From NCBI GenBank assembly GCA_030432565.1, contig JAUIGV010000012.1, positions 62,001 to 126,000 on the forward strand: 64,000 bases of DNA, read 5' to 3'. Shown in pieces: positions 1-64,000 of the stretch. The stretch comes from Verrucomicrobiia bacterium (GTDB taxonomy: Bacteria > Verrucomicrobiota > Verrucomicrobiia > Verrucomicrobiales > Akkermansiaceae). A program made the position numbers and the translations under genes. The notes beneath the pieces were generated by a model. That model did not search any database. It was not told where the DNA came from and saw only the letters and a program-made list of their open reading frames with translations. Every line of letters begins with the position of its first letter. Position 1 is the stretch's first letter.

Positions 1-960
1 GGAAATGGTAATACCACTGCGGCGCGATGAGGGACCCAGCGGCTCGTAAGTGAGCTCCTCGCGGGTCGGAAACTCCGGAATATCAATCGTGATCGCGGCA
101 GCACTCGAATCCACAAACCCATTCACATTGGCCACTCTCACCGTGTATTCGCCATTCCGATCCCACTCGGCGGCATTCAGGGTCAGGGTTTGCGAAGTTG
201 CTTCCGCAATCGGAGCTCCATCCAGGAACCACTGGAAGGAAAGGGGTTCCGGTCCGCTCACCCCGACTTCAATCACCAGCTCTTCCCCACCATCCCAGAT
301 GGCTTGAGGTTGCGAGGTGATCTCCGGAGGCGTATTGGGATCGACTTCTCTCGCCTTCAGGATGAAGCCATTAATCGCCGATTGGGAGAGTCCGGCGGTA
401 TTCCTAAGCTGGAAAGTCCCCGTGGCCGTGGTCTCGATTTCAAAGACCATTGCAAACGATTCATTGTCGACCAAGGGATCTTGAAAATTTACTGATGCTG
501 CCGCTGGAGTCCCCATACCCGACGTCACCGTCCAGACCTTGTCAGACCCGTCGCCAGCGCCCGGATCCCAGGCGTAAAGAGTGAGTTCGTAGGTTTGACC
601 GGGAATCAAACCGCCGAAGTCCAAGGTCAGGAATCCTGTCGGCGAAGTCGCGATTAACAAATCCTCATAAAGTCTCTGAAAACTATAGCCAGGCGGGTTG
701 CCATTCGAACTCCCGCGATTCCCCGGTACACCAAAAGTCGTACTTGTCGAAACCTGCACCGTTGTTGTTCCAGAGGTCAGTCCCGCGTCGGTCGTAAAAT
801 CCGCGGTAGAACTCGATCCGGAGAAAGGCGAAGGCCAAAGATCAAAACCAGCCTGATCATCCTGATTGAATTCAATCGCAAGAATTTGGGTCTGTGCGAA
901 AGCGGTGAGACTGAAACATAGCGAGCACAGGAGGACCGCTTTAAACATCTTTTGTGTCAT
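1..960 (-). CDS. Secreted protein with Ig-like domain (C-terminus beyond window)
   Basis: The reading frame enters from the window start and is open to an ATG at 960; a second ATG four codons later (948) is an equally possible start. The first ~23 residues form a signal peptide (core AVLLCSLCFSLTAFA), so the product is exported. Residues ~25-205 form a beta-rich domain of the kind that follows the signal peptide in many Verrucomicrobia surface proteins ('LILAIEFN'-like opening, GLIPGQTYELTLYAWDPG in the middle). Residues ~210-290 look like an immunoglobulin-like domain (start PPEITSQPQ, W in QWFLDG, end GEYTVRVANVNG). No enzymatic motif is visible in the part present. The gene is transcribed leftward and separated from the next gene by a hairpin. 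The function is unknown; adhesion or polysaccharide binding would be inference. Confidence 0.8.
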   Translation of the reverse strand, partial: MTQKMFKAVLLCSLCFSLTAFAQTQILAIEFNQDDQAGFDLWPSPFSGSSSTADFTTDAGLTSGTTTVQVSTSTTFGVPGNRGSSNGNPPGYSFQRLYEDLLIATSPTGFLTLDFGGLIPGQTYELTLYAWDPGAGDGSDKVWTVTSGMGTPAAASVNFQDPLVDNESFAMVFEIETTATGTFQLRNTAGLSQSAINGFILKAREVDPNTPPEITSQPQAIWDGGEELVIEVGVSGPEPLSFQWFLDGAPIAEATSQTLTLNAAEWDRNGEYTVRVANVNGFVDSSAAAITIDIPEFPTREELTYEPLGPSSRRSGITIS

Positions 961-986
961 AAATTTTTGGTTGGCATGGATGCAAC

Positions 987-1018
987 AATACCCCTCTCTA
1001 CCGGGAGAAAGGGGTATT
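987..1018 (-). terminator. Hairpin downstream of the PEP-CTERM gene
   Basis: AATACCCC at 987-994 pairs perfectly with GGGGTATT at 1011-1018, and the stem continues with TCTC/GAGA after a two-base bulge. It lies between the stop of the PEP-CTERM gene and the start of the Ig-domain gene, both leftward. No clean T-run follows, so an intrinsic terminator is likely but not certain. Confidence 0.5.
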
Positions 1019-1064
1019 TCTGGCTAAAGGCCTCAACGAGACCGGGAAGATCTGGGGCGGAAAA

Positions 1065-1862
1065 TTACTTCCGACGCCGCGCAAGGAGGCCAAAAGAGGC
1101 AAGAATCGTGAGCAAGGTCGTTGAAGGCTCGGGGATCAAGGCGGGATCGGGCTGATCCCAGTAGAGAGCCTGCCCTTGCACTCCTTCGAAAGGATTGGCG
1201 TTGATGTTAGTCTCATGGAAAGGGTCGGCCAAACTTGGGGTGGTACTAATGACGGTGCCCCCAAGATTACCCACATTTCCTCCCCGGAATGCCGTGGCAG
1301 AATTATCACCATGCCAGTTGGTCTTAACACCAACTCCGGACACCGAATAACTTTCCAAAGAAATGGTTCCATTCGCCGGCAGGACCCCGATCTCCAAAGT
1401 AGGAGTAACATCAACGGGATCAAAAATCACCCCGACGGTGTATTCGGTCCCGGCACTCAGGGCTCCGAAACTACTCTTGATTCCGATCAAATTATTCCCC
1501 GAAGCAAAATTAAGATCATTGAACGTGCCCACGGCATTCGCTCCCGTTCCGTTCATCTTGCTGAGGAAGTGAAGCTCTCCTCCCAGAAGATAGAGTCCGG
1601 AGCCATTCGCGTCCCCGCCAATCTCCATGATGTTCACGGCTAGCGTATTGGAATCGAGATCACCGGCCGCCGGAGTAAAGGTCACATTAAAGGCGAGGCC
1701 ATTTGCAGCGGTAGGTGCACCTGCCCCAAATCCACCCACCCCGTCGTCGGCATCCGTGAGTGAATCGAATCGCGCCAGAGCTGGATCAAGATTCACAATC
1801 AAAGCCCCTTGAGCCAGTGATACAGTCAAGAAAGGAAAAAATACGAAAGACGCTTTGGTCAT
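1065..1862 (-). CDS. PEP-CTERM sorting domain protein
   Basis: An exported protein of ~265 residues. I chose the ATG at 1862 because it begins a compact signal peptide (MTKASFVFFPFLTVSLAQGA); an in-frame start 13 codons upstream adds an unlikely hydrophilic leader. The C-terminus is a textbook PEP-CTERM signal: IPEPS, a hydrophobic stretch (TTLLTILASFGLLA) and a terminal RRRK. In this family the tail is recognised by an exosortase-type system and the protein goes to the cell surface or extracellular matrix. The middle is acidic and rich in Gly, Asn and Thr, with alternating hydrophobic residues as in a beta-sandwich, and has no recognisable catalytic motif. Cargo function is unknown. Confidence 0.88.
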   Translation of the reverse strand: MTKASFVFFPFLTVSLAQGALIVNLDPALARFDSLTDADDGVGGFGAGAPTAANGLAFNVTFTPAAGDLDSNTLAVNIMEIGGDANGSGLYLLGGELHFLSKMNGTGANAVGTFNDLNFASGNNLIGIKSSFGALSAGTEYTVGVIFDPVDVTPTLEIGVLPANGTISLESYSVSGVGVKTNWHGDNSATAFRGGNVGNLGGTVISTTPSLADPFHETNINANPFEGVQGQALYWDQPDPALIPEPSTTLLTILASFGLLARRRK

Positions 1863-1962
1863 GATGCTCGAGAGGCTAGAGGATTGTTGGATTGAACACA
1901 ATCCCGAATTATTTCACAGGTCCAATGGCCTTCCGGCAAAATGAGGGAGAGGGCCTCAACCC

Positions 1963-2001
1963 GCAAAAAAAACACCGGGGCCACGAATGGTCCCCGGTGT
2001 T
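1963..2001 (-). terminator. Rho-independent terminator of the DUF1080 gene
   Basis: On the minus strand, AACACCGGGG and CCCCGGTGTT (1992-2001 and 1971-1980) form a perfect 10-bp stem around a 10-base loop, followed by a run of eight T (the A-run at 1963-1970 on the plus strand). It starts 17 bases past the DUF1080 stop codon, so it is a classical intrinsic terminator. Confidence 0.93.
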
Positions 2002-2017
2002 GAAAACAGTTTGCCGC

Positions 2018-2800
2018 CTACTTGATTTCCTTGATCCAGATGTTGCGGAAGCGAACATCCTGGCCGTGTTCCTGCAGCTTGAGAGGCTCGTCGCTCGGCC
2101 CGTTCTTCACACCACCGTTGGCATGTTTCACGGGAACATTGTCATGAACCTTGATCCCGTTCCACCAGAGGGTGAGGCGGGCCGGCTCTTTCATCTTGTC
2201 GCCTTCCCACTCTCCGGCCTTGAAGATGAAGTGAAAGGAATGCCACTCACCATTGGGCCGCCAGGCATTCCCCTTGGGAACGTGCTCCATGCAAACCGCG
2301 CCAATCCCATGAGGCCCGATTTTCCAACCATATGGATCCGCAATATTCTTCCCTTTTGGTGATTCAATCTGAAGCTCGTGGCGATTCTGCATATAGACAC
2401 CGCTGTTGGCATAACCCTCGGCTTTATCATCACCACGGGCCCCCATCATAACAAACTCCACGTGCCCCTCGAAATCGTGATACTTTTTCTTGGTGACCAG
2501 ATCATGGGTTCCCCATTTTTTTCCGCCATCGGTCATGAGCACCTTGCTGTCATCGGTCGGGCTTTTCACCACTTTCCAGGTGATTCCCATGTCCTTCTTG
2601 GGCCACATCTCCCAGTTCTTTTTCACCGACTCCATCGTACCGTCAAAGGGAACATCGGCGCCTTCCGGAGCCTTCACCCCAAGGTCCTTGGACTTGTCGT
2701 AACCCGACTGCTCCTCGGGCTTCTTGGCATTTGCGACCGCCCCAATCAGGGAGAAAGCCGCACAGAATAAAATGAGTTGTTTTGTCTTCGTCAGTTTCAT
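2018..2800 (-). CDS. Secreted DUF1080 (3-keto-disaccharide hydrolase-like) protein
   Basis: The product is ~260 residues with a signal peptide (MKLTKTKQLILFCAAFSLIGAVANA); I use the ATG at 2800 because the upstream in-frame ATG adds a charged leader. The body matches the DUF1080 family, a concanavalin-like jelly roll recently linked to 3-keto-glucoside hydrolysis and abundant in Verrucomicrobia and Planctomycetes. Visible hallmarks are the early W-rich region after the signal peptide, the mid-domain NSGVYMQNRHELQI, GEWHSFHFIFKAG, the strand LTLWWNGIKVHDN, and the terminal PLKLQEHGQDVRFRNIWIKEI. It is a single-gene unit closed by a strong terminator. Sugar substrate cannot be read from the sequence. 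Confidence 0.9.
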   Translation of the reverse strand: MKLTKTKQLILFCAAFSLIGAVANAKKPEEQSGYDKSKDLGVKAPEGADVPFDGTMESVKKNWEMWPKKDMGITWKVVKSPTDDSKVLMTDGGKKWGTHDLVTKKKYHDFEGHVEFVMMGARGDDKAEGYANSGVYMQNRHELQIESPKGKNIADPYGWKIGPHGIGAVCMEHVPKGNAWRPNGEWHSFHFIFKAGEWEGDKMKEPARLTLWWNGIKVHDNVPVKHANGGVKNGPSDEPLKLQEHGQDVRFRNIWIKEIK

Positions 2801-2912
2801 GATGGGAGATTCTACGCACTCCCGACGCCACACCTATCGAAAAGGACCCCGTCTTCAGCCCGATTCTTAAATAGAACTCGTGATTACTCTGCAAAGCTTA
2901 ATGGTTGCTTGA

Positions 2913-3179
2913 ATGAAGACTGTCGTATGCCGCTGGATTGCCTCGTTGATGATGCTCACCTTGATCTTGAATTCCATTTCATGCCAATCCATCGATGACG
3001 TGAACCTCGATGTCAGAGACGAGGTCGAAACCCACGAAACTCCAAAGGAAGAGCAGAACACCGTCGCCCAACGAAGTCGCGATGGTTACGCCCTTTTTCT
3101 GAACCTGATCAGGCTCCCGATCTTCGCTCTGGTCGGACTCGGAACATTGATCGGAGGAGGCAACGCGGCTAATAACTAG
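2913..3179 (+). CDS. Small putative lipoprotein, 88 residues
   Basis: The N-terminus has positive charge, a hydrophobic core (WIASLMMLTLILNSISC) and a Cys at position ~24 in a lipobox-like context (ISC), so a lipid-anchored protein is plausible. A charged middle (DEVETHETPKEEQN) is followed by a hydrophobic C-terminal stretch (LIRLPIFALVGLGTLIGGG) that could be a membrane helix. I recognise no family. It is divergent from the DUF1080 gene and convergent with the DUF1592 operon. No clear ribosome binding site is visible, so confidence that it is a gene is moderate. Confidence 0.5.
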   Translation: MKTVVCRWIASLMMLTLILNSISCQSIDDVNLDVRDEVETHETPKEEQNTVAQRSRDGYALFLNLIRLPIFALVGLGTLIGGGNAANN

Positions 3180-3180
3180 C

Positions 3181-3195
3181 TTGGGAAGAACCCAA
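3181..3195 (+). terminator. Short hairpin between convergent genes
   Basis: TTGGG-AAGAA-CCCAA forms a 5-bp stem just after the stop of the small lipoprotein gene, followed by AAATCTTTCT. It is weak, but it sits between two convergent transcription units. Confidence 0.3.
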
Positions 3196-3222
3196 AAATC
3201 TTTCTACATTGTCACGACCGCC

Positions 3223-5703
3223 CTAATTGACAGGAACCTCCCCATCCTTCCGATACATAAAGGAATCCGAGGTAAGAAGAGACAGGACCACCATCTTGAA
3301 ACTACCACCGCTCTTCACGTAGGCGTTCTCGGCATCGATCAAGGTTTGCGAATCAGAGAGCATTTCATTCCGCCCCATAAAGTAGCGGAAGGCATGACGG
3401 ATGATCGATTGCTGAACCCGGCGCGACTTGGCCAGCCGGCCGATCAAGTCAAAGGCATCCCGTACTTCGCCATCCAGCGAAGGATCACCAGTCCCTTTGA
3501 GGGATCCTGTCGCATCCACCGGCAAGCTCTTGTATTCGTGCTCCGCAAATTTCCCGCGCCCTTTGGACACGATGTTGTCCGGATGCTCGAGCTCCTCCAA
3601 TTTCCGGTAGCGCCCAAAGTCATCGAAGATCTCAAAAGTAAGCCCAAGCGGATTCATGTGAACGTGACACTTCCAGCACTCCTGCTTTGAAGTCACTCCA
3701 TCGAGTCGGTCCCGCAAGGTCCGATGATGATCCTCGGGAATCTGCGCATCAACCGTGATCGGCACGTCGGGGACATAGCCCGCGAGCAACTTCTCGCGGA
3801 TCCACTTCCCGCGCCGCACCGGATCAGTCTCGGTGTTCTGGGAATGGGCCACCAACCATGCGGGGTGGGTCAAGATTCCTTTGCGGTTCGGAACCTGAAA
3901 GGGCTGGGTTGTCGGAAAGTCCCAATACTCCTCCTGCTCGCCATAGTTTCCATTGGCACCCGTGGGACCACTTCCCGGGACTTTGGGCAGACTGTAAACT
4001 TCCGCATAACTAAACTTCTGCCCGCCATGATAGAACCACGGCGAAGTCGCCGGAGTGATCCCCCGACCGAAGCTATTCGCAAAGTACTCCATCCACCTTT
4101 TGAGGTTTCGTGCGTTCCGCTTGTCATCAATCCCGGTGATCTTGATCGCCTTGAACTCATCGGAATACTTCTCGAAATTCTCTTCCACGAAAACTTTGGG
4201 ATCCTTCGCCCAATCACTGTCTTTCAAGGCAAGCCACACCTCTTTCCACTCCGCAACAATCCTGGCCCCCTCTTCATTCCCGTGACGGTGGAGGACAAAA
4301 AACTCATCCGTGGTGAGCAGTTTTTCAAAAACGTCCTGATCCTCTCTCAAGATAACATCGACCACCCTGTCAGCCTCGTTGGTGATCCAACCCGCTGTCC
4401 CGGAGTAACCACGGGAGGTGTTCATGAAAGCCCCACCACTTCTCGCGGTGTCCTTGAAGACCTTCATGCTGTTTGCATAGCCAAAGAACTCCCGAAAGAA
4501 GCGGTTGAGTTTCGGATGCGTCACCTGATGTGACCGCATGTGGATTCCGTTCAACCCCGGATCTCCCTCGGCCAGAAAGGACTTCTCATCTTTCAAAAGT
4601 CGCAGGACTTCACGCCGATAATCCTCCTTGGTATTTAATCGACCTTCCTTGGCCGCCTTCACCAAAGTGGCATCAGGATTGCGATCATCGATGGCATAGG
4701 CGATGGCGTAACTCGCCTCACGCGGCGACAACTTCCGCCGCCCGTGCTCGTCCACCTCACCCGCCCCAAACTCATGGCGATACATGAACTCTGACTTCAA
4801 AATCACACTGACTAACATCTGCCGCAGTCCTTCGGCATTTCCCGCAATCGCGATACTGTCCTTCAGTAGCGCGAGATGTTTCTCCAACTCCAGGGAGGTC
4901 GCCTCGCGCTGCAGCACACATTGATACTGGGCCTGAATCGCGGCCTCCATCTCCGCTTCGGTGGGAGCTGATTCCTTCAGAACGATCAGTTCCAAGGCCT
5001 CCGGCGTGAATTTGGGAGACCACCGATCCTTGGGGTTCTCAAACTCCTTCGACTGAATCTCCCCGCTCCTGACCCTGGCCGGGCGCAGTTGCTTCCTGGA
5101 AATCCAATCCGCATTGGTCAGCATCGTAAGCAAATGACCTCCATCCAGAGTGGTGGTGTCATAGTAACGAACTCCCGAATGATCCGGCAAAATCACCGGC
5201 ACGGTCACTCCATAAAAACTCCGCTGCCGGTCCCGGCCTTCCAAATTAAAAATCCCATTGACCCGCTCGATGAAAATTTGCGGACTCACCAACCACCGGC
5301 GAGAGGGAGTAAAAGGCTTTTCCGTGATCTCACCACTGAAGAGTTTCTCGTGGTCGACGTAATTCGCGTATCCGGGATAGCGGAGTTTGTCCTGCAAGGT
5401 GGAGGCATTGTGCCTTCCAAGTTCATCTTTCAGCCAAGCCAGCAACTCCACACGCTCGGCCTCGCCAGGTTGCTTCTTCTTTTTCTTCGGGGGCATCTGC
5501 CCGAAATAAACCTGCTCCTGAACTTTGTTGAGCAACTCGAGGCGCCCCTCAAGCGGCAGCTTGTCCAGGTCATCAAGCCGAATGTTGCCCTTCGATTCCC
5601 ACTCATCGTGACAAGAAAAGCAATAGTTCTCCAGGATCGCGGTTGGCTTGGCCTGCACCGAAGCAACGATTCCGGCAACCGCGAGAAGACGAAATGGCAT
5701 CAT
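3223..5703 (-). CDS. DUF1592/DUF1588/DUF1585 protein with cytochrome-like CxxCH motifs (copy A)
   Basis: An 826-residue exported protein: signal peptide at residues ~1-18, then a CFSCH motif at residues 28-32, the heme-binding CxxCH of the 'planctomycete cytochrome c' type domain. The body carries the DUF1592 and DUF1588 regions usual for this family (e.g. LSPREASYAIAYAIDDRNPD, the later GILTHPAWLVAHSQNT segment). A second CxxCH (CWKCHVHMNP) is near residue 674, and the C-terminus (RHAFRYFMGRNEMLSDSQTL) is DUF1585-like. These proteins are almost always encoded with DUF1552 partners and are thought to act outside the cytoplasm; no reaction is established. It is the last gene of a three-gene operon, 9 bp after the DUF1552 stop. 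It is clearly a paralog of the first gene of the same operon. Confidence 0.93.
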   Translation of the reverse strand: MMPFRLLAVAGIVASVQAKPTAILENYCFSCHDEWESKGNIRLDDLDKLPLEGRLELLNKVQEQVYFGQMPPKKKKKQPGEAERVELLAWLKDELGRHNASTLQDKLRYPGYANYVDHEKLFSGEITEKPFTPSRRWLVSPQIFIERVNGIFNLEGRDRQRSFYGVTVPVILPDHSGVRYYDTTTLDGGHLLTMLTNADWISRKQLRPARVRSGEIQSKEFENPKDRWSPKFTPEALELIVLKESAPTEAEMEAAIQAQYQCVLQREATSLELEKHLALLKDSIAIAGNAEGLRQMLVSVILKSEFMYRHEFGAGEVDEHGRRKLSPREASYAIAYAIDDRNPDATLVKAAKEGRLNTKEDYRREVLRLLKDEKSFLAEGDPGLNGIHMRSHQVTHPKLNRFFREFFGYANSMKVFKDTARSGGAFMNTSRGYSGTAGWITNEADRVVDVILREDQDVFEKLLTTDEFFVLHRHGNEEGARIVAEWKEVWLALKDSDWAKDPKVFVEENFEKYSDEFKAIKITGIDDKRNARNLKRWMEYFANSFGRGITPATSPWFYHGGQKFSYAEVYSLPKVPGSGPTGANGNYGEQEEYWDFPTTQPFQVPNRKGILTHPAWLVAHSQNTETDPVRRGKWIREKLLAGYVPDVPITVDAQIPEDHHRTLRDRLDGVTSKQECWKCHVHMNPLGLTFEIFDDFGRYRKLEELEHPDNIVSKGRGKFAEHEYKSLPVDATGSLKGTGDPSLDGEVRDAFDLIGRLAKSRRVQQSIIRHAFRYFMGRNEMLSDSQTLIDAENAYVKSGGSFKMVVLSLLTSDSFMYRKDGEVPVN

Positions 5704-5712
5704 GGTAAAAGC

Positions 5713-7107
5713 CTATCCAAGGAATTGCTTGATCGCACCTTTCTGGTCCATGTGCGCCAGACCGGTGTCGATGGCACCGTAATGTTCAACTGGATTTCCA
5801 TAGGCGTTCAGGATGGAGGTATACCAATTGCCGAGAGTCTTGTGGCCTTCCTTGCCATAGTGAGGAAGGCGAATGTATTTCCCGGCGATATCGAGCTTGG
5901 CATTCTTGCCGGACATGACAATAAACGGCCACTCGGTTCCCTTGCTGTGGTGCGTCTCACCATTGTCAGGAAAGTAAAGAAGCATGGTGTTGTCGAACAT
6001 CGTGCCACCGTCCTCGGGCACTGATTTGAGCCGACTAACCAGACGGTCGATCAAGCTCATGTGGTGGCGGCGAACCTTCTCACGCACTTGGAGTGCTTCA
6101 AATTGGCCCACCGGTTTTCCGTGGCCCACATCGTGAAGATTTACGTTCTCTTTCTCGATGTCGGTGACTCCGGTGTAAATCGTACCCAGCTCATCGGCAG
6201 TCAACGTGACCACATTGGTCATCCCGGAAATCAAGGTCGAGAGAGCAATCTCAGCGTGTCCGATCTGGCGGTCCACGGTGTTGAGATCGTCTGCGAAATA
6301 CTTGTCATCCAGGCGCGGCGCGTGCTTGCGAATGACATCCGACATCGCGTCCATCTTGCGATTGCGCTCGCGAATATTTTCAATCGAGTCCGAGTAATTC
6401 TTCACCTTTGCTTTCTCGATGCCTCGGAGTTCTTCGGCCATCGCCCCTTCGCTGGTGGCTGCAAACTCAAGCAAGCGGCGTTCGAGTTGATACTGGATCT
6501 TCGATTCCTTATCACTCAGAACCGACTTGAAGAGTTCTTCAATGGCAACTTTCGGAGATCCGAAAGCGTAGTTGGGCTGTTGCGGTCCACGGGCCGAAAA
6601 CCCTTTCTCAATCCCATTAATATTTCCACGCGAGTTTCCACCGCCACTTGGGAAGCAGGCCAATTCGATGTGCTCGAGCGAGGACGGGAAAAGCTTGGCG
6701 AGTTCGAAATCAACGGTGGCCCATTTGATCGAACTGAGTCTTTCGTTTGCCTTATAAACTCCGAGGGAAGATTGCCAGGTGTGGTGCCCGGTCGTGCACA
6801 TCTTACCCGAGAGTCCCTGAAGAATTGTCATGTTCTCCTTGTGCTCACTGAGCGCACCCATCCATTCCGGAAGCTCGTGATTCTTGAGCGAAACCTCGAA
6901 CGCTTCCTTGCGCTTCTCCTTCTCAAGTTCCGCGCCTTTCAAAGTGGAAGGCACGAGGGTATCGGGAAGAAGGCCATTCCCCTTATGAATAAAAATGAAG
7001 CGCTTGGGAGCCTTCCCTTTGGGGTTGGCCGCAAAGAGACCGGGAGTAAGCGCCATGGAGCCGGCGCCCAGCATGGATTGTTTCAGGAAATTTCTTCGGC
7101 TTTTCAT
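5713..7107 (-). CDS. DUF1552 protein with twin-arginine-type leader
   Basis: A 464-residue protein whose N-terminus (MKSRRNFLKQSMLGAGSMAL) has the SRRNFLK twin-arginine motif, so folded export through Tat is expected. The rest matches DUF1552: FIHKGNGLLPDTLVP near the start, FDNTMLLYFPDNGETHHSKG and WPFIVMSG towards the end. The family resembles alkaline-phosphatase-fold DUF1501/sulfatase-like proteins by general organisation, but its activity is not known. The start overlaps the stop of the upstream DUF1592 gene by 4 bp (ATGA), and the downstream DUF1592 gene starts 9 bp after its stop, so the three are translationally linked and probably act together. Confidence 0.93.
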   Translation of the reverse strand: MKSRRNFLKQSMLGAGSMALTPGLFAANPKGKAPKRFIFIHKGNGLLPDTLVPSTLKGAELEKEKRKEAFEVSLKNHELPEWMGALSEHKENMTILQGLSGKMCTTGHHTWQSSLGVYKANERLSSIKWATVDFELAKLFPSSLEHIELACFPSGGGNSRGNINGIEKGFSARGPQQPNYAFGSPKVAIEELFKSVLSDKESKIQYQLERRLLEFAATSEGAMAEELRGIEKAKVKNYSDSIENIRERNRKMDAMSDVIRKHAPRLDDKYFADDLNTVDRQIGHAEIALSTLISGMTNVVTLTADELGTIYTGVTDIEKENVNLHDVGHGKPVGQFEALQVREKVRRHHMSLIDRLVSRLKSVPEDGGTMFDNTMLLYFPDNGETHHSKGTEWPFIVMSGKNAKLDIAGKYIRLPHYGKEGHKTLGNWYTSILNAYGNPVEHYGAIDTGLAHMDQKGAIKQFLG

Positions 7108-9614
7108 TGGGATGATTGGGTTTCTTTTCGGTAGATGAAGGAGTCTGAAGTCAGCAGGGAGACGATGACCATTTTGAAGCTGCCGCCATTCTTGACGTAT
7201 GCGGCCTCGGCATCAATCAAAGTTTGTGAATCGGAGATGAGTTCGTTTCGTCCCATAAAGTAACGGAAGGCATGACGAATGATGGACTGGCGCACCCGGC
7301 GCGACTTCGCCAGCCGGTCGATCAAGTCATAGGCATCCCGCACCTCTCCATCGAGAGCTGGATTGCCGGTGCCTTCGAGGAACCCGTTCACTTTTAATGG
7401 CTTCGTTTTATAAACACTTGCAGAGCTCTTGCCATCTCCGCTCTTGATCAAATTCTCCGGGTGCTCAAGCGCCTCTTCGGTGCGGAAGCGGCCAAAGTCA
7501 TCAAACATTTCGAAAGTCAGCCCCAAAGGATTCATATGCACGTGACACTTCCAGCATTCCTGCGGTGAGGTGACTTCATCCAGGCGCTCGCGCAGGGTGC
7601 GATGGGGATCCTCGGGGATCTGGGCATCCACCGTGATGGGCACATCGGGAACGTAGCCCGCCAGGAGTTTTTCACGAATCCACTTTCCGCGGCGAACCGG
7701 ATCTGTCTCGGTGTTTTGTGAATGCGCCAAAAGCCAGGCCGGGTGAGTCAGGATGCCTTTGCGATTCGGAATTTTGAATGGCTGCTGCACCTGGAAGTCC
7801 CAACCTTTTTGACCGGTGTCCTTGCCACGCGTCCCGGGGATGGGTGCCAGGTTATAGATCTCGGAATACTGGTGACGAAACCCGTGCGCCCAGGGTGGGT
7901 TGGTGTAAGGGGTGGTGCCGCGGCCAAAGGTGGTTTCGAAATATCCCATGAGACGGACAAGCGTATTGTCGTGCCGGCCTTTGCCTTTTTTCTGCTGGGG
8001 AACCTTGAGTCCGAGATTGTTCTTGAGGAGCTCTTCGTGTTTCAAGCTCACGGACTCCGGGTCGTCGCGCCAAGGCTCATCCTTGAGCACTTCATAAGCC
8101 TCGCGCCACCGATCAATGATGGCGGCGGTCTGCTCGTTCGGACGGGTATGATACACAAAATACTCATCGGTGGTCAAAAGCTGCTCAAAGACATTTTGAT
8201 CCTGCCTTAAAATGTGATCGACGATCTTGTCCGCCTCATCAATGACGTGACCGGACGTGCCCGCCGTCCCGCGACCGGCATTGGAATAGAACCCACCACT
8301 TCGCTTGGTGTCCTTGAACACCTTTGTCATGTTGGGATAACCGAAAAATTCCCGGAAGAAACGGTTCACTTTGGGATGGGTAACTCTATGGGAGCTGAGT
8401 CCCTTGCCACTTACCTCCGGAGCACCCGGACCGGCAAAGGAACTTTGGTCCTTGAGAATCCGGATCACTTCACGACGGTAGTCTTCTCTCGAATTGAGAC
8501 GACCTTCTCCGGCAGCCTTGACCAACTCCGCATCGGGATTGCGATCACTCAAAGCATAGGCAATGGCGTAGCTTGCCTCGCGTGGAGACAACTTGCGCCG
8601 TCCGTACTCGTCTTCCTCACCTGCCCCAAATTCATAACGATACATGAACTCGGATTTCAAGAGGACACTGACCAGCATTTGTCGCAAACCCTCGGTATTG
8701 CCCGCGAGCGAGATGCTCTCTTTCAAAAGTCGGAGGTGCCTTTCCAATTCCGATTTGCTGGCGGCGCGTTGCAAAACACACTGATACTGGGTGTGAATGG
8801 CTGCAATCATCTCCGCTTCGGCGGGAGATGATTCTTTGGTCACAATGACTTCGAATGCTTCCGGTGTGCTGCGCGGGGTCCACTTGTCTTTCGGATTCGG
8901 AAATTCATTGAATTTGATTTCCCCGTTTTTCACCCGTGCCTCGCGCAGCTGCTTTTTGGAGATCCAATCGGCATTGGTGAGCATCATGAGGAGATGGCCG
9001 CCATCCAGAGTGGTGGTATCATAATAGCGAACTCCTGAATGGTCCGGAAGAATAACCGGGACGGTGACGCCATAGAAGGAACTTTGGCGGGCCCCTCCCT
9101 CAAGACCGAAGACCGCGTTGATTCGCTCAATAAAGATCTGGGGGCTCACCAACCATCGCCGCGCCGGAGTGAAGGGCTTTTCATCAATCTCTCCGCTGAA
9201 AAGCTTTTCATGGCTCACGTGGTTTCCGAAATTCGGGTAGCGCAGTTTGTCCTCCAAGGTCGAAGCATCGTGCTTCTTGAGCTCTGCCGCGACCCACGCG
9301 AGCATCTCCGACCGCTCCGCCACGGTGGGTTGCTTCTTCTTTTTCTTCGGCGGCATCTGGCCGAAGTAGAGTTGCTCCTGCACTTTATTGAGAACGCCGA
9401 GGCGTGATTCCAGAGGCAGGGTGTCGAGAACATCGAGCTGTAAGTTCCCCTTCTGCTCCCATTCATCATGGCAGGAATAGCAATAGTTCTCCAGGAGAGC
9501 CTCAGCCCCCGAGGCTCCGACAGGCAATCCGAAAACCGTCATTGCGACGAAAGCGCAACGCGATCGCACGAGCTTTCTGAGCCAACCAAATAATTGAAAC
9601 GATGAATGGAACAT
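7104..9614 (-). CDS. DUF1592/DUF1588/DUF1585 protein with cytochrome-like CxxCH motifs (copy B)
   Basis: About 836 residues from the ATG at 9614. I prefer this start because the longer open frame begins at a TTG inside a repeat element and its first 31 residues are not signal-like. From 9614 there is a basic N-region and a hydrophobic core (CAFVAMTVFGLPVGASGA). A CYSCH motif follows at residues 45-49, and a second CWKCH about 190 residues from the C-terminus. Long blocks are identical to copy A (for example GKWIREKLLAGYVPDVPITV and RHAFRYFMGRNE), so the two arose by duplication. It opens the operon B - DUF1552 - A. The promoter must lie in or right next to the repeat element that ends only ~40 bp upstream. 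Confidence 0.92.
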   Translation of the reverse strand: MFHSSFQLFGWLRKLVRSRCAFVAMTVFGLPVGASGAEALLENYCYSCHDEWEQKGNLQLDVLDTLPLESRLGVLNKVQEQLYFGQMPPKKKKKQPTVAERSEMLAWVAAELKKHDASTLEDKLRYPNFGNHVSHEKLFSGEIDEKPFTPARRWLVSPQIFIERINAVFGLEGGARQSSFYGVTVPVILPDHSGVRYYDTTTLDGGHLLMMLTNADWISKKQLREARVKNGEIKFNEFPNPKDKWTPRSTPEAFEVIVTKESSPAEAEMIAAIHTQYQCVLQRAASKSELERHLRLLKESISLAGNTEGLRQMLVSVLLKSEFMYRYEFGAGEEDEYGRRKLSPREASYAIAYALSDRNPDAELVKAAGEGRLNSREDYRREVIRILKDQSSFAGPGAPEVSGKGLSSHRVTHPKVNRFFREFFGYPNMTKVFKDTKRSGGFYSNAGRGTAGTSGHVIDEADKIVDHILRQDQNVFEQLLTTDEYFVYHTRPNEQTAAIIDRWREAYEVLKDEPWRDDPESVSLKHEELLKNNLGLKVPQQKKGKGRHDNTLVRLMGYFETTFGRGTTPYTNPPWAHGFRHQYSEIYNLAPIPGTRGKDTGQKGWDFQVQQPFKIPNRKGILTHPAWLLAHSQNTETDPVRRGKWIREKLLAGYVPDVPITVDAQIPEDPHRTLRERLDEVTSPQECWKCHVHMNPLGLTFEMFDDFGRFRTEEALEHPENLIKSGDGKSSASVYKTKPLKVNGFLEGTGNPALDGEVRDAYDLIDRLAKSRRVRQSIIRHAFRYFMGRNELISDSQTLIDAEAAYVKNGGSFKMVIVSLLTSDSFIYRKETQSSQ

Positions 9615-9655
9615 TTTCCAGAGTTGAGAGATACGCCACTTATTCACAAAACGCA

Positions 9656-10140
9656 CATCTAACAGCCTCTTATTTGCGTTCTTGTTTCGCTGTTTCACGA
9701 CAAGCAACGGTTTGCCGATATTTCGCCTTCCTCCGTTCCGGACCGCCCCGCCGACTGCTTTGAGTGTCCCCGGCTTTTTTCAATTGTCCATGCCCAATCG
9801 TTTTTTCAAAGCCCTTGTTTTCAATACCAGATTAGCCCACGCGATCAGGAACGGAGACGGATTACCGCTGTTGTGAATCGAAATGAAGCGGAGAAAGACA
9901 CTCCAAAGGAGTGCCCGTAAGGCTCGGCGAAACCGTAGTCAACTAACCATGGAAAACCATGAGGCACGACCACCCGCACTCTTTGAAAATGACCGGACCG
10001 AAGAGAGGCCGGATCCCAGACCTAAATGCTTCGAAAGCCCGAAAATCGGCCCCAACTCAATCGAACGAGAAACTCCGGAAACCGTTGCAGCCCCATGAAT
10101 CGAGCAACCTACACTCCCACTGTGCCTGGCAGACAAATCT
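9656..10140. repeat. Unnamed ~0.5 kb repeat, copy 1
   Basis: This 485-bp stretch aligns end to end with 15457-15935; the last ~235 bases differ at only about four positions. It contains several short perfect hairpins: CACTCC-AAA-GGAGTG (9899-9913), CATGG-AAAA-CCATG, CCGA-AAA-TCGG and CGG-AAA-CCG. The right end has the terminal sequence TGCCTGGCAGACAAATC seen in copy 2; the left ~30 bp (the other terminal repeat) is missing here. No transposase is encoded. It could be a MITE-like non-autonomous element or a family of structured intergenic repeats. Confidence 0.8.
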
Positions 10141-10164
10141 GCAGACAATTCCTAGCAGCCGGCG

Positions 10165-10257
10165 ATGTCCCTGAAATCAGGAATCTCACCGGAAGAACAA
10201 ATCGCACTTCGGGAATATCTCGCCACCGCTGCCAAAGAATTGGAAGAGGAACCATAG
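10165..10257 (+). CDS. Possible 30-residue small protein or gene remnant
   Basis: An ATG-started frame encoding MSLKSGISPEEQIALREYLA followed by a short acidic helical tail ending EEEP. The composition is protein-like (amphipathic helix), unlike the flanking repeat. No ribosome binding site is obvious. It may be the remnant of a gene disrupted by the repeat that ends 25 bp upstream. Confidence 0.22.
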   Translation: MSLKSGISPEEQIALREYLATAAKELEEEP

Positions 10258-10304
10258 GCCTTTTGTCGAAAAAAGTTCCGGCAAAACCGAGCATTTTCCC
10301 TTAA

Positions 10305-11879
10305 TTAGGGCTGAGAACTTCCAACTCGAAAAAATACGTTTATACCGTCGAGCCTGCGAGAGTTTGAAGGAATACGAAAAGTCCACCTGTCCTGGACTGC
10401 ATCTTCGACCACTGTCCAGTTGATTAGATCGTTTGAGTGGTAAAGGGTCAAATCTTCGAAGGAGGAGGTGTTTGATTCGAAGAAAAATGAATCGCCATCA
10501 AACTCAAGGTGGGGAGACCGCTCGACAGTCAAGCTGTCGAGGGTTGGACCAAACCCATTTGAAAAATGTCTAACTTTTACAGGAGTGGACAAGGGTACAC
10601 TCACGAATGGGAATCCTTCAAGAGTCGGAGCGTCACCAAGAAACTCGATTGATTGAAGGCTGAAACAAATTCCGAAAGCTGCCAGCCCGATTCTAGAGAC
10701 TGAAGACGGAAAGACAATCGAAGAAAGTGATTGGCAACCGAGGAACGCACCCACGTCGATAGTGGTAAGCGAATCAGGGAGGGCGATAGTCGATAAACTT
10801 GAGCAAAAAGAGAATACTCTCTGGGAAAGAATGGTCAGGTTGACTGGGAGTCTGACTTGCCGGAGCTCTTGGCATTCTTCAAACGCCTTTGAACCAATCG
10901 AGGTTACTGAGTCCGGAATTTCGATTGATGTAAGACCATCACATTGCAGAAAAGCCGATTCTCCAATGGTCTCGACTTGATTGCCCAGGTCGATATTTTT
11001 TAGTTGGCTTCTCTGATAAAAGGCGAACGGTCCAATGCTTGTCACGGATTGGGGTAAGGCAAAGGTCGCTGGAGAATCTCGTGGATAAAGAACTAGGATC
11101 GATTGATCTTGTGAATAAAGGATGTCAGAGCTTACCGAAAAGGTTGAATTGTTTGGAGTGAGTTTTATCTCAGGAACGGGACTTTCAATCTCGGCAAGAT
11201 AAATGAGCGTCTCCCGGGTCATTTTCTCGGCTATAATGAAACTTTCAAAGTTGGGGCAGTCCTGAAAAATATTTGTACCAAAAGAAGCCAGTGATTCGCT
11301 AAGCTGAAAAGTCTTGAGATTGATACATTCTGCGAATGCTCTATCTCCTAATGATGAGACTGCGCGTGGTAGTATGATCTCAGTAAAACTGAGACAGGAT
11401 CGGAAGGAATCTACTCCAACTGCAGTTATCTTATCAGGGATCTCAATTTCTTTCAATTTGGAGCATCCAGTAAAGGTCTCTGATCTAATTTCACTCAGGC
11501 TTACTGATAGGTGGACCGATTCAAGGGCTGTACAGCGGGAAAAGGCCCCTCTGCCCAGCGATGTTACGCTATCGGGTATGTCGATGTTTTTGATGAGCAA
11601 GCATTGATTGAAGCAAGAATCGCCAATCGTTATGAGACTGTTGGGAAGAGTGATGCTGGTGAGCAGAGAGCATCCAGAAAAGGCTTCATTCGCGAGTGTA
11701 GCAACAGGCTTTCCCTCAATTTTTTCCGGGATTACGAGTGGTCCGCTGGCTTGATCATTACAGCTGATGATAACAATTTCTGGGCCAGAGGCATCGATGG
11801 ACAAATCGCTAAGATCTGCTGCTAACAAAAAAGTCGGGAAAATTAAGATAAAGAGAGAGAGAGAGAGAATTTTTTTCAC
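10305..11879 (-). CDS. Secreted BspA-like leucine-rich-repeat protein
   Basis: From the GTG at 11879 the protein is ~524 residues and opens with a clear signal peptide (VKKILSLSLFILIFPTFLLA); an upstream TTG would add an unlikely leader. The body holds about twelve ~23-residue LRR_5 (BspA/Treponema type) repeats of the form 'SLttItLPnSvTsIGdsAFxxC', e.g. IDIPDSVTSLGRGAFSRC and IEIPDSVTSIGSKAFEEC. Six repeats come first, then a ~65-residue linker, then six more. The last ~65 residues (LTLYHSNDLINWTVVED ... VFFRVGSSQP) are the C-terminal module seen in several other secreted proteins of this window. Members of the family bind host or extracellular proteins in other bacteria; here the ligand is unknown. 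An AG microsatellite sits in the signal-peptide codons. Confidence 0.88.
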   Translation of the reverse strand: MKKILSLSLFILIFPTFLLAADLSDLSIDASGPEIVIISCNDQASGPLVIPEKIEGKPVATLANEAFSGCSLLTSITLPNSLITIGDSCFNQCLLIKNIDIPDSVTSLGRGAFSRCTALESVHLSVSLSEIRSETFTGCSKLKEIEIPDKITAVGVDSFRSCLSFTEIILPRAVSSLGDRAFAECINLKTFQLSESLASFGTNIFQDCPNFESFIIAEKMTRETLIYLAEIESPVPEIKLTPNNSTFSVSSDILYSQDQSILVLYPRDSPATFALPQSVTSIGPFAFYQRSQLKNIDLGNQVETIGESAFLQCDGLTSIEIPDSVTSIGSKAFEECQELRQVRLPVNLTILSQRVFSFCSSLSTIALPDSLTTIDVGAFLGCQSLSSIVFPSSVSRIGLAAFGICFSLQSIEFLGDAPTLEGFPFVSVPLSTPVKVRHFSNGFGPTLDSLTVERSPHLEFDGDSFFFESNTSSFEDLTLYHSNDLINWTVVEDAVQDRWTFRIPSNSRRLDGINVFFRVGSSQP

Positions 11880-12091
11880 TAAATCGGGGTAAGTTGCCAG
11901 ATTCTCAAAAAAAAGGCCTCTTTGCAACTGTTAGAATTTTTTGAAGGGGAGCAAAGTTTTGCAAGGACGGCAGGGAAATAATGATGGCGGGATCTATCTG
12001 CGGGTTCGTCTCCTCATCAGGGCAAAATCTTCCGAAAGTAGAAGGGCTGTCTCTCTTGATTCAGAGATATAACTAACTACTAGAGGCTATC

Positions 12092-12546
12092 TCATAAATG
12101 CTGAAGGAGGATTTTCACGCACGCCAGATGACCAAATCCTTCATAATTGAAGTGGTGATACTCGTAGCAACCTGTTCGTCTTGAGTTAAAAGGCCAAGAG
12201 AAACAACTCTCAACCTTCAATCGTTTCTTGTAGCATCTCAGTTTGCGACCATATTGAAGCGCTGGAAACTTTCGGCCCTTTCGATGAGGACAGATCAGTT
12301 CGCCAACGGCAGCTTTCAGCAAGTAACGAAAGTGATCACCATCGTAGGCTTTGTCGGCGATGAGGCGCTTTGGCCAGATGCCGATTCGTCGTTTCACATT
12401 ACCAACACCCTTTCTCCCCAATGAAATCCGCCCAGTCCCGATTTCTACGGCCCATTCGGCAAAAGCAACTGCCTAGCAGCCATCACAGGGATCAAAGCAA
12501 GACTTATACCGAGGCTTGGCGTGGAGAACCATTTGGAGCCCGCTTG
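12092..12546 (-). mobile_element. IS5-family transposase remnant (pseudogene)
   Basis: The 3' part (to 12421) encodes the C-terminal third of an IS5-type DDE transposase: RLIADKAYDGDHFRYLL, ELICPHRKGRKFP, then YKKRLKVESCFSWPFNSRRT (the R...E..F.W motif with the last catalytic Glu) and FGHLACVKILL. Upstream, in another frame, a stretch up to ~12546 reads AGSKWFSTPSLGISLALIPV, which fits the GSKWHL...G.PLA region of the same family, so the gene is truncated and frameshifted. No complete element or terminal repeats are left. TTGATCACTT (12544-12553) and AAGTGATCAA (12605-12614) flank its old 5' side as a 10-bp inverted repeat, possibly by chance. Confidence 0.75.
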
Positions 12547-12624
12547 ATCACTTCACAAAAAGAGTAAGTGTCAAAGCATTGCAGTGAGGCGGGTTTCCGT
12601 TGCCAAGTGATCAATTGTACATCG

Positions 12625-12659
12625 AAAAACGGCCAGAGCGGTGATGCCCTGGCCGTTTT
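12625..12659 (-). terminator. Rho-independent terminator of the choice-of-anchor I gene
   Basis: AAAACGGCCAG (12626-12636) and CTGGCCGTTTT (12649-12659) form a perfect 11-bp stem with a 12-base loop. Read on the minus strand the stem ends in a T-run. It lies 26 bp past the stop codon of the leftward gene. Confidence 0.9.
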
Positions 12660-12685
12660 GCGTCGCCTGAATGATATAGGGGGCT

Positions 12686-14344
12686 TTATGGAAGCACCTT
12701 GAAGATCACGGTGCTTCCACTCACTTCATTGGTCACGACAAGGAGAGCTTCGCCGCTAGGGCTGTCTGAGGCATCAATGAAGACAAGGCTCTCTGGGCCG
12801 AGGTCGTCGTCGATGGTGCTGTTTCCCTCTACATTAGCCCCAAGGCGGGTATTGATGTAAGTCTCAAAAGTTGCATTCGCAGGGTCCGAGACATCGTAGA
12901 CCATGATCCCGCCGATTCTCTCGAGTGTGATGAAGGCATACGGCGTGTTGTTGAAATCGGCTACGATGACCCCTTCGGGCTCCGGGCCTTTGTCGTCACT
13001 TCTCTTGTCAGGGTCAGGCTCGTCATTACTCGCGTTAAAGGTGTCGAACTGAAGTCCCGCCGTGAGGGATTCAAAGTCAGATCCGCTATCGAAAACGAGA
13101 TCGCCCGTTGAAGACCAGATAGAGAATGAGCGCGTCCCATAGGTCACGACCTTCTCAAGGATCTTGTTTCCGTCTTTGTTGGTTCCCACGATGGTGGGCT
13201 CAGGTGGTGCGATCGTGGTTTTGAGGCGTCCCAGCATTTTCTCATTCTTGACCAAGCCTTTTCCTCCGGCGAATGCGAATCCTTCTTCAGCAAGTTCGTC
13301 TGCTCTGATTTCCTCACTGAAGTTGTCGTAGTCGCGGGAGTCTCCTTCGTTGGCGGTCACCACAAAGGTTTCTCCGTTGACCTGATAGCTGGCAATTGCG
13401 TCGGGCTGAAACATTCCCTGAACTTTGTGCTTTCTGATTTTGGCGATGAAGTTGTCTTTGTCTGAAGGATCGAGTTCGTTTCCGGAAACAAAGTGATCCT
13501 TCGTTCCAAGAGCGAAGATTCCATCGACGGTAGCGGTGTCGAGATCAACAACGGCTACCGCATTGTTTTCTTGGAGGGTGATAAAAGCGTAAGCTCCGTC
13601 AGGGCTGATGGCCGCAAATTCCGGCTCCAGATCTTGAGAGACATTAGTGGGAGAGATTGAGTAAATGGGTTTTCCTTCATCATCCACATTGCCGGTGTCG
13701 GTATAGATCTGTCCGAAGATTCGAACTCCGGCAGCTTCGAGGTCTGCCTCCAAGGCATTGAAGGCCTGGAAGTTTGCGGTGGCAACCGAGGCAACCGCTG
13801 CTCCTCCTGAAATATCGATGATGCTTACGGATCCTTCGGGGTCGATGGTATTTAAATCGTTTGGTTCTCCCTCGTTGCTGGTGACGAGTAGAGAGCCGTC
13901 AGGACTGGCGGTGATGGCGTCCGGGAGGGCTCCAACTTCGACATGGGGAGCCAAAGAGTTTCCGTCTGCATCGAAGAACGCGACGAAACCATTATCGGTC
14001 TTGGGATTGGCGACCAGGGAAACTGCAAGAATGCCATTGGTGAAAACCAAACTTGATGGGCCTGAGATCGTCTCGTCGGCCAGAGGAATGGAGAATAAGA
14101 GTGTGGGATTGGCTGGGTCGGCAATATCGAGGACATCGATCGACGCCGTAGCAGCGTTGGTAATAAAAAGACGCTGGGAAACGGGATCATAGGTCGGAAT
14201 CTCCGCAGCGCTTTCGTCATAGACTTCGGGGTCGCTTTGTCCATATCGGCCCAGCGGTTCCAGCTCGAGAGCTGCGGTGTTTGAGATCGCGCAGAGAGCC
14301 CCGGTGAGGCAAGTGCATGTTGTTTTATACAGATGATGTTTCAT
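12686..14344 (-). CDS. Choice-of-anchor I family secreted beta-propeller protein
   Basis: About 552 residues from the ATG at 14344, with a signal peptide (MKHHLYKTTCTCLTGALCAI). The body reads as a beta-propeller: ETISGPSSLVFTNGILAVSL, LLVTSNEGEPNDLNTIDPEG, YAFITLQENNAVAVVDLDTA, FVVTANEGDSRDYDNFSEE, YAFITLERIGGIMVYDVSDP, and ending SLVFIDASDSPSGEALLVVT then NEVSGSTVIFKV. These are hallmarks of the choice-of-anchor I family, in which the same propeller carries different C-terminal anchors; here no extra anchor is visible. Relatives are exported and some are fused to phosphoesterase domains, but this protein has only the propeller and its activity is unknown. It is a single-gene unit with its own terminator. 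Confidence 0.85.
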   Translation of the reverse strand: MKHHLYKTTCTCLTGALCAISNTAALELEPLGRYGQSDPEVYDESAAEIPTYDPVSQRLFITNAATASIDVLDIADPANPTLLFSIPLADETISGPSSLVFTNGILAVSLVANPKTDNGFVAFFDADGNSLAPHVEVGALPDAITASPDGSLLVTSNEGEPNDLNTIDPEGSVSIIDISGGAAVASVATANFQAFNALEADLEAAGVRIFGQIYTDTGNVDDEGKPIYSISPTNVSQDLEPEFAAISPDGAYAFITLQENNAVAVVDLDTATVDGIFALGTKDHFVSGNELDPSDKDNFIAKIRKHKVQGMFQPDAIASYQVNGETFVVTANEGDSRDYDNFSEEIRADELAEEGFAFAGGKGLVKNEKMLGRLKTTIAPPEPTIVGTNKDGNKILEKVVTYGTRSFSIWSSTGDLVFDSGSDFESLTAGLQFDTFNASNDEPDPDKRSDDKGPEPEGVIVADFNNTPYAFITLERIGGIMVYDVSDPANATFETYINTRLGANVEGNSTIDDDLGPESLVFIDASDSPSGEALLVVTNEVSGSTVIFKVLP

Positions 14345-14590
14345 GAGTTTGTTTCTAGTGGGCAACAACAAGTGGGATTCAAGATGCCTTCTTGTTTTTG
14401 CGAGGCCATTGATGAACTGAAATCAAAAGGCCACTAAACAGACTTAGGTGAAATATCTGTGACTCAGTTACGACCTTGTCACCGACTATGATCTAGTTAT
14501 GAATGACAAGTGAAAAAACTGCGATATTGGACAGGAGATAGTGAAAACGATGAGTGACTTTTAGGAATGTGTCCGATAGAGGATTTGTCT

Positions 14591-15235
14591 ATGGCTTCCA
14601 AGATCTCTCTCGAAAACCTTCTCGTCGAAATATCAGAGGACGGGATCAAAATGGGTGATCTCAAAAAGAAGGCCAAAGAGATCAAGAAGGATCACGAATT
14701 GGCAATGGGTCTTTGGGAAAGTGGAAGGTTTTATCCCCGGATGCTCGCAGTGTTGATTATGGACAAGATGCTCCTGACCCAAGAGGTAATGGAGCGTTTG
14801 GCAGAGGATATACATGCCAATGAGCAAGAACACCGTGAACAGATTGCCGATTGGTTAGTGGCGAACCAACTGATGAAGAGTAAGAAGACTCTCGCTCAGC
14901 TCGAGAGTTGGGAAAAGGCGAAGTGGCCGATTCTTCGTCGCTTGTTTTGGTATCATCAAGCCCGCTTGCGTTGGGTTGGGCAGGCGCCTCCGGATAACAC
15001 AGGGGAACTGCTGGATTCGTTGGAAGAAAATCTGGAAGCGGAAGAGCCGGAGGTGCAGTGGATGATGAATTTCACAGCCGGATGGATTGGGATTCACCAG
15101 CCAGAGTATCGAAAGCGCTGTGTTGCGTTGGGCGAAAGACTTGAACTCTACAAGGGCGAGAAAGTATCACGCGGATGTACGCCGAGCTATTTGCCCGAGT
15201 TTATCAGGATTGAGGTGGAAAAGAGGGAGAAATAG
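14591..15235 (+). CDS. DNA alkylation repair (AlkD-like HEAT-repeat) protein
   Basis: About 214 residues from the ATG at 14591. It is all-helical and matches the small DNA_alkylation family: KAKEIKKDHELAMGLWESG, RMLAVLIMDKMLLTQEVMER, ADWLVANQLMKSKKTLAQLE, LRRLFWYHQARLRWVGQAPP, EVQWMMNFTAGWIGI, and the end GCTPSYLPEFIRIEV. AlkD-type proteins wrap DNA with HEAT-like repeats and excise or recognise alkylated bases; this subfamily is widespread but less studied than AlkD of Bacillus. It is cytosolic, has no signal peptide, and stands alone between an exported propeller gene and a decayed region. Confidence 0.88.
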   Translation: MASKISLENLLVEISEDGIKMGDLKKKAKEIKKDHELAMGLWESGRFYPRMLAVLIMDKMLLTQEVMERLAEDIHANEQEHREQIADWLVANQLMKSKKTLAQLESWEKAKWPILRRLFWYHQARLRWVGQAPPDNTGELLDSLEENLEAEEPEVQWMMNFTAGWIGIHQPEYRKRCVALGERLELYKGEKVSRGCTPSYLPEFIRIEVEKREK

Positions 15236-15253
15236 GAGGGAATCCTACTTCGC

Positions 15254-15392
15254 CTAGAGATCGATCCTAATGATCTCTTTGTCATTTCGCGCGAAGATGG
15301 ACTACTGGGCGAAGGCGGGTTGATTCCAGACGACTTTGCTTCCCCAGGCACCGGTGGTGGGAGCGATGATGTTTTGGCGTCCGATCTCTTTT
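15254..15392 (-). pseudogene. 3' fragment of a PQQ-like beta-propeller gene
   Basis: The minus strand reads KEIGRQNIIAPTTGAWGSKV, then VWNQPAFAQ, an in-frame TAG, then SIFARNDKEIIRIDL and a stop. This is the typical last blade of secreted PQQ-binding-like WD40/propeller proteins of Planctomycetes and Verrucomicrobia ('w.hPaFa..siyaRndkeiicvdL'). Nothing of the remaining gene is present and an internal stop interrupts the fragment, so it is a relic. Confidence 0.6.
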
Positions 15393-15423
15393 TAGCCGTC
15401 TCAGCTCAGTTCAGCTAGATCAT

Positions 15424-15934
15424 GATTTGTCTGCCAGCAAGGCATATCTTGTACAGATCTAACACCCTCTTATTTGCATTCTTGTTTCGCTGTTTCACGA
15501 AAACCAACGGTTTGCCGATATTTCGCCTTCCACCGTTCCGGACCGCCGACTGCTTTGAGCAGTCCCCGCCTTTATTCAATTGTCCATGCCCAATCGTTTT
15601 TTCAAAGCCCTTGTTTTCAATACCAGATAAGCCAACGCGATCAGGCACGGCGACGGATTACCGATGTTGTGAATCGAAGCGAAGCCGAGAAAGACACTCC
15701 AAAGGAGTGCCCGTAAGGCTCGGCGAAACCGTAGTCAACTAGCCATGGAAAACCATGAGGCACGACCACCCGCACTCTTTGAAAATGACCGGACCGAAGA
15801 GAGGCCGGATCCCAGACCTAAATGCTTCGAAAGCCCGAAAATCGGCCCCAACTCAATCGAACGATAAACTCCGGAAACCGTTGCAGCCCCATGAATCGAG
15901 CAACCTACACTCCCACTATGCCGGCAGACAAATC
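15424..15934. repeat. Unnamed ~0.5 kb repeat, copy 2, with terminal inverted repeats
   Basis: The ends are inverted repeats: GATTTGTCTGCCAGCA at 15424-15439 matches the reverse complement of 15919-15934 at 15 of 16 positions. The interior from 15457 is near-identical to copy 1. In this copy GCCGAG (15684-15689) and CTCGGC (15719-15724) pair perfectly and enclose the hairpin CACTCC-AAA-GGAGTG; copy 1 has one mismatch in the outer stem. No target duplication is obvious and no transposase is encoded. A small non-autonomous transposable element (MITE) with a structured interior is the most economical reading. Confidence 0.82.
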
Positions 15935-16036
15935 TACTCAAGATCAGGCTTCCGTCGCCCAGGATTCTGCAATCAGGGGTAGCGGAGTAAACCCCTTCAT
16001 TGACAGTAAGGAAATCGGATCATTAGAGTTGCCGCG

Positions 16037-16990
16037 ATGAGAAAATCATTTGTTTTCAGTAGTTTTCTTCTCGGGACCACCCTCTTGGGCACTGTGATCA
16101 AGCCTGCTGGGGTCACTTCAACAGTGGCCGGTGATGCCGGGTCCGCCGTGGATTATCTCCTCGACGACAATCCGGGGCAGGTGGCTCCGGGCCTTCAGAA
16201 TGGCCTGGGGGAAGAGGTCACCCTGGAAACCGGTGATTCCCTGGAGAAGGCTCTCGCCACCTTCCATTTTCGTGACGGCGTCGGACATCAGGAGTCATGG
16301 ACCCGCAGTACTCCGGCAGGCAATCCCATTTTTGTCTTCGATCTCACCGGTGGTGGTAATACGGCCATTGGGTCCATCGTCCTCTGGCAGTATGGGAATA
16401 ACGGCGGACCGGGAGAAGGGAATGGAGGTAATGCGACCCGTGAATTCTCCCTGATTTTCCATGGGGAAGAGGAAGGGGATGACTTTGATTTCAATACAGA
16501 GGACGTGGATTTTACCGGAACCATGGACCCGATTTTGAGTGATGTGACTCTCCCAGTCGGAGAATCTCCCGGGAATTATGCCCAACCGTTTTACTTCGGT
16601 TCACAGTCGACCGTTCGCTATGTGGCCCTCCGCATCGACAGTAATTATCTCCCCCCCGCGGATCCGCAGATCACGGCAGGAGGTGATCGCTTTGGACTGG
16701 GCGAGGTGCGCTTTGCTACTGAGCCATCGATCCCGTCCGATATCCCGCTCCGGATTACCAGTTTCTCAATTACCCGGGACACCGACCCTGAGGAAATCAC
16801 GATTGTCTGGGACTCTGTTCCGGATAGCCAATACACTCTCTCCTATGCGACTGATCTAACAGACTTTGAAGCCAACACGGTTGCTGAGGGGATTGAGTCG
16901 ACGAATGAAAGCACTTCTCTCACCTTCCCCAATCCGGCTCCAGATGAGGCACGCCTTTTCTTTCGGGTCGCTCATACTCCGGGAGGTTGA
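16037..16990 (+). CDS. Secreted discoidin-like protein with shared C-terminal module
   Basis: 317 residues. A signal peptide (MRKSFVFSSFLLGTTLLGTV) is followed by a ~200-residue beta domain that resembles F5/8 type C (discoidin-like) carbohydrate-binding folds: SAVDYLLDDNPGQVAPGLQN, VFDLTGGGNTAIGSIVLWQY, TREFSLIFHGEE, VRYVALRIDSNYL, RFGLGEVRFA. The last ~75 residues (ITIVWDSVPDSQYTLSYATD, then LTDFE ... RLFFRVAHTPGG) are the 'StDL' C-terminal module shared with other secreted proteins here. It starts ~100 bp after repeat copy 2. Ligand and role are unknown. Confidence 0.8.
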   Translation: MRKSFVFSSFLLGTTLLGTVIKPAGVTSTVAGDAGSAVDYLLDDNPGQVAPGLQNGLGEEVTLETGDSLEKALATFHFRDGVGHQESWTRSTPAGNPIFVFDLTGGGNTAIGSIVLWQYGNNGGPGEGNGGNATREFSLIFHGEEEGDDFDFNTEDVDFTGTMDPILSDVTLPVGESPGNYAQPFYFGSQSTVRYVALRIDSNYLPPADPQITAGGDRFGLGEVRFATEPSIPSDIPLRITSFSITRDTDPEEITIVWDSVPDSQYTLSYATDLTDFEANTVAEGIESTNESTSLTFPNPAPDEARLFFRVAHTPGG

Positions 16991-17249
16991 TTCCCGGCCT
17001 ATTTCCGTCGCTGGATGATATGCGAATTGGTAGCTGTCCGCCTGCTACCCGGGTCTCAATTGTTGTTCGGGCAACTCCTCAACTGTGAGCTTGGGTGTGC
17101 GCCAATTATTCGGCTTGTTCTTACAGCAAATGGTCGGGCAAATAAAATGCCGACCCATAACCCGTGTTTTCCCTTCCCTAGGACCCAAGCTGGGATCGAG
17201 GAAAGACAACGCCCTGTTTCGAGAGCGGGAGACTTGCCGTTTGGGTCCT

Positions 17250-17495
17250 TTAGAGGTCATCCCGACCAAGTGTGTCCGCCGGCTTTTCGCGGCGGCTCTC
17301 ACTCCGAAGGGCGCAGAGGAAGGAATAGGTCGCGGCAAGCAGGATCAAGGCAGGAGGCAGGGCGGCGGCGACGGAGGCAGCCTGGAGGGCCAGCAATCCC
17401 TGCCCAACAAGGAGAGCGACCGCGGTCAACCCCTCAAGGATATCCTCCTTTCACCCCCTCTGCTCCGGTCCAAAGGCGGCTTCAATGCCCTCGTG
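17250..17495 (-). pseudogene. Probable 3' remnant of a BCCT-type transporter gene
   Basis: The minus strand reads HEGIEAAFGPEQRG, an in-frame TGA, then KEDILEGLTAVALLVGQGLL, ALQAASVAAALPPALILLAA and TYSFLCALRSESRREKPAD before a stop. A glycine-rich helix followed by 'aLQ.asv.aaLP.alilL...ysll.aLR.E' is the pattern of the last two membrane helices of BCCT (betaine/carnitine/choline) transporters. The internal stop and absence of the other helices mark it as a relic. Assignment is from memory of the family pattern and is uncertain. Confidence 0.4.
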
Positions 17496-17698
17496 CCAAA
17501 AGCAAGTTCCTAGCAGTCATCTCGGATTTTCCTATCAAGTAGCCTGTCAAGGTCCTACCCTCTGTCGATTCTGCTCTGATCAATCGTGAAATGCGATGGT
17601 CTTCCTCCGATTGGAGGCTTGGCCTCTTGTCGGAATCGGGGTCGCTGTTCTTTCCAATTCAAGGAAAGGCTTGATCCCAAAAACCAACCAATACGACT

Positions 17699-17836
17699 AT
17701 GGGAGACAAATCGCCGAAATCGAAGAATAAGGACAGTAAGCAGAAAAAGGGCAAAGCCGACGCTGCTGACAAAGCCAAGCAAAAGCTCATTGCTGATAAG
17801 CGGAGCAATCTGCCTCCGCCGAAGAAAAAGAAGTAG
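17699..17836 (+). CDS. MGDKSPK-type lysine-rich small protein, 45 residues
   Basis: An ATG frame starting MGDKSPKSKNKDSKQKKGKA, then an alanine/lysine helix and ending PPPKKKK. The invariant opening MGDKSPKSK..K is the signature of a widespread but uncharacterised small protein family of ~45-60 residues found in many bacterial phyla. It is highly basic with no cysteine, membrane segment or signal peptide; nucleic-acid or ribosome binding would be inference. No Shine-Dalgarno sequence stands out. It lies alone in the accessory stretch. Confidence 0.75.
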   Translation: MGDKSPKSKNKDSKQKKGKADAADKAKQKLIADKRSNLPPPKKKK

Positions 17837-17980
17837 GCGGCCGTGGGCTCTTCAAAGAGAATTCTACCCGGTCATGTATCGTGGTTCGGATGCACATTGT
17901 GGGCTCAGCCTCAGCGCGGCAATCACTGTCGTTTTCGTAATTGAATTGTCCTTCGTGAACATCGGAGAGATCATTGGGGA

Positions 17981-18196
17981 ATGACAACTTACGTATACGA
18001 GACCATTCCGCAGACTGCCGGGGAAGTTCCTGTTCAGTTCGAGGTCAGGCAAGGCATGAACGACCCCAAGCTCACTGAGCAACCGGGAACGGGAAAGCCG
18101 GTCCGGCGGATTGTTTCAGGAGGTTTCCTCTTGAGCCGTGCAAAAAATGAGTCTGTTGGATCGGTCACCGACCCTTCGTGGTACCAAGGGGATTGA
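17981..18196 (+). CDS. FmdB/zinc-ribbon family small protein lacking cysteines
   Basis: 71 residues: MTTYVYETIPQTAGEVPVQF, then EVRQGMNDPKLTEQPGTGKP and VRRIVSGGFLLS. The frame 'MPTYvYet ... rFEv.Qsm.d.pLt..P.tG.pVRRvisGG' is that of the FmdB (CxxC_CxxC_SSSS) regulatory/zinc-ribbon family. The usual CxxC pairs are absent, so it belongs to the cysteine-less variant, and metal binding is not expected. GGAGAG at 17964-17969 could serve as ribosome binding site. The last ~20 residues after SGGFLLS do not follow the family and may be drift. Function is unknown; family members are named after a formamidase regulator. Confidence 0.65.
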   Translation: MTTYVYETIPQTAGEVPVQFEVRQGMNDPKLTEQPGTGKPVRRIVSGGFLLSRAKNESVGSVTDPSWYQGD

Positions 18197-18259
18197 TGGG
18201 TCGCTCGATGAAGAAAAAGAAATCGTTGGTCGCGGATTTCGATAAGATTTCCGATTTCG

Positions 18260-18484
18260 ATGCAAGGCATATTTTGCATTCCATATTCCCTGTGGGGTGT
18301 AGCCTGGGTTGATCTGGACGGGCATCGATACTCCCCAGATCGCAAAACGATCATCTTTGAGCATCTACCATTTTTAGAGATGGTGCCGAACCTATCCAAC
18401 TACTTGAGGGCGGCGGCATCAGCCTTGGAGTCCTACAATCAGTCGGAGATTGTTGCTCAATGCGAACCTTTTAAACTCGGATGA
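18260..18484 (+). CDS. Doubtful small gene, possibly frameshifted
   Basis: A 74-residue frame whose middle (WVDLDGHRYSPDRKTIIFEH, then LPFLEMVPNLSNYLRAAASA) looks protein-like. A second frame starting at 18208 (MKKKKSLVADFDKISDFDAR) overlaps its 5' end, so the two could be halves of one gene broken by a frameshift near 18300. I recognise no family. Confidence 0.25.
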   Translation: MQGIFCIPYSLWGVAWVDLDGHRYSPDRKTIIFEHLPFLEMVPNLSNYLRAAASALESYNQSEIVAQCEPFKLG

Positions 18485-18614
18485 GCGAAGGCGGGGCACG
18501 CCAACCGTTCCACATGCTTGAGTTTCCGGGACTACTCCGTAGTTTGGAGAAAAGTAATTACTTTTTGAGCAGGATGTCCGAGCGGTGGCGGGTGAACTCT
18601 GAGCTTGATGATTC

Positions 18615-19007
18615 ATGTCAAACCGAACTTACATCTGTGTGGATTGTCGGACCACCAAGCGGGCCGAGGCTGCTGGTGGTCTGAAGACCAACCTTCGGTG
18701 CTCCTCGTGTGGCGGACCGCTTTGGGAACTCAGCCATCGGTGGCGCATCCCCAAGAAGGCAGACAGAAAAAGTTGGGAGGAGTTGGCAAAGACTGTTGCC
18801 CAGAGTCGCCCAGCACGTGACGCATTTGTGCTGGCCCGAGCTAAGTCCAAACTAGCCGAGATTGATCGACAGATTGAAGCATTCTCCTCTCGCAAACCGT
18901 CAGAACAGCGCGAAAAGATTCTGAAGGATCTTGCCCACGAACGATCCCAGGTTCTGCGGCAGTATCTTGATAGCGGGATCCAACTCGATACGAACCCGCA
19001 AGCATAA
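18615..19007 (+). CDS. Small zinc-ribbon protein
   Basis: 130 residues. Two CxxC pairs at the N-terminus (CVDCRTTK and CSSCGGPLWELSHRWRIPKK) form a zinc ribbon. This is followed by a basic/aromatic stretch (KKADRKSWEELAKTVAQSR) and a charged helical C-terminus (ARAKSKLAEIDRQIEAFSSR) likely to be a coiled coil. It is cytosolic, with no signal peptide. Similar ribbons occur in bacterial small regulators and in toxin-antitoxin or DNA-binding proteins, but I cannot name the family. The gene appears intact although the surroundings are degraded. Confidence 0.65.
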   Translation: MSNRTYICVDCRTTKRAEAAGGLKTNLRCSSCGGPLWELSHRWRIPKKADRKSWEELAKTVAQSRPARDAFVLARAKSKLAEIDRQIEAFSSRKPSEQREKILKDLAHERSQVLRQYLDSGIQLDTNPQA

Positions 19008-19130
19008 GAAGTCACGCGAAGCCGAACAATGGTTTCTGAATACGTTGGACATCAGGACTTCGCAAACTCAAGCCCCCCGGAAGTGTGAGCAGGTCGGTAG
19101 CTTTTGCAGTTTGGCAAATCTGAGATCATT

Positions 19131-22118
19131 TTAATCTCCGCCTCCCTCAATGACAGCTTGCGCTTCGGCCAAGGCAAGGCCGGAGGCGAGATCTTGATCC
19201 CACGGCAACCATTTCCCGTTGTTGAATTCACCCAGGAGCTGGAAGCGTTTCCATCTCGAGGGACCCGTTTGATCTTCAATCACTCTCCGGGCCTGTCCCA
19301 AAAGTCTCCGGGCCTCCTCCAGTTCGCCCAATCTCATCGCGGCCATGGCCTTGAAAGCGAAAGCCGTTCCACGGAAATCAGCCACTTGCCCCAGCCTGTC
19401 AGGGAACTCCTGATCGTTCATTTTGTGCAACTGATCATCCACTTCTTGCAGCTGATTGATCGCTTTTTCGAAATCGCCTGAACGATAAGACGCCATACCC
19501 TGCAGGAGCAGTCCCTCGATGAGTGGTTTACCCGGCTGAGCGGAAATCCGGTTGGCGAGAAGGCCTGCCCATCCGACGACCTGCCGCTGCAGATTAGAGG
19601 CAGTATCTACTGGCATAATCAGGCAGGCTCTGGCTGCATGCAAGGCATCGCCAAAATCGAAACCAGACCTGGCGTCGAGACAACGCCGGCAGAAGTCATG
19701 ATAGGCTTCTGGGTGCCCGGCCTGCGCGAGGAGTAGTCCCGCCCGCAACCAATCTCTCCCGTATTTGGAACAGGGCATCGGGAAAGCGGTGATTTTTTCA
19801 TAACAGTCGATTGCTTCCCCCGGCTTCTCCTGGATTACTAGAAACGATCCCATGACCCGCTGGGAGGCGACCCAATCGATAGATACCTCATCGCGTCCCT
19901 TTCCCAGGTTGGCATAAAAAGGAAGGGTTTTTCGGTGAAGTTCAACGGCACGCTCCAAATCGCCGGGTCCATCCCTTTCTGCATAGGTGATTGCGAGGTT
20001 GGTTCGCGCCAAGACCACAGAGATATCTGATTCATCAAAGAAGCGTTCACAATCGGCCAGTACTCCCGTGAACCTTGTGATTGCTTCTTCGGTGTTTCCT
20101 AAACTCAAAATGTCTGAGGCTAGGTTGCTTCGCAGGTTCAGGATGACCGGATGAATGGCCAGCGACTCATTCATTTCGATCGCCTCTTGCGCGAGCTTCA
20201 AGGCCTGCTCCCGAAGCTCCCGGGGCTTGGTCCCCCTGGAAGCAATGGCAAGGGTGTTGAGGGCCTCGATCGTGAGAAGGTCGCCTCGTTCCAGTGATTT
20301 CAGGCAACGTTCAACGACTTCGAGGGCCAGATCACGGGACCTGGCGGTTTGCCCGTCGGCGTTGTAAAACCCGGCCAAATATCGCTTGGCATGGAGAAGG
20401 TCGCGATGGTCGGGAGGCAGAACCTCGTCATAAAAGGCAACGGCCCGTTCGCCATTCTTGATTGCCGAAGCCACGTCCCCCAGCCATCGCTGGGCATAGG
20501 CGAGATGGATCATGGTTTTGAGAGTATTTGGATGGTCTTCTCCCAAGAGCTCGATCCGTGTCCGAAGCGCGGACTCCAGCAGCTTCAGCGCAGGCAGCAT
20601 CTCCCAAAGATCGAGATAGACCAGTCCCAGGGATGTCTGCATTGCTGCGACCACTTCCGGGTCCTCTCCTACATTGCGAGACAAATCCTCACTCAACTCG
20701 TCCAGAATCTCTTTGGCCGGACGACCTCTCGCCACCGAAGGGCCCAATTGTTTGAGAGCCTCCTCCAACCGCGCTGTCACGGCCACCCCGTGCCGTGCTT
20801 CCTCTTCGGCCTGTAGCCTGCGGACTTCCGCCACCCGGTTGGCTTCGCGAGCCTGGAAAAGAAGAAGGGTGGAGATCGTGAGAGCTACCAGAATGACGAT
20901 GATCACCACCGTCCCTGCGGCAACCACAATCCGGTTGCGACGGGCAAACTTGCCCAGGCGATAGAAGAAGCCGGGAGCGGTCGCCTCGACTGGCTTGTCG
21001 CTCAAAAACCGATCCACATCCTGCACAAATTCGTTGGCAGTTTCGTATCGGCGTCGGCGGTCCTTCTCAAGGGCCTTCATGACAATCCAGTCGAGATCCC
21101 GCGGGATTTCCGCCATAGCCATCGTCACGCCCGGGCCGATTGGGGAAGACCGTCTTGATGTGGTAAGCCTCGTACTTGGAAGCGGCGGTTCCTCCTCACG
21201 GATGATGCGCTGCATCTCACCATGGGCCACGCTCCCGAGATGTTTCGCATCGTGGGGAGGCGTACCGGTGAGGAGTTCATAGAGGAGCACACCCAGCGAG
21301 TAGATGTCGCTTCGAGTATCAACATCCAGCCCACTCATTTCAGCCTGCTCGGGACTCATGTAGGCCGGCGTGCCCACCATCTGCGCGTAGTTGGTGAAGA
21401 GGGTGCGTTCGGTCAAACGCTGGTTCAGGGCCTTGGAAACGCCGAAGTCGATGACCTTGGGCACCGGAACGCCGTCGTGGAGGGTGACCATGACATTCGA
21501 CGGCTTGAGGTCGCGGTGGATCACACCCTTATGATGGGCGTGCTGCACCGCCTGGCACACCGGGATAAAGAGCTCTAGCCTCTCCGCCAACCCCAATTTG
21601 GCTTCCTCGCAGTAGCGAGTGATTGAGACACCGGTGACGAGCTCCATGACGAAGTAGGGCCGTCCCGTCGCGGTGGCCCCGGCATCGATGATCCTGGCGA
21701 TGTTGGGATGGTCCATCAGCGCGAGGGCCTGGCGCTCGGCCTCGAAACGAGCGATGACCTGCTTGGTGTCCATGCCCAGCTTTATGATCTTCAATGCCAC
21801 CTTGCGGACCACCGGGTCCCGCTGTTCGGCGAGGTAGACCACCCCGAACCCGCCTTCCCCAATTTTCTCGAGGAGCTTGTAACGATCAATTACCGAGCCT
21901 GGTTGCTCGGCGATGGAAGCGGTCGAAAGATCAGCCATGGGACTAGCCTCCTCCAACAGCCGCCCTTGTTCGTATCCCTCCAGTAGATCCAGGACACGCT
22001 GCCTCAGAGCATTGTCGTCGCCCGCCTGTTCCTTCAAAAAAGAAAGACGCTCTTCAGCGCTCCCCAGTTCGAGGGCAGCGCTGAACAGGTCTTCTTCTTT
22101 GGAGTAGGTTTCAGACAA
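19131..22118 (-). CDS. Serine/threonine protein kinase with TPR sensor region
   Basis: 995 residues. A ~75-residue N-terminal helical segment ([20 protein letters not shown]) precedes a complete Hanks-type kinase domain: glycine loop GEGGFGVV (87-94), Lys of VALK (107-110), HRDLKPSNV (HRD 201-203), DFGVSKAL (DFG 224-226) and [13 protein letters not shown]. After the domain comes one membrane helix ([20 protein letters not shown]), so the C-terminal ~550 residues are on the outer side. These contain TPR-like repeats ([40 protein letters not shown]) and probably read a signal or bind partners. The design is typical of Planctomycetes and Verrucomicrobia, where such kinases are encoded next to ECF sigma factors; an ECF sigma gene lies two genes upstream on the same strand. 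All catalytic residues are present. Confidence 0.95.
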
Positions 22119-22163
22119 GGGAATCTTGGGACAGTTTAGGTAGTATCGGGACCTCGGGCCAAC

Positions 22164-24110
22164 TCATCTTTGAGAATCCAGGATTTGAGGGTTGGCTCCT
22201 CCGTGAAGACGCACCACCCGAAACCATTGATAGGCGCTGTTTGCGAAGCGGTTATTGACCTGATAGGAAGATAGATCTTCATCACTAATAATCTCGGGTA
22301 AATGGAGTCTGCTCCAAGTCCTTAGTGCTCCCAGTGGATCCTCTCGATTGAATTGTGGTCCTGACCCTTCGATTTGATACTTTGCACCCGGACGAGACTT
22401 CCACTCGATGATGAACCCATTGCAAATTCTTGTGTGACCGCAGAAGAACCTCCCCTGAGGTTTACGAGACTTCGTTATCTGTGGGGGCAGCGGAGATCCG
22501 AAAAGTTCCAGTTCGCCAAGTTGAAGTCTTTGGTCTCCCAGAGTGTAGACTGAGAGAAAGCGAAAGGTGGTGTAAGCCTTTGGTTTCCGAAAGTGGATTC
22601 CGGCTTCGAAGAGAAGTGTCTGATTCCGGTTGGTCCAGATCGAGTCCAGTTGGTCATTCCACCGGAAGATCGGTTCAAAGGTTTCCCCGTCCATCGACCC
22701 GTGGATTTCCCATTCCGAGGGATCCAGCAACTTGTCTATCATTCCACTGGTGAGGGCAAAACTCCGAAGCACAAATGGCTCAGGGAAGGTGGCGGTCGCC
22801 CAGAGGTAGCGCTGGGCGTTTTCATCATACCATTGCGAATCCAAATCCGCGTTTTCGTTGTCGAAGAGGCGAAAGGCTTCCTGGGAACCCCAATCGGGTT
22901 TGTGGGAAGCGTCGAACACGGCATCAAATCCACTTCCGTCGGTTGAATCGCCGTCATTTTCGATATCTGTCAAATCCCCGCCGCCCAGACTTTCGAGGAT
23001 CCGTGGTGCGGTATGGTCCTCGGGGTTGTGGGGATCGCTGCCACTCTTCAGTTCGCCGGAGTCCAGATAACCGTCGCTGTCACTATCGGCCAAATTTGGA
23101 TTGGTGACGGTCGATCCGTTCACCTCTTCGGTATCGGAAAGGCCATCGCGATCGGTATCGCTGGAAAGGGGGCTGCTTCCGGTGTCATTGCCATCCACAA
23201 AGACCCGGGTATCACTTTCCACCCCATCGCTGAGACCGTCGCGGTCACTGTCGGGATGGTGCGGATCACATCCCAGCTCAAACTCTCCGAGGTTGTTCAA
23301 GCCGTCGCCATCCGGATCAAGGAGGGAGTCGTCGCTCTCCGGGTCAAGCTGGTGGGCCCGCTCCCAACTGTCGAGCATGCCATCGGCATCAGCATCTTCC
23401 ACCGGCACTCCGTAAAGTCTCATTCCAAGATCGGATTTCCGTTCTCCGTCTCTCATGGTCCCGTTTCGTTCTCTGAGCACGGAGCCGGGATCGAGATAGG
23501 AGCCTGCGGCCTGATAATCGAAATTGGATGAATCACTGATTCCCGGGAGCACGGCGAACAAGGGCTGTCCAGCATTGTTCCGATTGTAGGAATGGATGGA
23601 CAACCAGTAATTTTGACCAGATTGGGCAATGAAGCTGATTTCCTTGAATTCCATTTTGAAAGAATAATAGGAATGAAGACTGGGGTCCGGTGCCCAGGGC
23701 CGGTCACCGAGATGGGTCGTCTCGACCTCGGCAGCCGCCTGGCTTTCACGAAAGAGCATCTCGCCGGGACGACCGTTGTCGTCTGCATAGATTGAGATCT
23801 CAAAAGTTTCAGTCTTGGGCGTGGGTGGATTGAATTGCGGGCCGCGGGTATCAAGGTAAACACCAAGCCATCCGACGCCAGTCAGCTTTTCCGCCGTTGT
23901 CAGAGAGAAATCATCAAAGATTCTCTCATTGTTGAAGGTCGAGGTGGTGGGACCGGTGAGAGGGTAATAATTTCGTTTTTGAAAACGGATCGTGGCTTGA
24001 GGATCGGCCCGAAGGCCGGAATCAAGGAGGCCGAGCAGGGCAATACAGATTGCGAGCGAAGGCCTTCGGAACGGTTTCGCGTGAGGCCAGGGAACTGGAG
24101 TGGAATTCAT
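22164..24110 (-). CDS. Secreted thrombospondin-type-3-repeat protein
   Basis: About 648 residues from the ATG at 24110; a further ATG 12 codons upstream is possible. A basic N-region and hydrophobic core (LAICIALLGLLDSGLRA) form the signal peptide. Residues ~30-225 are a beta-sandwich with FEISIYADDNGRPGEMLF and YWLSIHSYNRNNAGQPLFAV. Residues ~230-355 carry at least four calcium-binding TSP3-type repeats (DADADGMLDSWERAHQLDPE, DPDGDGLNNLGEFELGCDPH, DSDRDGLSDGVESDT, DSDSDGYLDSGELKSGSDPH). A discoidin-like domain follows (~370-550; YTTFRFLSVYTLGDQRLQLG, ELELFG), and a C-terminal module ends AYQWFRVVRLHGGAN. It lies between a kinase gene and a sigma factor gene on the same strand, so it may be a target or sensor of that pair; this is inference. 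Confidence 0.85.
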   Translation of the reverse strand: MNSTPVPWPHAKPFRRPSLAICIALLGLLDSGLRADPQATIRFQKRNYYPLTGPTTSTFNNERIFDDFSLTTAEKLTGVGWLGVYLDTRGPQFNPPTPKTETFEISIYADDNGRPGEMLFRESQAAAEVETTHLGDRPWAPDPSLHSYYSFKMEFKEISFIAQSGQNYWLSIHSYNRNNAGQPLFAVLPGISDSSNFDYQAAGSYLDPGSVLRERNGTMRDGERKSDLGMRLYGVPVEDADADGMLDSWERAHQLDPESDDSLLDPDGDGLNNLGEFELGCDPHHPDSDRDGLSDGVESDTRVFVDGNDTGSSPLSSDTDRDGLSDTEEVNGSTVTNPNLADSDSDGYLDSGELKSGSDPHNPEDHTAPRILESLGGGDLTDIENDGDSTDGSGFDAVFDASHKPDWGSQEAFRLFDNENADLDSQWYDENAQRYLWATATFPEPFVLRSFALTSGMIDKLLDPSEWEIHGSMDGETFEPIFRWNDQLDSIWTNRNQTLLFEAGIHFRKPKAYTTFRFLSVYTLGDQRLQLGELELFGSPLPPQITKSRKPQGRFFCGHTRICNGFIIEWKSRPGAKYQIEGSGPQFNREDPLGALRTWSRLHLPEIISDEDLSSYQVNNRFANSAYQWFRVVRLHGGANPQILDSQR

Positions 24111-24229
24111 GGGATTGGATGGTTGGTTCGGATTGTGGGAAGCCACTGGTGCCTTTGATGGCGGGCTTCACTCAGTCGTGCGGAATTCCGATACCGGCCC
24201 CCTCAAAAAAACGTCAAAAAATAACGGAC

Positions 24230-24793
24230 TCAGTCGGGACGGCCGATTTCCCTTCCGAGCCAGGCCCTCGCATAAGCCCACTGACGCTGGGCCGTAGCCT
24301 CGGAAACGCCCAGGGCCGCAGCGGCCTCCGGGATGGTGAGTCCGGCAAAGAAGCGCAACTCGACCAGCTTCGCTTTTTGCGGGTCGGCTTTCCCGAATTT
24401 GCTCAGGGCCTCGTCGACCGCCATGACGTATTCCGGGTTATCGTTTCCGACCACCTCTCCTTCCTTGAATTCCACCCGGTCGTGCTGCCCTCCATGTTTC
24501 ATCGCCGCTTTGCGGCGGGCGTTGTCGACCAGGATGCGTCGCATGGCTTCGGCGGCGGCTCCAAAAAAATGGCCCCGCCCGTTCCAGCGGACCTCGGTTT
24601 TGTCGGGGTTCACCAACTTGAGATAGGCTTCGTGAACCAAGGCTGTCGCCTGCAAGGTCTGCCCGGGTCGTTCCTGGGCCATCTTGTGAGCCGCCATACG
24701 TCGGAGTTCCTCGTAAACGATGGGAAGAAGCTCTTCGGCAGCATGAGGTTCGCCTGCTTCGGCTGCTTCGATGAGTCGCGTCACTTCCTCCAT
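24230..24793 (-). CDS. ECF-type RNA polymerase sigma factor (kinase-linked type)
   Basis: 187 residues from the ATG at 24793 (MEEVTRLIEAAEAGEPHAAE), which aligns with the usual family start; earlier in-frame codons add an unrelated leader. Region 2 shows EELLPIVYEELRRMAAHKMA and ALVHEAYLKLV, with the conserved WNGRGHFFGAAAEAMRRILV and DNARRKAA. Region 4 shows KLVELRFFAGLTIPEAAAAL and GVSEATAQRQWAYARAWLG, a helix-turn-helix. This is the 'ECF-type sigma factor' subfamily of Planctomycetes and Verrucomicrobia, which is usually adjacent to a Ser/Thr kinase and likely controlled by it rather than by an anti-sigma factor. No anti-sigma gene is visible here, and the kinase gene follows downstream on the same strand, which agrees with that model. 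Confidence 0.94.
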   Translation of the reverse strand: MEEVTRLIEAAEAGEPHAAEELLPIVYEELRRMAAHKMAQERPGQTLQATALVHEAYLKLVNPDKTEVRWNGRGHFFGAAAEAMRRILVDNARRKAAMKHGGQHDRVEFKEGEVVGNDNPEYVMAVDEALSKFGKADPQKAKLVELRFFAGLTIPEAAAALGVSEATAQRQWAYARAWLGREIGRPD

Positions 24794-24865
24794 GGTCCTG
24801 TTCCTTATGCCAAAATCCGCCAAGCTCCAAGTCTGATCAAATTGCCCGTTCTGCCAACCGTTCAT

Positions 24866-25142
24866 TGCTCCCGGCCCCTGACCGTCACTTTTAATCGCGT
24901 AATGTGTGGAAGGGAAATCTCAACTTCTACCGTTCGGTGACGATCAAGTGCAGGAATCTCCTTGGAGCCACTGTTGGAATTGCCCCGGTGCGCATGCCTC
25001 TGGCATCAAGATCCGATATCACCACCGATTTCGAATTGTTCAAAGCGGAATAGTTTCCCGCACCAGTTGTAATGGCCTTTGCAATCACGAAGAAATCCCT
25101 TCCTCAAGCCGTTCCGTGTTTGAAAGGATTTTTCCTGTCACC
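24866..25142. other. Intergenic region upstream of the sigma factor and DUF11 genes
   Basis: Divergent intergenic DNA that must hold the promoters of both the leftward sigma factor gene and the rightward DUF11-protein gene. I find no gene or strong hairpin in it. Confidence 0.5.
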
Positions 25143-25238
25143 TTTCCGGCCCTCCACTCGTACCTCTTTGAGCTTACTCCGGCCTTAATAAATTGTTCAT
25201 GCTCGATGGACTTTTTTAAGGTGCTTGTTTTCAATACC
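25143..25238. repeat. Diverged third copy (fragment) of the ~0.5 kb repeat
   Basis: About 95 bp resemble positions 9735-9830 and 15535-15628 of the repeat: TTCCGGCC.TCC..., CTTTGAGC...CTCC, ATT.AATTGTTCATGC, then TTTTTTAA.G.GCTTGTTTTC followed by AATACC. The closest block is CTTGTTTTCAATACC. The structured right half is absent. It lies ~70 bp upstream of the DUF11-protein start. Confidence 0.55.
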
Positions 25239-25309
25239 TTCCGAAGACCATCACAAGAATCCCCCACCAATTCGGAGGAACCCACTTTTTCACTATTCCA
25301 ATTCACTCA

Positions 25310-28300
25310 ATGAACGTCCGTCCTTCTCCTCTGCCCCGTCTTTTTAAGTCAGTTCTCTTCAAATTCTTAGTTGCTCCCCTGTTACTTTCGGCGGCGGTCC
25401 GGGCCCAGGCTCCTAGCTTCTCAATGAATCTGTCGCCGGAGGCGGTCGGCGTTGGCAGCTGTGCCGAGCTCACCTTCGAGGTGCAGAATAACAGCGGTAA
25501 TTCGGTCAACGATCTCGCGTTCACGGTGAATCTCCCGGCCGGAGTGGCTCTGAGCAATCCCGCCAACCCGGTCAGCGACTGCGGTGGCATCTTCAATGCG
25601 GTGGATGGCGGCAGCACGATCACGCTGAGCGGCGGGTCAGTGGGTGCCAACGCAACCTGCTCCGCGAGCGTCGGAGTGACTCTTCTGGCGGAAGGGCCGT
25701 TCAACATCATCTCGGGTAACCTCACCTCGGATGCCGGCAACAGCGGGACCGCGAGCGTCTCGATTGGAATCCCCACGACCGGGCCCGCACTCGGCTTTAC
25801 CAAGTCGTTCTCCGAAAGTCCGGTGAGACTCGGAGGACAAACCACGCTGACTTACACCATCCAAAATCAATCTCAAACCGCTGCCGAAGGGATCTCCTTT
25901 AGCGATGACCTCTCGCCCGGAATCGTCGTTGCCAGCCAACCCAACATCATTAACAACTGCCCCGGAGCCACCCTGACTGCGATCGCAGGTTCCCAAACGA
26001 TCAATTTTAGCGGGGCTGGTCTCGCGGCCGGTCAAAGCTGCGTCATCACGGTCGATGTCGTGGGACTTGTGGCAGGACGGAACATCAGCATCTCCGGCGA
26101 TATTTCATCCAGCTTTCCGGGGGGAAATCCGGTTCCTTCCGGCCGGGCTTGTGGAGCTCTTGAGGTGATTCCATCCGAAAACCTCGCCGATATCTCCTTT
26201 TCAAAATCCTTCGTGGAAGACTCGGTCGATCCCGGCGGGACCACTGACCTCGTCTTCACCATCACCAACAACAGTCAAACGGAGACCTTCAACGACATCA
26301 CTTTTTCGGACGATCTCAACGCCATGCTTCCCGGTGCGGTGGCCACTAATCTGCCCGAAGAAGGGGGCTTCCTGGTCGATGCCAATTTCGACGGCTCGGG
26401 CTCTTCGGTTCTCGATTCTTCCTGGGACTATCTTGACCAACTTCAGAACGAAAACGGGCGGAACGATGGCTATCCCCTGGATGGATCCGGAAACGAATGG
26501 AACTCCGTCGCATTCAATCCGGTAACTTCCACCATCGGGCCGTGGGTCGCCGGAAACGCCCCTTTTCAGGCCGGCGATGTCGATGCCTTTCCCGCTGGAA
26601 CGCCGGCCGTTCTCGGAGGAATTGACGCAGCGGCCAACGGCGAAAATTTGGTCACCACCTACCTCTTCCGCAAGGAGTTCACTCTCGATGCCTCACAAGC
26701 CGGGATCAGCGATTGGTTGCTCGATTATGTCTTCGATGACGGAGCCATTGTTTACATCAACGGAATTGAGGTCTTCCGCAGCGCCGGCATGCCCGCCGGT
26801 CCGGTGACGACAACCACCCTTTCGGCACTCGGAGACGAGGTCAACCGAACCTCCAGCCAAGTCGATCTCTCGGGCGTTCTCGTGCAGGGATCAAACACGA
26901 TTGCGGTGGAACTTCACCAAACCACCCTCGACAGCAGCGATGCCGGATTCCTTCTCGATCTCCTTCCTGTTTCCAGTTCTCCAACCGCTGGCTTTAGCTA
27001 TTCTGACGATACCTTTGAAGGCACCAACGATGCCGGGGCCGCAAACGGCACCCTCAATCCGAACGGTGGATTTTCGGGTGGAGGCATCGACGTCACGGTG
27101 GGGGGCAAAAACTTCATCGCAGGCTTCTTTAACCCGCCAAGCTCGGGCGGCTGGGCCAGGACTTTTACCGTCAACGAAGCAGGCTCCATTGAGGTGAGCC
27201 TTCGCTACCGTCTCCTTCTCGATGAGACCTACGAAGGCAATGAGTTCGGCCAGGCTTTGCTGGAGATCGATGGAGTCCGTTACGGAAATAGCGCCAACAA
27301 CTCGCTCGCCCAGTTGAATGGTGGAGCAGGAGTTGACCAGGATTCGGGGTGGCAGGTTTATTCCACCACCATTTTTCTAGCAGCGGGCGAGCACACCATT
27401 TTGATGGGAGCTTATAACAATCAATCGAACTCCGGAACGGAAGTGACCCAAGTCTTTTTTGACGACATCCAGATCGGAACTCCCTTGAGACCTGCGGCGG
27501 TTTGCGGACCAAACTCACAAATCGTTGGGAGCGATGTCCTCACCTTCACCGGCGGCCAACTCGCCCCCGGCCAATCGTGTTCCTTCCGGGTCGGCGTGAG
27601 TGTCCCGCCTTCCGCTCCCTTCGGAGACTACGAAAACAAAACCAGCCTCATCTCCACCGTGGTCGGGGGACGGTCTTTAGTTGGCTTCCCGGCAACAGAC
27701 ACCCTCAATGTGGTGCCGGTGCCACCCACTTTCACAAGCTCATTCTCCCCGGCCGAAATTCCCGCAAACGGGACCAGCACCCTGACCTTCGTCATCGACA
27801 ACCGGAGCAGCCAGGTAGCTGCGACAGACGTGACCTTCTCCACGTCCCTTCCCGATGGCATGGTGATCGCCGAAGAACCCGGGGCATCCTCGACCTGCGG
27901 AGGAAGCATTACCGCACTCTCTGGATTCAATTCCTTCAACTTCTCCGGCGGGACCATCGCGGCCGGTCAAATTTGCACCGTAACCGTCAATGTCACCGGA
28001 CAAACCAGCGGCGAACTCATCACCACAAGCGGGCCTCTCGTGTCCTCGCTCGGCGACAGCGGAACCAACACGGCCACGCTCACGGTCAGTCCTCCGCCGA
28101 CCTTCAGCATGTCCTTTGCTCCGGACGAGATTAACGCGGGTCAGGTTTCAACGCTGACCTTCGTCATCGATAACGGCGCTTCACAACTCCCGGCCACCAA
28201 CCTCAATCTGACCCACGAATTGCCGGACGGCCTGATTATCGCGAATCCCTCCAACGCCAGCACCACCTGCCAGGGCGGAACTCTCATTGCGATCTCCGGG

Positions 28301-30610
28301 ACCGATCAGATTTCCTACTCCGGAGGAACCGTTCCCGCCGGGCAAACCTGCACCGTCACCGTCGGAGTGACCAGCAGCGAAGGAGGCGACTTTTTAAACA
28401 CCACCGAAGAACTCACCAGCTCGCTTGGCAACAGCGGCACGGCAAGTGATTCACTGGAAGTGCAAGCCGCGGTTTCGATTGCTCTCAACGTTACGGGATC
28501 CACCCCAACCGTGGTCGCCGGATCGGGCACGGCAAACCTAGGCTATGTCGTTGTTGTCACCAACAACGGACCTTCCACCGCCACCAATCTCGTCATCGAT
28601 TTCGCCGAGACCCTTCCTCCCGGAGTGATCGCCGGAAATGCCCTCGCTGGCGTGGGCACCTTCGAGCAATCAACCTGGTCCATTCCCGCCCTGGCAACCG
28701 GAGGACAGGCCACTCTCGGAATCACTTACACCGTCCCGCAAAACACCCGGCCCGGCACCGACTCGATTGTAGGCACCGCCACTTTGACTTCGGTCGATCA
28801 ATTCAATCTCAACCAAGCCAACAACTCCGCCACTGCTCCCACATCGGTAAGCAACGTCTTCGACATCGCACTCACCAAAATGGAATCGATCGATCCTGTC
28901 TTGGCAGATTCCGGACCGGGCAACCTGGTTTACACCGTGACCGCTTCCAACAGCGGACCTTCCAATGCCTCCAACGTCAGCATCCGTGAAGTACTCAACC
29001 TGCCGGCTGGCGTCACCGTGCAATCAATCGTCCCGGGCAATGGAACATTCACTCCGGAAAACGATCCCAACGGGCTCTGGACCCTAAACCTGCCCGTGGG
29101 AGAAACCGAAACCCTGACCATCACTCTAGACGTCGATGCCAATGCGCCGGACAACGGAACGATTGGCACGACCACCAGTCTCGAGTCGGCTTCAGGAACC
29201 GACAGCAACAGCACCAACAACTCGGTCACCGAAACCACCACCATCATTGCCGGAGTCGATTTGATCGTCACCAGAACCGGGTCCGATGATCCCGTGGTTG
29301 CCGGTTCCGGGAGTGGCAATCTGAGCTACCTCATCGAAGTCACCAACGAGGGACCGCTCGCTGCCAGCGGACTTGAGCTGGCCGATGTTCTCACGTTTGG
29401 AGACGGCATCGTCATCGATTCTGTGACTCCAAGCATTGGCACTTTTGAAAATCAAACCTGGACAGTGGGCGACCTCGCGGTCGGCGCCACCGAATCCCTC
29501 GAGGTCATCGTGACCGTAGGTCCATCGGCCCAAGCCGCCTCACCCGGATTCACCAGCGTCTCCTCGGTCAGCGCCGTGGACCAGGCCCAGATTAACACCG
29601 GCGACGAATCGGTCACCGCCAACCGGGACATCACCCGCGAAGTCGATCTAACCATCTCGGTCGAAAGCTCACGCGACCCGGTCCTTGCCGGATTCAACCT
29701 TCCTCAAAATCTCTTCCACACCCTGACTGTCACCAACCAGGGACCCAGTGATGCTTCCGGAGTCAGCTTGAACGTCAGTGAAGTCCTGCCCGAAGGTGCG
29801 ACCGTCGACTCCATCAGCCCGGCAAACGGAACCACATTTGCCGACTCGGTTTGGTCAGTGGGCGATCTCAGCGTTGGGAATTCCACCTCCATCATCTACT
29901 ACTTCCGGGTTCCCGGATCAGTGACCGGTGGTGTCGATCTCATCTCGAACCAAGCCTCGGTCAACACAACCAACGAACCACTCCTCAACCCCGACGATGA
30001 CATCGGCTCCATTGCGACCGACATCGTCAGCCCCGCGAGCACCAACATCGCAGGCGGCGACATCGTGCTCGATTTCCAAACCGGCCTCTTCAAGCAGACC
30101 GTCACCATCACCAACAACAACCCCGGAGCGCTTCCTGCCTTCCGGGTGCTGGTCGGAGGTCTTCCCGCAGGAGTCACCGTCGCCAACGCGCAGGGGGAAA
30201 TCCTTGGCAACTCCTTCCTTCTGTTCAATCAGCCACTTGCGAGCGGCGAGAATATCGAGCTTACCGTCGAATACCTTCAGGCCGATGCCTCGGGAGGATT
30301 TGAGCCCACCTTCGAAATCGAGCTACTCGACGCAGTCGAAAATCAAAACGCCGGGGAAGGAGTCGAAGTGGACCGCTGCGAGGTGCTGGCCAATGGCGAT
30401 GTCCTGATCGAATTCCCATCTGAAATCGGCGCAATCTACACCGTGCAATACAGCCAGAACGGTGAGGCCTGGGCCAACGTCGTTCCGGACATCACGGCCG
30501 GAGGAACGCGATTGCAATGGATCGATAATGGCCCGCCCAAAACCGCCAGCCATCCGTCCGGTGAAAAACTCCGCCTCTACCGGGTCATCAAAAGAGATGC
30601 CGACAAATAA
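25310..30610 (+). CDS. Giant secreted DUF11-type repeat protein (putative adhesin)
   Basis: 1766 residues. Residues 1-32 are the signal peptide (VAPLLLSAAVRAQA cleavage region). About five ~125-residue Ig-like repeats follow (approx. 34-150, 155-285, 290-815 interrupted, 803-928, 930-1054); each has a Cys after '...P' and a second Cys in 'AGQ.C.vtV', suggesting one disulfide per repeat. The third is split by ~375 foreign residues (~354-727) that carry two jelly-roll-like domains. Four DUF11 repeats occupy ~1055-1578, marked by '.VTNNGPS.A.NV' (e.g. VVVTNNGPSTATNLVIDFAE). The C-terminus (GAIYTVQYSQNGEAWANVVP ... LYRVIKRD) is the shared C-terminal module. Such proteins form long rods on the cell surface or are secreted; adhesion or matrix building is inferred. 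It is co-oriented with an outer-membrane barrel gene 18 bp downstream. Confidence 0.9.
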   Translation: MNVRPSPLPRLFKSVLFKFLVAPLLLSAAVRAQAPSFSMNLSPEAVGVGSCAELTFEVQNNSGNSVNDLAFTVNLPAGVALSNPANPVSDCGGIFNAVDGGSTITLSGGSVGANATCSASVGVTLLAEGPFNIISGNLTSDAGNSGTASVSIGIPTTGPALGFTKSFSESPVRLGGQTTLTYTIQNQSQTAAEGISFSDDLSPGIVVASQPNIINNCPGATLTAIAGSQTINFSGAGLAAGQSCVITVDVVGLVAGRNISISGDISSSFPGGNPVPSGRACGALEVIPSENLADISFSKSFVEDSVDPGGTTDLVFTITNNSQTETFNDITFSDDLNAMLPGAVATNLPEEGGFLVDANFDGSGSSVLDSSWDYLDQLQNENGRNDGYPLDGSGNEWNSVAFNPVTSTIGPWVAGNAPFQAGDVDAFPAGTPAVLGGIDAAANGENLVTTYLFRKEFTLDASQAGISDWLLDYVFDDGAIVYINGIEVFRSAGMPAGPVTTTTLSALGDEVNRTSSQVDLSGVLVQGSNTIAVELHQTTLDSSDAGFLLDLLPVSSSPTAGFSYSDDTFEGTNDAGAANGTLNPNGGFSGGGIDVTVGGKNFIAGFFNPPSSGGWARTFTVNEAGSIEVSLRYRLLLDETYEGNEFGQALLEIDGVRYGNSANNSLAQLNGGAGVDQDSGWQVYSTTIFLAAGEHTILMGAYNNQSNSGTEVTQVFFDDIQIGTPLRPAAVCGPNSQIVGSDVLTFTGGQLAPGQSCSFRVGVSVPPSAPFGDYENKTSLISTVVGGRSLVGFPATDTLNVVPVPPTFTSSFSPAEIPANGTSTLTFVIDNRSSQVAATDVTFSTSLPDGMVIAEEPGASSTCGGSITALSGFNSFNFSGGTIAAGQICTVTVNVTGQTSGELITTSGPLVSSLGDSGTNTATLTVSPPPTFSMSFAPDEINAGQVSTLTFVIDNGASQLPATNLNLTHELPDGLIIANPSNASTTCQGGTLIAISGTDQISYSGGTVPAGQTCTVTVGVTSSEGGDFLNTTEELTSSLGNSGTASDSLEVQAAVSIALNVTGSTPTVVAGSGTANLGYVVVVTNNGPSTATNLVIDFAETLPPGVIAGNALAGVGTFEQSTWSIPALATGGQATLGITYTVPQNTRPGTDSIVGTATLTSVDQFNLNQANNSATAPTSVSNVFDIALTKMESIDPVLADSGPGNLVYTVTASNSGPSNASNVSIREVLNLPAGVTVQSIVPGNGTFTPENDPNGLWTLNLPVGETETLTITLDVDANAPDNGTIGTTTSLESASGTDSNSTNNSVTETTTIIAGVDLIVTRTGSDDPVVAGSGSGNLSYLIEVTNEGPLAASGLELADVLTFGDGIVIDSVTPSIGTFENQTWTVGDLAVGATESLEVIVTVGPSAQAASPGFTSVSSVSAVDQAQINTGDESVTANRDITREVDLTISVESSRDPVLAGFNLPQNLFHTLTVTNQGPSDASGVSLNVSEVLPEGATVDSISPANGTTFADSVWSVGDLSVGNSTSIIYYFRVPGSVTGGVDLISNQASVNTTNEPLLNPDDDIGSIATDIVSPASTNIAGGDIVLDFQTGLFKQTVTITNNNPGALPAFRVLVGGLPAGVTVANAQGEILGNSFLLFNQPLASGENIELTVEYLQADASGGFEPTFEIELLDAVENQNAGEGVEVDRCEVLANGDVLIEFPSEIGAIYTVQYSQNGEAWANVVPDITAGGTRLQWIDNGPPKTASHPSGEKLRLYRVIKRDADK

Positions 30611-30628
30611 TCCCAACACTTTTTTATC

Positions 30629-31894
30629 ATGAACCTTAAATTCAGATTCGCATCCTTCGCCCTCAGTGTCCTGCCCGTCGCGGCCGGAGACGATGTCATT
30701 TCATCCGCCAAGAGCGGGCTCGATTCTTCCAAGAGCGGGCTTTACTCTGCCAAAGGTGGGCTCGACTCCGCAAAAAGCGGGCTTGATTCAGCGAAAGGAG
30801 TCATCGAGCAAATCCCGCCAGCCTCTGGCTCAAAAACCCGATGGACTTTCGGTGGAGGAATTTCGTGGCGCAAGATCGGTGCCATCGATTTTAATACGAA
30901 AGAAACCGGTCTGACCGCGCCCGGCGTTTTTGGAAACAACTCCTTCACCCAACCCGCCGGAATCGGAGCGGCAACCGGCGCAAGTTCCCGGACCTATGAC
31001 AATGGTTTCGTAAACCCGGGGCCCCGCACTCCCGCCACCGGCAGAACGAGCGACTACGAATACCAAACTCAAGATCAGTTGCAGGGCAATAGCCTCGTGA
31101 TGTCAGCCACCGGAGGAGAACGCCGGGTCATTGAACAGACTGCGGCTTCATCACCCACCGGATGGAGCGAGGGTGATGATTGGGAAATCTCCCCGTATCT
31201 CAGTTTGAGTCGACTCACCGACATCGGAAACGGCTGGAGCGTTGGACCATCCTTCAACTTTAGCTTCACTGATATCGGTGGCAGCCGGGGAGGATTGAAC
31301 ACCTTCAACGCCAACGAACGTCGCAACATTTTTGACGTCAGAGCAATCGATCGCTTCGACTCCACCGGCCTTATTCTTCCCAATGCTCCTTATACCGGAT
31401 CACCGGGCGCCATTGCGCCCCTGCTTCCCGCAGAGCCTGCCGGACGCACCTTCGAGGACACCTTGCGATCCACCGATACCGCGCTCTTTAGTGATTCGAT
31501 CAACGAATCACTCGACATCAACTTATTTGGATTCTCACTCGGAGCCAGTGCCGTCTATCAAACTGATGGCCGCTTCTTCGCCGGAGTCGGCACCGGCCTC
31601 GTCTTGAACATCGCCGACTGGGACGCGAGCCGCAGCGACCAACTCATCCAGATCACCAACGGCGGCGCTCCCATGCAAATCAGCTCCGCCGGCTTCCGCA
31701 ACTCCGGAACCGACGTCCTCTTCGGATACTACCTGCAAGGATCCGTGGGCTATCAAATCAACGACTCCTGGTCGGTCGAAGCCAACGCCCGCTACGACTG
31801 GAACGAATCCCTCCGCGAGTCCGTCGGCGGGAGTGACTTTGATGTCGACCTCACCGGCCTGACCCTTGGGATCGGTGCGAACTACTCGTTCTAA
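30629..31894 (+). CDS. Predicted outer-membrane beta-barrel with N-terminal heptad repeats
   Basis: 421 residues. A signal peptide ends near VAAG (residue 20). Residues 26-60 are five in-register heptads of the type SAKSGLD (SAKSGLD, SSKSGLY, SAKGGLD, SAKSGLD, SAKGVIE), which could form a short coiled coil or helix in the periplasm. The rest is barrel-like: alternating strands such as TRWTFGGGISWRKIG, ISPYLSLSRLTDIGNGWSVG, PSFNFSFTDIGG, LFGFSLGASAVYQTDGRFFA, LFGYYLQGSVGYQINDSWSV, and a C-terminal GLTLGIGANYSF ending in Phe, the usual insertion signal for the BAM machinery. It starts 18 bp after the giant DUF11 protein and is probably co-transcribed, so it may anchor or export that protein. 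No known family is recognised. Confidence 0.82.
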   Translation: MNLKFRFASFALSVLPVAAGDDVISSAKSGLDSSKSGLYSAKGGLDSAKSGLDSAKGVIEQIPPASGSKTRWTFGGGISWRKIGAIDFNTKETGLTAPGVFGNNSFTQPAGIGAATGASSRTYDNGFVNPGPRTPATGRTSDYEYQTQDQLQGNSLVMSATGGERRVIEQTAASSPTGWSEGDDWEISPYLSLSRLTDIGNGWSVGPSFNFSFTDIGGSRGGLNTFNANERRNIFDVRAIDRFDSTGLILPNAPYTGSPGAIAPLLPAEPAGRTFEDTLRSTDTALFSDSINESLDINLFGFSLGASAVYQTDGRFFAGVGTGLVLNIADWDASRSDQLIQITNGGAPMQISSAGFRNSGTDVLFGYYLQGSVGYQINDSWSVEANARYDWNESLRESVGGSDFDVDLTGLTLGIGANYSF

Positions 31895-32121
31895 ATAGAA
31901 CAGCAAAGGGCAACTCCACCCCCGCAAAGGGGCAAAACAAAGCAAGCCGGGCACCGCCTTGGGCTTTCTATTCGCGAACCAAGAAAGCGGCTGAAGGCGC
32001 GAGCCGAGGCGTCACAAGAAGAGAGAATCTCACACGTCCCATGTTGCCTCTGACCAACAAAACCCGCCCTTGTTCGATTTTGGTGGCTGATAACTCCAGC
32101 GCCCCGGTTTGTATGAACCGC
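31895..32121. other. Intergenic region between convergent genes
   Basis: 227 bp without a convincing gene. GTTCTA-AA-TAGAAC overlaps the barrel-gene stop codon and CCCC-GCAAA-GGGG follows at ~31923; either may end transcription. On the minus strand an open frame continues past the esterase stop (GRVLLVRGNMGRVRFSLLVT) but has no start of its own; a relic is possible. Confidence 0.4.
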
Positions 32122-33300
32122 CTACCTTCTTTTTTCAAGTTCCACCAACGTGTCGGCGAAGGCCTTCCCGATTTGGGCAAAGAACTTGGCCGAGCCGTGA
32201 TAGTGGAAGCCACGATTCGAGATTCCATTGTCCAGAATGAACAGTTCGTCCTCCGAGAGGCTGGCTTCAATTTTGGCACGCTTGGCCTCCTCAAGTTTGG
32301 CCGCGTCCTTCTTCCAGTCCCCTCCCTCTTTTTTCTTCTCCTTTAACTCCTTTTCTCTCTTCGAAAATTCCTTGTTGAGGGCGCCGACCTTGGCCTGCAC
32401 GGCGTCGATTTCAACGGGCCAGTATTCGTGGGTAAAAACGTTGGCCACGTTTCCTTTGAACTCATCCATTCCGGCCGGGGCAGCCATGGCCTTGCGAAAG
32501 GCTTCGGTGCCATCACCCGAGGTCGCACCCCCGGTTCCAAGCACGCCAACGACAAAGGGGAGCTTGGGAGCCGAAAGGTCCTTGCGAACGTCGCGAATGA
32601 AGCAGGATAAGAGACGGCTGTATTCCGAATAGTCTTTGAGGCCCTTTTTGCCATCCGGAGCCGTCATCACGGGGTAGCGTCCCACGAGGTCGTTGAAACC
32701 CTGAAACCAAACGAAGCCGGCAAGCTCGTAGCCTTCCTTTGAATCGTATCCCGGATAGACCTTCGCTGGATCGGCAAGGACTTCTTTCACGTGCTCGACC
32801 AGCAGCTTGTAGTAGCGACCGGCTTTTGCTTTCGCCTTTTCGTCCTCCGGCTCTCCACCGCTGGGCGGGCGAAAGTCTACCTGCAGACTCTTGCCACCCC
32901 AGGCATCCTTGATCAAAAGAATGGGCTCGCCCTGGTGCTCGTGCATCGTGATTCCAAAGGTGAATTCAGGGCCAATTTTCCCGGTCCCAATATGATGCTG
33001 ACTCCCAAATCCGGCCGTGAGTTTTCCGGAACGTTTCCCGACGGGATCACCGGAAAAATTTCCGTAGGAATAAGCGATCCAGACATCATCGCACACCACC
33101 GGCTTCCCATCCGGGCCAACCATTTTTTTGTAAAGCCCTGCTGTTTTCGGATCCGAGGCGATGGCCGGGAAGGTCCGGGTCTGGGCGTGCCCTTCCATGT
33201 TTGACTGACCACAAAGGATGTATACCTTGAGAGGCTTGGCATTCGCAGTCGCTGCAAAAAGAAGCAGTCCCAGAATAGAGATTCGTTGAGTGATGGTCAT
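32122..33300 (-). CDS. Sialate O-acetylesterase-like (SASA family) hydrolase, secreted
   Basis: About 392 residues from the ATG at 33300, with a signal peptide (MTITQRISILGLLLFAATANA). Right after it stands KVYILCGQSNMEGHA; GQSNMEG is the nucleophile motif (Ser) of SGNH/SASA carbohydrate esterases. IGTGKIGPEFTFGITMHEHQ, PILLIKDAWGGKSL, FVWFQGFNDLVGRYPVM and the late FHYHGSAKFFAQIGKAFADT supply the further family blocks, including the terminal catalytic His region. Residues ~320-360 (KEFSKREKELKEKKKEGGDW) form an unusual lysine/glutamate-rich helix inserted before the last block. These enzymes deacetylate sialic acids or plant and algal polysaccharides; the substrate is not evident. Confidence 0.9.
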   Translation of the reverse strand: MTITQRISILGLLLFAATANAKPLKVYILCGQSNMEGHAQTRTFPAIASDPKTAGLYKKMVGPDGKPVVCDDVWIAYSYGNFSGDPVGKRSGKLTAGFGSQHHIGTGKIGPEFTFGITMHEHQGEPILLIKDAWGGKSLQVDFRPPSGGEPEDEKAKAKAGRYYKLLVEHVKEVLADPAKVYPGYDSKEGYELAGFVWFQGFNDLVGRYPVMTAPDGKKGLKDYSEYSRLLSCFIRDVRKDLSAPKLPFVVGVLGTGGATSGDGTEAFRKAMAAPAGMDEFKGNVANVFTHEYWPVEIDAVQAKVGALNKEFSKREKELKEKKKEGGDWKKDAAKLEEAKRAKIEASLSEDELFILDNGISNRGFHYHGSAKFFAQIGKAFADTLVELEKRR

Positions 33301-33471
33301 GGTGGGAGTGACCATACATGGAAAGATCCGGAAATCTTACTTCACCGGACATGCAAGAACAAGCAGGCGCCCCCCCCGAAAAGGCCACAAAAAAGGAGTC
33401 CTCCCCACCGTGGAAAGGAACTCCGGAAAATTTAATCCGCTCCATCAGAGCGAACTGGCGATCGAATCCTA

Positions 33472-33681
33472 TCAGGACTCCTTGGCTGCGCACTCTTTTG
33501 CCACTTTGGCAGGATGCTTCAGCTTGTCGCGAACGTCTTTCGGGGTCATGGCTGCCACAGTTGCTTCGTCCATGCCCAGAGCGACAAGGCGCTTCCGGTG
33601 ATCGCTCTGACGCTTGTTGCGGGCGGCGTTCGACTTGGTGGGGCGATTTCTGTTTTTGTTGCGAGCTTGTGTTGAGGCCAT
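33472..33681 (-). CDS. Small basic conserved protein, 69 residues
   Basis: Strongly basic N-terminal half (MASTQARNKNRNRPTKSNAA, then RNKRQSDHRKRL) followed by a helical half (GMDEATVAAMTPKDVRDKLK, HPAKVAKECAAKES). No signal peptide or membrane helix. The composition suggests a nucleic-acid-binding protein. I do not recognise a named family. It has its own frame between two unrelated genes and looks intact. Confidence 0.62.
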   Translation of the reverse strand: MASTQARNKNRNRPTKSNAARNKRQSDHRKRLVALGMDEATVAAMTPKDVRDKLKHPAKVAKECAAKES

Positions 33682-33911
33682 GGTCGTATTTGGTTTCTAG
33701 CTGAAAGAAGGTGGGAAATTCCTATCGATTGACGTGATCAATCCCGGAAACGAGACCCGTTTAGGTTCGAAGACGCTGCCGGTCAACTGGAATCCTGTGA
33801 ATAAGTGCCACACCACTGGAGCAGTTCTTTAATATCTTTTAAGCATCTCTGTCGAAATAACGCTTCTTTGATTGCCCTGTAAGTCTCCCGTTTTAGGCTC
33901 AACCACAACCG

Positions 33912-34901
33912 ATGAAACGTCGCCACTTTCTATCCACCTCCGCCGCGGCAGGAGTCGTCGGCTCGGTATCTCACGCCCGGAACGGTCCCAAAGATCTTCG
34001 CCGGGCCGGATTCATGGGAATCGCAAAGGCCGGGAAGGACCTACCCCGGACCGCGAAACTCAAGGTGGCCGGCGACGAGTTGCGCATCCTGCAGTTCACC
34101 GACATCCATTTCTTTTGTGACCGCGAGCGCTTTGGCGAAAAGGCGGACTTACAGACGGTCGACGACATGAAGCGCATGATCGAAAACACCAGCCCGCACC
34201 TCCTTGCCATCACCGGCGACCTCTGGAGCGACAACCCGCGCGGCCAGGGCCAGAAGTTCTTCGAATACGCGCTCGAAAAGATCACCTCGTTGGGAAAACC
34301 CTGGCTCTTCAACTGGGGAAATCATGACCGGCTCGATGACTACGCCACTGCCCAGGTCACGCTGACCGAAGCCAAAAACAGCCTTTATCGTGGTGGTCAT
34401 GACGGAGGGAATTACCGCATCTCCATCAATGGTGACGACGACCGCCAGCTCATGGAGCTCCTCTGCCTCAACACCACCACACAAGGCGTGCAAGCAGGCC
34501 AGGAAAGATGGCTCACCATGCAGAAGCCCGCCGCCTCGCCGGTGCTCTGCTTTCTCCATATTCCCCTCCTCCAATACGATACCGTCTGGCAGAAAAAACT
34601 CGCGAAAGGCATTTTCAAGGAGCCGGTTTGCACTTACGGCGAAGATGGAAGCGCCATCGCAAAGCTCAAAAGGTTTGGCGACGTGAAAGCTTGTTTCTGC
34701 GGTCACGATCACGTGAACGACTACAGCGGAAACTGGGATGGAATCGAAATGGTTTACGGTCGCGCCACCGGACACGCCGGATACGGAGCCAACAAATTAA
34801 AGAAAGGCGGCAAACTCATCACCGCCAAACTCAACGACCCAAAGAAAAACTGCACCTGGAAGACCGTCTTTGCCGACGGATCCGATTGGTCGCCGGAGTG
34901 A
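33912..34901 (+). CDS. Exported calcineurin-like metallophosphoesterase
   Basis: 329 residues. The N-terminus MKRRHFLSTSAAAGVVGSVS has an RR-H-FLS motif and a short hydrophobic core, consistent with a Tat leader. The phosphoesterase metal ligands are all present in order: RILQFTDIHFF (D-x-H), LLAITGDLWSDNPRG (GD), LFNWGNHDRLDDYA (GNHD), PVLCFLHIPLL (H), and VKACFCGHDHVNDYSG (GHDH). This makes it a dinuclear metallophosphoesterase of the purple-acid-phosphatase-like group; such exported enzymes release phosphate from organic esters. It is convergent with the sulfatase-fold gene. Substrate is unknown. Confidence 0.92.
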   Translation: MKRRHFLSTSAAAGVVGSVSHARNGPKDLRRAGFMGIAKAGKDLPRTAKLKVAGDELRILQFTDIHFFCDRERFGEKADLQTVDDMKRMIENTSPHLLAITGDLWSDNPRGQGQKFFEYALEKITSLGKPWLFNWGNHDRLDDYATAQVTLTEAKNSLYRGGHDGGNYRISINGDDDRQLMELLCLNTTTQGVQAGQERWLTMQKPAASPVLCFLHIPLLQYDTVWQKKLAKGIFKEPVCTYGEDGSAIAKLKRFGDVKACFCGHDHVNDYSGNWDGIEMVYGRATGHAGYGANKLKKGGKLITAKLNDPKKNCTWKTVFADGSDWSPE

Positions 34902-34939
34902 CGATATCGCGGGATGATGGAATCAGCCCGGGATGAAAG

Positions 34940-36850
34940 TTAGTGCTTCTTAGTGAACTGGGTCAGGATGTCTTTCAGCTGCACCATTTGCGCACCTAGC
35001 TTTCTCATTGCCGTGTCCTCGTCATCGACCGATTTGTCGTCAGCGGTGGTGATTTTGCTACCCAGATGCTTCCCCGTTCGGAGAGGGAAACTGGCCTTGA
35101 ATTCGCCGTCACAGATTCCAATGCGGTTCCAATCCGAAAAAGTTAGGAGCCGGGGTCCCGGATGAAAAAGGTTCTGGCCGGTGGTGTAGTCGCCGGGTGG
35201 ATTGGTCACTCCCAGAAGAGGGAGAAATGTGGAAGCAAAGTCGAGATGTGACGTGGGATAATCGATCACGGCAGGTGACCTGCCCGGCATGTGGAGAATG
35301 AGGGGAACTTTAACCTGCTGTTCGGTAAACTCCGAGTTGTGTCCCCAGCGCCCGTTTTCCAAGAACTCTTCCCCGTGATCCCCCGTAATGAGAACGATTG
35401 TGTTCTCCAAATCCCCTTTGTCCCGAAGGACCTGAATCATTTCACCAAGTTGGGAATCCAAATGATGGACTGAGTTGATGTAACGATTGCGGATCAAATC
35501 GATGTCTTCCTCAGGATTCACCGTGGCGTAGTTTAAATCTTCAAGGTAGGGCTCCCGGATGACGCTTTCCGGGGGAAAGTAGTAGCGTGCATGGGACGAT
35601 TCGAAGAAATGGAAGAGAAAGTAAGGTGATTCTGTTTGTTTCTCTCGGAGCCAGTTTTTCATTTCGCCAACATGATAGCGGTCGCTGAGCCAGCCGTTCT
35701 CTTTGGCAAGAGGGTGTAAGTTGGATAACGAGACTTTCGAAAAAATGGTTTTGTCGAACTCGGGGTATGAGAACGCTGCGCTGGTTGAGAACCGGAGATC
35801 GTAGTTGAGTTCCTGGACCCGATCCATAAGGAGTGGGGATCGGCGGCTGTGAAGGAAACCGAACCAATAGCTTCCTGGAAGACCGTAGAAAGCCGAAAAG
35901 ACTCCCATGCGGGTTCCGTTGCCGCCACTATAGTGCTTGGTGAAACGTTGGCTTTCCTGTGCGAAGGCCCATGTTTCGGGCATTATCTCCGGGTCCAACA
36001 TGTCCGCCCGGAGGGATTCACAAATCAGCCAGACCAAGTTCAGAGGCTTCTCGGGTTCTTCTGACGAAATGTCTGAAAGGGGGTAAACCAAGGCGGCATC
36101 ATCCCGGGGCGCGTCCACGCTCAGACGCCGTTTCATTTCAATTCCAAATGTCTTGGCGAGTTTACGATAGGTGAAGGGTTGGTATCCGGGAATGGTAGAG
36201 GAAACACCTATTCCGTCCGGCCACGCCTTCAGGCAAACATAACCATAGGTGATCCTCTCCGTCAGGGTCAGTAGAACAAACCAGACGATGACTTGTTTCA
36301 ATCGGCCGCCCAACAGACGCCTCGCCAAGGGAGCTGCGGATTTGAGATTTGCGATCCACCAAATCGCTCCTTGGACCAGAAAGACAGCAACAACGATGAA
36401 AAAGTAGGTTCGATTCGTTTCCGGCCCGGCCCCCATCGATTCCAATCCCTCTGGTGTCCTGATCAAGTTCCAGACAAATCCGTTGAAGTGGAATCCGAAC
36501 ATGCCATGAATGACATAGTCCGAGGCCAGGAGGAGCGTTGAAATCGCTGCCACAAGAATAACAGCCAGGCTGCCTATAAGCCTGAGAGCTTTCCCCTTTT
36601 TCCGTGTCCAATTTGCCAGGAGGATCGCGATCAGGGAGGGTGCGCTGTACATGAGCGCATAGGTAAGGATGATCAGACTCGCAAAGATCCAACCAAGGAA
36701 CGTTTGGGGAGGTAATCTCAAGACAAAGGCGAGGAGAAAGGAGGCGGTGACCGCGTAAATCCACGCGACGAACCAAAGGGTGGAACCTCCGGGCGGACTA
36801 TCCGATTTTTGATTTGAAGATTGATCCCGGGCGGACTGATTTGGAGTCAT
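34940..36850 (-). CDS. Inner-membrane sulfatase-fold protein (YejM/LtaS-like)
   Basis: 636 residues. About five membrane helices at residues ~25-235 (e.g. TLWFVAWIYAVTASFLLAFV, LIILTYALMYSAPSLIAILL, FFIVVAVFLVQGAIWWI) precede a large extracytoplasmic alkaline-phosphatase-superfamily domain. That domain has NLVWLICESLRADMLDPEIM (first metal site), HYSGGNGTRMGVFSAFYGLP (the Thr/Ser nucleophile region), SPYFLFHFFESSHARYYFPP and NTIVLITGDHGEEFLENGRW, then GHNSEFTEQQVKVPLILHMP (DHG..F / GH metal site). The layout is that of YejM/PbgA and lipoteichoic-acid-synthase-like proteins. With the metal motifs kept it could be a phosphoglycerol or phosphoethanolamine transferase acting on envelope lipids or glycans; YejM itself is a regulator of lipopolysaccharide synthesis without known catalysis. 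Confidence 0.88.
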   Translation of the reverse strand: MTPNQSARDQSSNQKSDSPPGGSTLWFVAWIYAVTASFLLAFVLRLPPQTFLGWIFASLIILTYALMYSAPSLIAILLANWTRKKGKALRLIGSLAVILVAAISTLLLASDYVIHGMFGFHFNGFVWNLIRTPEGLESMGAGPETNRTYFFIVVAVFLVQGAIWWIANLKSAAPLARRLLGGRLKQVIVWFVLLTLTERITYGYVCLKAWPDGIGVSSTIPGYQPFTYRKLAKTFGIEMKRRLSVDAPRDDAALVYPLSDISSEEPEKPLNLVWLICESLRADMLDPEIMPETWAFAQESQRFTKHYSGGNGTRMGVFSAFYGLPGSYWFGFLHSRRSPLLMDRVQELNYDLRFSTSAAFSYPEFDKTIFSKVSLSNLHPLAKENGWLSDRYHVGEMKNWLREKQTESPYFLFHFFESSHARYYFPPESVIREPYLEDLNYATVNPEEDIDLIRNRYINSVHHLDSQLGEMIQVLRDKGDLENTIVLITGDHGEEFLENGRWGHNSEFTEQQVKVPLILHMPGRSPAVIDYPTSHLDFASTFLPLLGVTNPPGDYTTGQNLFHPGPRLLTFSDWNRIGICDGEFKASFPLRTGKHLGSKITTADDKSVDDEDTAMRKLGAQMVQLKDILTQFTKKH

Positions 36851-37199
36851 TCAAAGAGTTTGAACACCTCTTAATTAAGATTTGGTGAGAAACTAAAAAA
36901 ACAACCAATCCACAAGGAGTCCATTTCATCATCAGCTTCTCACCCTGAAGGGATACCGTTCCAGGCATGAGAAAAATCCTGGCGTAACTGAAGAACCAAT
37001 CATCTGATATTTAGAGCTTTAAGAATCATCGAAGTTGGAGTTGAGATGTCAGATCACCGAAAAATGCGTTATCACTGTTACCTTTTCCGGGCGAATCCTT
37101 TGACATGGGTGAATTGGTCTTTCCCACGACAAAAGGACCCCAAACCAATCCAATTCCAGGAATCAAAGAGCGATCTCCCGCAGCCAAAGAACTTGTAAA
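36851..37199. other. Intergenic region between sulfatase-fold and kinase genes
   Basis: About 350 bp of AT-richer divergent intergenic DNA that must hold the promoters of both flanking genes. No gene, clear hairpin or repeat was found. Confidence 0.5.
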
Positions 37200-39347
37200 A
37201 TGAACCCAGACCCGATGAATAACCGGAAGCCGATGAACGCCGAACCTGAAACGACCTGCTCCGATTGCGGTAAGGCCTACCAGCCCGACCTCGCCACCGG
37301 CCTCGGCGGTGGGTGCCCGCACTGCCTCGCTCAAATTTTGGCCGGGAATCACCCGGAGAAAGATCACGCAGGCGACACGACCCTCTCTTTTGCTGCCGGC
37401 GATACCTTCGGAGGCGTGGAAATTATCGAACCGCTTGCCCGCGGGGGCATGGGCGTGGTTTACAAAGCCCGCCAGATCAAGTTGCAACGCGTTGTGGCCG
37501 TCAAGGTAATCGACCCCGGTTTGGCCGGTGTTCCCGAGTTCACCCAACGCTTTGAACGCGAGGCCCGCGCCCTCGCGGTGCTCAACCACCCCAATGTTGT
37601 CCAAATCTTCGACTACGGTCAGGAGGACGGTCTCTGCTATCTCGTCATGGAATGGGTCGATGGCACCACGCTACGCGAAATTCTTTCCGCCGGTCACCTT
37701 TCTCCCGAAGATGCCCTGCGCTACCTTCCGCAAATCTGCGATGCCCTGGAATATGCCCATGCCCAGGGCGTAGTCCATCGCGACATCAAACCGGAGAACA
37801 TCCTCATCGACCGCGAGGGACAATTGAAGATTGCCGACTTTGGCATCGCCCGGATGCGCGGTGATCACGACTCGGGCCCCGAGTTTGTCACCAGAGTCGG
37901 CCAAAAAATGGGCACGCCGCAATACATGGCTCCCGAACAGCAAACACACACCAGTCGCGTGGACCACCGGGCCGACCTCTACGCGCTCGGGGTCGTTTTC
38001 TATGAAATGCTCACCGGCGAACTTCCTCTCGGTCGTTTTCCCAATCCTTCGCAGCGGGTGAAGGTGGACATTAGCCTCGACGAAGTGGTCCTCAAAACCC
38101 TGGAGCACGATCCCAACCGACGATACCAGCGGGCCAGCGAAATCAAGCAGGCTCTCACAAAGCCATCTGTTCCCGCGCCCGAGGCGTCTCCGGCGAACCA
38201 CGCACCCGCCATCTCACGGTCGTGCGTTTCCGGTTTCGCTTGGTGGAGTCTCGCTTTTGCCGCAATCTCCCTGCTGGTCTTTTGGGAGATGACCCGCCCC
38301 TGGATTCTGGAATCACCCCACTCCCTGCTCGACGAACGCTCGTTCTTTAAAAGCGATGTCTATACGCTTGTCTTTCGCCCGCTGGGTATCGCTGCGGTGG
38401 CACTTGCCTGGATTTTTGGTTGGTTGGCCTTGTGGCGGATACGATGTTCCCGACAAGATCAAGTCCACCTGATCGGGAAAGTGCTCGCCTTGTCGGCTAT
38501 GATCACCCCGCCTTGCTTGCTCACGCTGCTCATACTCGTCCAGATCCTGCCACTGGGCGGCCAAAGTTTGATCAGAGGCTCCACCTTTCAGGAAGGCCTC
38601 TATATCGGGGCGATCCTGCTGGCCGCCGCCGCCCTTCTTTTGATCCCATTGCGCGGCGTCATCCGACGTCTGCGACGTTACGCCTTCGAGACAACATCGC
38701 CTTTCCCCGTAAAAACAGCTATCATCACCCTTCTCACGACCATGCTGCTGGGCATCGCCGCCTGGGCCATTTCCCGGGAATGGAATGAAGCGCGGGGCTA
38801 CGGATACAAGGTCCTTTCCTCTCTGATCGAAACCCGGAACGAGCCGGATAACCCGCAAGCACTGCATGTCTCGAATGAAGAAGATGCAAACCTGTGGCTC
38901 GAATTTGTCCGCGACCATTGGGTGCTGGAAAACAACCTTTTCGGTGGAGGGATGCTGGAGGATTTGGACCACACGGACCGGTTTGCCTGCACGCGAATCA
39001 ATGGCGAGCCCGTGTTTGCCTGGATGCCACCATCCGGGCATTCGATCTCTCTGACCGATAACCGCATGTTCCGCGATTGGTATCGGTATCTTTGGATCCA
39101 CGAATTCGATCTCGAAAAGGGCGTCCTCAAGGTAAAATATGAATTCCCATTGCGGGGATACCGCAGCAGCAGAAAGGCAAACCTGCCGGAATCGGAAGAG
39201 GCCCTGCTTAAGGAAAAACGCATCCGTGAAAAATACGGCGTCGAACCCGACACCCTCTACCGGGTCGAGATCCCAATAAAAGACCTCGACCAATACATCA
39301 CCTACGGCATGGACAAGGAATTCTGGCAGAGTGCCGAGCGCCTGTAG
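37200..39347 (+). CDS. Serine/threonine protein kinase with N-terminal zinc ribbon
   Basis: 715 residues. Residues 20-42 hold two cysteine pairs (CSDC at 20-23, CPHC at 39-42), a zinc ribbon often seen at the front of these kinases in Verrucomicrobia. The kinase domain has the glycine loop ARGGMGVVY (~80-88), catalytic Lys 102 (VVAVKVI), HRDIKPENI (HRD 193-195), DFGIARM (DFG 213-215) and GTPQYMAPEQ. About five membrane helices follow from ~340 to ~525 (e.g. LVFRPLGIAAVALAWIFGWL, ALSAMITPPCLLTLLILVQI, TAIITLLTTMLLGIAAWAIS), and a ~190-residue C-terminal domain is predicted outside. Unlike the first kinase there are no TPRs. An ECF sigma gene follows 22 bp after the stop, so the two form an operon. 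Confidence 0.95.
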   Translation: MNPDPMNNRKPMNAEPETTCSDCGKAYQPDLATGLGGGCPHCLAQILAGNHPEKDHAGDTTLSFAAGDTFGGVEIIEPLARGGMGVVYKARQIKLQRVVAVKVIDPGLAGVPEFTQRFEREARALAVLNHPNVVQIFDYGQEDGLCYLVMEWVDGTTLREILSAGHLSPEDALRYLPQICDALEYAHAQGVVHRDIKPENILIDREGQLKIADFGIARMRGDHDSGPEFVTRVGQKMGTPQYMAPEQQTHTSRVDHRADLYALGVVFYEMLTGELPLGRFPNPSQRVKVDISLDEVVLKTLEHDPNRRYQRASEIKQALTKPSVPAPEASPANHAPAISRSCVSGFAWWSLAFAAISLLVFWEMTRPWILESPHSLLDERSFFKSDVYTLVFRPLGIAAVALAWIFGWLALWRIRCSRQDQVHLIGKVLALSAMITPPCLLTLLILVQILPLGGQSLIRGSTFQEGLYIGAILLAAAALLLIPLRGVIRRLRRYAFETTSPFPVKTAIITLLTTMLLGIAAWAISREWNEARGYGYKVLSSLIETRNEPDNPQALHVSNEEDANLWLEFVRDHWVLENNLFGGGMLEDLDHTDRFACTRINGEPVFAWMPPSGHSISLTDNRMFRDWYRYLWIHEFDLEKGVLKVKYEFPLRGYRSSRKANLPESEEALLKEKRIREKYGVEPDTLYRVEIPIKDLDQYITYGMDKEFWQSAERL

Positions 39348-39369
39348 CAGAAATGAAAGGACACCTCCG

Positions 39370-40053
39370 ATGACCGATCCCTCCGACACTTCCTCTGCCG
39401 ACTACCAAGGAGCGTTCCATCCAACCGCCTGGACTTGCATCCTGCAGGCGCGCGACGGATCCGAGACCTCGGTGAGGCAAGCACTGGAGCATCTGGCCGA
39501 TTTGTATTGGAAGCCCGTCTTCTACCACATTCGGCGAAAAGGCTACGGAGTCCACGATGCCGAAGACTTGTCCCAGGAATTCTTTCGGCGTTTCATTGAG
39601 CGCAAGGGAATGGAGAAAGCCGATCCGGAAAAAGGACGCTTCCGCACATTCCTGCTCGGCTCGGTGAACCACTTTCTCTGCGACGAATACGACAAACGCA
39701 CCGCCGACAAACGCACCCCTGTTTCCGACACCCTCAAAGAGCAGCCCGAGCAAGAGGAAGCCCATTCCTTCGACCGTGACTGGGCCACTGTGGTGATCGA
39801 CCGTGCCTTTGCCCGCCTTCGGGAGCAGGCCCCCAGGGAAGCCCGCATCCTCGAAGCCCAACGCGGAGGAAAAACCCGCTATCGCGACCTCGCAGAAGAG
39901 CTCGGAGCCACCGAAGGCCACGTCAAGGTGATGGCCCAACGCGGTCGCACCAAACTTCGGCACTTCATCCTCGATCACCTCCGCGACACCTCAACCAGCG
40001 AAAAGGAAGCACAGCAAGAACTTACCCAACTCTTCGCCGCGCTTGCAGAGTGA
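39370..40053 (+). CDS. ECF-type RNA polymerase sigma factor partnered with the preceding kinase
   Basis: 227 residues from the ATG at 39370, preceded by AAAGGA as ribosome binding site; an upstream in-frame start would overlap the kinase gene. Region 2: ALEHLADLYWKPVFYHIRRK, GYGVHDAEDLSQEFFRRFIE. Then GRFRTFLLGSVNHFLCDEYD. Region 4: KTRYRDLAEELGATEGHVKV followed by MAQRGRTKLRHF, a helix-turn-helix. This is the second ECF sigma of the window that sits beside a Ser/Thr kinase, but with a quite different sequence from the first (longer linker, different region 4), so they belong to different subgroups. The kinase probably phosphorylates or otherwise controls it; this is inference from the known genomic association. 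Confidence 0.93.
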   Translation: MTDPSDTSSADYQGAFHPTAWTCILQARDGSETSVRQALEHLADLYWKPVFYHIRRKGYGVHDAEDLSQEFFRRFIERKGMEKADPEKGRFRTFLLGSVNHFLCDEYDKRTADKRTPVSDTLKEQPEQEEAHSFDRDWATVVIDRAFARLREQAPREARILEAQRGGKTRYRDLAEELGATEGHVKVMAQRGRTKLRHFILDHLRDTSTSEKEAQQELTQLFAALAE

Positions 40054-40161
40054 ACTTTGATCGCTTGCAAGCACTTGTGATTCCGGGAGAAAGATGTGGA
40101 TCATCATTTCCTCAGAGCTTGGGGTCGACAGGTGACACTCTTCAGGGGAGGCTCTGGGACA

Positions 40162-41904
40162 ATGAAACGATTCTCACCTCTCGTAGTTGCAGTGCTTGGT
40201 TTGGCGGGTGCTTTGTCCTGGACGATTTTAGGGAGTGCCCAAGAAGAAGCCGGGACGGAACGCTTCGGCTCGGTTGCTGAATTGATCGAGCGCTTTGAAA
40301 CCGATCGCAATGATTTGGCGCGCTTTTACGGGTATCAGGTTCTCTCCCGGTCGCACTCCGAACGTTTGGAAGAATTTTATGATGAGTCGATGGTCTCGCT
40401 TGAGAAGATCGATTTCGAGGGGCTCTCGCAAGCGGGGCGGGTCGACTACCTCTTGATGCGGCATCGTCTGGAGTATGAGAAGAAGTCCCTGGCGACAAAC
40501 CGGAAAAAGCTCGCTGAAATTGAGGGCCTGATTGCCTTTAAGAAGGGAGTGTTGGAACTCTACCAGGGATACCGTCAGCGTGGCCCGATGGAGGCTCGTC
40601 CGACAGCGGAAAAGTTGGTGGGAATCCGCAAAGCAGTGTCGGCGCTCAAAGGGAAGGTTGCTTTGGAAGATGGAGGGGGGAAGTTGGCAACCACTGCGGT
40701 GCTGGCCCTGCGGGCGCAGAAGGTGGTGGGCGAGTTGCAGCGGCAGTTGGACGGATGGTATCGCTTCTATGTCGGCTTTGATCCGGACTTCTCATGGTGG
40801 GTAAAGCAGCCTTATGGAGAGTTGGAGACCGAGCTCGAGGCCTACCGAAAGAAGCTGGGTGAACTGGTGACGGGCGGAAAAAAAGGCGGCGAAGCTCCGC
40901 TGGTTGGCGACCCGATCGGAGCGGCGGCTCTGGCCAATGATCTCGCAGTCGAGATGCTGTCTTACTCGCCGGAGGAATTACTCGCGATTGGCGAGCAGGA
41001 ATTTTCCTGGTGCCGCAGCGAGATGAAGAAGGCCGCAGCCGAGATGGGATTTGGCAACGACTGGGTCAAGGCGCTGGAAAAGGTAAAGGAGGACTTCGTC
41101 CCTCCGGGGGAGCAGGACGATCTGGCAGCAGAGATCGCAAAGGATGCCATGAAGTTTCTCAATGACAGGAAACTAGTGACAGTGCCGGACCTTTGTGAGG
41201 AGACCTGGTATCTTAAGATGTTGGGAAAAAAACAGCAGGAGACCCTGCCCTATGCGGTGTATTTCGGGCAGGCCATCGGGATCGCCTACCCGACAGATGA
41301 GATGAGTCTGGAGAAAAAGCTCATGAGTCTGCGAGGCAACAACCGTCATTTCACGCGCGCCGTGATCCCACACGAGCTGATCCCCGGACACCATTTGCAG
41401 AGGTTTATGGCGGCGCGTCATGCCACGCATCGCGGGATCTTCCGCACGCCATTTTATGTCGAAGGCTGGGCACTGCATTGGGAGATGCTGCTTTATGATC
41501 TCAACTACCCGCGCACTCCGGAAGAGCGCATCGGCATGCTGTTTTGGCGCTCCCATCGATGCGCGCGGATCATTGTTTCGCTGAAATTCCACCTCGGCCA
41601 AATGACACCGCAGGAGATGATCGCATTCCTCGTAAACGAAGTCGGCCTGGAAGAGTCCGGGGCAACCAGCGAGGTCCGCCGCTACATCGGTGATTCCTAC
41701 TCGCCGCTCTACCAATGCGGATACATGATTGGCGGCTTGCAGCTGCGGGCGCTTTACAAGCAGACCGTTGGGGAAGGAAAGATGACGCCCCGCGAATTCC
41801 ACGATGCCGTTTTGAAAATGGGCCCGGTTCCAATCGAGATGGTACGCGCGACTCTTTTGAAGACCCCGTTGAAGCGCGACTATCGCGCGAGCTGGGGGTT
41901 TTGA
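40162..41904 (+). CDS. DUF885 family metallopeptidase-like protein
   Basis: About 581 residues from the ATG at 40162, which has GGGGAGG 11-17 bases upstream as ribosome binding site; earlier in-frame starts add a non-signal leader. The N-terminus (MKRFSPLVVAVLGLAGALSW) is a signal peptide, so the protein is exported. The body is mostly helical with the DUF885 signature: HELIPGHHLQRFMAARHATH (zinc-binding HExxxGHH-type motif, ~404-411), FYVEGWALHWEMLLYDLNYP (third ligand region), SHRCARIIVSLKFHLGQMTP and YIGDSYSPLYQCGYMIGGLQ. DUF885 proteins are predicted gluzincin-like peptidases; no substrate is established. It stands between the kinase/sigma operon and the CotH gene on the same strand. Confidence 0.9.
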   Translation: MKRFSPLVVAVLGLAGALSWTILGSAQEEAGTERFGSVAELIERFETDRNDLARFYGYQVLSRSHSERLEEFYDESMVSLEKIDFEGLSQAGRVDYLLMRHRLEYEKKSLATNRKKLAEIEGLIAFKKGVLELYQGYRQRGPMEARPTAEKLVGIRKAVSALKGKVALEDGGGKLATTAVLALRAQKVVGELQRQLDGWYRFYVGFDPDFSWWVKQPYGELETELEAYRKKLGELVTGGKKGGEAPLVGDPIGAAALANDLAVEMLSYSPEELLAIGEQEFSWCRSEMKKAAAEMGFGNDWVKALEKVKEDFVPPGEQDDLAAEIAKDAMKFLNDRKLVTVPDLCEETWYLKMLGKKQQETLPYAVYFGQAIGIAYPTDEMSLEKKLMSLRGNNRHFTRAVIPHELIPGHHLQRFMAARHATHRGIFRTPFYVEGWALHWEMLLYDLNYPRTPEERIGMLFWRSHRCARIIVSLKFHLGQMTPQEMIAFLVNEVGLEESGATSEVRRYIGDSYSPLYQCGYMIGGLQLRALYKQTVGEGKMTPREFHDAVLKMGPVPIEMVRATLLKTPLKRDYRASWGF

Positions 41905-42025
41905 TTGAAAGGCCCGGGACCGCTTTAGTCTCCGGAAGGGGAAGCCGATTTCCACCTTTCCAGTTGGGGTTCAAGTTCATACCCTGCGCGGCCGCACTTC
42001 CGCCAACCCGATATCTTTCCAAATT

Positions 42026-45000
42026 ATGCTTCTGTTTCCCCGTGCTTTTTCACCAGCCTCAACAGCGCTTCTCCTCGCTCTAACCGGGTTGCAACCGGCC
42101 TCAGCCGATCTGGTCATACCGAGTTCGATCAAGGCCTTTCACCAAGGCGACAGCCTGAGCGGGAATGGCTCGACATTACAAGTCATCAACGGAAGCGGCA
42201 TGTTCAAGGCCAACCCCAACGATCCATCGACCTGGACCGTCAGCTCCACCGCATGGCCGGATGATTGGCAGGGGTTTTCAACTCCATCCGGCAACACCAC
42301 CTGGGCTGTTCTTGATCTTGGCTCCCCGACTCCCAATCTCGCTCAAATGTTCCTTTGGAACGTCCAGGAGGGTGCCCCAGGCGGTCAGACCAACCGGGGG
42401 ATGAACAACTTCAATATCTTCTATGCCACCTCCCCGGCGGTGACACCTCCCGCCACCAGCGGCAACGTCACCGCTTATGATTTCGCAAGCGGGGGCTGGA
42501 CCCGGATGAGCGGAAGCTTTTCCCTCGCGCGGGGAACTGGAAACGGAGATTCCGGACAATCGTTCGACGTCTCGGAAGCGGCCGGTGCCCGCTACCTCGG
42601 CTTTCAAATCCTCAGCAATCACGGTGGCAATCGCGTAGGATTTGCCGAGATCGCCTTCACCACTGAAGTCCCCACCGGAGCACCGTCGGTCACAAACCTC
42701 GCTCCAAGCTCGATCACTTCCTCCGGGGCCACCATCCGGGGCAACCTCACCGACGCGGGAACCACACCTCCCACCGTGAGCCTCTATTGGGGACCTTCCG
42801 ACGGTGGAGTCAGCGCGGCCTCGTGGGCCAATACGGAAAATTTGGGAACCCAGACCAACCCCGGAGAATTCTCCTCCATCCTCACCGGCCTTCAACCCAA
42901 CTCAACCTATTTTTACCGGGCTTATGGCACAAATGACCAGGGTGAGGAATGGGCATCATCGAGCGAAACCTTCACCACCGCAACGGCGCCACCAGCGGTG
43001 CAAAACGTCACCGCAAGCGACATCATCGGCACCAGCGCGACCATCGGGGGCACCGTCACCTCGACAGGCGGAGAAATCCCCGAACTGGTCATTCATTACG
43101 GAGACAATGATGCCGGCACCGGCACATGGGATGCGCAACTCGACCTCGGATTGCAAGCCGGCTTTGGGAGCGGAAGCATCTCAAATCTGAACCCCGGAAC
43201 GACCTACTACTTCCGGGCAGCCGCCACCAATTCCACAGGGACTTCGTGGGCTTCCTCAACCGCGAGCTTTTCAACGACTGCAGTCAATCCACCCACCATC
43301 ACCAACTCACCCGCCAGCGGAATCAACGGCACCTTCGCCACCCTCAACGGAGAAGTAATTGATGCCGGTGGAGATCCTCCCGCCGTCACGATTTACTATG
43401 GGACGGTCGATGGGGAATCCACTCCGGCAAACTGGGAACTTTCCGTTCCCGGGGGCACCCAATCCGGCTCATTTTCCCGCCTCGTTTCCAATCTTCAACC
43501 TACCACCACCTACTACTTCCGCGCCTTTGCACAAAACGCCGCTGGCAGCAACTGGGCCTCCACCTCCCGGACTTTTACCACGCCGGTTTTCACTCCGCCT
43601 TCGGTTGTCATCAACGAAATCCATTACGACGAGGATACCAAAACCGTTCGCGCCGAATTCATCGAGCTTTTCAATCCGAGCAATAATCCCATCGATCTCT
43701 CAGGCTACTATTTCTCCAGCGGAATCGACTTCGAGTTCCCGGCCGGAACCATCCTCGCCGCAGGAGGCTATTTGGTCGTGGCGGAAGACCCGGCCACCAT
43801 GCTCTCGCGCTTCGGATACCCCGGAGCGCTGGGCCCCTTCGCCAACGGTTCCTCTCTCCGGAACTCGGGCGAACGAATCACTCTTCGCAATCCCGCCGGA
43901 ACGACGGTCGATGAAGTTGATTATCAACTGGGCTTTCCCTGGCCCACCGTGGGAGATGACATCGGGACTCTACTTGCCAGCCCATCCATCGAGCTCATCA
44001 ATCCTCTTCTCGACAACGATCTGGGAGGTAGCTGGCGGGCATCCGGATTTCCCGCCGCAACTTCAAACAGCGGAGCTGGTGGCGACAGCCCCGTCAACTA
44101 CATTGCCGGGAATGCGACCTGGAAGTATCTAGACGACGGCAGCGATCAGGGAACGGCTTGGCGCGCCACCGAATTCGATGACTCGGGTTGGGCCAGCGGC
44201 CCCGCCGAGCTGGGCTACGGCGATTCCGACGAGGCCACTCTCGTAAATTCCGGCCCTGCGGGAGGCCGCTACGCCACCACCTATTTCCGCGCTTCCACCG
44301 ACATTCCCGACCCCTCGGACTTTGTAAACTTTACCATCTCGATCACCTATGATGACGCCTATGCGATCTACGTGAACGGAGTCGAAGTGGCCCGTCACGC
44401 CGGCCTCACCAACAACGCCCCGTATGATGAATACGCGAACAATACTGTCGGCGATAATGCCAATGACACCGTAACCGTTCCCACCAACGCCTTCGTTTCC
44501 GGCACCAATGTCATCGCGGTGGAGATCCACCAATCCAGCCAAAACAGCAGCGATATCAGCTTCGCCCTTTCCCTCACCGGAGAGACCTCGGGCGGAACTC
44601 CGGGCGGCAGTTTCGCTCCCACCCCGGGCGCAGCCAACCGATCCTACGCCACCGCCGTACCTCCCCAGATTCGTCAAGTGGACCACCTTCCCAACCAGCC
44701 GACGTCCGGTCAACCGGTCGTCGTCACCGCCAAGGTTACCGATCCCGATGGTGTCGACTCCGTGACCCTGCAATACCAGCTCGTCAATCCAGGCGACTAC
44801 TTCTCCCGTTATCTCAAGTTCAACGACAACGGAACCACCAATGAAGACCCGCGTTATGAAGACCCCGCCGAATGGACCGAGGTGGTCATGACCGACGACG
44901 GCACCGGCGGAGATGCCCTCGCTTTCGACTCCATCTTCACAGTAACCCTTCCCGGCACTCTGCAGACAAACCGCCGCCTGATTCGCTACCGGATCTCGGC

Positions 45001-47599
45001 GGGCGACACCCCCGGCGCAAAAATCACAGTGCCCTACAAGGATGACCCCCAACCCAATTTCGCCTACTTCATTTACGATGGCACCCCCGACTGGAGCGGA
45101 TCCGTCCGCGGCAGCGACGCTCCGGTGAACCACCCCGGTTCCCTAATGTCGAGCATTGCGACCTACTTCCTGCTCAGCAAAAACTCGTATGTCGATGACT
45201 CCCAATTCGGAGGCTATCGCGGATCGAATTACCTCTGGCCCGGCACCATGGTTTACGAGGGGAAGGTTTACGACCACATCAAATATCGCCCTCGTGGTGG
45301 CGTGCACCGCTTCCAGTATGGCAAAAATTTCTGGAAGTTTGACTTCGACCGCGGCCGCCGTTTTGAAGCACGGGATCGCTACGGTGAGAAATACTCCGAA
45401 GCGTGGGACAAACTCAATTTCTCATCCATCGTTCAACAAGTGAACTTCAACCACCGGGGCGAGCAGGGCTTGTTCGAGGGAGTTGGCTTCCGCCTCTTCC
45501 AGCTGAGTGGCGTCGAGGCCTGCCACACCCACTACGCCCAGTTCTATGTCATCGACGAAGCCAGCCCCACCGGAGCCAACCAATATGAGAGCGACTACTA
45601 CGGCCTCTATCTCGCCATCGAACAACTGAACGGCCAGTTCCTCGACGAACATGACCTGCCCGATGGCAACCTCTACAAAATCGAGGGCCACCGTGGCGAC
45701 TCCAACAACCAGGGACCCACCCAGGTCGACAACGGCAGCGATGTTTCCAGCTTCATCAGCGCTTATCGTAACGGAACACCCACCGCCCAATGGTGGGAGA
45801 ACAACCTCGATATCGAAAAGTATCTCAGCTACCGCACCATCGTCGAAGGAATCCACCATTACGACATCGCCGCAGGCAAAAATTACTTCTACTACCACAA
45901 CCCCGAGACCTCCAGGTTTGAAGTTCACCCCTGGGATCTCGATCTCACTTGGGCCAATAACATGTATGGCTCCGGTAACCATGATTTCAAAACAAAGGTC
46001 GCGCAGAACCCGGCCTTCAACACCCGCTATCAAAATCGCGTCCGCGAAATCATGGACCTCCTCTACAACCCCGATGAAGGCCACAAACTCATCGATGAAA
46101 TGGTTCGTGACGTCTGGACCCCGGGAGCACCATCGCTGGTCGGCGCCGACCGACGACAGTGGGACAACAATCCCCGGATCAATCACCCCGATCGCTACTA
46201 TGACGTCGCTTCCGGCAATGATTTCGGAGGTATGATTCAGATTCTCAAGAACTACATCGTCTCTCGCGGAAACTGGATGGAGTCGAATCTTCTCACCTCG
46301 GAAAACGTCATTCCCGAAACTCCCGTGATCACCTATTCCGGTGCCCCCGGACACCCCGCCAACGGCCTGCAATTCACCTCGAGCAACTACAATTCAAACA
46401 CGGCCTTCGCAGCCATGGAGTGGCGAATCTCCGAAATCTACGACCCCACCACTTCCAACTATATCGCCGGAGAACCTTACCTATATGAGATTGAAAATCC
46501 CACCACCTCCGGTGAGCTCACCTCATTTAATCCGGACTATCTCTTCCCCGCGATTTCCGCGAGACCCGGTCAAACCTATCGCGCCCGTGTCCGCCACCGG
46601 GACTCTGAAGGACGCTGGAGCCACTGGTCCGCACCCGCCGAGTTTGTGGTCTCGACTCCCGACGTCACGCCTTTCGCCAACGATCTCCGCATCACCGAGG
46701 TTCACTACCACCCCGCCCCGGCCAGCTCCGCGGAACAAGCGATGGGCTGGACCGATTCCGATTTCGAATACCTCGAGATCCAGAACATCGGAGCGGCTGC
46801 CCTTGACCTGACCGATGTCCGCTTCACCAAGGGAGTCGACTTTGACTTCCCGCCGGGAACCATGATTCAGCCCGCTGCCTTTCTCCTCATCGTAAAAAAC
46901 CAGGCGGCCTTCGATTTCCGATACGGAGTCGGGCTTCCCGTGATTGGCGAATGGGATCCCAATGACCAATTGAGCAACGGAGGAGAGAACATCAAACTCT
47001 CCCTCGGTGCCGGCACCTCCATCATCGAATTCACCTATGATGACGATGCTCCCTGGCCGACTTCTCCCGACGGAGGTGGCCCCAGCCTCACTCTCATCCT
47101 TCCGACCGAAACCCTGCCCGCAGATCATTCGGACCCCTTGGCCTGGCGGGCCAGCCAACAGGCCGGAGGCACTCCTGGTGCGGCCGGACCCGGTACCTCG
47201 AACTTTGATTCGTGGGCACAGAGTCACGGCCTCGAAGCCGGCACCTCCATGACCGCCGACAATGACAAGGATGGTATAAATAACCTTCTCGAGTATGCCC
47301 TGGACTCCAATCCAACACTCGCTTCAAACCACGACCTTCCCACTGGAGCAACGGAACTGATCGAGGTTGACGGTGTGACTGATCGTTATCTAACCCTGAC
47401 CTTCAGACGCAATCTCGCCGCCTCTGAGCTCACCTTCAGCGTCGAGCTTTCGGACGATCTTGTCGGCTGGGATAACAACTCCGCCGTCCCGGTTTCTTCG
47501 ACTGATAACGGCGACGGAACCGCAACCGAGGTTTGGCGCGCCCCGCTTCCTTCGACCACCGACTCCCGGCAGTTTGTCCGCCTCCGCGTGGTCTACTGA
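42026..47599 (+). CDS. Giant secreted CotH-kinase protein with lamin-tail and Fn3-like domains
   Basis: 1857 residues. Signal peptide ~1-27; a discoidin-like domain to ~215; three Fn3-like repeats (~219-521) with FYRAYGTNDQGEEWASS-type repeats; a lamin-tail domain ~523-658 (VVINEIHYDEDTKTVRAEFI); a jelly-roll domain ~688-851 (YDDAYAIYVNGVEVARH, TNVIAVEIHQSSQNSSDISF); an Ig-like region ~873-1010; a CotH-type kinase domain ~1022-1425 whose metal-binding motif reads HPWDLDLTW (~1301); an Fn3-like region; a second lamin-tail domain ~1550-1680 (ITEVHYHPAP); a calcium-binding DNDKDGINNLLEYALDSNP motif and the shared C-terminal module. CotH of Bacillus is an atypical kinase that phosphorylates spore-coat proteins; this exported version may phosphorylate extracellular protein, but activity is unproven. 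Confidence 0.92.
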   Translation: MLLFPRAFSPASTALLLALTGLQPASADLVIPSSIKAFHQGDSLSGNGSTLQVINGSGMFKANPNDPSTWTVSSTAWPDDWQGFSTPSGNTTWAVLDLGSPTPNLAQMFLWNVQEGAPGGQTNRGMNNFNIFYATSPAVTPPATSGNVTAYDFASGGWTRMSGSFSLARGTGNGDSGQSFDVSEAAGARYLGFQILSNHGGNRVGFAEIAFTTEVPTGAPSVTNLAPSSITSSGATIRGNLTDAGTTPPTVSLYWGPSDGGVSAASWANTENLGTQTNPGEFSSILTGLQPNSTYFYRAYGTNDQGEEWASSSETFTTATAPPAVQNVTASDIIGTSATIGGTVTSTGGEIPELVIHYGDNDAGTGTWDAQLDLGLQAGFGSGSISNLNPGTTYYFRAAATNSTGTSWASSTASFSTTAVNPPTITNSPASGINGTFATLNGEVIDAGGDPPAVTIYYGTVDGESTPANWELSVPGGTQSGSFSRLVSNLQPTTTYYFRAFAQNAAGSNWASTSRTFTTPVFTPPSVVINEIHYDEDTKTVRAEFIELFNPSNNPIDLSGYYFSSGIDFEFPAGTILAAGGYLVVAEDPATMLSRFGYPGALGPFANGSSLRNSGERITLRNPAGTTVDEVDYQLGFPWPTVGDDIGTLLASPSIELINPLLDNDLGGSWRASGFPAATSNSGAGGDSPVNYIAGNATWKYLDDGSDQGTAWRATEFDDSGWASGPAELGYGDSDEATLVNSGPAGGRYATTYFRASTDIPDPSDFVNFTISITYDDAYAIYVNGVEVARHAGLTNNAPYDEYANNTVGDNANDTVTVPTNAFVSGTNVIAVEIHQSSQNSSDISFALSLTGETSGGTPGGSFAPTPGAANRSYATAVPPQIRQVDHLPNQPTSGQPVVVTAKVTDPDGVDSVTLQYQLVNPGDYFSRYLKFNDNGTTNEDPRYEDPAEWTEVVMTDDGTGGDALAFDSIFTVTLPGTLQTNRRLIRYRISAGDTPGAKITVPYKDDPQPNFAYFIYDGTPDWSGSVRGSDAPVNHPGSLMSSIATYFLLSKNSYVDDSQFGGYRGSNYLWPGTMVYEGKVYDHIKYRPRGGVHRFQYGKNFWKFDFDRGRRFEARDRYGEKYSEAWDKLNFSSIVQQVNFNHRGEQGLFEGVGFRLFQLSGVEACHTHYAQFYVIDEASPTGANQYESDYYGLYLAIEQLNGQFLDEHDLPDGNLYKIEGHRGDSNNQGPTQVDNGSDVSSFISAYRNGTPTAQWWENNLDIEKYLSYRTIVEGIHHYDIAAGKNYFYYHNPETSRFEVHPWDLDLTWANNMYGSGNHDFKTKVAQNPAFNTRYQNRVREIMDLLYNPDEGHKLIDEMVRDVWTPGAPSLVGADRRQWDNNPRINHPDRYYDVASGNDFGGMIQILKNYIVSRGNWMESNLLTSENVIPETPVITYSGAPGHPANGLQFTSSNYNSNTAFAAMEWRISEIYDPTTSNYIAGEPYLYEIENPTTSGELTSFNPDYLFPAISARPGQTYRARVRHRDSEGRWSHWSAPAEFVVSTPDVTPFANDLRITEVHYHPAPASSAEQAMGWTDSDFEYLEIQNIGAAALDLTDVRFTKGVDFDFPPGTMIQPAAFLLIVKNQAAFDFRYGVGLPVIGEWDPNDQLSNGGENIKLSLGAGTSIIEFTYDDDAPWPTSPDGGGPSLTLILPTETLPADHSDPLAWRASQQAGGTPGAAGPGTSNFDSWAQSHGLEAGTSMTADNDKDGINNLLEYALDSNPTLASNHDLPTGATELIEVDGVTDRYLTLTFRRNLAASELTFSVELSDDLVGWDNNSAVPVSSTDNGDGTATEVWRAPLPSTTDSRQFVRLRVVY

Positions 47600-47606
47600 T
47601 GAGGCT

Positions 47607-48914
47607 TCAGTTCATCGGCATCACAAGACTCGCCAACCAAACCACCGCGAATCCCACCAAGCCCATCAGCGACAACATTACAGAAAAAGTCTTCAAGGTC
47701 TCCACCTCATTCATACCGGACATTTTCGAAACGATCCAAAAACCACTGTCGTTCATCCACGGCAGTGGTTTGGAGCCACAGCCAATCGCAAGCGCCACAT
47801 AGACGGCGTGAAATCCCAACTCAGCGTCCAAAACCATAGGCGCCACGATGCCCACCGCCGTGATCATTGCGACCGTTGCCGATCCCTGCGCGAAGCGCAC
47901 CAGGGCAGTCAGCACAAAAGCCAAAAGCAAGACCCCACCGCCGCTACCCACCATCCCTGAAAGTTCGGCCCCAATCCCGGTGTCCTTCAACACCGCTCCA
48001 AAAGCAGCACCGGCAGCCGTGATGAGAATAATCACTCCGCCACTCGAAAGCGCCTCATTGATGACGGTTTTCAGTTCACAATGTTTCGTAGCCAGCACCA
48101 TTGCCAATCCCGCACCCAGAGCCATCGCCACATTTTTTCCGCTCACAACTTCAAGCCACGCCGGAAGCCCACCCCGCATCTCCAAAAAGGTTCCCAAACT
48201 AATCAGCACCAACGGCGAGAGAATCGGCATTAAAGACCATCCCAACCCGGGCAATTCCTTCTTTTCCTCACTCTCGATTTCCGGTGCTTCAATCTCACGG
48301 TAGGTGATTCCAAACTTTGCATTGGCCCAGCGCGCATAACCATAACCCACCGAAATCGTCACCACTCCCAGTATCAACCCAGCCGGGATCAAGACCCCCA
48401 AACTTACCTCAAGACGCGCCGCCACAAGCAAGGGGCCCGGCGTAGGCGGCACCAATGAGTGCGCCATGCTCGCTCCGGCCACCACACTCAACAGCGCGAG
48501 CAAATAAACCTTGGGATTGGTTCGCGAAAATGCCCGCACCAAAGGCAGCATAAGATAGAATACAGTGTCGAAAAACACCGGAATCCCGAGAACGAATCCG
48601 CTTCCCAGAAAAGCCATCGGTGCCCGCTTGACTCCAAAAAGAGAGAGGAGGCCCCGCACGATTCGTTCCGCCGCACCGCTTACCAGAAGGCACTGGCCAA
48701 TGATCGCCGCCAATGCAATCAGGATCCCGATTTTTCGGCAACCCGTCCCGAACCCCTCCGCCACCCGGCTCATCGCATCCGTGCCAACTCCCGGCGTCAA
48801 GATCGACACCACAAAGGCACCCAGTAAAAGCCCGAGAAAGGCGTGCAGCCTGAGCCACAAAATTGAAACAATCACCACCGCCAGCCCCACCAGGCAAATC
48901 TCAATCGCTCCCAT
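47607..48914 (-). CDS. GntP family permease (gluconate/organic acid:H+ symporter-like)
   Basis: 435 residues with ~12 hydrophobic helices and almost no soluble domain. GntP signatures: LHAFLGLLLGAFVVSILTPG at the N-terminus, RVAEGFGTGCRKIGILIALA, AMAFLGSGFVLGIPVFFDTV-type loop with FYLMLPLVRAF, SLVPPTPGPLLVAARLEVSL (the PPTPGP motif), and the C-terminal GCGSKPLPWMNDSGFWIVSK. It lies in the cytoplasmic membrane. Family members import gluconate, fructuronate or related sugar acids by proton symport, which would suit a polysaccharide-degrading lifestyle, but no kinase or sugar-acid gene is nearby, so the substrate is open. It is convergent with the CotH gene, with only 7 bp between the stops and no hairpin. 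Confidence 0.93.
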   Translation of the reverse strand: MGAIEICLVGLAVVIVSILWLRLHAFLGLLLGAFVVSILTPGVGTDAMSRVAEGFGTGCRKIGILIALAAIIGQCLLVSGAAERIVRGLLSLFGVKRAPMAFLGSGFVLGIPVFFDTVFYLMLPLVRAFSRTNPKVYLLALLSVVAGASMAHSLVPPTPGPLLVAARLEVSLGVLIPAGLILGVVTISVGYGYARWANAKFGITYREIEAPEIESEEKKELPGLGWSLMPILSPLVLISLGTFLEMRGGLPAWLEVVSGKNVAMALGAGLAMVLATKHCELKTVINEALSSGGVIILITAAGAAFGAVLKDTGIGAELSGMVGSGGGVLLLAFVLTALVRFAQGSATVAMITAVGIVAPMVLDAELGFHAVYVALAIGCGSKPLPWMNDSGFWIVSKMSGMNEVETLKTFSVMLSLMGLVGFAVVWLASLVMPMN

Positions 48915-49231
48915 CCACCCACCTTCAGTATTCGAACCTTATTGTTCAATCTCCAATCTCACCAACCGGCAGCCCGAGCCCCTCCGTCAAGAGTCAGCTT
49001 TCCCGTTAGTCTCTTTTGGCTCCACCTTTTTCACAAAACCCTCGCTCCCCACCGCCACGCCGCTTGAAAACGAAGCAACCCGTTTTCGCAATGCCCGGGC
49101 CGGAGTAATTTACCCCTCTGTTTCGATCACCGTCGTCCGGCTCTTCATCTTAGTTCAACTTGTATATGCTGGTATGTTTTTGGGGAAAAAGGACCAGTCC
49201 CCAAATCAGGGACAAACCAACGAATACAGAT
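48915..49231. other. Intergenic region
   Basis: 317 bp between the GntP gene start and the 3' end of a leftward secreted-protein gene. TTTGGGG (49179-49185) and CCCCAAA (49199-49205) can pair around a 13-base loop and may end the leftward transcript, though no T-run follows. Nothing else is recognisable. Confidence 0.4.
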
Positions 49232-50167
49232 TTAGTCCTCGGCTTCGACTCTCACAAAGAGGCGATCGGAGGCAGAAATGCCCGCTTCGGCCAAATCAAA
49301 GGTCAGTGTGATCGTATCGGCTTCGTCAGGATTCTCGTCCTCGGCAGCAGTCAAACCATCTCCAATATCTGAATCAAAATTAGTCAGATCGGTTGAGTAT
49401 TTGACTATGTACGACGCGGCTCCGGTATTACGCCAGGTCAGAGTCAAGCTCCCTCCCTCTTGATCATAAACAAGGCCGGTGATGGCAAGATCCACAACGG
49501 GGCCGGAACCAGTTCCGTTGACCGCGGAAACAGCCAGTCGATCATTGAGGGTGAATTCAATCGATTGAATCGGCTTCGACTGATCTTCTTCTGCGAGGTC
49601 AAAATTGATCTCCCTTGGAAAAACACCCGGCCCAAAGTAGCTGTTCCAGCCTCCGGCACCACGGCGGGCAATTGCGATTTTATCAGTGGCATTGTAATCC
49701 CTCGATCCCTGCCAATCATTGATCGTAAAAATCAACAGACTGGTGGAAGCATCGGTAAAAGTCACCGTTGCCTGAAAATTATCAGCACTATTCCCTCCAA
49801 TCCCAAAAATAAGAAACTGGAGATCTGAATAGGCGGCGGGACTATCCAGGGTGAAGATGTCTCCACTCACAAGAATATTGCTTTGATCATAAGGCTGCAG
49901 CAAAAACCCAGTCCCAAAATCGGTCACAAACGTCCGGTCGGCACTGTCAGGAACCGCAACAGTCGCAGTGGTCGTGTCGATCGAAGGAGACCCTTCTTCT
50001 GCAAAAACCCAGCGAGCCAAACCCGCGTAGTCCGTGACATCATCCGGAGTGAGCCCTTCCTTCTCGGCAATGGCATCCGCACTAAATCCGGTGCCGCTGA
50101 TGGGGTCGGCCTGCAACCCACATGAGACAGCGACGAACAAGGACGTCATCATGATTTTATTTTTCAT
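49232..50167 (-). CDS. Secreted protein, paralog of the neighbouring PEP-CTERM protein, with Fn3-like C-terminal module
   Basis: 311 residues. The signal peptide (MKNKIMMTSLFVAVSCGLQA) is followed by a ~210-residue beta domain: SGTGFSADAIAEKEGL, YAGLARWVFAEEGSPS, GDIFTLDSPAAYSDLQFLIF, GIGGNSADNFQATVTFTDAS, NDWQGSRDYNATDKIAIARR, REINFDLAEEDQSKPIQSIE. The same domain makes up the next gene upstream. The C-terminal ~85 residues (GSLTLTWRNTGAASYIVKYS, TDLTNF ... DRLFVRVEAED) are the shared 'StDL' C-terminal module instead of the PEP-CTERM tail of the neighbour. It is cleanly separated from the neighbour by ~80 bp on the same strand. Function is unknown. Confidence 0.87.
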   Translation of the reverse strand: MKNKIMMTSLFVAVSCGLQADPISGTGFSADAIAEKEGLTPDDVTDYAGLARWVFAEEGSPSIDTTTATVAVPDSADRTFVTDFGTGFLLQPYDQSNILVSGDIFTLDSPAAYSDLQFLIFGIGGNSADNFQATVTFTDASTSLLIFTINDWQGSRDYNATDKIAIARRGAGGWNSYFGPGVFPREINFDLAEEDQSKPIQSIEFTLNDRLAVSAVNGTGSGPVVDLAITGLVYDQEGGSLTLTWRNTGAASYIVKYSTDLTNFDSDIGDGLTAAEDENPDEADTITLTFDLAEAGISASDRLFVRVEAED

Positions 50168-50245
50168 GTTTATTTTGGTGGTTGGGGGAATATCTTATTT
50201 GGACAGAGAAAAGTATCCTCCTTGCCTGAAAGTGGGATCTCGGGT

Positions 50246-50977
50246 TTAAAGAACCTCTTGGGCGCGACGGCGACGAATCAGAGCAAGGCCACCGAGCCCC
50301 AGAAGAACAAGTGACGATGGCTCTGGCACTGCAAGAGGAGTTCCGCTCACAGCGGACAGACCAAGACGATCACCCAGGGCGAAATCAATTGTCTCGAGTA
50401 TTTTTCCTTGATCAGCAAGATCCAGGTCGAACGTCAACTCTCTCGTCCAAAGAGAGATATTTTGAGTTCCACCGCGTCTCACATACGCTGTTTTATCGGC
50501 GAAGGCATTGTAATCCCGACTTCCCTGCCAATCCGCAACCGAGAACTGAAGATCAGTGGTCGTAGCATCTGAAAAGTTAAGTGTGGCCACAAAGTTATTG
50601 GCACTATTTCCGCCAATACCGGTGATGAAAAACTGGATATCCGTAAATGATCCTGCGCTATCAAGCGTGAAGGTGTCACCGTTCACAAGGGTGTTGGGAC
50701 CCGTATAGGATGGAATCTGGAAAGTGGTTCCATTTTGGGTCGTAACCAATCCGCCCGCCGGGAGGGCAACTCCGGGTCCCTGATTGGGGGCTCCATCCTC
50801 GGCCAATACCCACCTCGCAAATCCAGCATAGGAAGCTCCATCGTCAACACTGGCGGCACCGGCCTCAACAATTGCGTCCACCGAATAACCAGTCCCGCTA
50901 ATGACAGCAGCATTGGCTGGATTTGAAACAAGGGTGAGGGCAACGAGAGGAGCCAACTTTAGGGTGTGTTTTTTCAT
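50246..50977 (-). CDS. PEP-CTERM protein, paralog of the following gene
   Basis: About 243 residues from the ATG at 50977, which starts the signal peptide (MKKHTLKLAPLVALTLVSNP); five upstream codons (MILKL) are a less likely extension. The mature domain (SGTGYSVDAIVEAG, YAGFARWVLAEDGAPN, FTLDSAGSFTDIQFFITGIG, GNSANNFVATLNFSDATTTD, ADWQGSRDYNAFADKTAYVR) is clearly homologous to the next gene. The C-terminus is a PEP-CTERM signal: VPEPSSLVLLGLGGLALIRR and RR, so the protein is sorted by an exosortase-type system. The two genes are therefore a tandem duplication that received different C-terminal targeting modules. Confidence 0.9.
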   Translation of the reverse strand: MKKHTLKLAPLVALTLVSNPANAAVISGTGYSVDAIVEAGAASVDDGASYAGFARWVLAEDGAPNQGPGVALPAGGLVTTQNGTTFQIPSYTGPNTLVNGDTFTLDSAGSFTDIQFFITGIGGNSANNFVATLNFSDATTTDLQFSVADWQGSRDYNAFADKTAYVRRGGTQNISLWTRELTFDLDLADQGKILETIDFALGDRLGLSAVSGTPLAVPEPSSLVLLGLGGLALIRRRRAQEVL

Positions 50978-50992
50978 CAATTTGAGGATCAA

Positions 50993-51469
50993 GGGTTGCT
51001 GGCAAATTTAATCTGCCTTCTCCGAACATTACAAATAGGCACCTGATCACTCAATACTGGACTGAAGTTTCCCATCAACCTTCCTACGCCGTTTCGGGCA
51101 GGACCTTCACAAGCCCCATCATGGTTTGAGCCACCCCTATTCGAGCTTGATTTGGTTGGATGGTATCCTTCTGCAGCGATGACAGGACAGTCCTTCGATG
51201 AAGGCCGCGCTTTTGCAGATGTCGTTGCAGGTGAGTTTGATCGCACCCGCACCATAACTCCCAAGGATTTGGATCTGCCAGCAACACAGGGGCAATAATT
51301 CGCAATATTTGCGAGGACTTCTCCCGTCTTTCAACGTTGTATGGCTGACGTCCGGGGGTGCCTAGTCCTCACAGGGCCGCAACCTTGTTCCACATTCCAC
51401 GAAAGCACATCCAAGTCCCGACTCCCGATCCCTTTTCAAAGAAAATAACTTCAATATCCGATTCAACTC
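50993..51469. other. Intergenic region
   Basis: About 480 bp without a recognisable gene. A minus-strand open frame around 51140-51330 (e.g. LGSYGAGAIKLTCNDICKSA) has cysteine pairs but no start or family match; it may be the tail of a lost gene. No hairpin terminator stands out. Confidence 0.4.
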
Positions 51470-51769
51470 ATGAACCCCAACGATCTATCGCACTTCAAGA
51501 CACTTCTTCTCGCCGAAAAGGAATCGGTCACCAAATGCCTTCAACATCAAAAGGCAGAAATCGATGACACGAACAGTGAAGTTCTGGAACCCCTCACCGA
51601 CAGTGAAGAAAAGCTCCTCGAAAAAATCGAACTCGCACTTTTGAAGATCGAAAACGCAAGTTACGGGGTTTGTGTCAACTGCAGTCGTGAGATCTCCCGT
51701 GACCGCCTTGAGGCGAAGCCTTCGGTTTCTCTTTGCCTAAGTTGTCAAAGCGAACACGAATCATCATGA
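51470..51769 (+). CDS. DksA/TraR-type C4 zinc finger protein
   Basis: 99 residues. Helical N-terminus (HFKTLLLAEKESVTKCLQHQ), an acidic segment typical of the coiled coil (AEIDDTNSEVLEPLTDSEEK), then the zinc finger YGVCVNCSREISRDRLEAKP and SVSLCLSCQSEHE, with four cysteines in the CxxC...CxxC spacing of DksA/TraR. These proteins insert a coiled coil into the RNA polymerase secondary channel or act as general regulators. At 99 residues it is shorter than DksA (~150) and close to the TraR/YocK size class. It is a single-gene unit, cytosolic. Confidence 0.9.
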   Translation: MNPNDLSHFKTLLLAEKESVTKCLQHQKAEIDDTNSEVLEPLTDSEEKLLEKIELALLKIENASYGVCVNCSREISRDRLEAKPSVSLCLSCQSEHESS

Positions 51770-52133
51770 CTGGCCACACCTGAATTTTCGCAGTTACTCC
51801 GAAATTCCCGGAGTCGACAAAGACGTAAGCAGTCAAAAGTGCCTCTCTGACATAAATTCCAGAAGTCTGGCATCTCCGACGGCCAGACCGTTTGCAAAAA
51901 GATCATCGGAGCGGAAAGCCCCGCCAATGGTGTCCGAACTTCAATCCCATAAATCTTGGGTGACCCGACCTTGATCAAACCCGTCGGTAGTCTCTCAACA
52001 ATCCAGACGCAACTTTTTTTGACAAGCGGTCCGGTTCAGCGCTTCCCTATCTGCTCAATTGCTGTCGCTTCGTTGGTTTTACGGTGCGTGGGAACACTTG
52101 AATTAGTGCTGATTTGGGAACATTCTTACCTCA
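51770..52133. other. Intergenic region between convergent genes
   Basis: About 364 bp without a gene. GTCTGGC (51865-51871) and GCCAGAC (51882-51888) pair perfectly around a 10-base loop, a possible terminator for the DksA/TraR-type gene, but without a T-run. Nothing else is recognisable. Confidence 0.4.
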
Positions 52134-53495
52134 TTACTTCCACCCTCCGCCAAGCGCTTGAATCAGCTGCACGGTAGCCTGCTGGCGGGCTTCCCGGGTT
52201 TGAGAAAGGGCCCGTTGCTCGAGAAGCTGCTGGCGCTGTGAGTCGATCACCTCGAAGAAACTCACCAGACCGGCTTCATAGCGGAGCTTCACAAGACGCA
52301 AGGCTTCCTTGGCGGCTTCAGCTGATTTCGTCTGTGCCGCGAGGGCCCTGTCCAGATTGGTGATCCCCGAAAGAGCATTCTCAACATCACGAAAAGCTCT
52401 GAGCACCGAAGCCCTGTGGTTTTCCAGGGCCTCCCGGTAGGACGCGAGTGCCTGATTCTTCGACTTTTCCTTACGGCCAAATGTCGAGATGGGAAAAACA
52501 ACGTTCGGACTGACATTCCAAAGACGGCTGTTCCGCTGGAAGAGATCCGAGGTATTAAGTGCGGCGTAACCACCGGTCGCGGTGAGACTGACCCTTGGCA
52601 AATAGTTAGCCAGGTTGATGCCAATTTGCTCCGACGCAGCAGCCAGACGGCGCTCGGTCGCGGCCACATCCGGCCGTCTTCGCAAAAGATCAGCCGGAAC
52701 GCCAGCGGGAATGGCAGGTGTGCGAGGCGGCTTCGCGACTGCGATCTTGAAGGCCGAGGGATTTCGGCCGGCCAATACTGCGATTGCGTTTTCCAACTCT
52801 GTTCGCCGCTGGGTGAGACGATGTAAATCAGCGCGCGCGGTCTCAGTCTGGGTCCGGGCACGTGATGAATCAATGGCGGTGGTATCTCCGGCATCCAGAC
52901 GGGCCTGAACAAGCTTCTCGTTCTCCTCGCGCAAGCCAATGGTGTCGCGGAGCAACTGGATTTCTTGATCAAGGTGCCGGAGTGCCAGGTAGTCCCTCGC
53001 CAGTTCGGCCTTGGTGGAAAGCAAGGCGGTGACGTAGTCCGCTGCGGCGGCCTGGCTCAGAGCCTGTTGTTGAGTGACCCCACGACGCACCCGGCCCCAG
53101 AAATCGATCTCGTAACTCAAATTTAGCGTGGAGCGAAATCGGGAATACGGATCGGGCGGAATCGGAAAGATATCCCGCGTGGAATCCTGCTGGCGCGTCC
53201 CGAGAACCTCACCGGTCACGGATGGAAGAAGATCACTGCGCCGCAACCCCAGAATGGCGCGGGACTGGTCCAGGCGCGCCAGAGCTGCTTGGGCCTGTGG
53301 ATTTTCCTGATCGACTTGCGACAGGAGGGCGGAAAGTTTGGCATCTCCAAAAGAAGACCACCAGCTTCCGGATGGCGGGGGTGACGATAGCCCCACCGCC
53401 TTGTATGTCGCGGTCACCTTAGTACGAGGTTTTTCGTAATTAGGGCCGACCGTACAGCCCGCGAGAGCCAGGGAAATAAAAAGAAGAGCTTTCAT
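52134..53495 (-). CDS. RND efflux outer-membrane lipoprotein (TolC/NodT family)
   Basis: About 453 residues from the ATG at 53495 (MKALLFISLALAGCTVGPNY), which gives a lipobox (LAGC) and so a lipidated N-terminus; the longer upstream frame lacks any signal. The VGPNYEKP opening, SSFGDAKLSALLSQVDQENP and a repeated helical hairpin (LPSVTGEVLGTRQQDS ... LSYEIDFWGRVRRGVTQQQA) match the NodT/OprM branch of TolC channels. The second repeat contains LRRRPDVAATERRLAAASEQ, a strong family motif. It forms the trimeric outer-membrane duct of the pump encoded just upstream (28 bp after the RND gene stop). Everything needed for a three-part pump is in one operon with its regulator. Confidence 0.94.
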   Translation of the reverse strand: MKALLFISLALAGCTVGPNYEKPRTKVTATYKAVGLSSPPPSGSWWSSFGDAKLSALLSQVDQENPQAQAALARLDQSRAILGLRRSDLLPSVTGEVLGTRQQDSTRDIFPIPPDPYSRFRSTLNLSYEIDFWGRVRRGVTQQQALSQAAAADYVTALLSTKAELARDYLALRHLDQEIQLLRDTIGLREENEKLVQARLDAGDTTAIDSSRARTQTETARADLHRLTQRRTELENAIAVLAGRNPSAFKIAVAKPPRTPAIPAGVPADLLRRRPDVAATERRLAAASEQIGINLANYLPRVSLTATGGYAALNTSDLFQRNSRLWNVSPNVVFPISTFGRKEKSKNQALASYREALENHRASVLRAFRDVENALSGITNLDRALAAQTKSAEAAKEALRLVKLRYEAGLVSFFEVIDSQRQQLLEQRALSQTREARQQATVQLIQALGGGWK

Positions 53496-53523
53496 AATAC
53501 GTGCCGGAATTAAACTCCGGGGA

Positions 53524-56500
53524 CTAAATCGCGGCCTCGGGCTGAAGTGCGGGATCTGCAACTTTGGGTTTCGAAAATGAGAAAACAAGACTCAGCACGG
53601 CAGGCACAAGGAACATCGTGAAGATGGTCGATACGACCAAACCTCCCACTACCACCGCGCCAAGGCCACGATAAAGCTCTGAGCCCGAACCGGGCAGCAA
53701 AACGAGAGGCAGCATTCCACCCACCGAAGTGAGCGTTGACATCAGGATGGGACGGACTCGTGACGATACCGATTCACGAATCGCTTCGTTGGCAGCTCGG
53801 GAAGGATCCTCTTTCATAAAGTTGATGGTTTGATGCACAATCAGAATGGCATTGTTCACGACAACCCCGGCCAAAATCACGAAGCCTAAAATGGTCAGGA
53901 CATCCATCTTCTGATCCGGCATGTAAGGGTCAGCCAGCGAGACATGGTGCAGGATGAAGAGGCCCAGCAGTCCCCCCACGGTCGCGAGCGGGACCGAAAG
54001 GATAATCACGAGCGGATAGCTCCAGCTTTGGAAAAGGACCACCATCAGCAGGTAGACCACAAAGAGGGCAAGAAAGAGCGAACTGCTGAAAAGCCCGGTG
54101 AAAGAGCCATCTCCCAGAAGCGCTTCCTTAATCTCACCCAAGGCGTCCGACGAACCGGCAATCTCCACTTGGACACCCGGAGCAATTGTTCCGGCAGCCC
54201 GTTGCTCTTCAATAAGAGCGGCCACTTTTTCAATGGCCTGCTCCAACGCCATGGAGTCGGGAGGTGTCACTTCCAGGGTCACGGCGCGCAGCCTATCGAC
54301 GTGGCGGATTTGTTCGGGCCCGAGAACCTTCTCCAGCCTTGCGATGGAGCTGAGATCAACAACCTCACCGGACGGCGTGGCAACCGGGGTGGTCAGGAGC
54401 GCTTCGAAAGGCAGGTCGTTCAGAGCACTTGCCGTGATGATTTTCATATCCTTCAATTCGCCATTCTTTTCGTAATCACGGAACAAAAGAATTCCCTCAC
54501 CGGCTGCTTGAACCGCCAGGCCGAGATCACTTCGAGTCATCCCCAATCCACGCAGCCTTTCGTCATCCGGAACGATGCGAAGCTCTTCGAGCGGTAGCGA
54601 AAAATTCGGTGGAGCCGCCGTTAGCTTTCCGGGTCCAAAGGCCTTCATGAAGGAACCAAACAGGGCGCCGGCAGTGCTCGATACGGCATCAAGATCGCTC
54701 CCTTTGATGTCAACCTTGATCGCCGAACCGGTCGTTCCTGCGACACGGAAGAGGGGCATTTGAAACGCAAAGGCAATGGTATCCGGAGCCGCGGCCCCAG
54801 CGGTCGCCTCGTTCAAAAGAGGGACGGCATCGACCACACGTTTTTTATCCTTCGAGATTGCGACCTGGAACATCCGGCCTTCAAAAGAAACCAGGAAATA
54901 ATGATCCAACGGAGGCGGCATCACCTCGACTGAATCACCCTGATCGTTGACTACGGAAATCCTGGTTCGTTCATCTTGGTTCGGATCCCGGTCACCACCG
55001 CGCAAAACCCGCTCAACCTGAAACTTATCTTCAGTGGCTTCCCAGGCCGGAGCAACAATCTCCTCCATCCGCTCGCCGGTGTCCGAAAGCGCGTCGAGAT
55101 TGTAGGTCGGAGCCGGAAACATGAGGCCAAAGATCACGTTTCGATTTCCCCTTGGCAGGTAATCAAGCGGCGGCAGAAGGATCTTCACCCCGAATCCGGT
55201 GACCAAAACAAAGATCACCACGACGGTTACGCGGCGCCAACCGGAGTCAATGATCCATGCCACGGTCCCGCCGACAATCCGGGGCAAATTCAGAAACAGC
55301 CACCCAAGAGGCTTGAAAGGCGTGCCAAGAATCTTGAAGAACCTGTTCCCAAAAATCCGGTCGAAGTCGCTGGTGCCATCCTTTTTTGGCGGATGAAGGA
55401 GACGGGCCGCAGCAGTGGGAATCAAGGTGAGGGAAACCACCATCGAGAGTCCGACCGATACCATGATCGCGAGCGCAATATCGCGGAAAAGTTGGCCCGC
55501 TGTTTCCTGGATCAAGAGAATGGGCGCAAAGACGATCAATGTCGTCATGGTCGAAGCAACGACTGCACCGGCAACCTCTTTTGCGCCATCGTAAGCGGCT
55601 TGTTTGGGGCTCTTCCCGAACTCGAGGTGTCGGTAAATGTTCTCAATCACAACGATGGCATTGTCGACAACCATTCCCACTGCGAAGGCCAAACCTGCCA
55701 GTGAAATGATATTGATCGAACGTCCCAGGGCCACCAGGACGACCAGCGAAGCAATCACCGAGACCGGAATGGCTAGCGCAATGATCCCGACAGTTCGGAG
55801 CGACCGCAAAAAGAAGAGAAGAGTCAGGGTTGCCAAAACACCGCCGACAAGAATGTTGGAGCGGACCAAGTCGATTGCATCTTCCACATAGGTCGTGGAG
55901 TCATAGGTCTGAACAAGCTCCAGGGTTCCGTTCATCCCGAGATCGCGAGCTTCCTGTTCAAGCAGTCCGCCGGGTGCGTTCAAGGCACGAACTTCCTGCC
56001 GGAGCGATTCCATACTCTCGAGAAGGTTCGCCCCGCGTTCAAGCTGGAAGTTGAAGAAGGGCATCTGGATTCCCCGCGCCCGGACCCAGGAGGTCGGTTC
56101 TTTAAAGGCGGGCTTCACCTCGGCAATATCGGACAAATAGACGATGCCATTTTCATCACGGCGAATGATCATTGCTTCGATGTCCTTGGGCGTCTGAAAC
56201 CGCCCGGTGGCACGCACCCGGATATCACGTTTACCATCGGCCAGTTTACCACCGGAGAAGTTGGCATTGGCTGCGTTAATGGCGCTGCGAAGAGAAGCGT
56301 ATGTGATTCCGCGCTGAGCCATCGCTGCGGGGTCCACGATGATGTGGAGTTCGGATTGCACCGAACCCCGGACACCGACCTGTGAGATACCATCAATCCG
56401 TTCGAAACGTGGTCGGATGCGACGCTCCATAAGATCATTCAGAGTCTCAGCCGGAAAGTCGGGATCGCTGGATGCCAAACCGATCCATGCGATGTAGTCG

Positions 56501-56940
56501 ACGGAATCGATATCGACCGGCTCCACCTTCGGCTGCAGCACTCCCTCCGGGTAGCCCGGAACTTCGTCGAGCTTTTGAAGGACATCCGCCGTAGCCGCTT
56601 CAATGTCGGTTCCGGTTTCAAACTCAAGTCTCACCGATCCCTGGCCGTTGGCGGAAGTCGAGGTCAGTGAAATCAATCCGGTGACTTCACCGAGAACCTT
56701 TTCCTGCTCTTCAATGACGTCGGATTCGATCTCCTCCGCTGAAGCAGATTCCCAGTTCGTGGTAACGGAAACAACGACCGAGGAAACCTCCGGCGTCATG
56801 CGGATGGGCACCACGGTGACCGCGAGAATTCCTGCAAAAACCGCGAGCAAGGTCCCCACTGCAACTGTGATCGGCTGGGAAATTGCGGTCGCGATGATCC
56901 CGCGCCCCGGACCGGTGGCCTTGGATTCTTTAGCGTTCAC
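53524..56940 (-). CDS. RND multidrug efflux permease (AcrB/MexF-like)
   Basis: 1138 residues, somewhat longer than AcrB (~1050). It opens GIIATAISQPITVAVGTLLA, has the porter repeats (IRPRFERIDGISQVGVRGSV) and HAE1-type motifs GRSINIISLAGLAFAVGMVV, DNAIVVIENIYRHLEFGKSP and, in the second half, DVLTILGFVILAGVVVNNAI, LIVHQTINFMKEDPSR. Twelve membrane helices and two large periplasmic loops are expected. The conserved DD of helix 4 is only partly kept here (VVDNAI reads as usual; second half VVNNAI), which is common in MMPL-like hydrophobe and metal-free RND pumps of this branch. It uses proton motive force to expel small molecules, and its adaptor overlaps it by 4 bp (ATGA). Substrates are unknown. 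Confidence 0.95.
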   Translation of the reverse strand: MNAKESKATGPGRGIIATAISQPITVAVGTLLAVFAGILAVTVVPIRMTPEVSSVVVSVTTNWESASAEEIESDVIEEQEKVLGEVTGLISLTSTSANGQGSVRLEFETGTDIEAATADVLQKLDEVPGYPEGVLQPKVEPVDIDSVDYIAWIGLASSDPDFPAETLNDLMERRIRPRFERIDGISQVGVRGSVQSELHIIVDPAAMAQRGITYASLRSAINAANANFSGGKLADGKRDIRVRATGRFQTPKDIEAMIIRRDENGIVYLSDIAEVKPAFKEPTSWVRARGIQMPFFNFQLERGANLLESMESLRQEVRALNAPGGLLEQEARDLGMNGTLELVQTYDSTTYVEDAIDLVRSNILVGGVLATLTLLFFLRSLRTVGIIALAIPVSVIASLVVLVALGRSINIISLAGLAFAVGMVVDNAIVVIENIYRHLEFGKSPKQAAYDGAKEVAGAVVASTMTTLIVFAPILLIQETAGQLFRDIALAIMVSVGLSMVVSLTLIPTAAARLLHPPKKDGTSDFDRIFGNRFFKILGTPFKPLGWLFLNLPRIVGGTVAWIIDSGWRRVTVVVIFVLVTGFGVKILLPPLDYLPRGNRNVIFGLMFPAPTYNLDALSDTGERMEEIVAPAWEATEDKFQVERVLRGGDRDPNQDERTRISVVNDQGDSVEVMPPPLDHYFLVSFEGRMFQVAISKDKKRVVDAVPLLNEATAGAAAPDTIAFAFQMPLFRVAGTTGSAIKVDIKGSDLDAVSSTAGALFGSFMKAFGPGKLTAAPPNFSLPLEELRIVPDDERLRGLGMTRSDLGLAVQAAGEGILLFRDYEKNGELKDMKIITASALNDLPFEALLTTPVATPSGEVVDLSSIARLEKVLGPEQIRHVDRLRAVTLEVTPPDSMALEQAIEKVAALIEEQRAAGTIAPGVQVEIAGSSDALGEIKEALLGDGSFTGLFSSSLFLALFVVYLLMVVLFQSWSYPLVIILSVPLATVGGLLGLFILHHVSLADPYMPDQKMDVLTILGFVILAGVVVNNAILIVHQTINFMKEDPSRAANEAIRESVSSRVRPILMSTLTSVGGMLPLVLLPGSGSELYRGLGAVVVGGLVVSTIFTMFLVPAVLSLVFSFSKPKVADPALQPEAAI

Positions 56941-58157
56941 TTTTGCGTTCCTTTCGCTGGATTTTCCTCACGGGTCTGGACGTTGAGCGGCTGAAACGGG
57001 AAGAGCCTTTCGTTACCCTCGACGACAACCAGATCGCCGGCTTTGAGACCTTCGGCGGTGATGTAAGCGACTCCGTTTTCCTGAAAGAGAACCTCCACCG
57101 GAAGTCGACGTGCGAGGGGCATGGGCGACCCCTCTTTTGCCATGGGGACAAAAATTCCGGCGCCGGTGTATCCCTGCTTGATGGCATTCACCGGAACGGT
57201 CAGACGCTCTTCGCGGCTGGTCACGGGAAGCTCGGCGGACACTGACAAACCGGGCAACAAATTACCATCGGGATTGGCCAGGGTTGCCACAACCTGAAGA
57301 TTGCGGGTGGCAGCCTCGGCCTCGGGAATGACCGTAAGCGCGGTAGAGGTCACCGTGGTTCCGGTTGCTTTGATTGAGACGGGAATCTCCTGACCACGAA
57401 CCGAATCCGCAAAACGCTCGGGAACCTGGAGCCAGGCTTCAATCTCTCCGGTCGAGACCAAGGTAACGACGTGGGCACCGGCTGCGACCCACTCCCCCGG
57501 CTCGACATGGCGGGCAACCACGCGACCGTCGAAAGGCGCGCGGACGACAAGATCCTCAAGTCGCACCGTGAGAAGTTCGAGCCGGGACCTGGCCGCTTTC
57601 AAGGAATCTTCGGTCGCCTTGTAAACGGAATTGTCAACGTTGTTGGTGGAGCGCGCGTCGAGAACTTCAGACTCCGATATCGCTTTTTGCGCGAAAAGTT
57701 TCTCCTTCATCGCAAGATCAATCGCACTGCGTTTCTCACGCGACTTCTTTTGGTGAACGGTAGCTGCGGCCACCGTAATCTGGGCCTTGGCCTCGGCGAT
57801 TTGTGCTTCGAGCCGGCGGCCATCGAGCTTCGCGATGATCTCATCCTTCTTCACAACATCGCCTTCATCCACCTCAATGCTGACAATGGCTCCGGACTCG
57901 CGAGCTGCGATATCAGACCGGGATTTGGCGCGCAAGGTTCCCACGATGGTTTGGGTTTGAGCTGAGAGTCGGCTCTCGACCGTGCCCATGATTACCGTCG
58001 CCGGGGGCATCCCTTGCGGTGCACCGCCGCCGTCTTTTTCTTCCGGCTTGGCTTGGGACAGGGCGATGATACCCCAGCCGGCAGCACCCAGGACCACGAG
58101 GGCGAGGACGACTCCGACAACAGGAGGAATGCGATGTGAGGAGGAATTGGATGGCAT
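56937..58157 (-). CDS. RND efflux periplasmic adaptor (membrane fusion protein)
   Basis: 406 residues. A single N-terminal anchor (GVVLALVVLGAAGWGIIALS) is followed by the lipoyl/hairpin organisation: VGTLRAKSRSDIAARESGAI, VSIEVDEGDVVKKDEIIAKL, DGRRLEAQIAEAKAQITVAA (lipoyl half and start of the alpha-hairpin), then VRAPFDGRVVARHVEPGEWV (second lipoyl half), a beta-barrel domain (LQVPERFADSVRGQEIPVSI) and the membrane-proximal domain (PVNAIKQGYTGAGIFVPM). It bridges the RND permease and the TolC-type duct. The gene overlaps the permease start by four bases and follows the tetR gene by 10 bp, so all four genes are one operon. Confidence 0.94.
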   Translation of the reverse strand: MPSNSSSHRIPPVVGVVLALVVLGAAGWGIIALSQAKPEEKDGGGAPQGMPPATVIMGTVESRLSAQTQTIVGTLRAKSRSDIAARESGAIVSIEVDEGDVVKKDEIIAKLDGRRLEAQIAEAKAQITVAAATVHQKKSREKRSAIDLAMKEKLFAQKAISESEVLDARSTNNVDNSVYKATEDSLKAARSRLELLTVRLEDLVVRAPFDGRVVARHVEPGEWVAAGAHVVTLVSTGEIEAWLQVPERFADSVRGQEIPVSIKATGTTVTSTALTVIPEAEAATRNLQVVATLANPDGNLLPGLSVSAELPVTSREERLTVPVNAIKQGYTGAGIFVPMAKEGSPMPLARRLPVEVLFQENGVAYITAEGLKAGDLVVVEGNERLFPFQPLNVQTREENPAKGTQK

Positions 58158-58167
58158 GTCGGTCGTT

Positions 58168-58794
58168 TTACGAATTAGTCAAAATTGAAGGTTCGGGAAG
58201 AGTGGCGCCAATGAGGCGGCCCACACTTTTAGGAAGGCGGCGGACGGGATCAATCTTGTTGGCAATTCGCGCCTGTGTGAGGGCACCTTCGACGAGGGTC
58301 AGAACATCACGCGCCACTTCCCCGGCATCATCCGGCTCCACCAAACCATCAGCGGCAGCGTCACGAAGCGCGGAAACGAGGTAACGACGGTGGCGACGCA
58401 GGATTTCCGTGACCTTGGCCGCGACATCCGGTTCGAGGGTGGAAAGCTCTGATCCCACATTAAAAAGCGGGCAGCCGTAAATCTTTCCATGTTCCTCTTT
58501 GCAAGCAATGGTCTTCTGCAGGCCGCTTTCCAACCAGTTTGCCAACCGAACCAAGGGGAGTTCGCTGGAGGAAAAAGCCTCATCAAGCCACGGCCGGGTC
58601 TGCTCCTGCCAAAAATGCTCAAACGCATCGAGAGCGAGCTTCGCCTTGTCAGGATAGGCATGGTAAAAAGACCCCTTTTTGACACCCGCCCTTTCACAGA
58701 TGGCATCAATCGTCACCCGGCCATAACTTTGTTGCCACATTAGCTCGTAGAGAGCCTGCTGAAGCTTGATCGGAGTAGGCGTGGTTTTGGGCAC
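58168..58794 (-). CDS. TetR/AcrR family transcriptional regulator of the efflux operon
   Basis: 208 residues. The N-terminal helix-turn-helix reads LQQALYELMWQQSYGRVTID, AICERAGVKKGSFYHAYPDK, AKLALDAFEHFW, the standard TetR arrangement with the recognition helix KKGSFYHAY. The C-terminal ~150 residues form the ligand-binding helical domain (LANWLESGLQKTIACKEEHG, LRRHRRYLVSALRDAAADGL). It is the first gene of the efflux operon, and the palindrome directly upstream is the expected autoregulatory operator. By analogy to AcrR it would repress the pump until a pump substrate binds; the ligand is unknown. Confidence 0.94.
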   Translation of the reverse strand: MPKTTPTPIKLQQALYELMWQQSYGRVTIDAICERAGVKKGSFYHAYPDKAKLALDAFEHFWQEQTRPWLDEAFSSSELPLVRLANWLESGLQKTIACKEEHGKIYGCPLFNVGSELSTLEPDVAAKVTEILRRHRRYLVSALRDAAADGLVEPDDAGEVARDVLTLVEGALTQARIANKIDPVRRLPKSVGRLIGATLPEPSILTNS

Positions 58795-58806
58795 GCCGGG
58801 AAGCTA

Positions 58807-58838
58807 TTTGACTATTTGGTCAAATCAAGTGACTATTT
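58807..58838. promoter_or_regulatory. Palindromic TetR-type operator upstream of the efflux operon
   Basis: TTTGAC-TATTTG-GTCAAA (58807-58824) is a perfect 6-bp palindrome with a 6-base spacer, and the half TGACTATTT (58809-58817) is repeated at 58830-58838, 21 bp further. It lies 13-44 bp upstream of the tetR start codon in AT-rich sequence. A dyad in this position beside a tetR gene is the usual autoregulatory operator; binding is inferred. Confidence 0.6.
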
Positions 58839-58895
58839 TGAAAAAAGATTCATTGTCTGGTTGAGACGGCCGCAGACTTCATCAAAAGTCAGCCT

Positions 58896-59621
58896 GTGAC
58901 CGAAAGAGAGACCGACCATCGTTATCGCGAGATCGATCCCACGAAATTGATCCATACCGTCAGCAAGATGGCCGATCGAGTGGAGGAGCAATTTCCAGCC
59001 AGCGGATTGGCAGCTGTCGCCAACGAGGTGGCAGCTGTCGCCGAAGGAACGGTGGCGCGGGTTGCTGAAATCAAACGGCCCCGCATCGGCTTGCGCATTA
59101 CGGTAGGAATCATGGTTCTGCTGGTCGTTTCAGGACCATTTTTATTTTCCTTCCTGCTCAGCTTCAGCGAAGAAGTCACCAACCTCGGAGATTTCCTCGA
59201 AGCAACAGATGCCGGGCTTCACATGTTGCTGGTTCTCGGAGGCGGCATCTTTTTTCTCGTCGGAATGGAGAACCGGATCCACCGCAACCAGGCCCTCGAA
59301 GCTCTCGCGGAATTCCGCTCGCTGGCCCACCTCGTCGATCTGCACCAGATCAACAAAGACCCCGGCCTCGACTCCGTGCTTGCTCCGCATCACGACACAC
59401 GAACGGTTCGCTCGGACGAAGCCCTCGCCTCATACCTCGATTTTTCCGGCGACCTGCTCTCCATCGTGGGAAAGCTGGCAGCCTATTACGCGCAGAACCT
59501 CTCCGATCGTGTTGTGCTTGATGCGGTCAACGAAATCGAGACCCTGACCAGTAGCCTTTCGAACAAGCTCTGGCTCAAAATCCTCGTGCTGCGCGAGATG
59601 ATGAGAAGCGCGGAGGACTGA
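58896..59621 (+). CDS. Conserved membrane protein of unknown function
   Basis: 241 residues. An acidic N-terminal region (DPTKLIHTVSKMADRVEEQF) ends in PRIGLRITVGIMVLLVVSGP, then FLFSFLLSF as the first helix (~71-93), followed by a second helix (LHMLLVLGGGIFFLVGM, ~107-123). The C-terminal ~115 residues are cytosolic and helical (ALEALAEFRSLAHLVDLHQI, YLDFSGDLLSIVGKLAAYYA, ILVLREMMRSAED). I do not recognise a functional family, but this two-helix plus helical tail form is conserved in other bacteria as a hypothetical protein. It is divergent from the efflux operon and ends exactly where the protease gene ends on the other strand, with no base between the stop codons. Confidence 0.72.
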   Translation: MTERETDHRYREIDPTKLIHTVSKMADRVEEQFPASGLAAVANEVAAVAEGTVARVAEIKRPRIGLRITVGIMVLLVVSGPFLFSFLLSFSEEVTNLGDFLEATDAGLHMLLVLGGGIFFLVGMENRIHRNQALEALAEFRSLAHLVDLHQINKDPGLDSVLAPHHDTRTVRSDEALASYLDFSGDLLSIVGKLAAYYAQNLSDRVVLDAVNEIETLTSSLSNKLWLKILVLREMMRSAED

Positions 59622-61079
59622 TCAATCAACGGCTTTCTGAATCCCCCGGGCACCGGGATACCATGCGGGAAGAACGCCGGCCTCCTTGTCGAAAATCGCA
59701 AGAGTCTCCGGCGAGACATGCTTCTTGTTCACAATAATCGTGTAAACATGCTCGGTGAACCATCCGTCATAGAGCGTCCATTTACCCTTCCGCCCTTTGT
59801 CATCACCCCAACTATTTTCGACGAGCCACTTGCGCGGCTTGGCTTCCTTGAGATCGACCCCCATCAAAACCATGGCGTGATTGGAAGCCCCTGCTCCAAA
59901 CCGGGAGCGCTCGGCTTTGGTGAGATCCAATTCGAGATCAAAAAGGGTCTCGTAGTCGAAAAGATCCACTTCCATCACCCCGTGTTCCGTCGATTGGTCG
60001 AAGCCCATGTTCACCGCAAACCACATCGGCTCGTTGGCGAGAACCGACTTGATGGCGGTCGATTTCATCTCCTCGATTCCGATGTTGGCAAAGTTCATGT
60101 CCTTGGCCCCGGCCATGTTTCGCGCGCGGTCGAAACGGAAATGCGCTCCGATCTCCTGGCTGGGATCATTGTAGAGACAGACGAAATCATTGAGATCAAG
60201 ACCGACAAACTCGCGGTAGAATGACTGCGGGGTGAAGGTTTTCCACTCGGTAAACTCTTCAGCCACCGGGGGAAAAGCGCCCTCTTGCTTCCCGCTCTCC
60301 TTTTCATTCTTTTCGGCTTTCACCTTGTAGCGCCATTCGAATTCCTTGGGGGGCTCGCCGAGATTGATCACTAGAAAGCGATAGACATCGGCGAGACCCT
60401 TTTCCTTGAGCTTGCGGAGATCTTCCACGGAAGCGCCCTTTTTGGCAGCTGCCAGAATGCCATTGGCCTTCGCGCGCAGGAGACGATCAAGAACGAGATT
60501 CATCGTTCGCGTGTTCTCGCTGCTGTGTGTCTCCGGCATGACCGGAGAAGGTACGACGCCGTACTTACTCACCAAACCAACCACATAATTCCACCATCCC
60601 CCATCGCCAACCATCCACTCATTAATGAGCAACCACTCGCGATCAAGCCGGTCAGCCTTGCGAAGTTCGATGACATCCTCGAGGTAGAGATTGGACTTCT
60701 CCATCTTATCCCAGAATTGAAGGTAGGACGTCGAGAATTCAAAGCTATCGAGCCCCTGCTCGTGAATTACCTTGGGGCGCATGACATTGAACCCGGCAAA
60801 CATCCAGCAACGACCGGATGACTTCTGGTTGGTGATTCCTTTTGTTTTGATCTTGTGACTGAACTGTCCGTCCTCGCCCGAGATGATCCGGCGATTCAGG
60901 GCAAGCTTGTTGATCTCGTTATTGGTGACGGCATTGTGACGAACCAAATCCTCGCTTTTCATTTCATATCCCTTCCGAAGGTCGGAAAGAAATTCGGGAG
61001 TCAGGGCGCCGGTTGATTGTGCGGAAGACATAGAGATAAGAGTGCTGGCAACCGCGGATAGGGTAATGATCAACTTCAT
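59622..61079 (-). CDS. Exported C1-family aminopeptidase (bleomycin hydrolase/PepC-like)
   Basis: 485 residues. A signal peptide (MKLIITLSAVASTLISMSSA) makes it exported, unlike classical cytosolic PepC and bleomycin hydrolase. The papain-like triad is present: NQKSSGRCWMFAGFNVMRPK gives the oxyanion Gln (85) and catalytic Cys (91); SNHAMVLMGVDLKEAKPRKW gives His (~400); LVENSWGDDKGRKGKW gives Asn (~420). The hexamer-forming insertions usual for the family follow EFSTSYLQFWDKMEKSN. The C-terminal residues ending ...GIQKAVD differ from the self-blocking tail (usually ending in Ala/Lys) that makes bleomycin hydrolase an aminopeptidase, so endo- versus aminopeptidase activity is open. Confidence 0.92.
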   Translation of the reverse strand: MKLIITLSAVASTLISMSSAQSTGALTPEFLSDLRKGYEMKSEDLVRHNAVTNNEINKLALNRRIISGEDGQFSHKIKTKGITNQKSSGRCWMFAGFNVMRPKVIHEQGLDSFEFSTSYLQFWDKMEKSNLYLEDVIELRKADRLDREWLLINEWMVGDGGWWNYVVGLVSKYGVVPSPVMPETHSSENTRTMNLVLDRLLRAKANGILAAAKKGASVEDLRKLKEKGLADVYRFLVINLGEPPKEFEWRYKVKAEKNEKESGKQEGAFPPVAEEFTEWKTFTPQSFYREFVGLDLNDFVCLYNDPSQEIGAHFRFDRARNMAGAKDMNFANIGIEEMKSTAIKSVLANEPMWFAVNMGFDQSTEHGVMEVDLFDYETLFDLELDLTKAERSRFGAGASNHAMVLMGVDLKEAKPRKWLVENSWGDDKGRKGKWTLYDGWFTEHVYTIIVNKKHVSPETLAIFDKEAGVLPAWYPGARGIQKAVD

Positions 61080-61191
61080 GACAGAAGGAGAGATACCGCT
61101 GACGGCGCAAATAACAAGATGGGTTTAGAGAGACATTTGGAGGTCAATGATGAATCATTCGAAAGCAGATTTCGATCGTTGGGACTCGTGA

Positions 61192-61875
61192 CTATTTGAT
61201 CGCGAGAACCTTGACCACTTCTTCGGCAAGCTTCATGGAACCCTCCCGGGTATAGTGGACGTCCGCCTTCCTTTGGATTTTGGCGGCATTCTTTTTGGCA
61301 AACGAGTAGAGATCGTGAATTTCAACTTTCATTTCCTTCATCATCCTGGCGGCGATCTCGTTGTATTCGGCGGCGTGACCAGGAACGCGACCACGCGCGC
61401 CCTCGGGCACGGGAGTGGTATTGCGCCAGATCAAGCGGGCTCCGGTCTTCCTGAGGCGCTTCACCAATTCACGCAGATTTTTTTCGTAGGCCTCAGGCCC
61501 GACCTGTTGCTTGCTGGTTCCGGCCTTGGGGTCGGCAAGATTTTCACCGTTGGGCCCCATGTATTTGAGATCGTGAAGGCCCCAGTTGAAATGAATGACA
61601 TCCCACTTCTTGTCTTTTCCGCCAATCGCCAACCACTCGTCCAAGCCCTTGAGACCGTGAATTGTCGCGGCACAATTGACAGGTGGACGATGGACATTGG
61701 CTTTACCTTTCAATAACTCGCGGACTTGAAGCGTGTATCCGATGGAAATCGAATCGCCAATCAAGAGCACCCGTGGAAGTCCATCGACATCTTCGATCTG
61801 TTTAAACGGTCCTTTCTTGGGGGCCGCAGCGACCAATTGGATAAGAACAAGCGAGGCTACAAGGAATCGGATCAT
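61192..61875 (-). CDS. Secreted SGNH/GDSL hydrolase
   Basis: 227 residues. A signal peptide (MIRFLVASLVLIQLVAAAP) is followed by RVLLIGDSISIGYTLQVREL with the GDSIS nucleophile block (Ser 42). NCAATIHGLKGLDEWLAIGG is the Gly block; WDVIHFNWGLHDLKYMG is the Asn block (usually GxND, here GLHD); and KADVHYTREGSMKLAEEVVK is the final DxxH block. All four SGNH blocks are recognisable, so it is an esterase-type hydrolase. Relatives in Verrucomicrobia and Planctomycetes act on acetylated polysaccharides or lipids. It is monocistronic, ~115 bp beyond the protease gene. Confidence 0.92.
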   Translation of the reverse strand: MIRFLVASLVLIQLVAAAPKKGPFKQIEDVDGLPRVLLIGDSISIGYTLQVRELLKGKANVHRPPVNCAATIHGLKGLDEWLAIGGKDKKWDVIHFNWGLHDLKYMGPNGENLADPKAGTSKQQVGPEAYEKNLRELVKRLRKTGARLIWRNTTPVPEGARGRVPGHAAEYNEIAARMMKEMKVEIHDLYSFAKKNAAKIQRKADVHYTREGSMKLAEEVVKVLAIK

Positions 61876-62045
61876 GAGGCCCTGTTAGTTTATCCCGGGA
61901 CGTGAGACAAGTGTGCGACGCGACCATCGCTACCCCAATTCGGGCAAGCTATTTTTGCAATCAAACCATGGACGGGTTCATTCGACCGAATGACATTGCT
62001 CCGTTCTCTTGACGGCTCCCTTTCAATTCAATAGCATGCCCGACC

Positions 62046-64000
62046 ATGCACACTGTAAAATCATGCGGTATCCTTGCCCTATCCGCCTCTTTCGCCTTCG
62101 GCCAAGGCCAAACCCTTAAAGACGAACTGGTGGCCTACTGGCCTCTCGACGAAATTCAAGGGAACAAGACCCCCGACCTTGCCAATGGTCAGGATTTTCT
62201 TTTGCAAAGTGTCGGTGCGACCGACCAAATTCCCGGCAAATTTGGAATGGCCTTCAATTTCAAGAAAGCCAACAAGGCGCACCTCGTTCGGACTCATGAT
62301 CCGGCCGACGACCTGCCGGCCATGAAGAACGAATCCTTCACCCTTGCCTATTGGGTACGGGCCAATGCCGCCGGACAATCCGATCTCCGCTTCTTCTCGG
62401 AGGGAAGTAATCTTCCAAGTGACGGAACCCCGCTCTTCACCATGGGGACCGTGCCCGGCGGCTCAAACAATTCAGTGGACGTCTTCATTCGGGATAAGAA
62501 CGGGTTTCCACTTTTCAACCACACTCCCACTGGAGCCACGCCGCTTGATGGACTCGACTGGCACCACGTTGCTTTCGTGCAAACCGCACAGCCTGATGGC
62601 TCGGCCACCAGACAGGTCTACATCGACGGAGTGCTTGATTCCATTGCGATTCCAAATAAGCCCGCCGGCTACACCCACAACATGAATACCACCTCCATCG
62701 CGGCGGTCGTTCGCACCAGTGACGTCGCTCATGTTGATGGCGACATCGACGAGGTTGTAATTTGGAAACGCCCCCTGACCCAGGCGGAGCTCGATGATCT
62801 CATCACCAACGGCATGCCGGACCTTGATGAACAACAAGAAGAACTTCAAATCAACAGCTTTGCCCCGGAATTTCGCAAAGTCGCCTCAGGTGATGAAGTC
62901 ACCATCACTTGGGACGCAACCAAGGACGCCACGCTCGAGATCGACCAAGGCATCGGTGATGTCACCGCAACGAGCGAATTTGGAGTCGGCAGCACCAGGG
63001 TTGTCATTACGGAAGAAACCACCTTCACCCTAACCGCTTCGCGGGACGGCGAGGCTTCGGTCACTCAAACGCTCACCGTCTCTCCGATTACGGGCGTTGC
63101 CAGCGGGTGGAACTGGATTGACGACTTCGATGGACTCACTCCCGGCGCGCTCTCCAGCCAAGGTTCATGGCTGACAGCGGAAGGCTCCTGGGAGGTCACC
63201 ACCATTGGCAACACCCAGGCCATCACCGCAACCGCCGGAACCGACCTCACCGGTCGGATCACCCAAACACACGCCCTGCGGGAAGACAGCACCCGCACCT
63301 TGTTTTTCCGCTTCTGCTACAGCAGCGCAGAAGCAGATTTTCCCGTCCTCGCCAAGGTCGGATTTGGCGAGAAGGCGATTCGTTTTGCTGTCGACTACGT
63401 CAACAACATCGGAACCTACGTCACCTTCAGGCGTGATATTGGCGGCCCCCTCCGCATGGAAGCAATCGATGGAATCGGTGGCCCGGTCACCGACTCGGGA
63501 ATCACCTTCGAGCCCGACACCTCCTACGATGTCTGGATTGACGTTAACAACGTTCCCTTGGACCAAACCGACACCTTCTCGGTCCACGTCGCTCCGACCG
63601 GAGGCACCCGTCAAACCGTCTTTGACAACTTCTCATCCGATCGCGAACCGCAGGAAGTCTTCCTCCTTGGATTCCCGCGCCCCATCATCGACACCATATT
63701 TGTCACCACAACGAACGTCAACGATCTCGCAAGCCAGGCCATTGCCTTCGATGATTTTTACATCTCGGATGCCGAAAGCAATCCCGCGACCGCTCCCGTG
63801 GCTCCGGGCTTTGGCAAGATCCTTCCCGCAGATCTCGTCATCAAGAACATGACCTTCGATCCGGTCACCCAGCAACTCAGCCTCACTTGGGATTCCCAAG
63901 CGAATACCACCTATCGAATCGTCGCTTCCACCGATCTCTCGGCCGATAGCTGGTCCGAGATCCAGGACAACGTTGCCTCACAAGGAGCATCCACCACCGA
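62046..64000 (+). CDS. Secreted LamG-domain protein (C-terminus beyond window)
   Basis: The frame is open from the ATG at 62046 to the window end (~651 residues so far). The N-terminus MHTVKSCGILALSASFAFGQ is a signal peptide. Residues ~30-245 are a LamG/concanavalin-like jelly roll: LVAYWPLDEIQGNKTPDLAN, GMAFNFKKANKAHLVRTHDP, LDGLDWHHVAFVQTAQPDGS, RQVYIDGVLDSIAIPNKPAG, DGDIDEVVIWKRPLTQAELD. A ~90-residue Ig-like region (~265-350) and a second jelly roll (~360-585) follow. The visible end (DPVTQQLSLTWDSQANTTYR, IVASTDLSADSWSEI) already shows the start of the shared C-terminal module, so the true end is likely ~60-80 residues past the window. Carbohydrate binding is likely but inferred. Confidence 0.9.
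   Translation, partial: MHTVKSCGILALSASFAFGQGQTLKDELVAYWPLDEIQGNKTPDLANGQDFLLQSVGATDQIPGKFGMAFNFKKANKAHLVRTHDPADDLPAMKNESFTLAYWVRANAAGQSDLRFFSEGSNLPSDGTPLFTMGTVPGGSNNSVDVFIRDKNGFPLFNHTPTGATPLDGLDWHHVAFVQTAQPDGSATRQVYIDGVLDSIAIPNKPAGYTHNMNTTSIAAVVRTSDVAHVDGDIDEVVIWKRPLTQAELDDLITNGMPDLDEQQEELQINSFAPEFRKVASGDEVTITWDATKDATLEIDQGIGDVTATSEFGVGSTRVVITEETTFTLTASRDGEASVTQTLTVSPITGVASGWNWIDDFDGLTPGALSSQGSWLTAEGSWEVTTIGNTQAITATAGTDLTGRITQTHALREDSTRTLFFRFCYSSAEADFPVLAKVGFGEKAIRFAVDYVNNIGTYVTFRRDIGGPLRMEAIDGIGGPVTDSGITFEPDTSYDVWIDVNNVPLDQTDTFSVHVAPTGGTRQTVFDNFSSDREPQEVFLLGFPRPIIDTIFVTTTNVNDLASQAIAFDDFYISDAESNPATAPVAPGFGKILPADLVIKNMTFDPVTQQLSLTWDSQANTTYRIVASTDLSADSWSEIQDNVASQGASTT

Follow-up and report, generated by a model that had tools for sequence, protein, structure and literature searches.

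What is the small beta-rich module in which several otherwise dissimilar proteins of one bacterial locus appear to end, and what does it do for them? The locus is a stretch of 64,000 nt (hereafter the window) from a Verrucomicrobiia bacterium of the Akkermansiaceae (GCA_030432565.1, contig JAUIGV010000012.1, positions 62,001-126,000, forward) and belongs to the Verrucomicrobiota, a phylum with many polysaccharide degraders. A common tail had been proposed in an initial annotation for seven proteins of the window. Five of these (genes 16037, 25310, 42026, 49232 and 62046) were recovered at E<0.01, while the evidence was weak for the TSP3-repeat protein (22164) and consisted of a motif for the LRR protein (10305) (Table 1).

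The window tails were scored with the single 16037 tail, with a profile built from 30 tails that did not include the CotH, DUF11, TSP3 and LRR tails (profile A2), and with a broad profile of 86 rows, whose scores for five window tails are circular because those tails are among its rows. The broad-profile match in the TSP3 protein stops 14 aa short of the stop codon. The LRR tail gave no match at E<=1 with profile A2; a weak GH43 hit for this tail (E 0.0043) was below the cut-off and was taken as chance. The last codon of gene 62046 lies about 60 bp beyond the window end, and the protein terminates ...LFFRVEVQ.

Table 1 Tail-bearing proteins of the window and the PEP-CTERM twin of one of them.
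Feature	Gene	Position	Strand	Evidence
Beta-tail, 317-aa discoidin-like protein	16037-16990	16727..16990	+	Query tail; AlphaFold2 pLDDT 88.3, six strands
Beta-tail, 311-aa protein	49232-50167	49232..49516	-	E 0.0087 from single 16037 tail; AlphaFold2 pLDDT 77.6
Body of 49232		49517..50167	-	48% identity over 223 aligned positions with body of 50246; BLASTP E 3e-56
50246, tandem twin of 49232, PEP-CTERM tail (residues 222-244) in place of beta-tail		50246..50992	-	TIGR02595 29.3 bits (cut-off 16); body homology
Beta-tail, LamG protein	from 62046	63813..64000	+	E 0.0090 from single 16037 tail; gene cut by window end
Beta-tail, DUF11/DUF7933 protein	25310-30610	30350..30610	+	E 0.0057, profile A2 built without this tail
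Beta-tail, CotH/LTD protein	42026-47599	47333..47599	+	E 0.0015, profile A2 built without this tail
Probable divergent beta-tail, TSP3-repeat protein	22164-24146	22167..22436	-	E 0.53 with A2; E 0.0039 with broad profile
Possible beta-tail, LRR_5 protein	10305-11927	10308..10532	-	Motif only (YHSNDLINW ... FFRV); broad profile E 5.2, not significant

The tail family in its own genome

Searched against its own genome, the single 16037 tail yielded 42 matches at E<=10, those of 49232 and 62046 among them, and 85 tail matches at E<=0.01 were found there in 85 separate frames. A stop codon was in view for 84 of these, and in 77 the module ends 0-10 residues ahead of it. The exceptions have 19, 24, 34, 63, 406 or 444 aa after the module, together with one broken fragment, and internal modules amount to 6 of the 84. 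The C-terminal position claimed at the outset was confirmed by this count, and the modules of this genome are neither mostly internal nor on cytosolic proteins. A hydrophobic N-terminal stretch was scored in 77 of 82 tail proteins against 128 of 187 neighbouring ORFs, by the same, permissive scoring.

On diverse bodies the tails share a conserved core, LTW-S-Y-V-S-DL-W...FFRV. An FxRV-type motif followed by 2-10 residues was present in 72 of 76 tails, the other four having no readable motif, and the tails are acidic, with a median net charge of -7. When 30 tails were compared with Pfam and NCBIfam, no family matched more than five of them and the matches were weak. No Pfam fn3 model matched significantly (the best fn3-type model was fn3_SORL1, E 0.011, with 5 of 30 tails at E<=1), and PF00041 was absent from the Pfam matches. 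No description of the tail, or of tandem PEP-CTERM genes with swapped tails, was found in the titles and abstract beginnings of one open collection. Judged by sequence, about eighty exported proteins of this genome end in one small, undescribed beta-domain; a sorting or docking tail would thereby be named for some eighty proteins whose C-termini are left unannotated by the libraries searched.

Predicted fold of the tail

The 16037 tail was predicted by AlphaFold2 to form a six-strand FN3-like sandwich (pLDDT 88) from which the final strand is absent. The predicted strand order, A-B-C-C'-E-F, is like that of fibronectin type III (PF00041), but no strand follows F in the tail models, which therefore differ from the seven-strand order A-B-C-C'-E-F-G. 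In structural comparison the FN3 rows, at Z 6-7, were mid-range and no VIA row reached Z 8. Foldseek returned no match at E<=0.001 in the PDB for either tail model, and profile A2 gave sub-threshold matches only against PDB sequences, the best being an Fn3-like protein (E 0.087), followed by hexosaminidases.

FN3-like domains are commonly binding or spacer domains. The tail may accordingly be an ordinary extracellular FN3-like domain that binds, for example, a polysaccharide of the matrix or a protein at the cell surface and retains proteins without PEP-CTERM in the matrix, with no role in crossing the outer membrane. The predicted fold, the acidic charge, the existence of internal copies and the lectin-like bodies described below are all consistent with such a domain, but a near-strict C-terminal position in 85 separate frames would be unusual for one, and in the twin genes considered below PEP-CTERM takes the tail's place. 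We consider this reading possible, if somewhat unlikely.

With the final strand of the FN3 fold missing, the tail could also be completed by a strand from a partner protein, through donor-strand docking or polymer assembly, so that anchored PEP-CTERM twins and beta-tail twins with multiple bodies would form one surface fibre or layer. The two tail models end 1 and 3 residues past the last strand, TENCON FN3 chains of 93 residues align to residue 76-78 at most, and little sequence follows the FxRV-type motif in most tails. AlphaFold2 nevertheless folds the lone 16037 tail with good confidence, and completion by a partner is regarded as very unlikely.

Twin genes ending in beta-tail or PEP-CTERM

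The window holds a tandem pair, 50246 upstream of 49232 with 78 bp between them, in which homologous bodies carry different tails. Bodies were compared across the genome for 79 of the 85 tail matches, those with more than 40 residues after the module or a body of fewer than 60 residues being dropped. The PEP-CTERM set comprised 76 TIGR02595 matches, 73 of them above the cut-off; with the addition of one of the three that fell short of it, 74 proteins were kept, of which 68 were long and complete enough. The sub-cut-off protein (14.0 bits, ending IPEPAS...RRRR) was included because it neighbours a tail gene.

When the 79 beta-tail proteins were paired with the 68 PEP-CTERM proteins, 39 pairs lay within 7 kb, and the bodies are homologous in 26 of these against 79 of 5333 other pairs. 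Body identity in the 26 twin pairs, one of which is 49232/50246, ranges from 33 to 90%. The neighbour was the best PEP body match for 23 of 37 beta proteins, compared with a shuffled mean of 0.45 and a maximum of 4 in 2000 shuffles; without the sub-cut-off protein the values were 25 of 38 neighbouring pairs with homologous bodies and 22 of 36 best-match neighbours. By type of neighbour, homologous bodies were seen in 26 of 39 mixed, 2 of 11 beta-beta and 0 of 2 PEP-PEP pairs. Fifteen of the 23 same-strand twins are separated by 20-144 bp (with start codons of our choosing), the PEP gene being first in 12 of the 15. Of the 26 beta twins, 13 contain the partner's body at least twice, and 6 of the 25 PEP-CTERM twins scanned have Laminin_G_3. 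A sigma-54 promoter common to the upstream regions of tail genes and PEP genes was sought, and the best matches were about equal to those in shuffled sequence.

No protein among the 79 and 68 compared carries both tails. Since homologous neighbours mostly differ in their tail and no double-tailed protein was seen, the beta-tail occupies the place of PEP-CTERM, an established sorting signal; of all the observations, this exchange bears most strongly on function. Homologous bodies with different tails were found in the 26 pairs of this genome and in further ones at 5 of 22 loci in related MAGs (L090, L091, L093, L102 and L111, the last with two adjacent pairs); 'choice-of-anchor' is a label applied to interchangeable C-terminal anchors of this kind. 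The beta-tail resembles PEP-CTERM (TIGR02595, PF07589; for the exosortase system see PMC1569441) in being C-terminal, in having many copies per genome and in ending diverse exported proteins. It differs as a predicted folded domain without Pro-Glu-Pro, helix or Arg-cluster, and TIGR02595 was absent from the NCBIfam matches of the 30 tails, in agreement with the initial statement that the tails are not PEP-CTERM.

Duplication is active, as 27 beta-tail proteins find their best body match (E<1e-30) in a distant beta-tail gene. A stabilising cap with no sorting or binding role could have spread in this way as surface genes multiplied. We think this unlikely, given that the tail core is kept while bodies vary and that homologous neighbours are mixed in 26 cases and beta-beta in 2.

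About one third of the tail genes lie near a PEP-CTERM-ended relative, an arrangement suggestive of a choice between two alternative locations, on the cell or outside it. Our preferred reading, advanced tentatively and at somewhat less than even confidence, is that the tail is a C-terminal address domain for sorting or docking, an alternative to the PEP-CTERM/exosortase anchor, with type II secretion (T2SS) as the likeliest exit. A tail of about 75-85 residues, an FN3-like sandwich ending after the sixth strand, would be carried by exported, largely non-enzymatic and often lectin-like proteins of the surface or matrix. The PEP-CTERM twin would be processed by exosortase and retained at the cell surface; the beta-tail twin, its body domain repeated in half of cases, would leave by a beta-tail route for the matrix or another surface receptor. 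Sorting by the tail, exit through T2SS and the eventual location are all three inferred. Of the common sorting tail first proposed, the C-terminal position on varied exported proteins has held, along with exported N-termini, and replacement of PEP-CTERM in twin genes and the lack of double tails among the proteins compared speak for it; the sorting function itself is inferred. The natural twins, one body with two tails, are ready pairs for probing the roles of PEP-CTERM and beta-tail.

Proposed secretion route and distribution in the phylum

Among 193 Verrucomicrobiota genomes, 47 have four or more tails, and all 47 have exosortase and a GspD-like secretin (E<1e-70), the secretin also being present in 105 of the 146 others; T2SS was judged from the secretin gene alone at a threshold of our own. 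Secretins matching TIGR02517 were found in 188 of 193 genomes and reached the curated cut-off in 51, the best match of the present genome (E 8.9e-72) being under it. In 17 small genomes of the same family, exosortase was present in 12, and among the candidates scored the tail was absent in 10 and occurred once or twice in 7. All of these co-occurrence counts are confounded by kinship and genome size, and tail copy numbers across the phylum are lower bounds because 28-29 candidates were scored per genome.

In the pectate lyases Pel3/PelI an Fn3 domain lies ahead of the catalytic domain. Pel3/PelI was among the structural matches of the tail models (Z 6.3-6.8), and one report (PMC7949064) describes loops of its Fn3 domain as a T2SS secretion signal; the enzyme has two domains, each of which contains secretion signals. 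The likeness to the tail is one of predicted fold alone, and the Pel3/PelI domain differs in belonging to a two-domain enzyme. Carriers of the MYXO-CTERM and GlyGly-CTERM tags (PMC11980579, PMC3237569) are said to traverse the outer membrane by T2SS; these tags are C-terminal like the beta-tail, but are short tripartite membrane tags rather than a predicted folded domain. Type II secretion is weakly suggested as the preferred outer-membrane exit, and would be the likeliest way across for beta-tail proteins.

The C-terminal domains of type IX secretion (T9SS) are folded beta-sandwiches on varied cargo, and the tails, which had been likened to them, follow the same general logic. A divergent T9SS domain is nonetheless highly improbable: no NCBIfam T9SS sorting model matched the 7 window tail proteins or the 30 tails, and SprA_N gave no match in any of the 193 genomes, an absence that is not proven, as no control genome gave a match either. 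The comparison with T9SS tails was not upheld.

At 29 loci from the phylum, the module was not within 12 residues of the stop in 7. The twin pattern itself looks lineage-bound on sequence comparison. In the tail-rich genomes G177, G140 and G176, none of the four tail/PEP pairs examined within 4 kb (1, 2 and 1, respectively) had homologous bodies. One PEP protein of G119 has a 64.5% neighbour whose tail-like module lies internally, and no homologous bodies were seen in the remaining adjacent pairs examined there. At its broadest, the tail, an FN3 sandwich short of one strand, might represent a class of folded C-terminal address domains, widespread yet undescribed, that forms a second export or anchoring system beside exosortase in Verrucomicrobiota. 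In some lineages entire lectin families would then be maintained as two-gene kits, pairing a single-headed, PEP-CTERM-anchored copy with a multi-headed, open-edged beta-tail copy; the latter would dock through strand completion and link anchored copies to form a surface layer. We rate this wider proposal as rather improbable. Among the 150 of 196 tail matches listed for these four genomes, those lying no more than 2.5 kb from a PEP gene numbered 1 in G177 (1.06 expected), 2 in G140 (0.7), 6 in G119 (1.89) and 1 in G176 (0.06).

Occurrence and position of the beta-tail

The C-terminal beta module of about 75-85 residues (beta-tail) was searched for across the 5.93 Mb, 82-contig genome from which the window derives, the window being positions 62001-126000 of contig C74. 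The single tail of the discoidin-like protein 16037 (proteins are named by gene coordinate) found 42 places at E ≤ 10, including the tails of 49232 and of the LamG protein 62046. A profile built from 30 tails gave at least 115 matches at E ≤ 1 and 85 at E ≤ 0.01, each in a separate frame, among the 150 of 197 candidates scored. The initial annotation had placed the module (Y.v.yStDL..W ... FvRV) on seven unrelated secreted proteins and proposed a sorting tail resembling that of type IX cargo. Its presence was confirmed for 16037, 49232, 62046, and the CotH and DUF11 proteins, the last two being recovered at E 0.0015 and 0.0057 though absent from the profile. The TSP3 tail was weak (E 0.53, or 0.0039 with a broader 86-row profile), and the LRR tail was missed by the 30-tail profile and reached only E 5.2 with the broader one. 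Against the 30 tails, no Pfam model matched more than five (best E 0.00087, one tail) and no NCBIfam model more than one (best E 0.016).

The module is predominantly terminal. A stop codon is in view for 84 of the matches at E ≤ 0.01. The module stops 0-10 residues short of it in 77; in the others 19, 24, 34, 63, 406 or 444 residues follow, or the match is a broken fragment. At 22 of 29 sampled loci across the phylum the tail lies within 12 residues of the stop, and 72 of 76 tails have 2-10 residues after a final FxRV-type motif, four having no readable motif. A hydrophobic N-terminus was scored in 77 of 82 tail proteins versus 128 of 187 neighbouring ORFs (Fisher p 2e-6), a proportion that marks the score as permissive. 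In the window, the exported enzymes and barrel (32122, 33912, 40096, 59622, 61192 and 30629; roles read by eye) lack the tail. It is also missing from 12686, a protein of the choice-of-anchor I family (PF22494, E 2.6e-110) in which inspection by eye showed no PEP-CTERM motif either. The remaining large non-enzymatic proteins carry the tail in full or weak form. One broken beta-tail remnant lies about 1.2 kb from an intact tail (see table).

Exchange with PEP-CTERM in neighbouring genes

Gene 50246 adjoins 49232 and encodes a body 48% identical over 223 positions, ending in the exosortase signal PEP-CTERM (TIGR02595, 29.3 bits) where 49232 ends in the beta-tail. This swap recurs across the genome, which has 73 TIGR02595 matches above cut-off. 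Tail-trimmed bodies of 79 beta-tail and 68 PEP-CTERM proteins (one of the 68 below cut-off) were compared. Of the 39 mixed pairs within 7 kb, 26 had homologous bodies (33-90% identity), compared with 79 of the remaining 5333 (p 9e-37), and the best PEP-CTERM body match was the neighbour for 23 of 37 beta-tail proteins with such a hit at E<1e-20 (shuffled expectation: mean 0.45, maximum 4). Leaving out the sub-cut-off protein gave 25 of 38, 79 of 5255 and 22 of 36, respectively. Neighbours with the same kind of tail were homologous in 2 of 11 beta-beta pairs and in neither of the 2 PEP-PEP pairs, and none of the proteins compared carried both tails.

Because the tail substitutes, at the same end of these bodies, for an established sorting signal and never accompanies it in the compared proteins, a role in destination or attachment is the best single account. 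Of the 28 neighbour pairs with homologous bodies, 26 combine a beta-tail with a PEP-CTERM protein, an alternation that would not be expected of a pure spacer.

Most twins (23 of 26) are on the same strand, 15 of these with a gap of 20-144 bp (start codons being our choice); the PEP-CTERM gene precedes its twin in 12 of the 15. Half of the beta-tail twins (13 of 26) carry the partner's body two or three times, separated by stretches that appear Ig-like or TSP3-like by eye in the sequences inspected. This pairing of a single-bodied anchored twin with a multi-body one suggests that the latter may be a bridging partner. Laminin_G_3 matched 6 of 25 twin PEP-CTERM proteins and a legume-lectin model one of 25.

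A narrow query reached 22 named loci, all in Akkermansiaceae, Verrucomicrobiales or Verrucomicrobiota MAGs. Twins were seen in five: L090, L091 and L093, one orthologous pair by similarity; L102; and L111, where each beta-tail gene of two pairs matches its own neighbour (72% and 68%) and gives no match to the neighbour in the second pair. The pattern was mostly lacking in four further tail-rich genomes, which have 39-72 tails and 2-59 PEP-CTERM matches each: adjacency was at expectation in G177 and, in small numbers, above it in G140, G119 and G176; no homologous bodies were found in the four pairs of G177, G140 and G176 that lie no more than 4 kb apart; and G119 had one 64.5% pair with the tail-like module internal. 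With 39 tails against 2 PEP-CTERM matches, G176 shows that PEP-CTERM partners are not required for the tail.

Predicted fold and candidate export route

Given the 16037 tail and 22 further sequences, AlphaFold2 produced a model at pLDDT 88.3 and pTM 0.77, with strands at residues 10-16, 23-29, 35-41, 51-57, 62-68 and 78-84 of 87; the 49232 tail gave five strands (pLDDT 77.6). Since FN3 domains are frequent among the structural neighbours, at a mid-range Z of 6-7, and alignment to FN3 chains such as TENCON stops near residue 78 of 93, the predicted tail looks like FN3 strands A-B-C-C'-E-F minus the last strand. C-terminal sorting tails are already known as a kind; neither the model libraries nor the searched literature yielded a folded, unannotated FN3-like tail that alternates with PEP-CTERM between twins.

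Across 193 Verrucomicrobiota genomes, the tail occurred at E ≤ 1e-6 in 82 (54 of 108 genera) with the 86-row profile, 23 of whose rows come from 22 loci of such genomes. Exosortase (PF09721) was found in 143, with three matches in the window's own genome: 77 of 82 tail-positive versus 66 of 111 other genomes, and every one of the 47 genomes with at least four tails. Secretins resembling GspD (TIGR02517, E ≤ 1e-10) occurred in 188, passing the curated cut-off in 51; the best match in the window's genome (E 8.9e-72) falls below it. At our own threshold of E<1e-70, a secretin was present in 47 of 47 genomes with at least four tails versus 105 of 146 others, and among genomes of at most 3.3 Mb, at least four tails occurred in 15 of the 66 that have it and in none of the 40 that lack it (p 8.5e-4). 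All of these co-occurrence figures are confounded by kinship and genome size. Seventeen small genomes of the same family (2.2-3.3 Mb; one genus, presumably Akkermansia) included 12 with exosortase, none with a secretin at E<1e-70, and 7 with one or two tails. SprA_N, from the type IX translocon, gave no match in the 193 genomes, but none in any control genome either. We tentatively favour the type II system (T2SS) as exit route, because loops of the Fn3 domain in Pel3/PelI have been shown to act as a determinant of T2SS secretion (PMC7949064) and proteins bearing MYXO-CTERM are said to leave by the same system (PMC11980579).

A putative selenocysteine site near the twins

Five twin pairs (L142, L167, L185, L217, L242) have gaps of 3.6-4.3 kb that hold an FG-GAP-type gene, assigned by Pfam in L142 and L242 and by alignment or eye in the others. 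Four FG-GAP-type genes, three between twin genes in this genome and one in another MAG, are interrupted by TGA at the same aligned codon (NG[FY]xTxxxxxDL-TGA-S[FV]xWR), which is likely a selenocysteine site; a literature search found nothing on it. About a dozen bases after each TGA a stem is predicted, without a shuffled comparison, and GGTC lies in the loop or close to it. Pfam placed FG-GAP before the TGA of one gene and UnbV_ASPIC, redoxin and TPR after it. The genome encodes a tRNA-Sec (54.4 bits, gathering 47) with anticodon TCA.

Locations of individual features
Feature	Location	Strand	Context
TGA codon	L142:5826-5828	+	FG-GAP-type gene
TGA codon	L167	minus	FG-GAP-type gene
TGA codon	L185	minus	FG-GAP-type gene
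TGA codon	L106	minus	FG-GAP-type gene
Broken beta-tail remnant	G000:C24:32380-32529		in L154
Choice-of-anchor I protein	window 12686-14371
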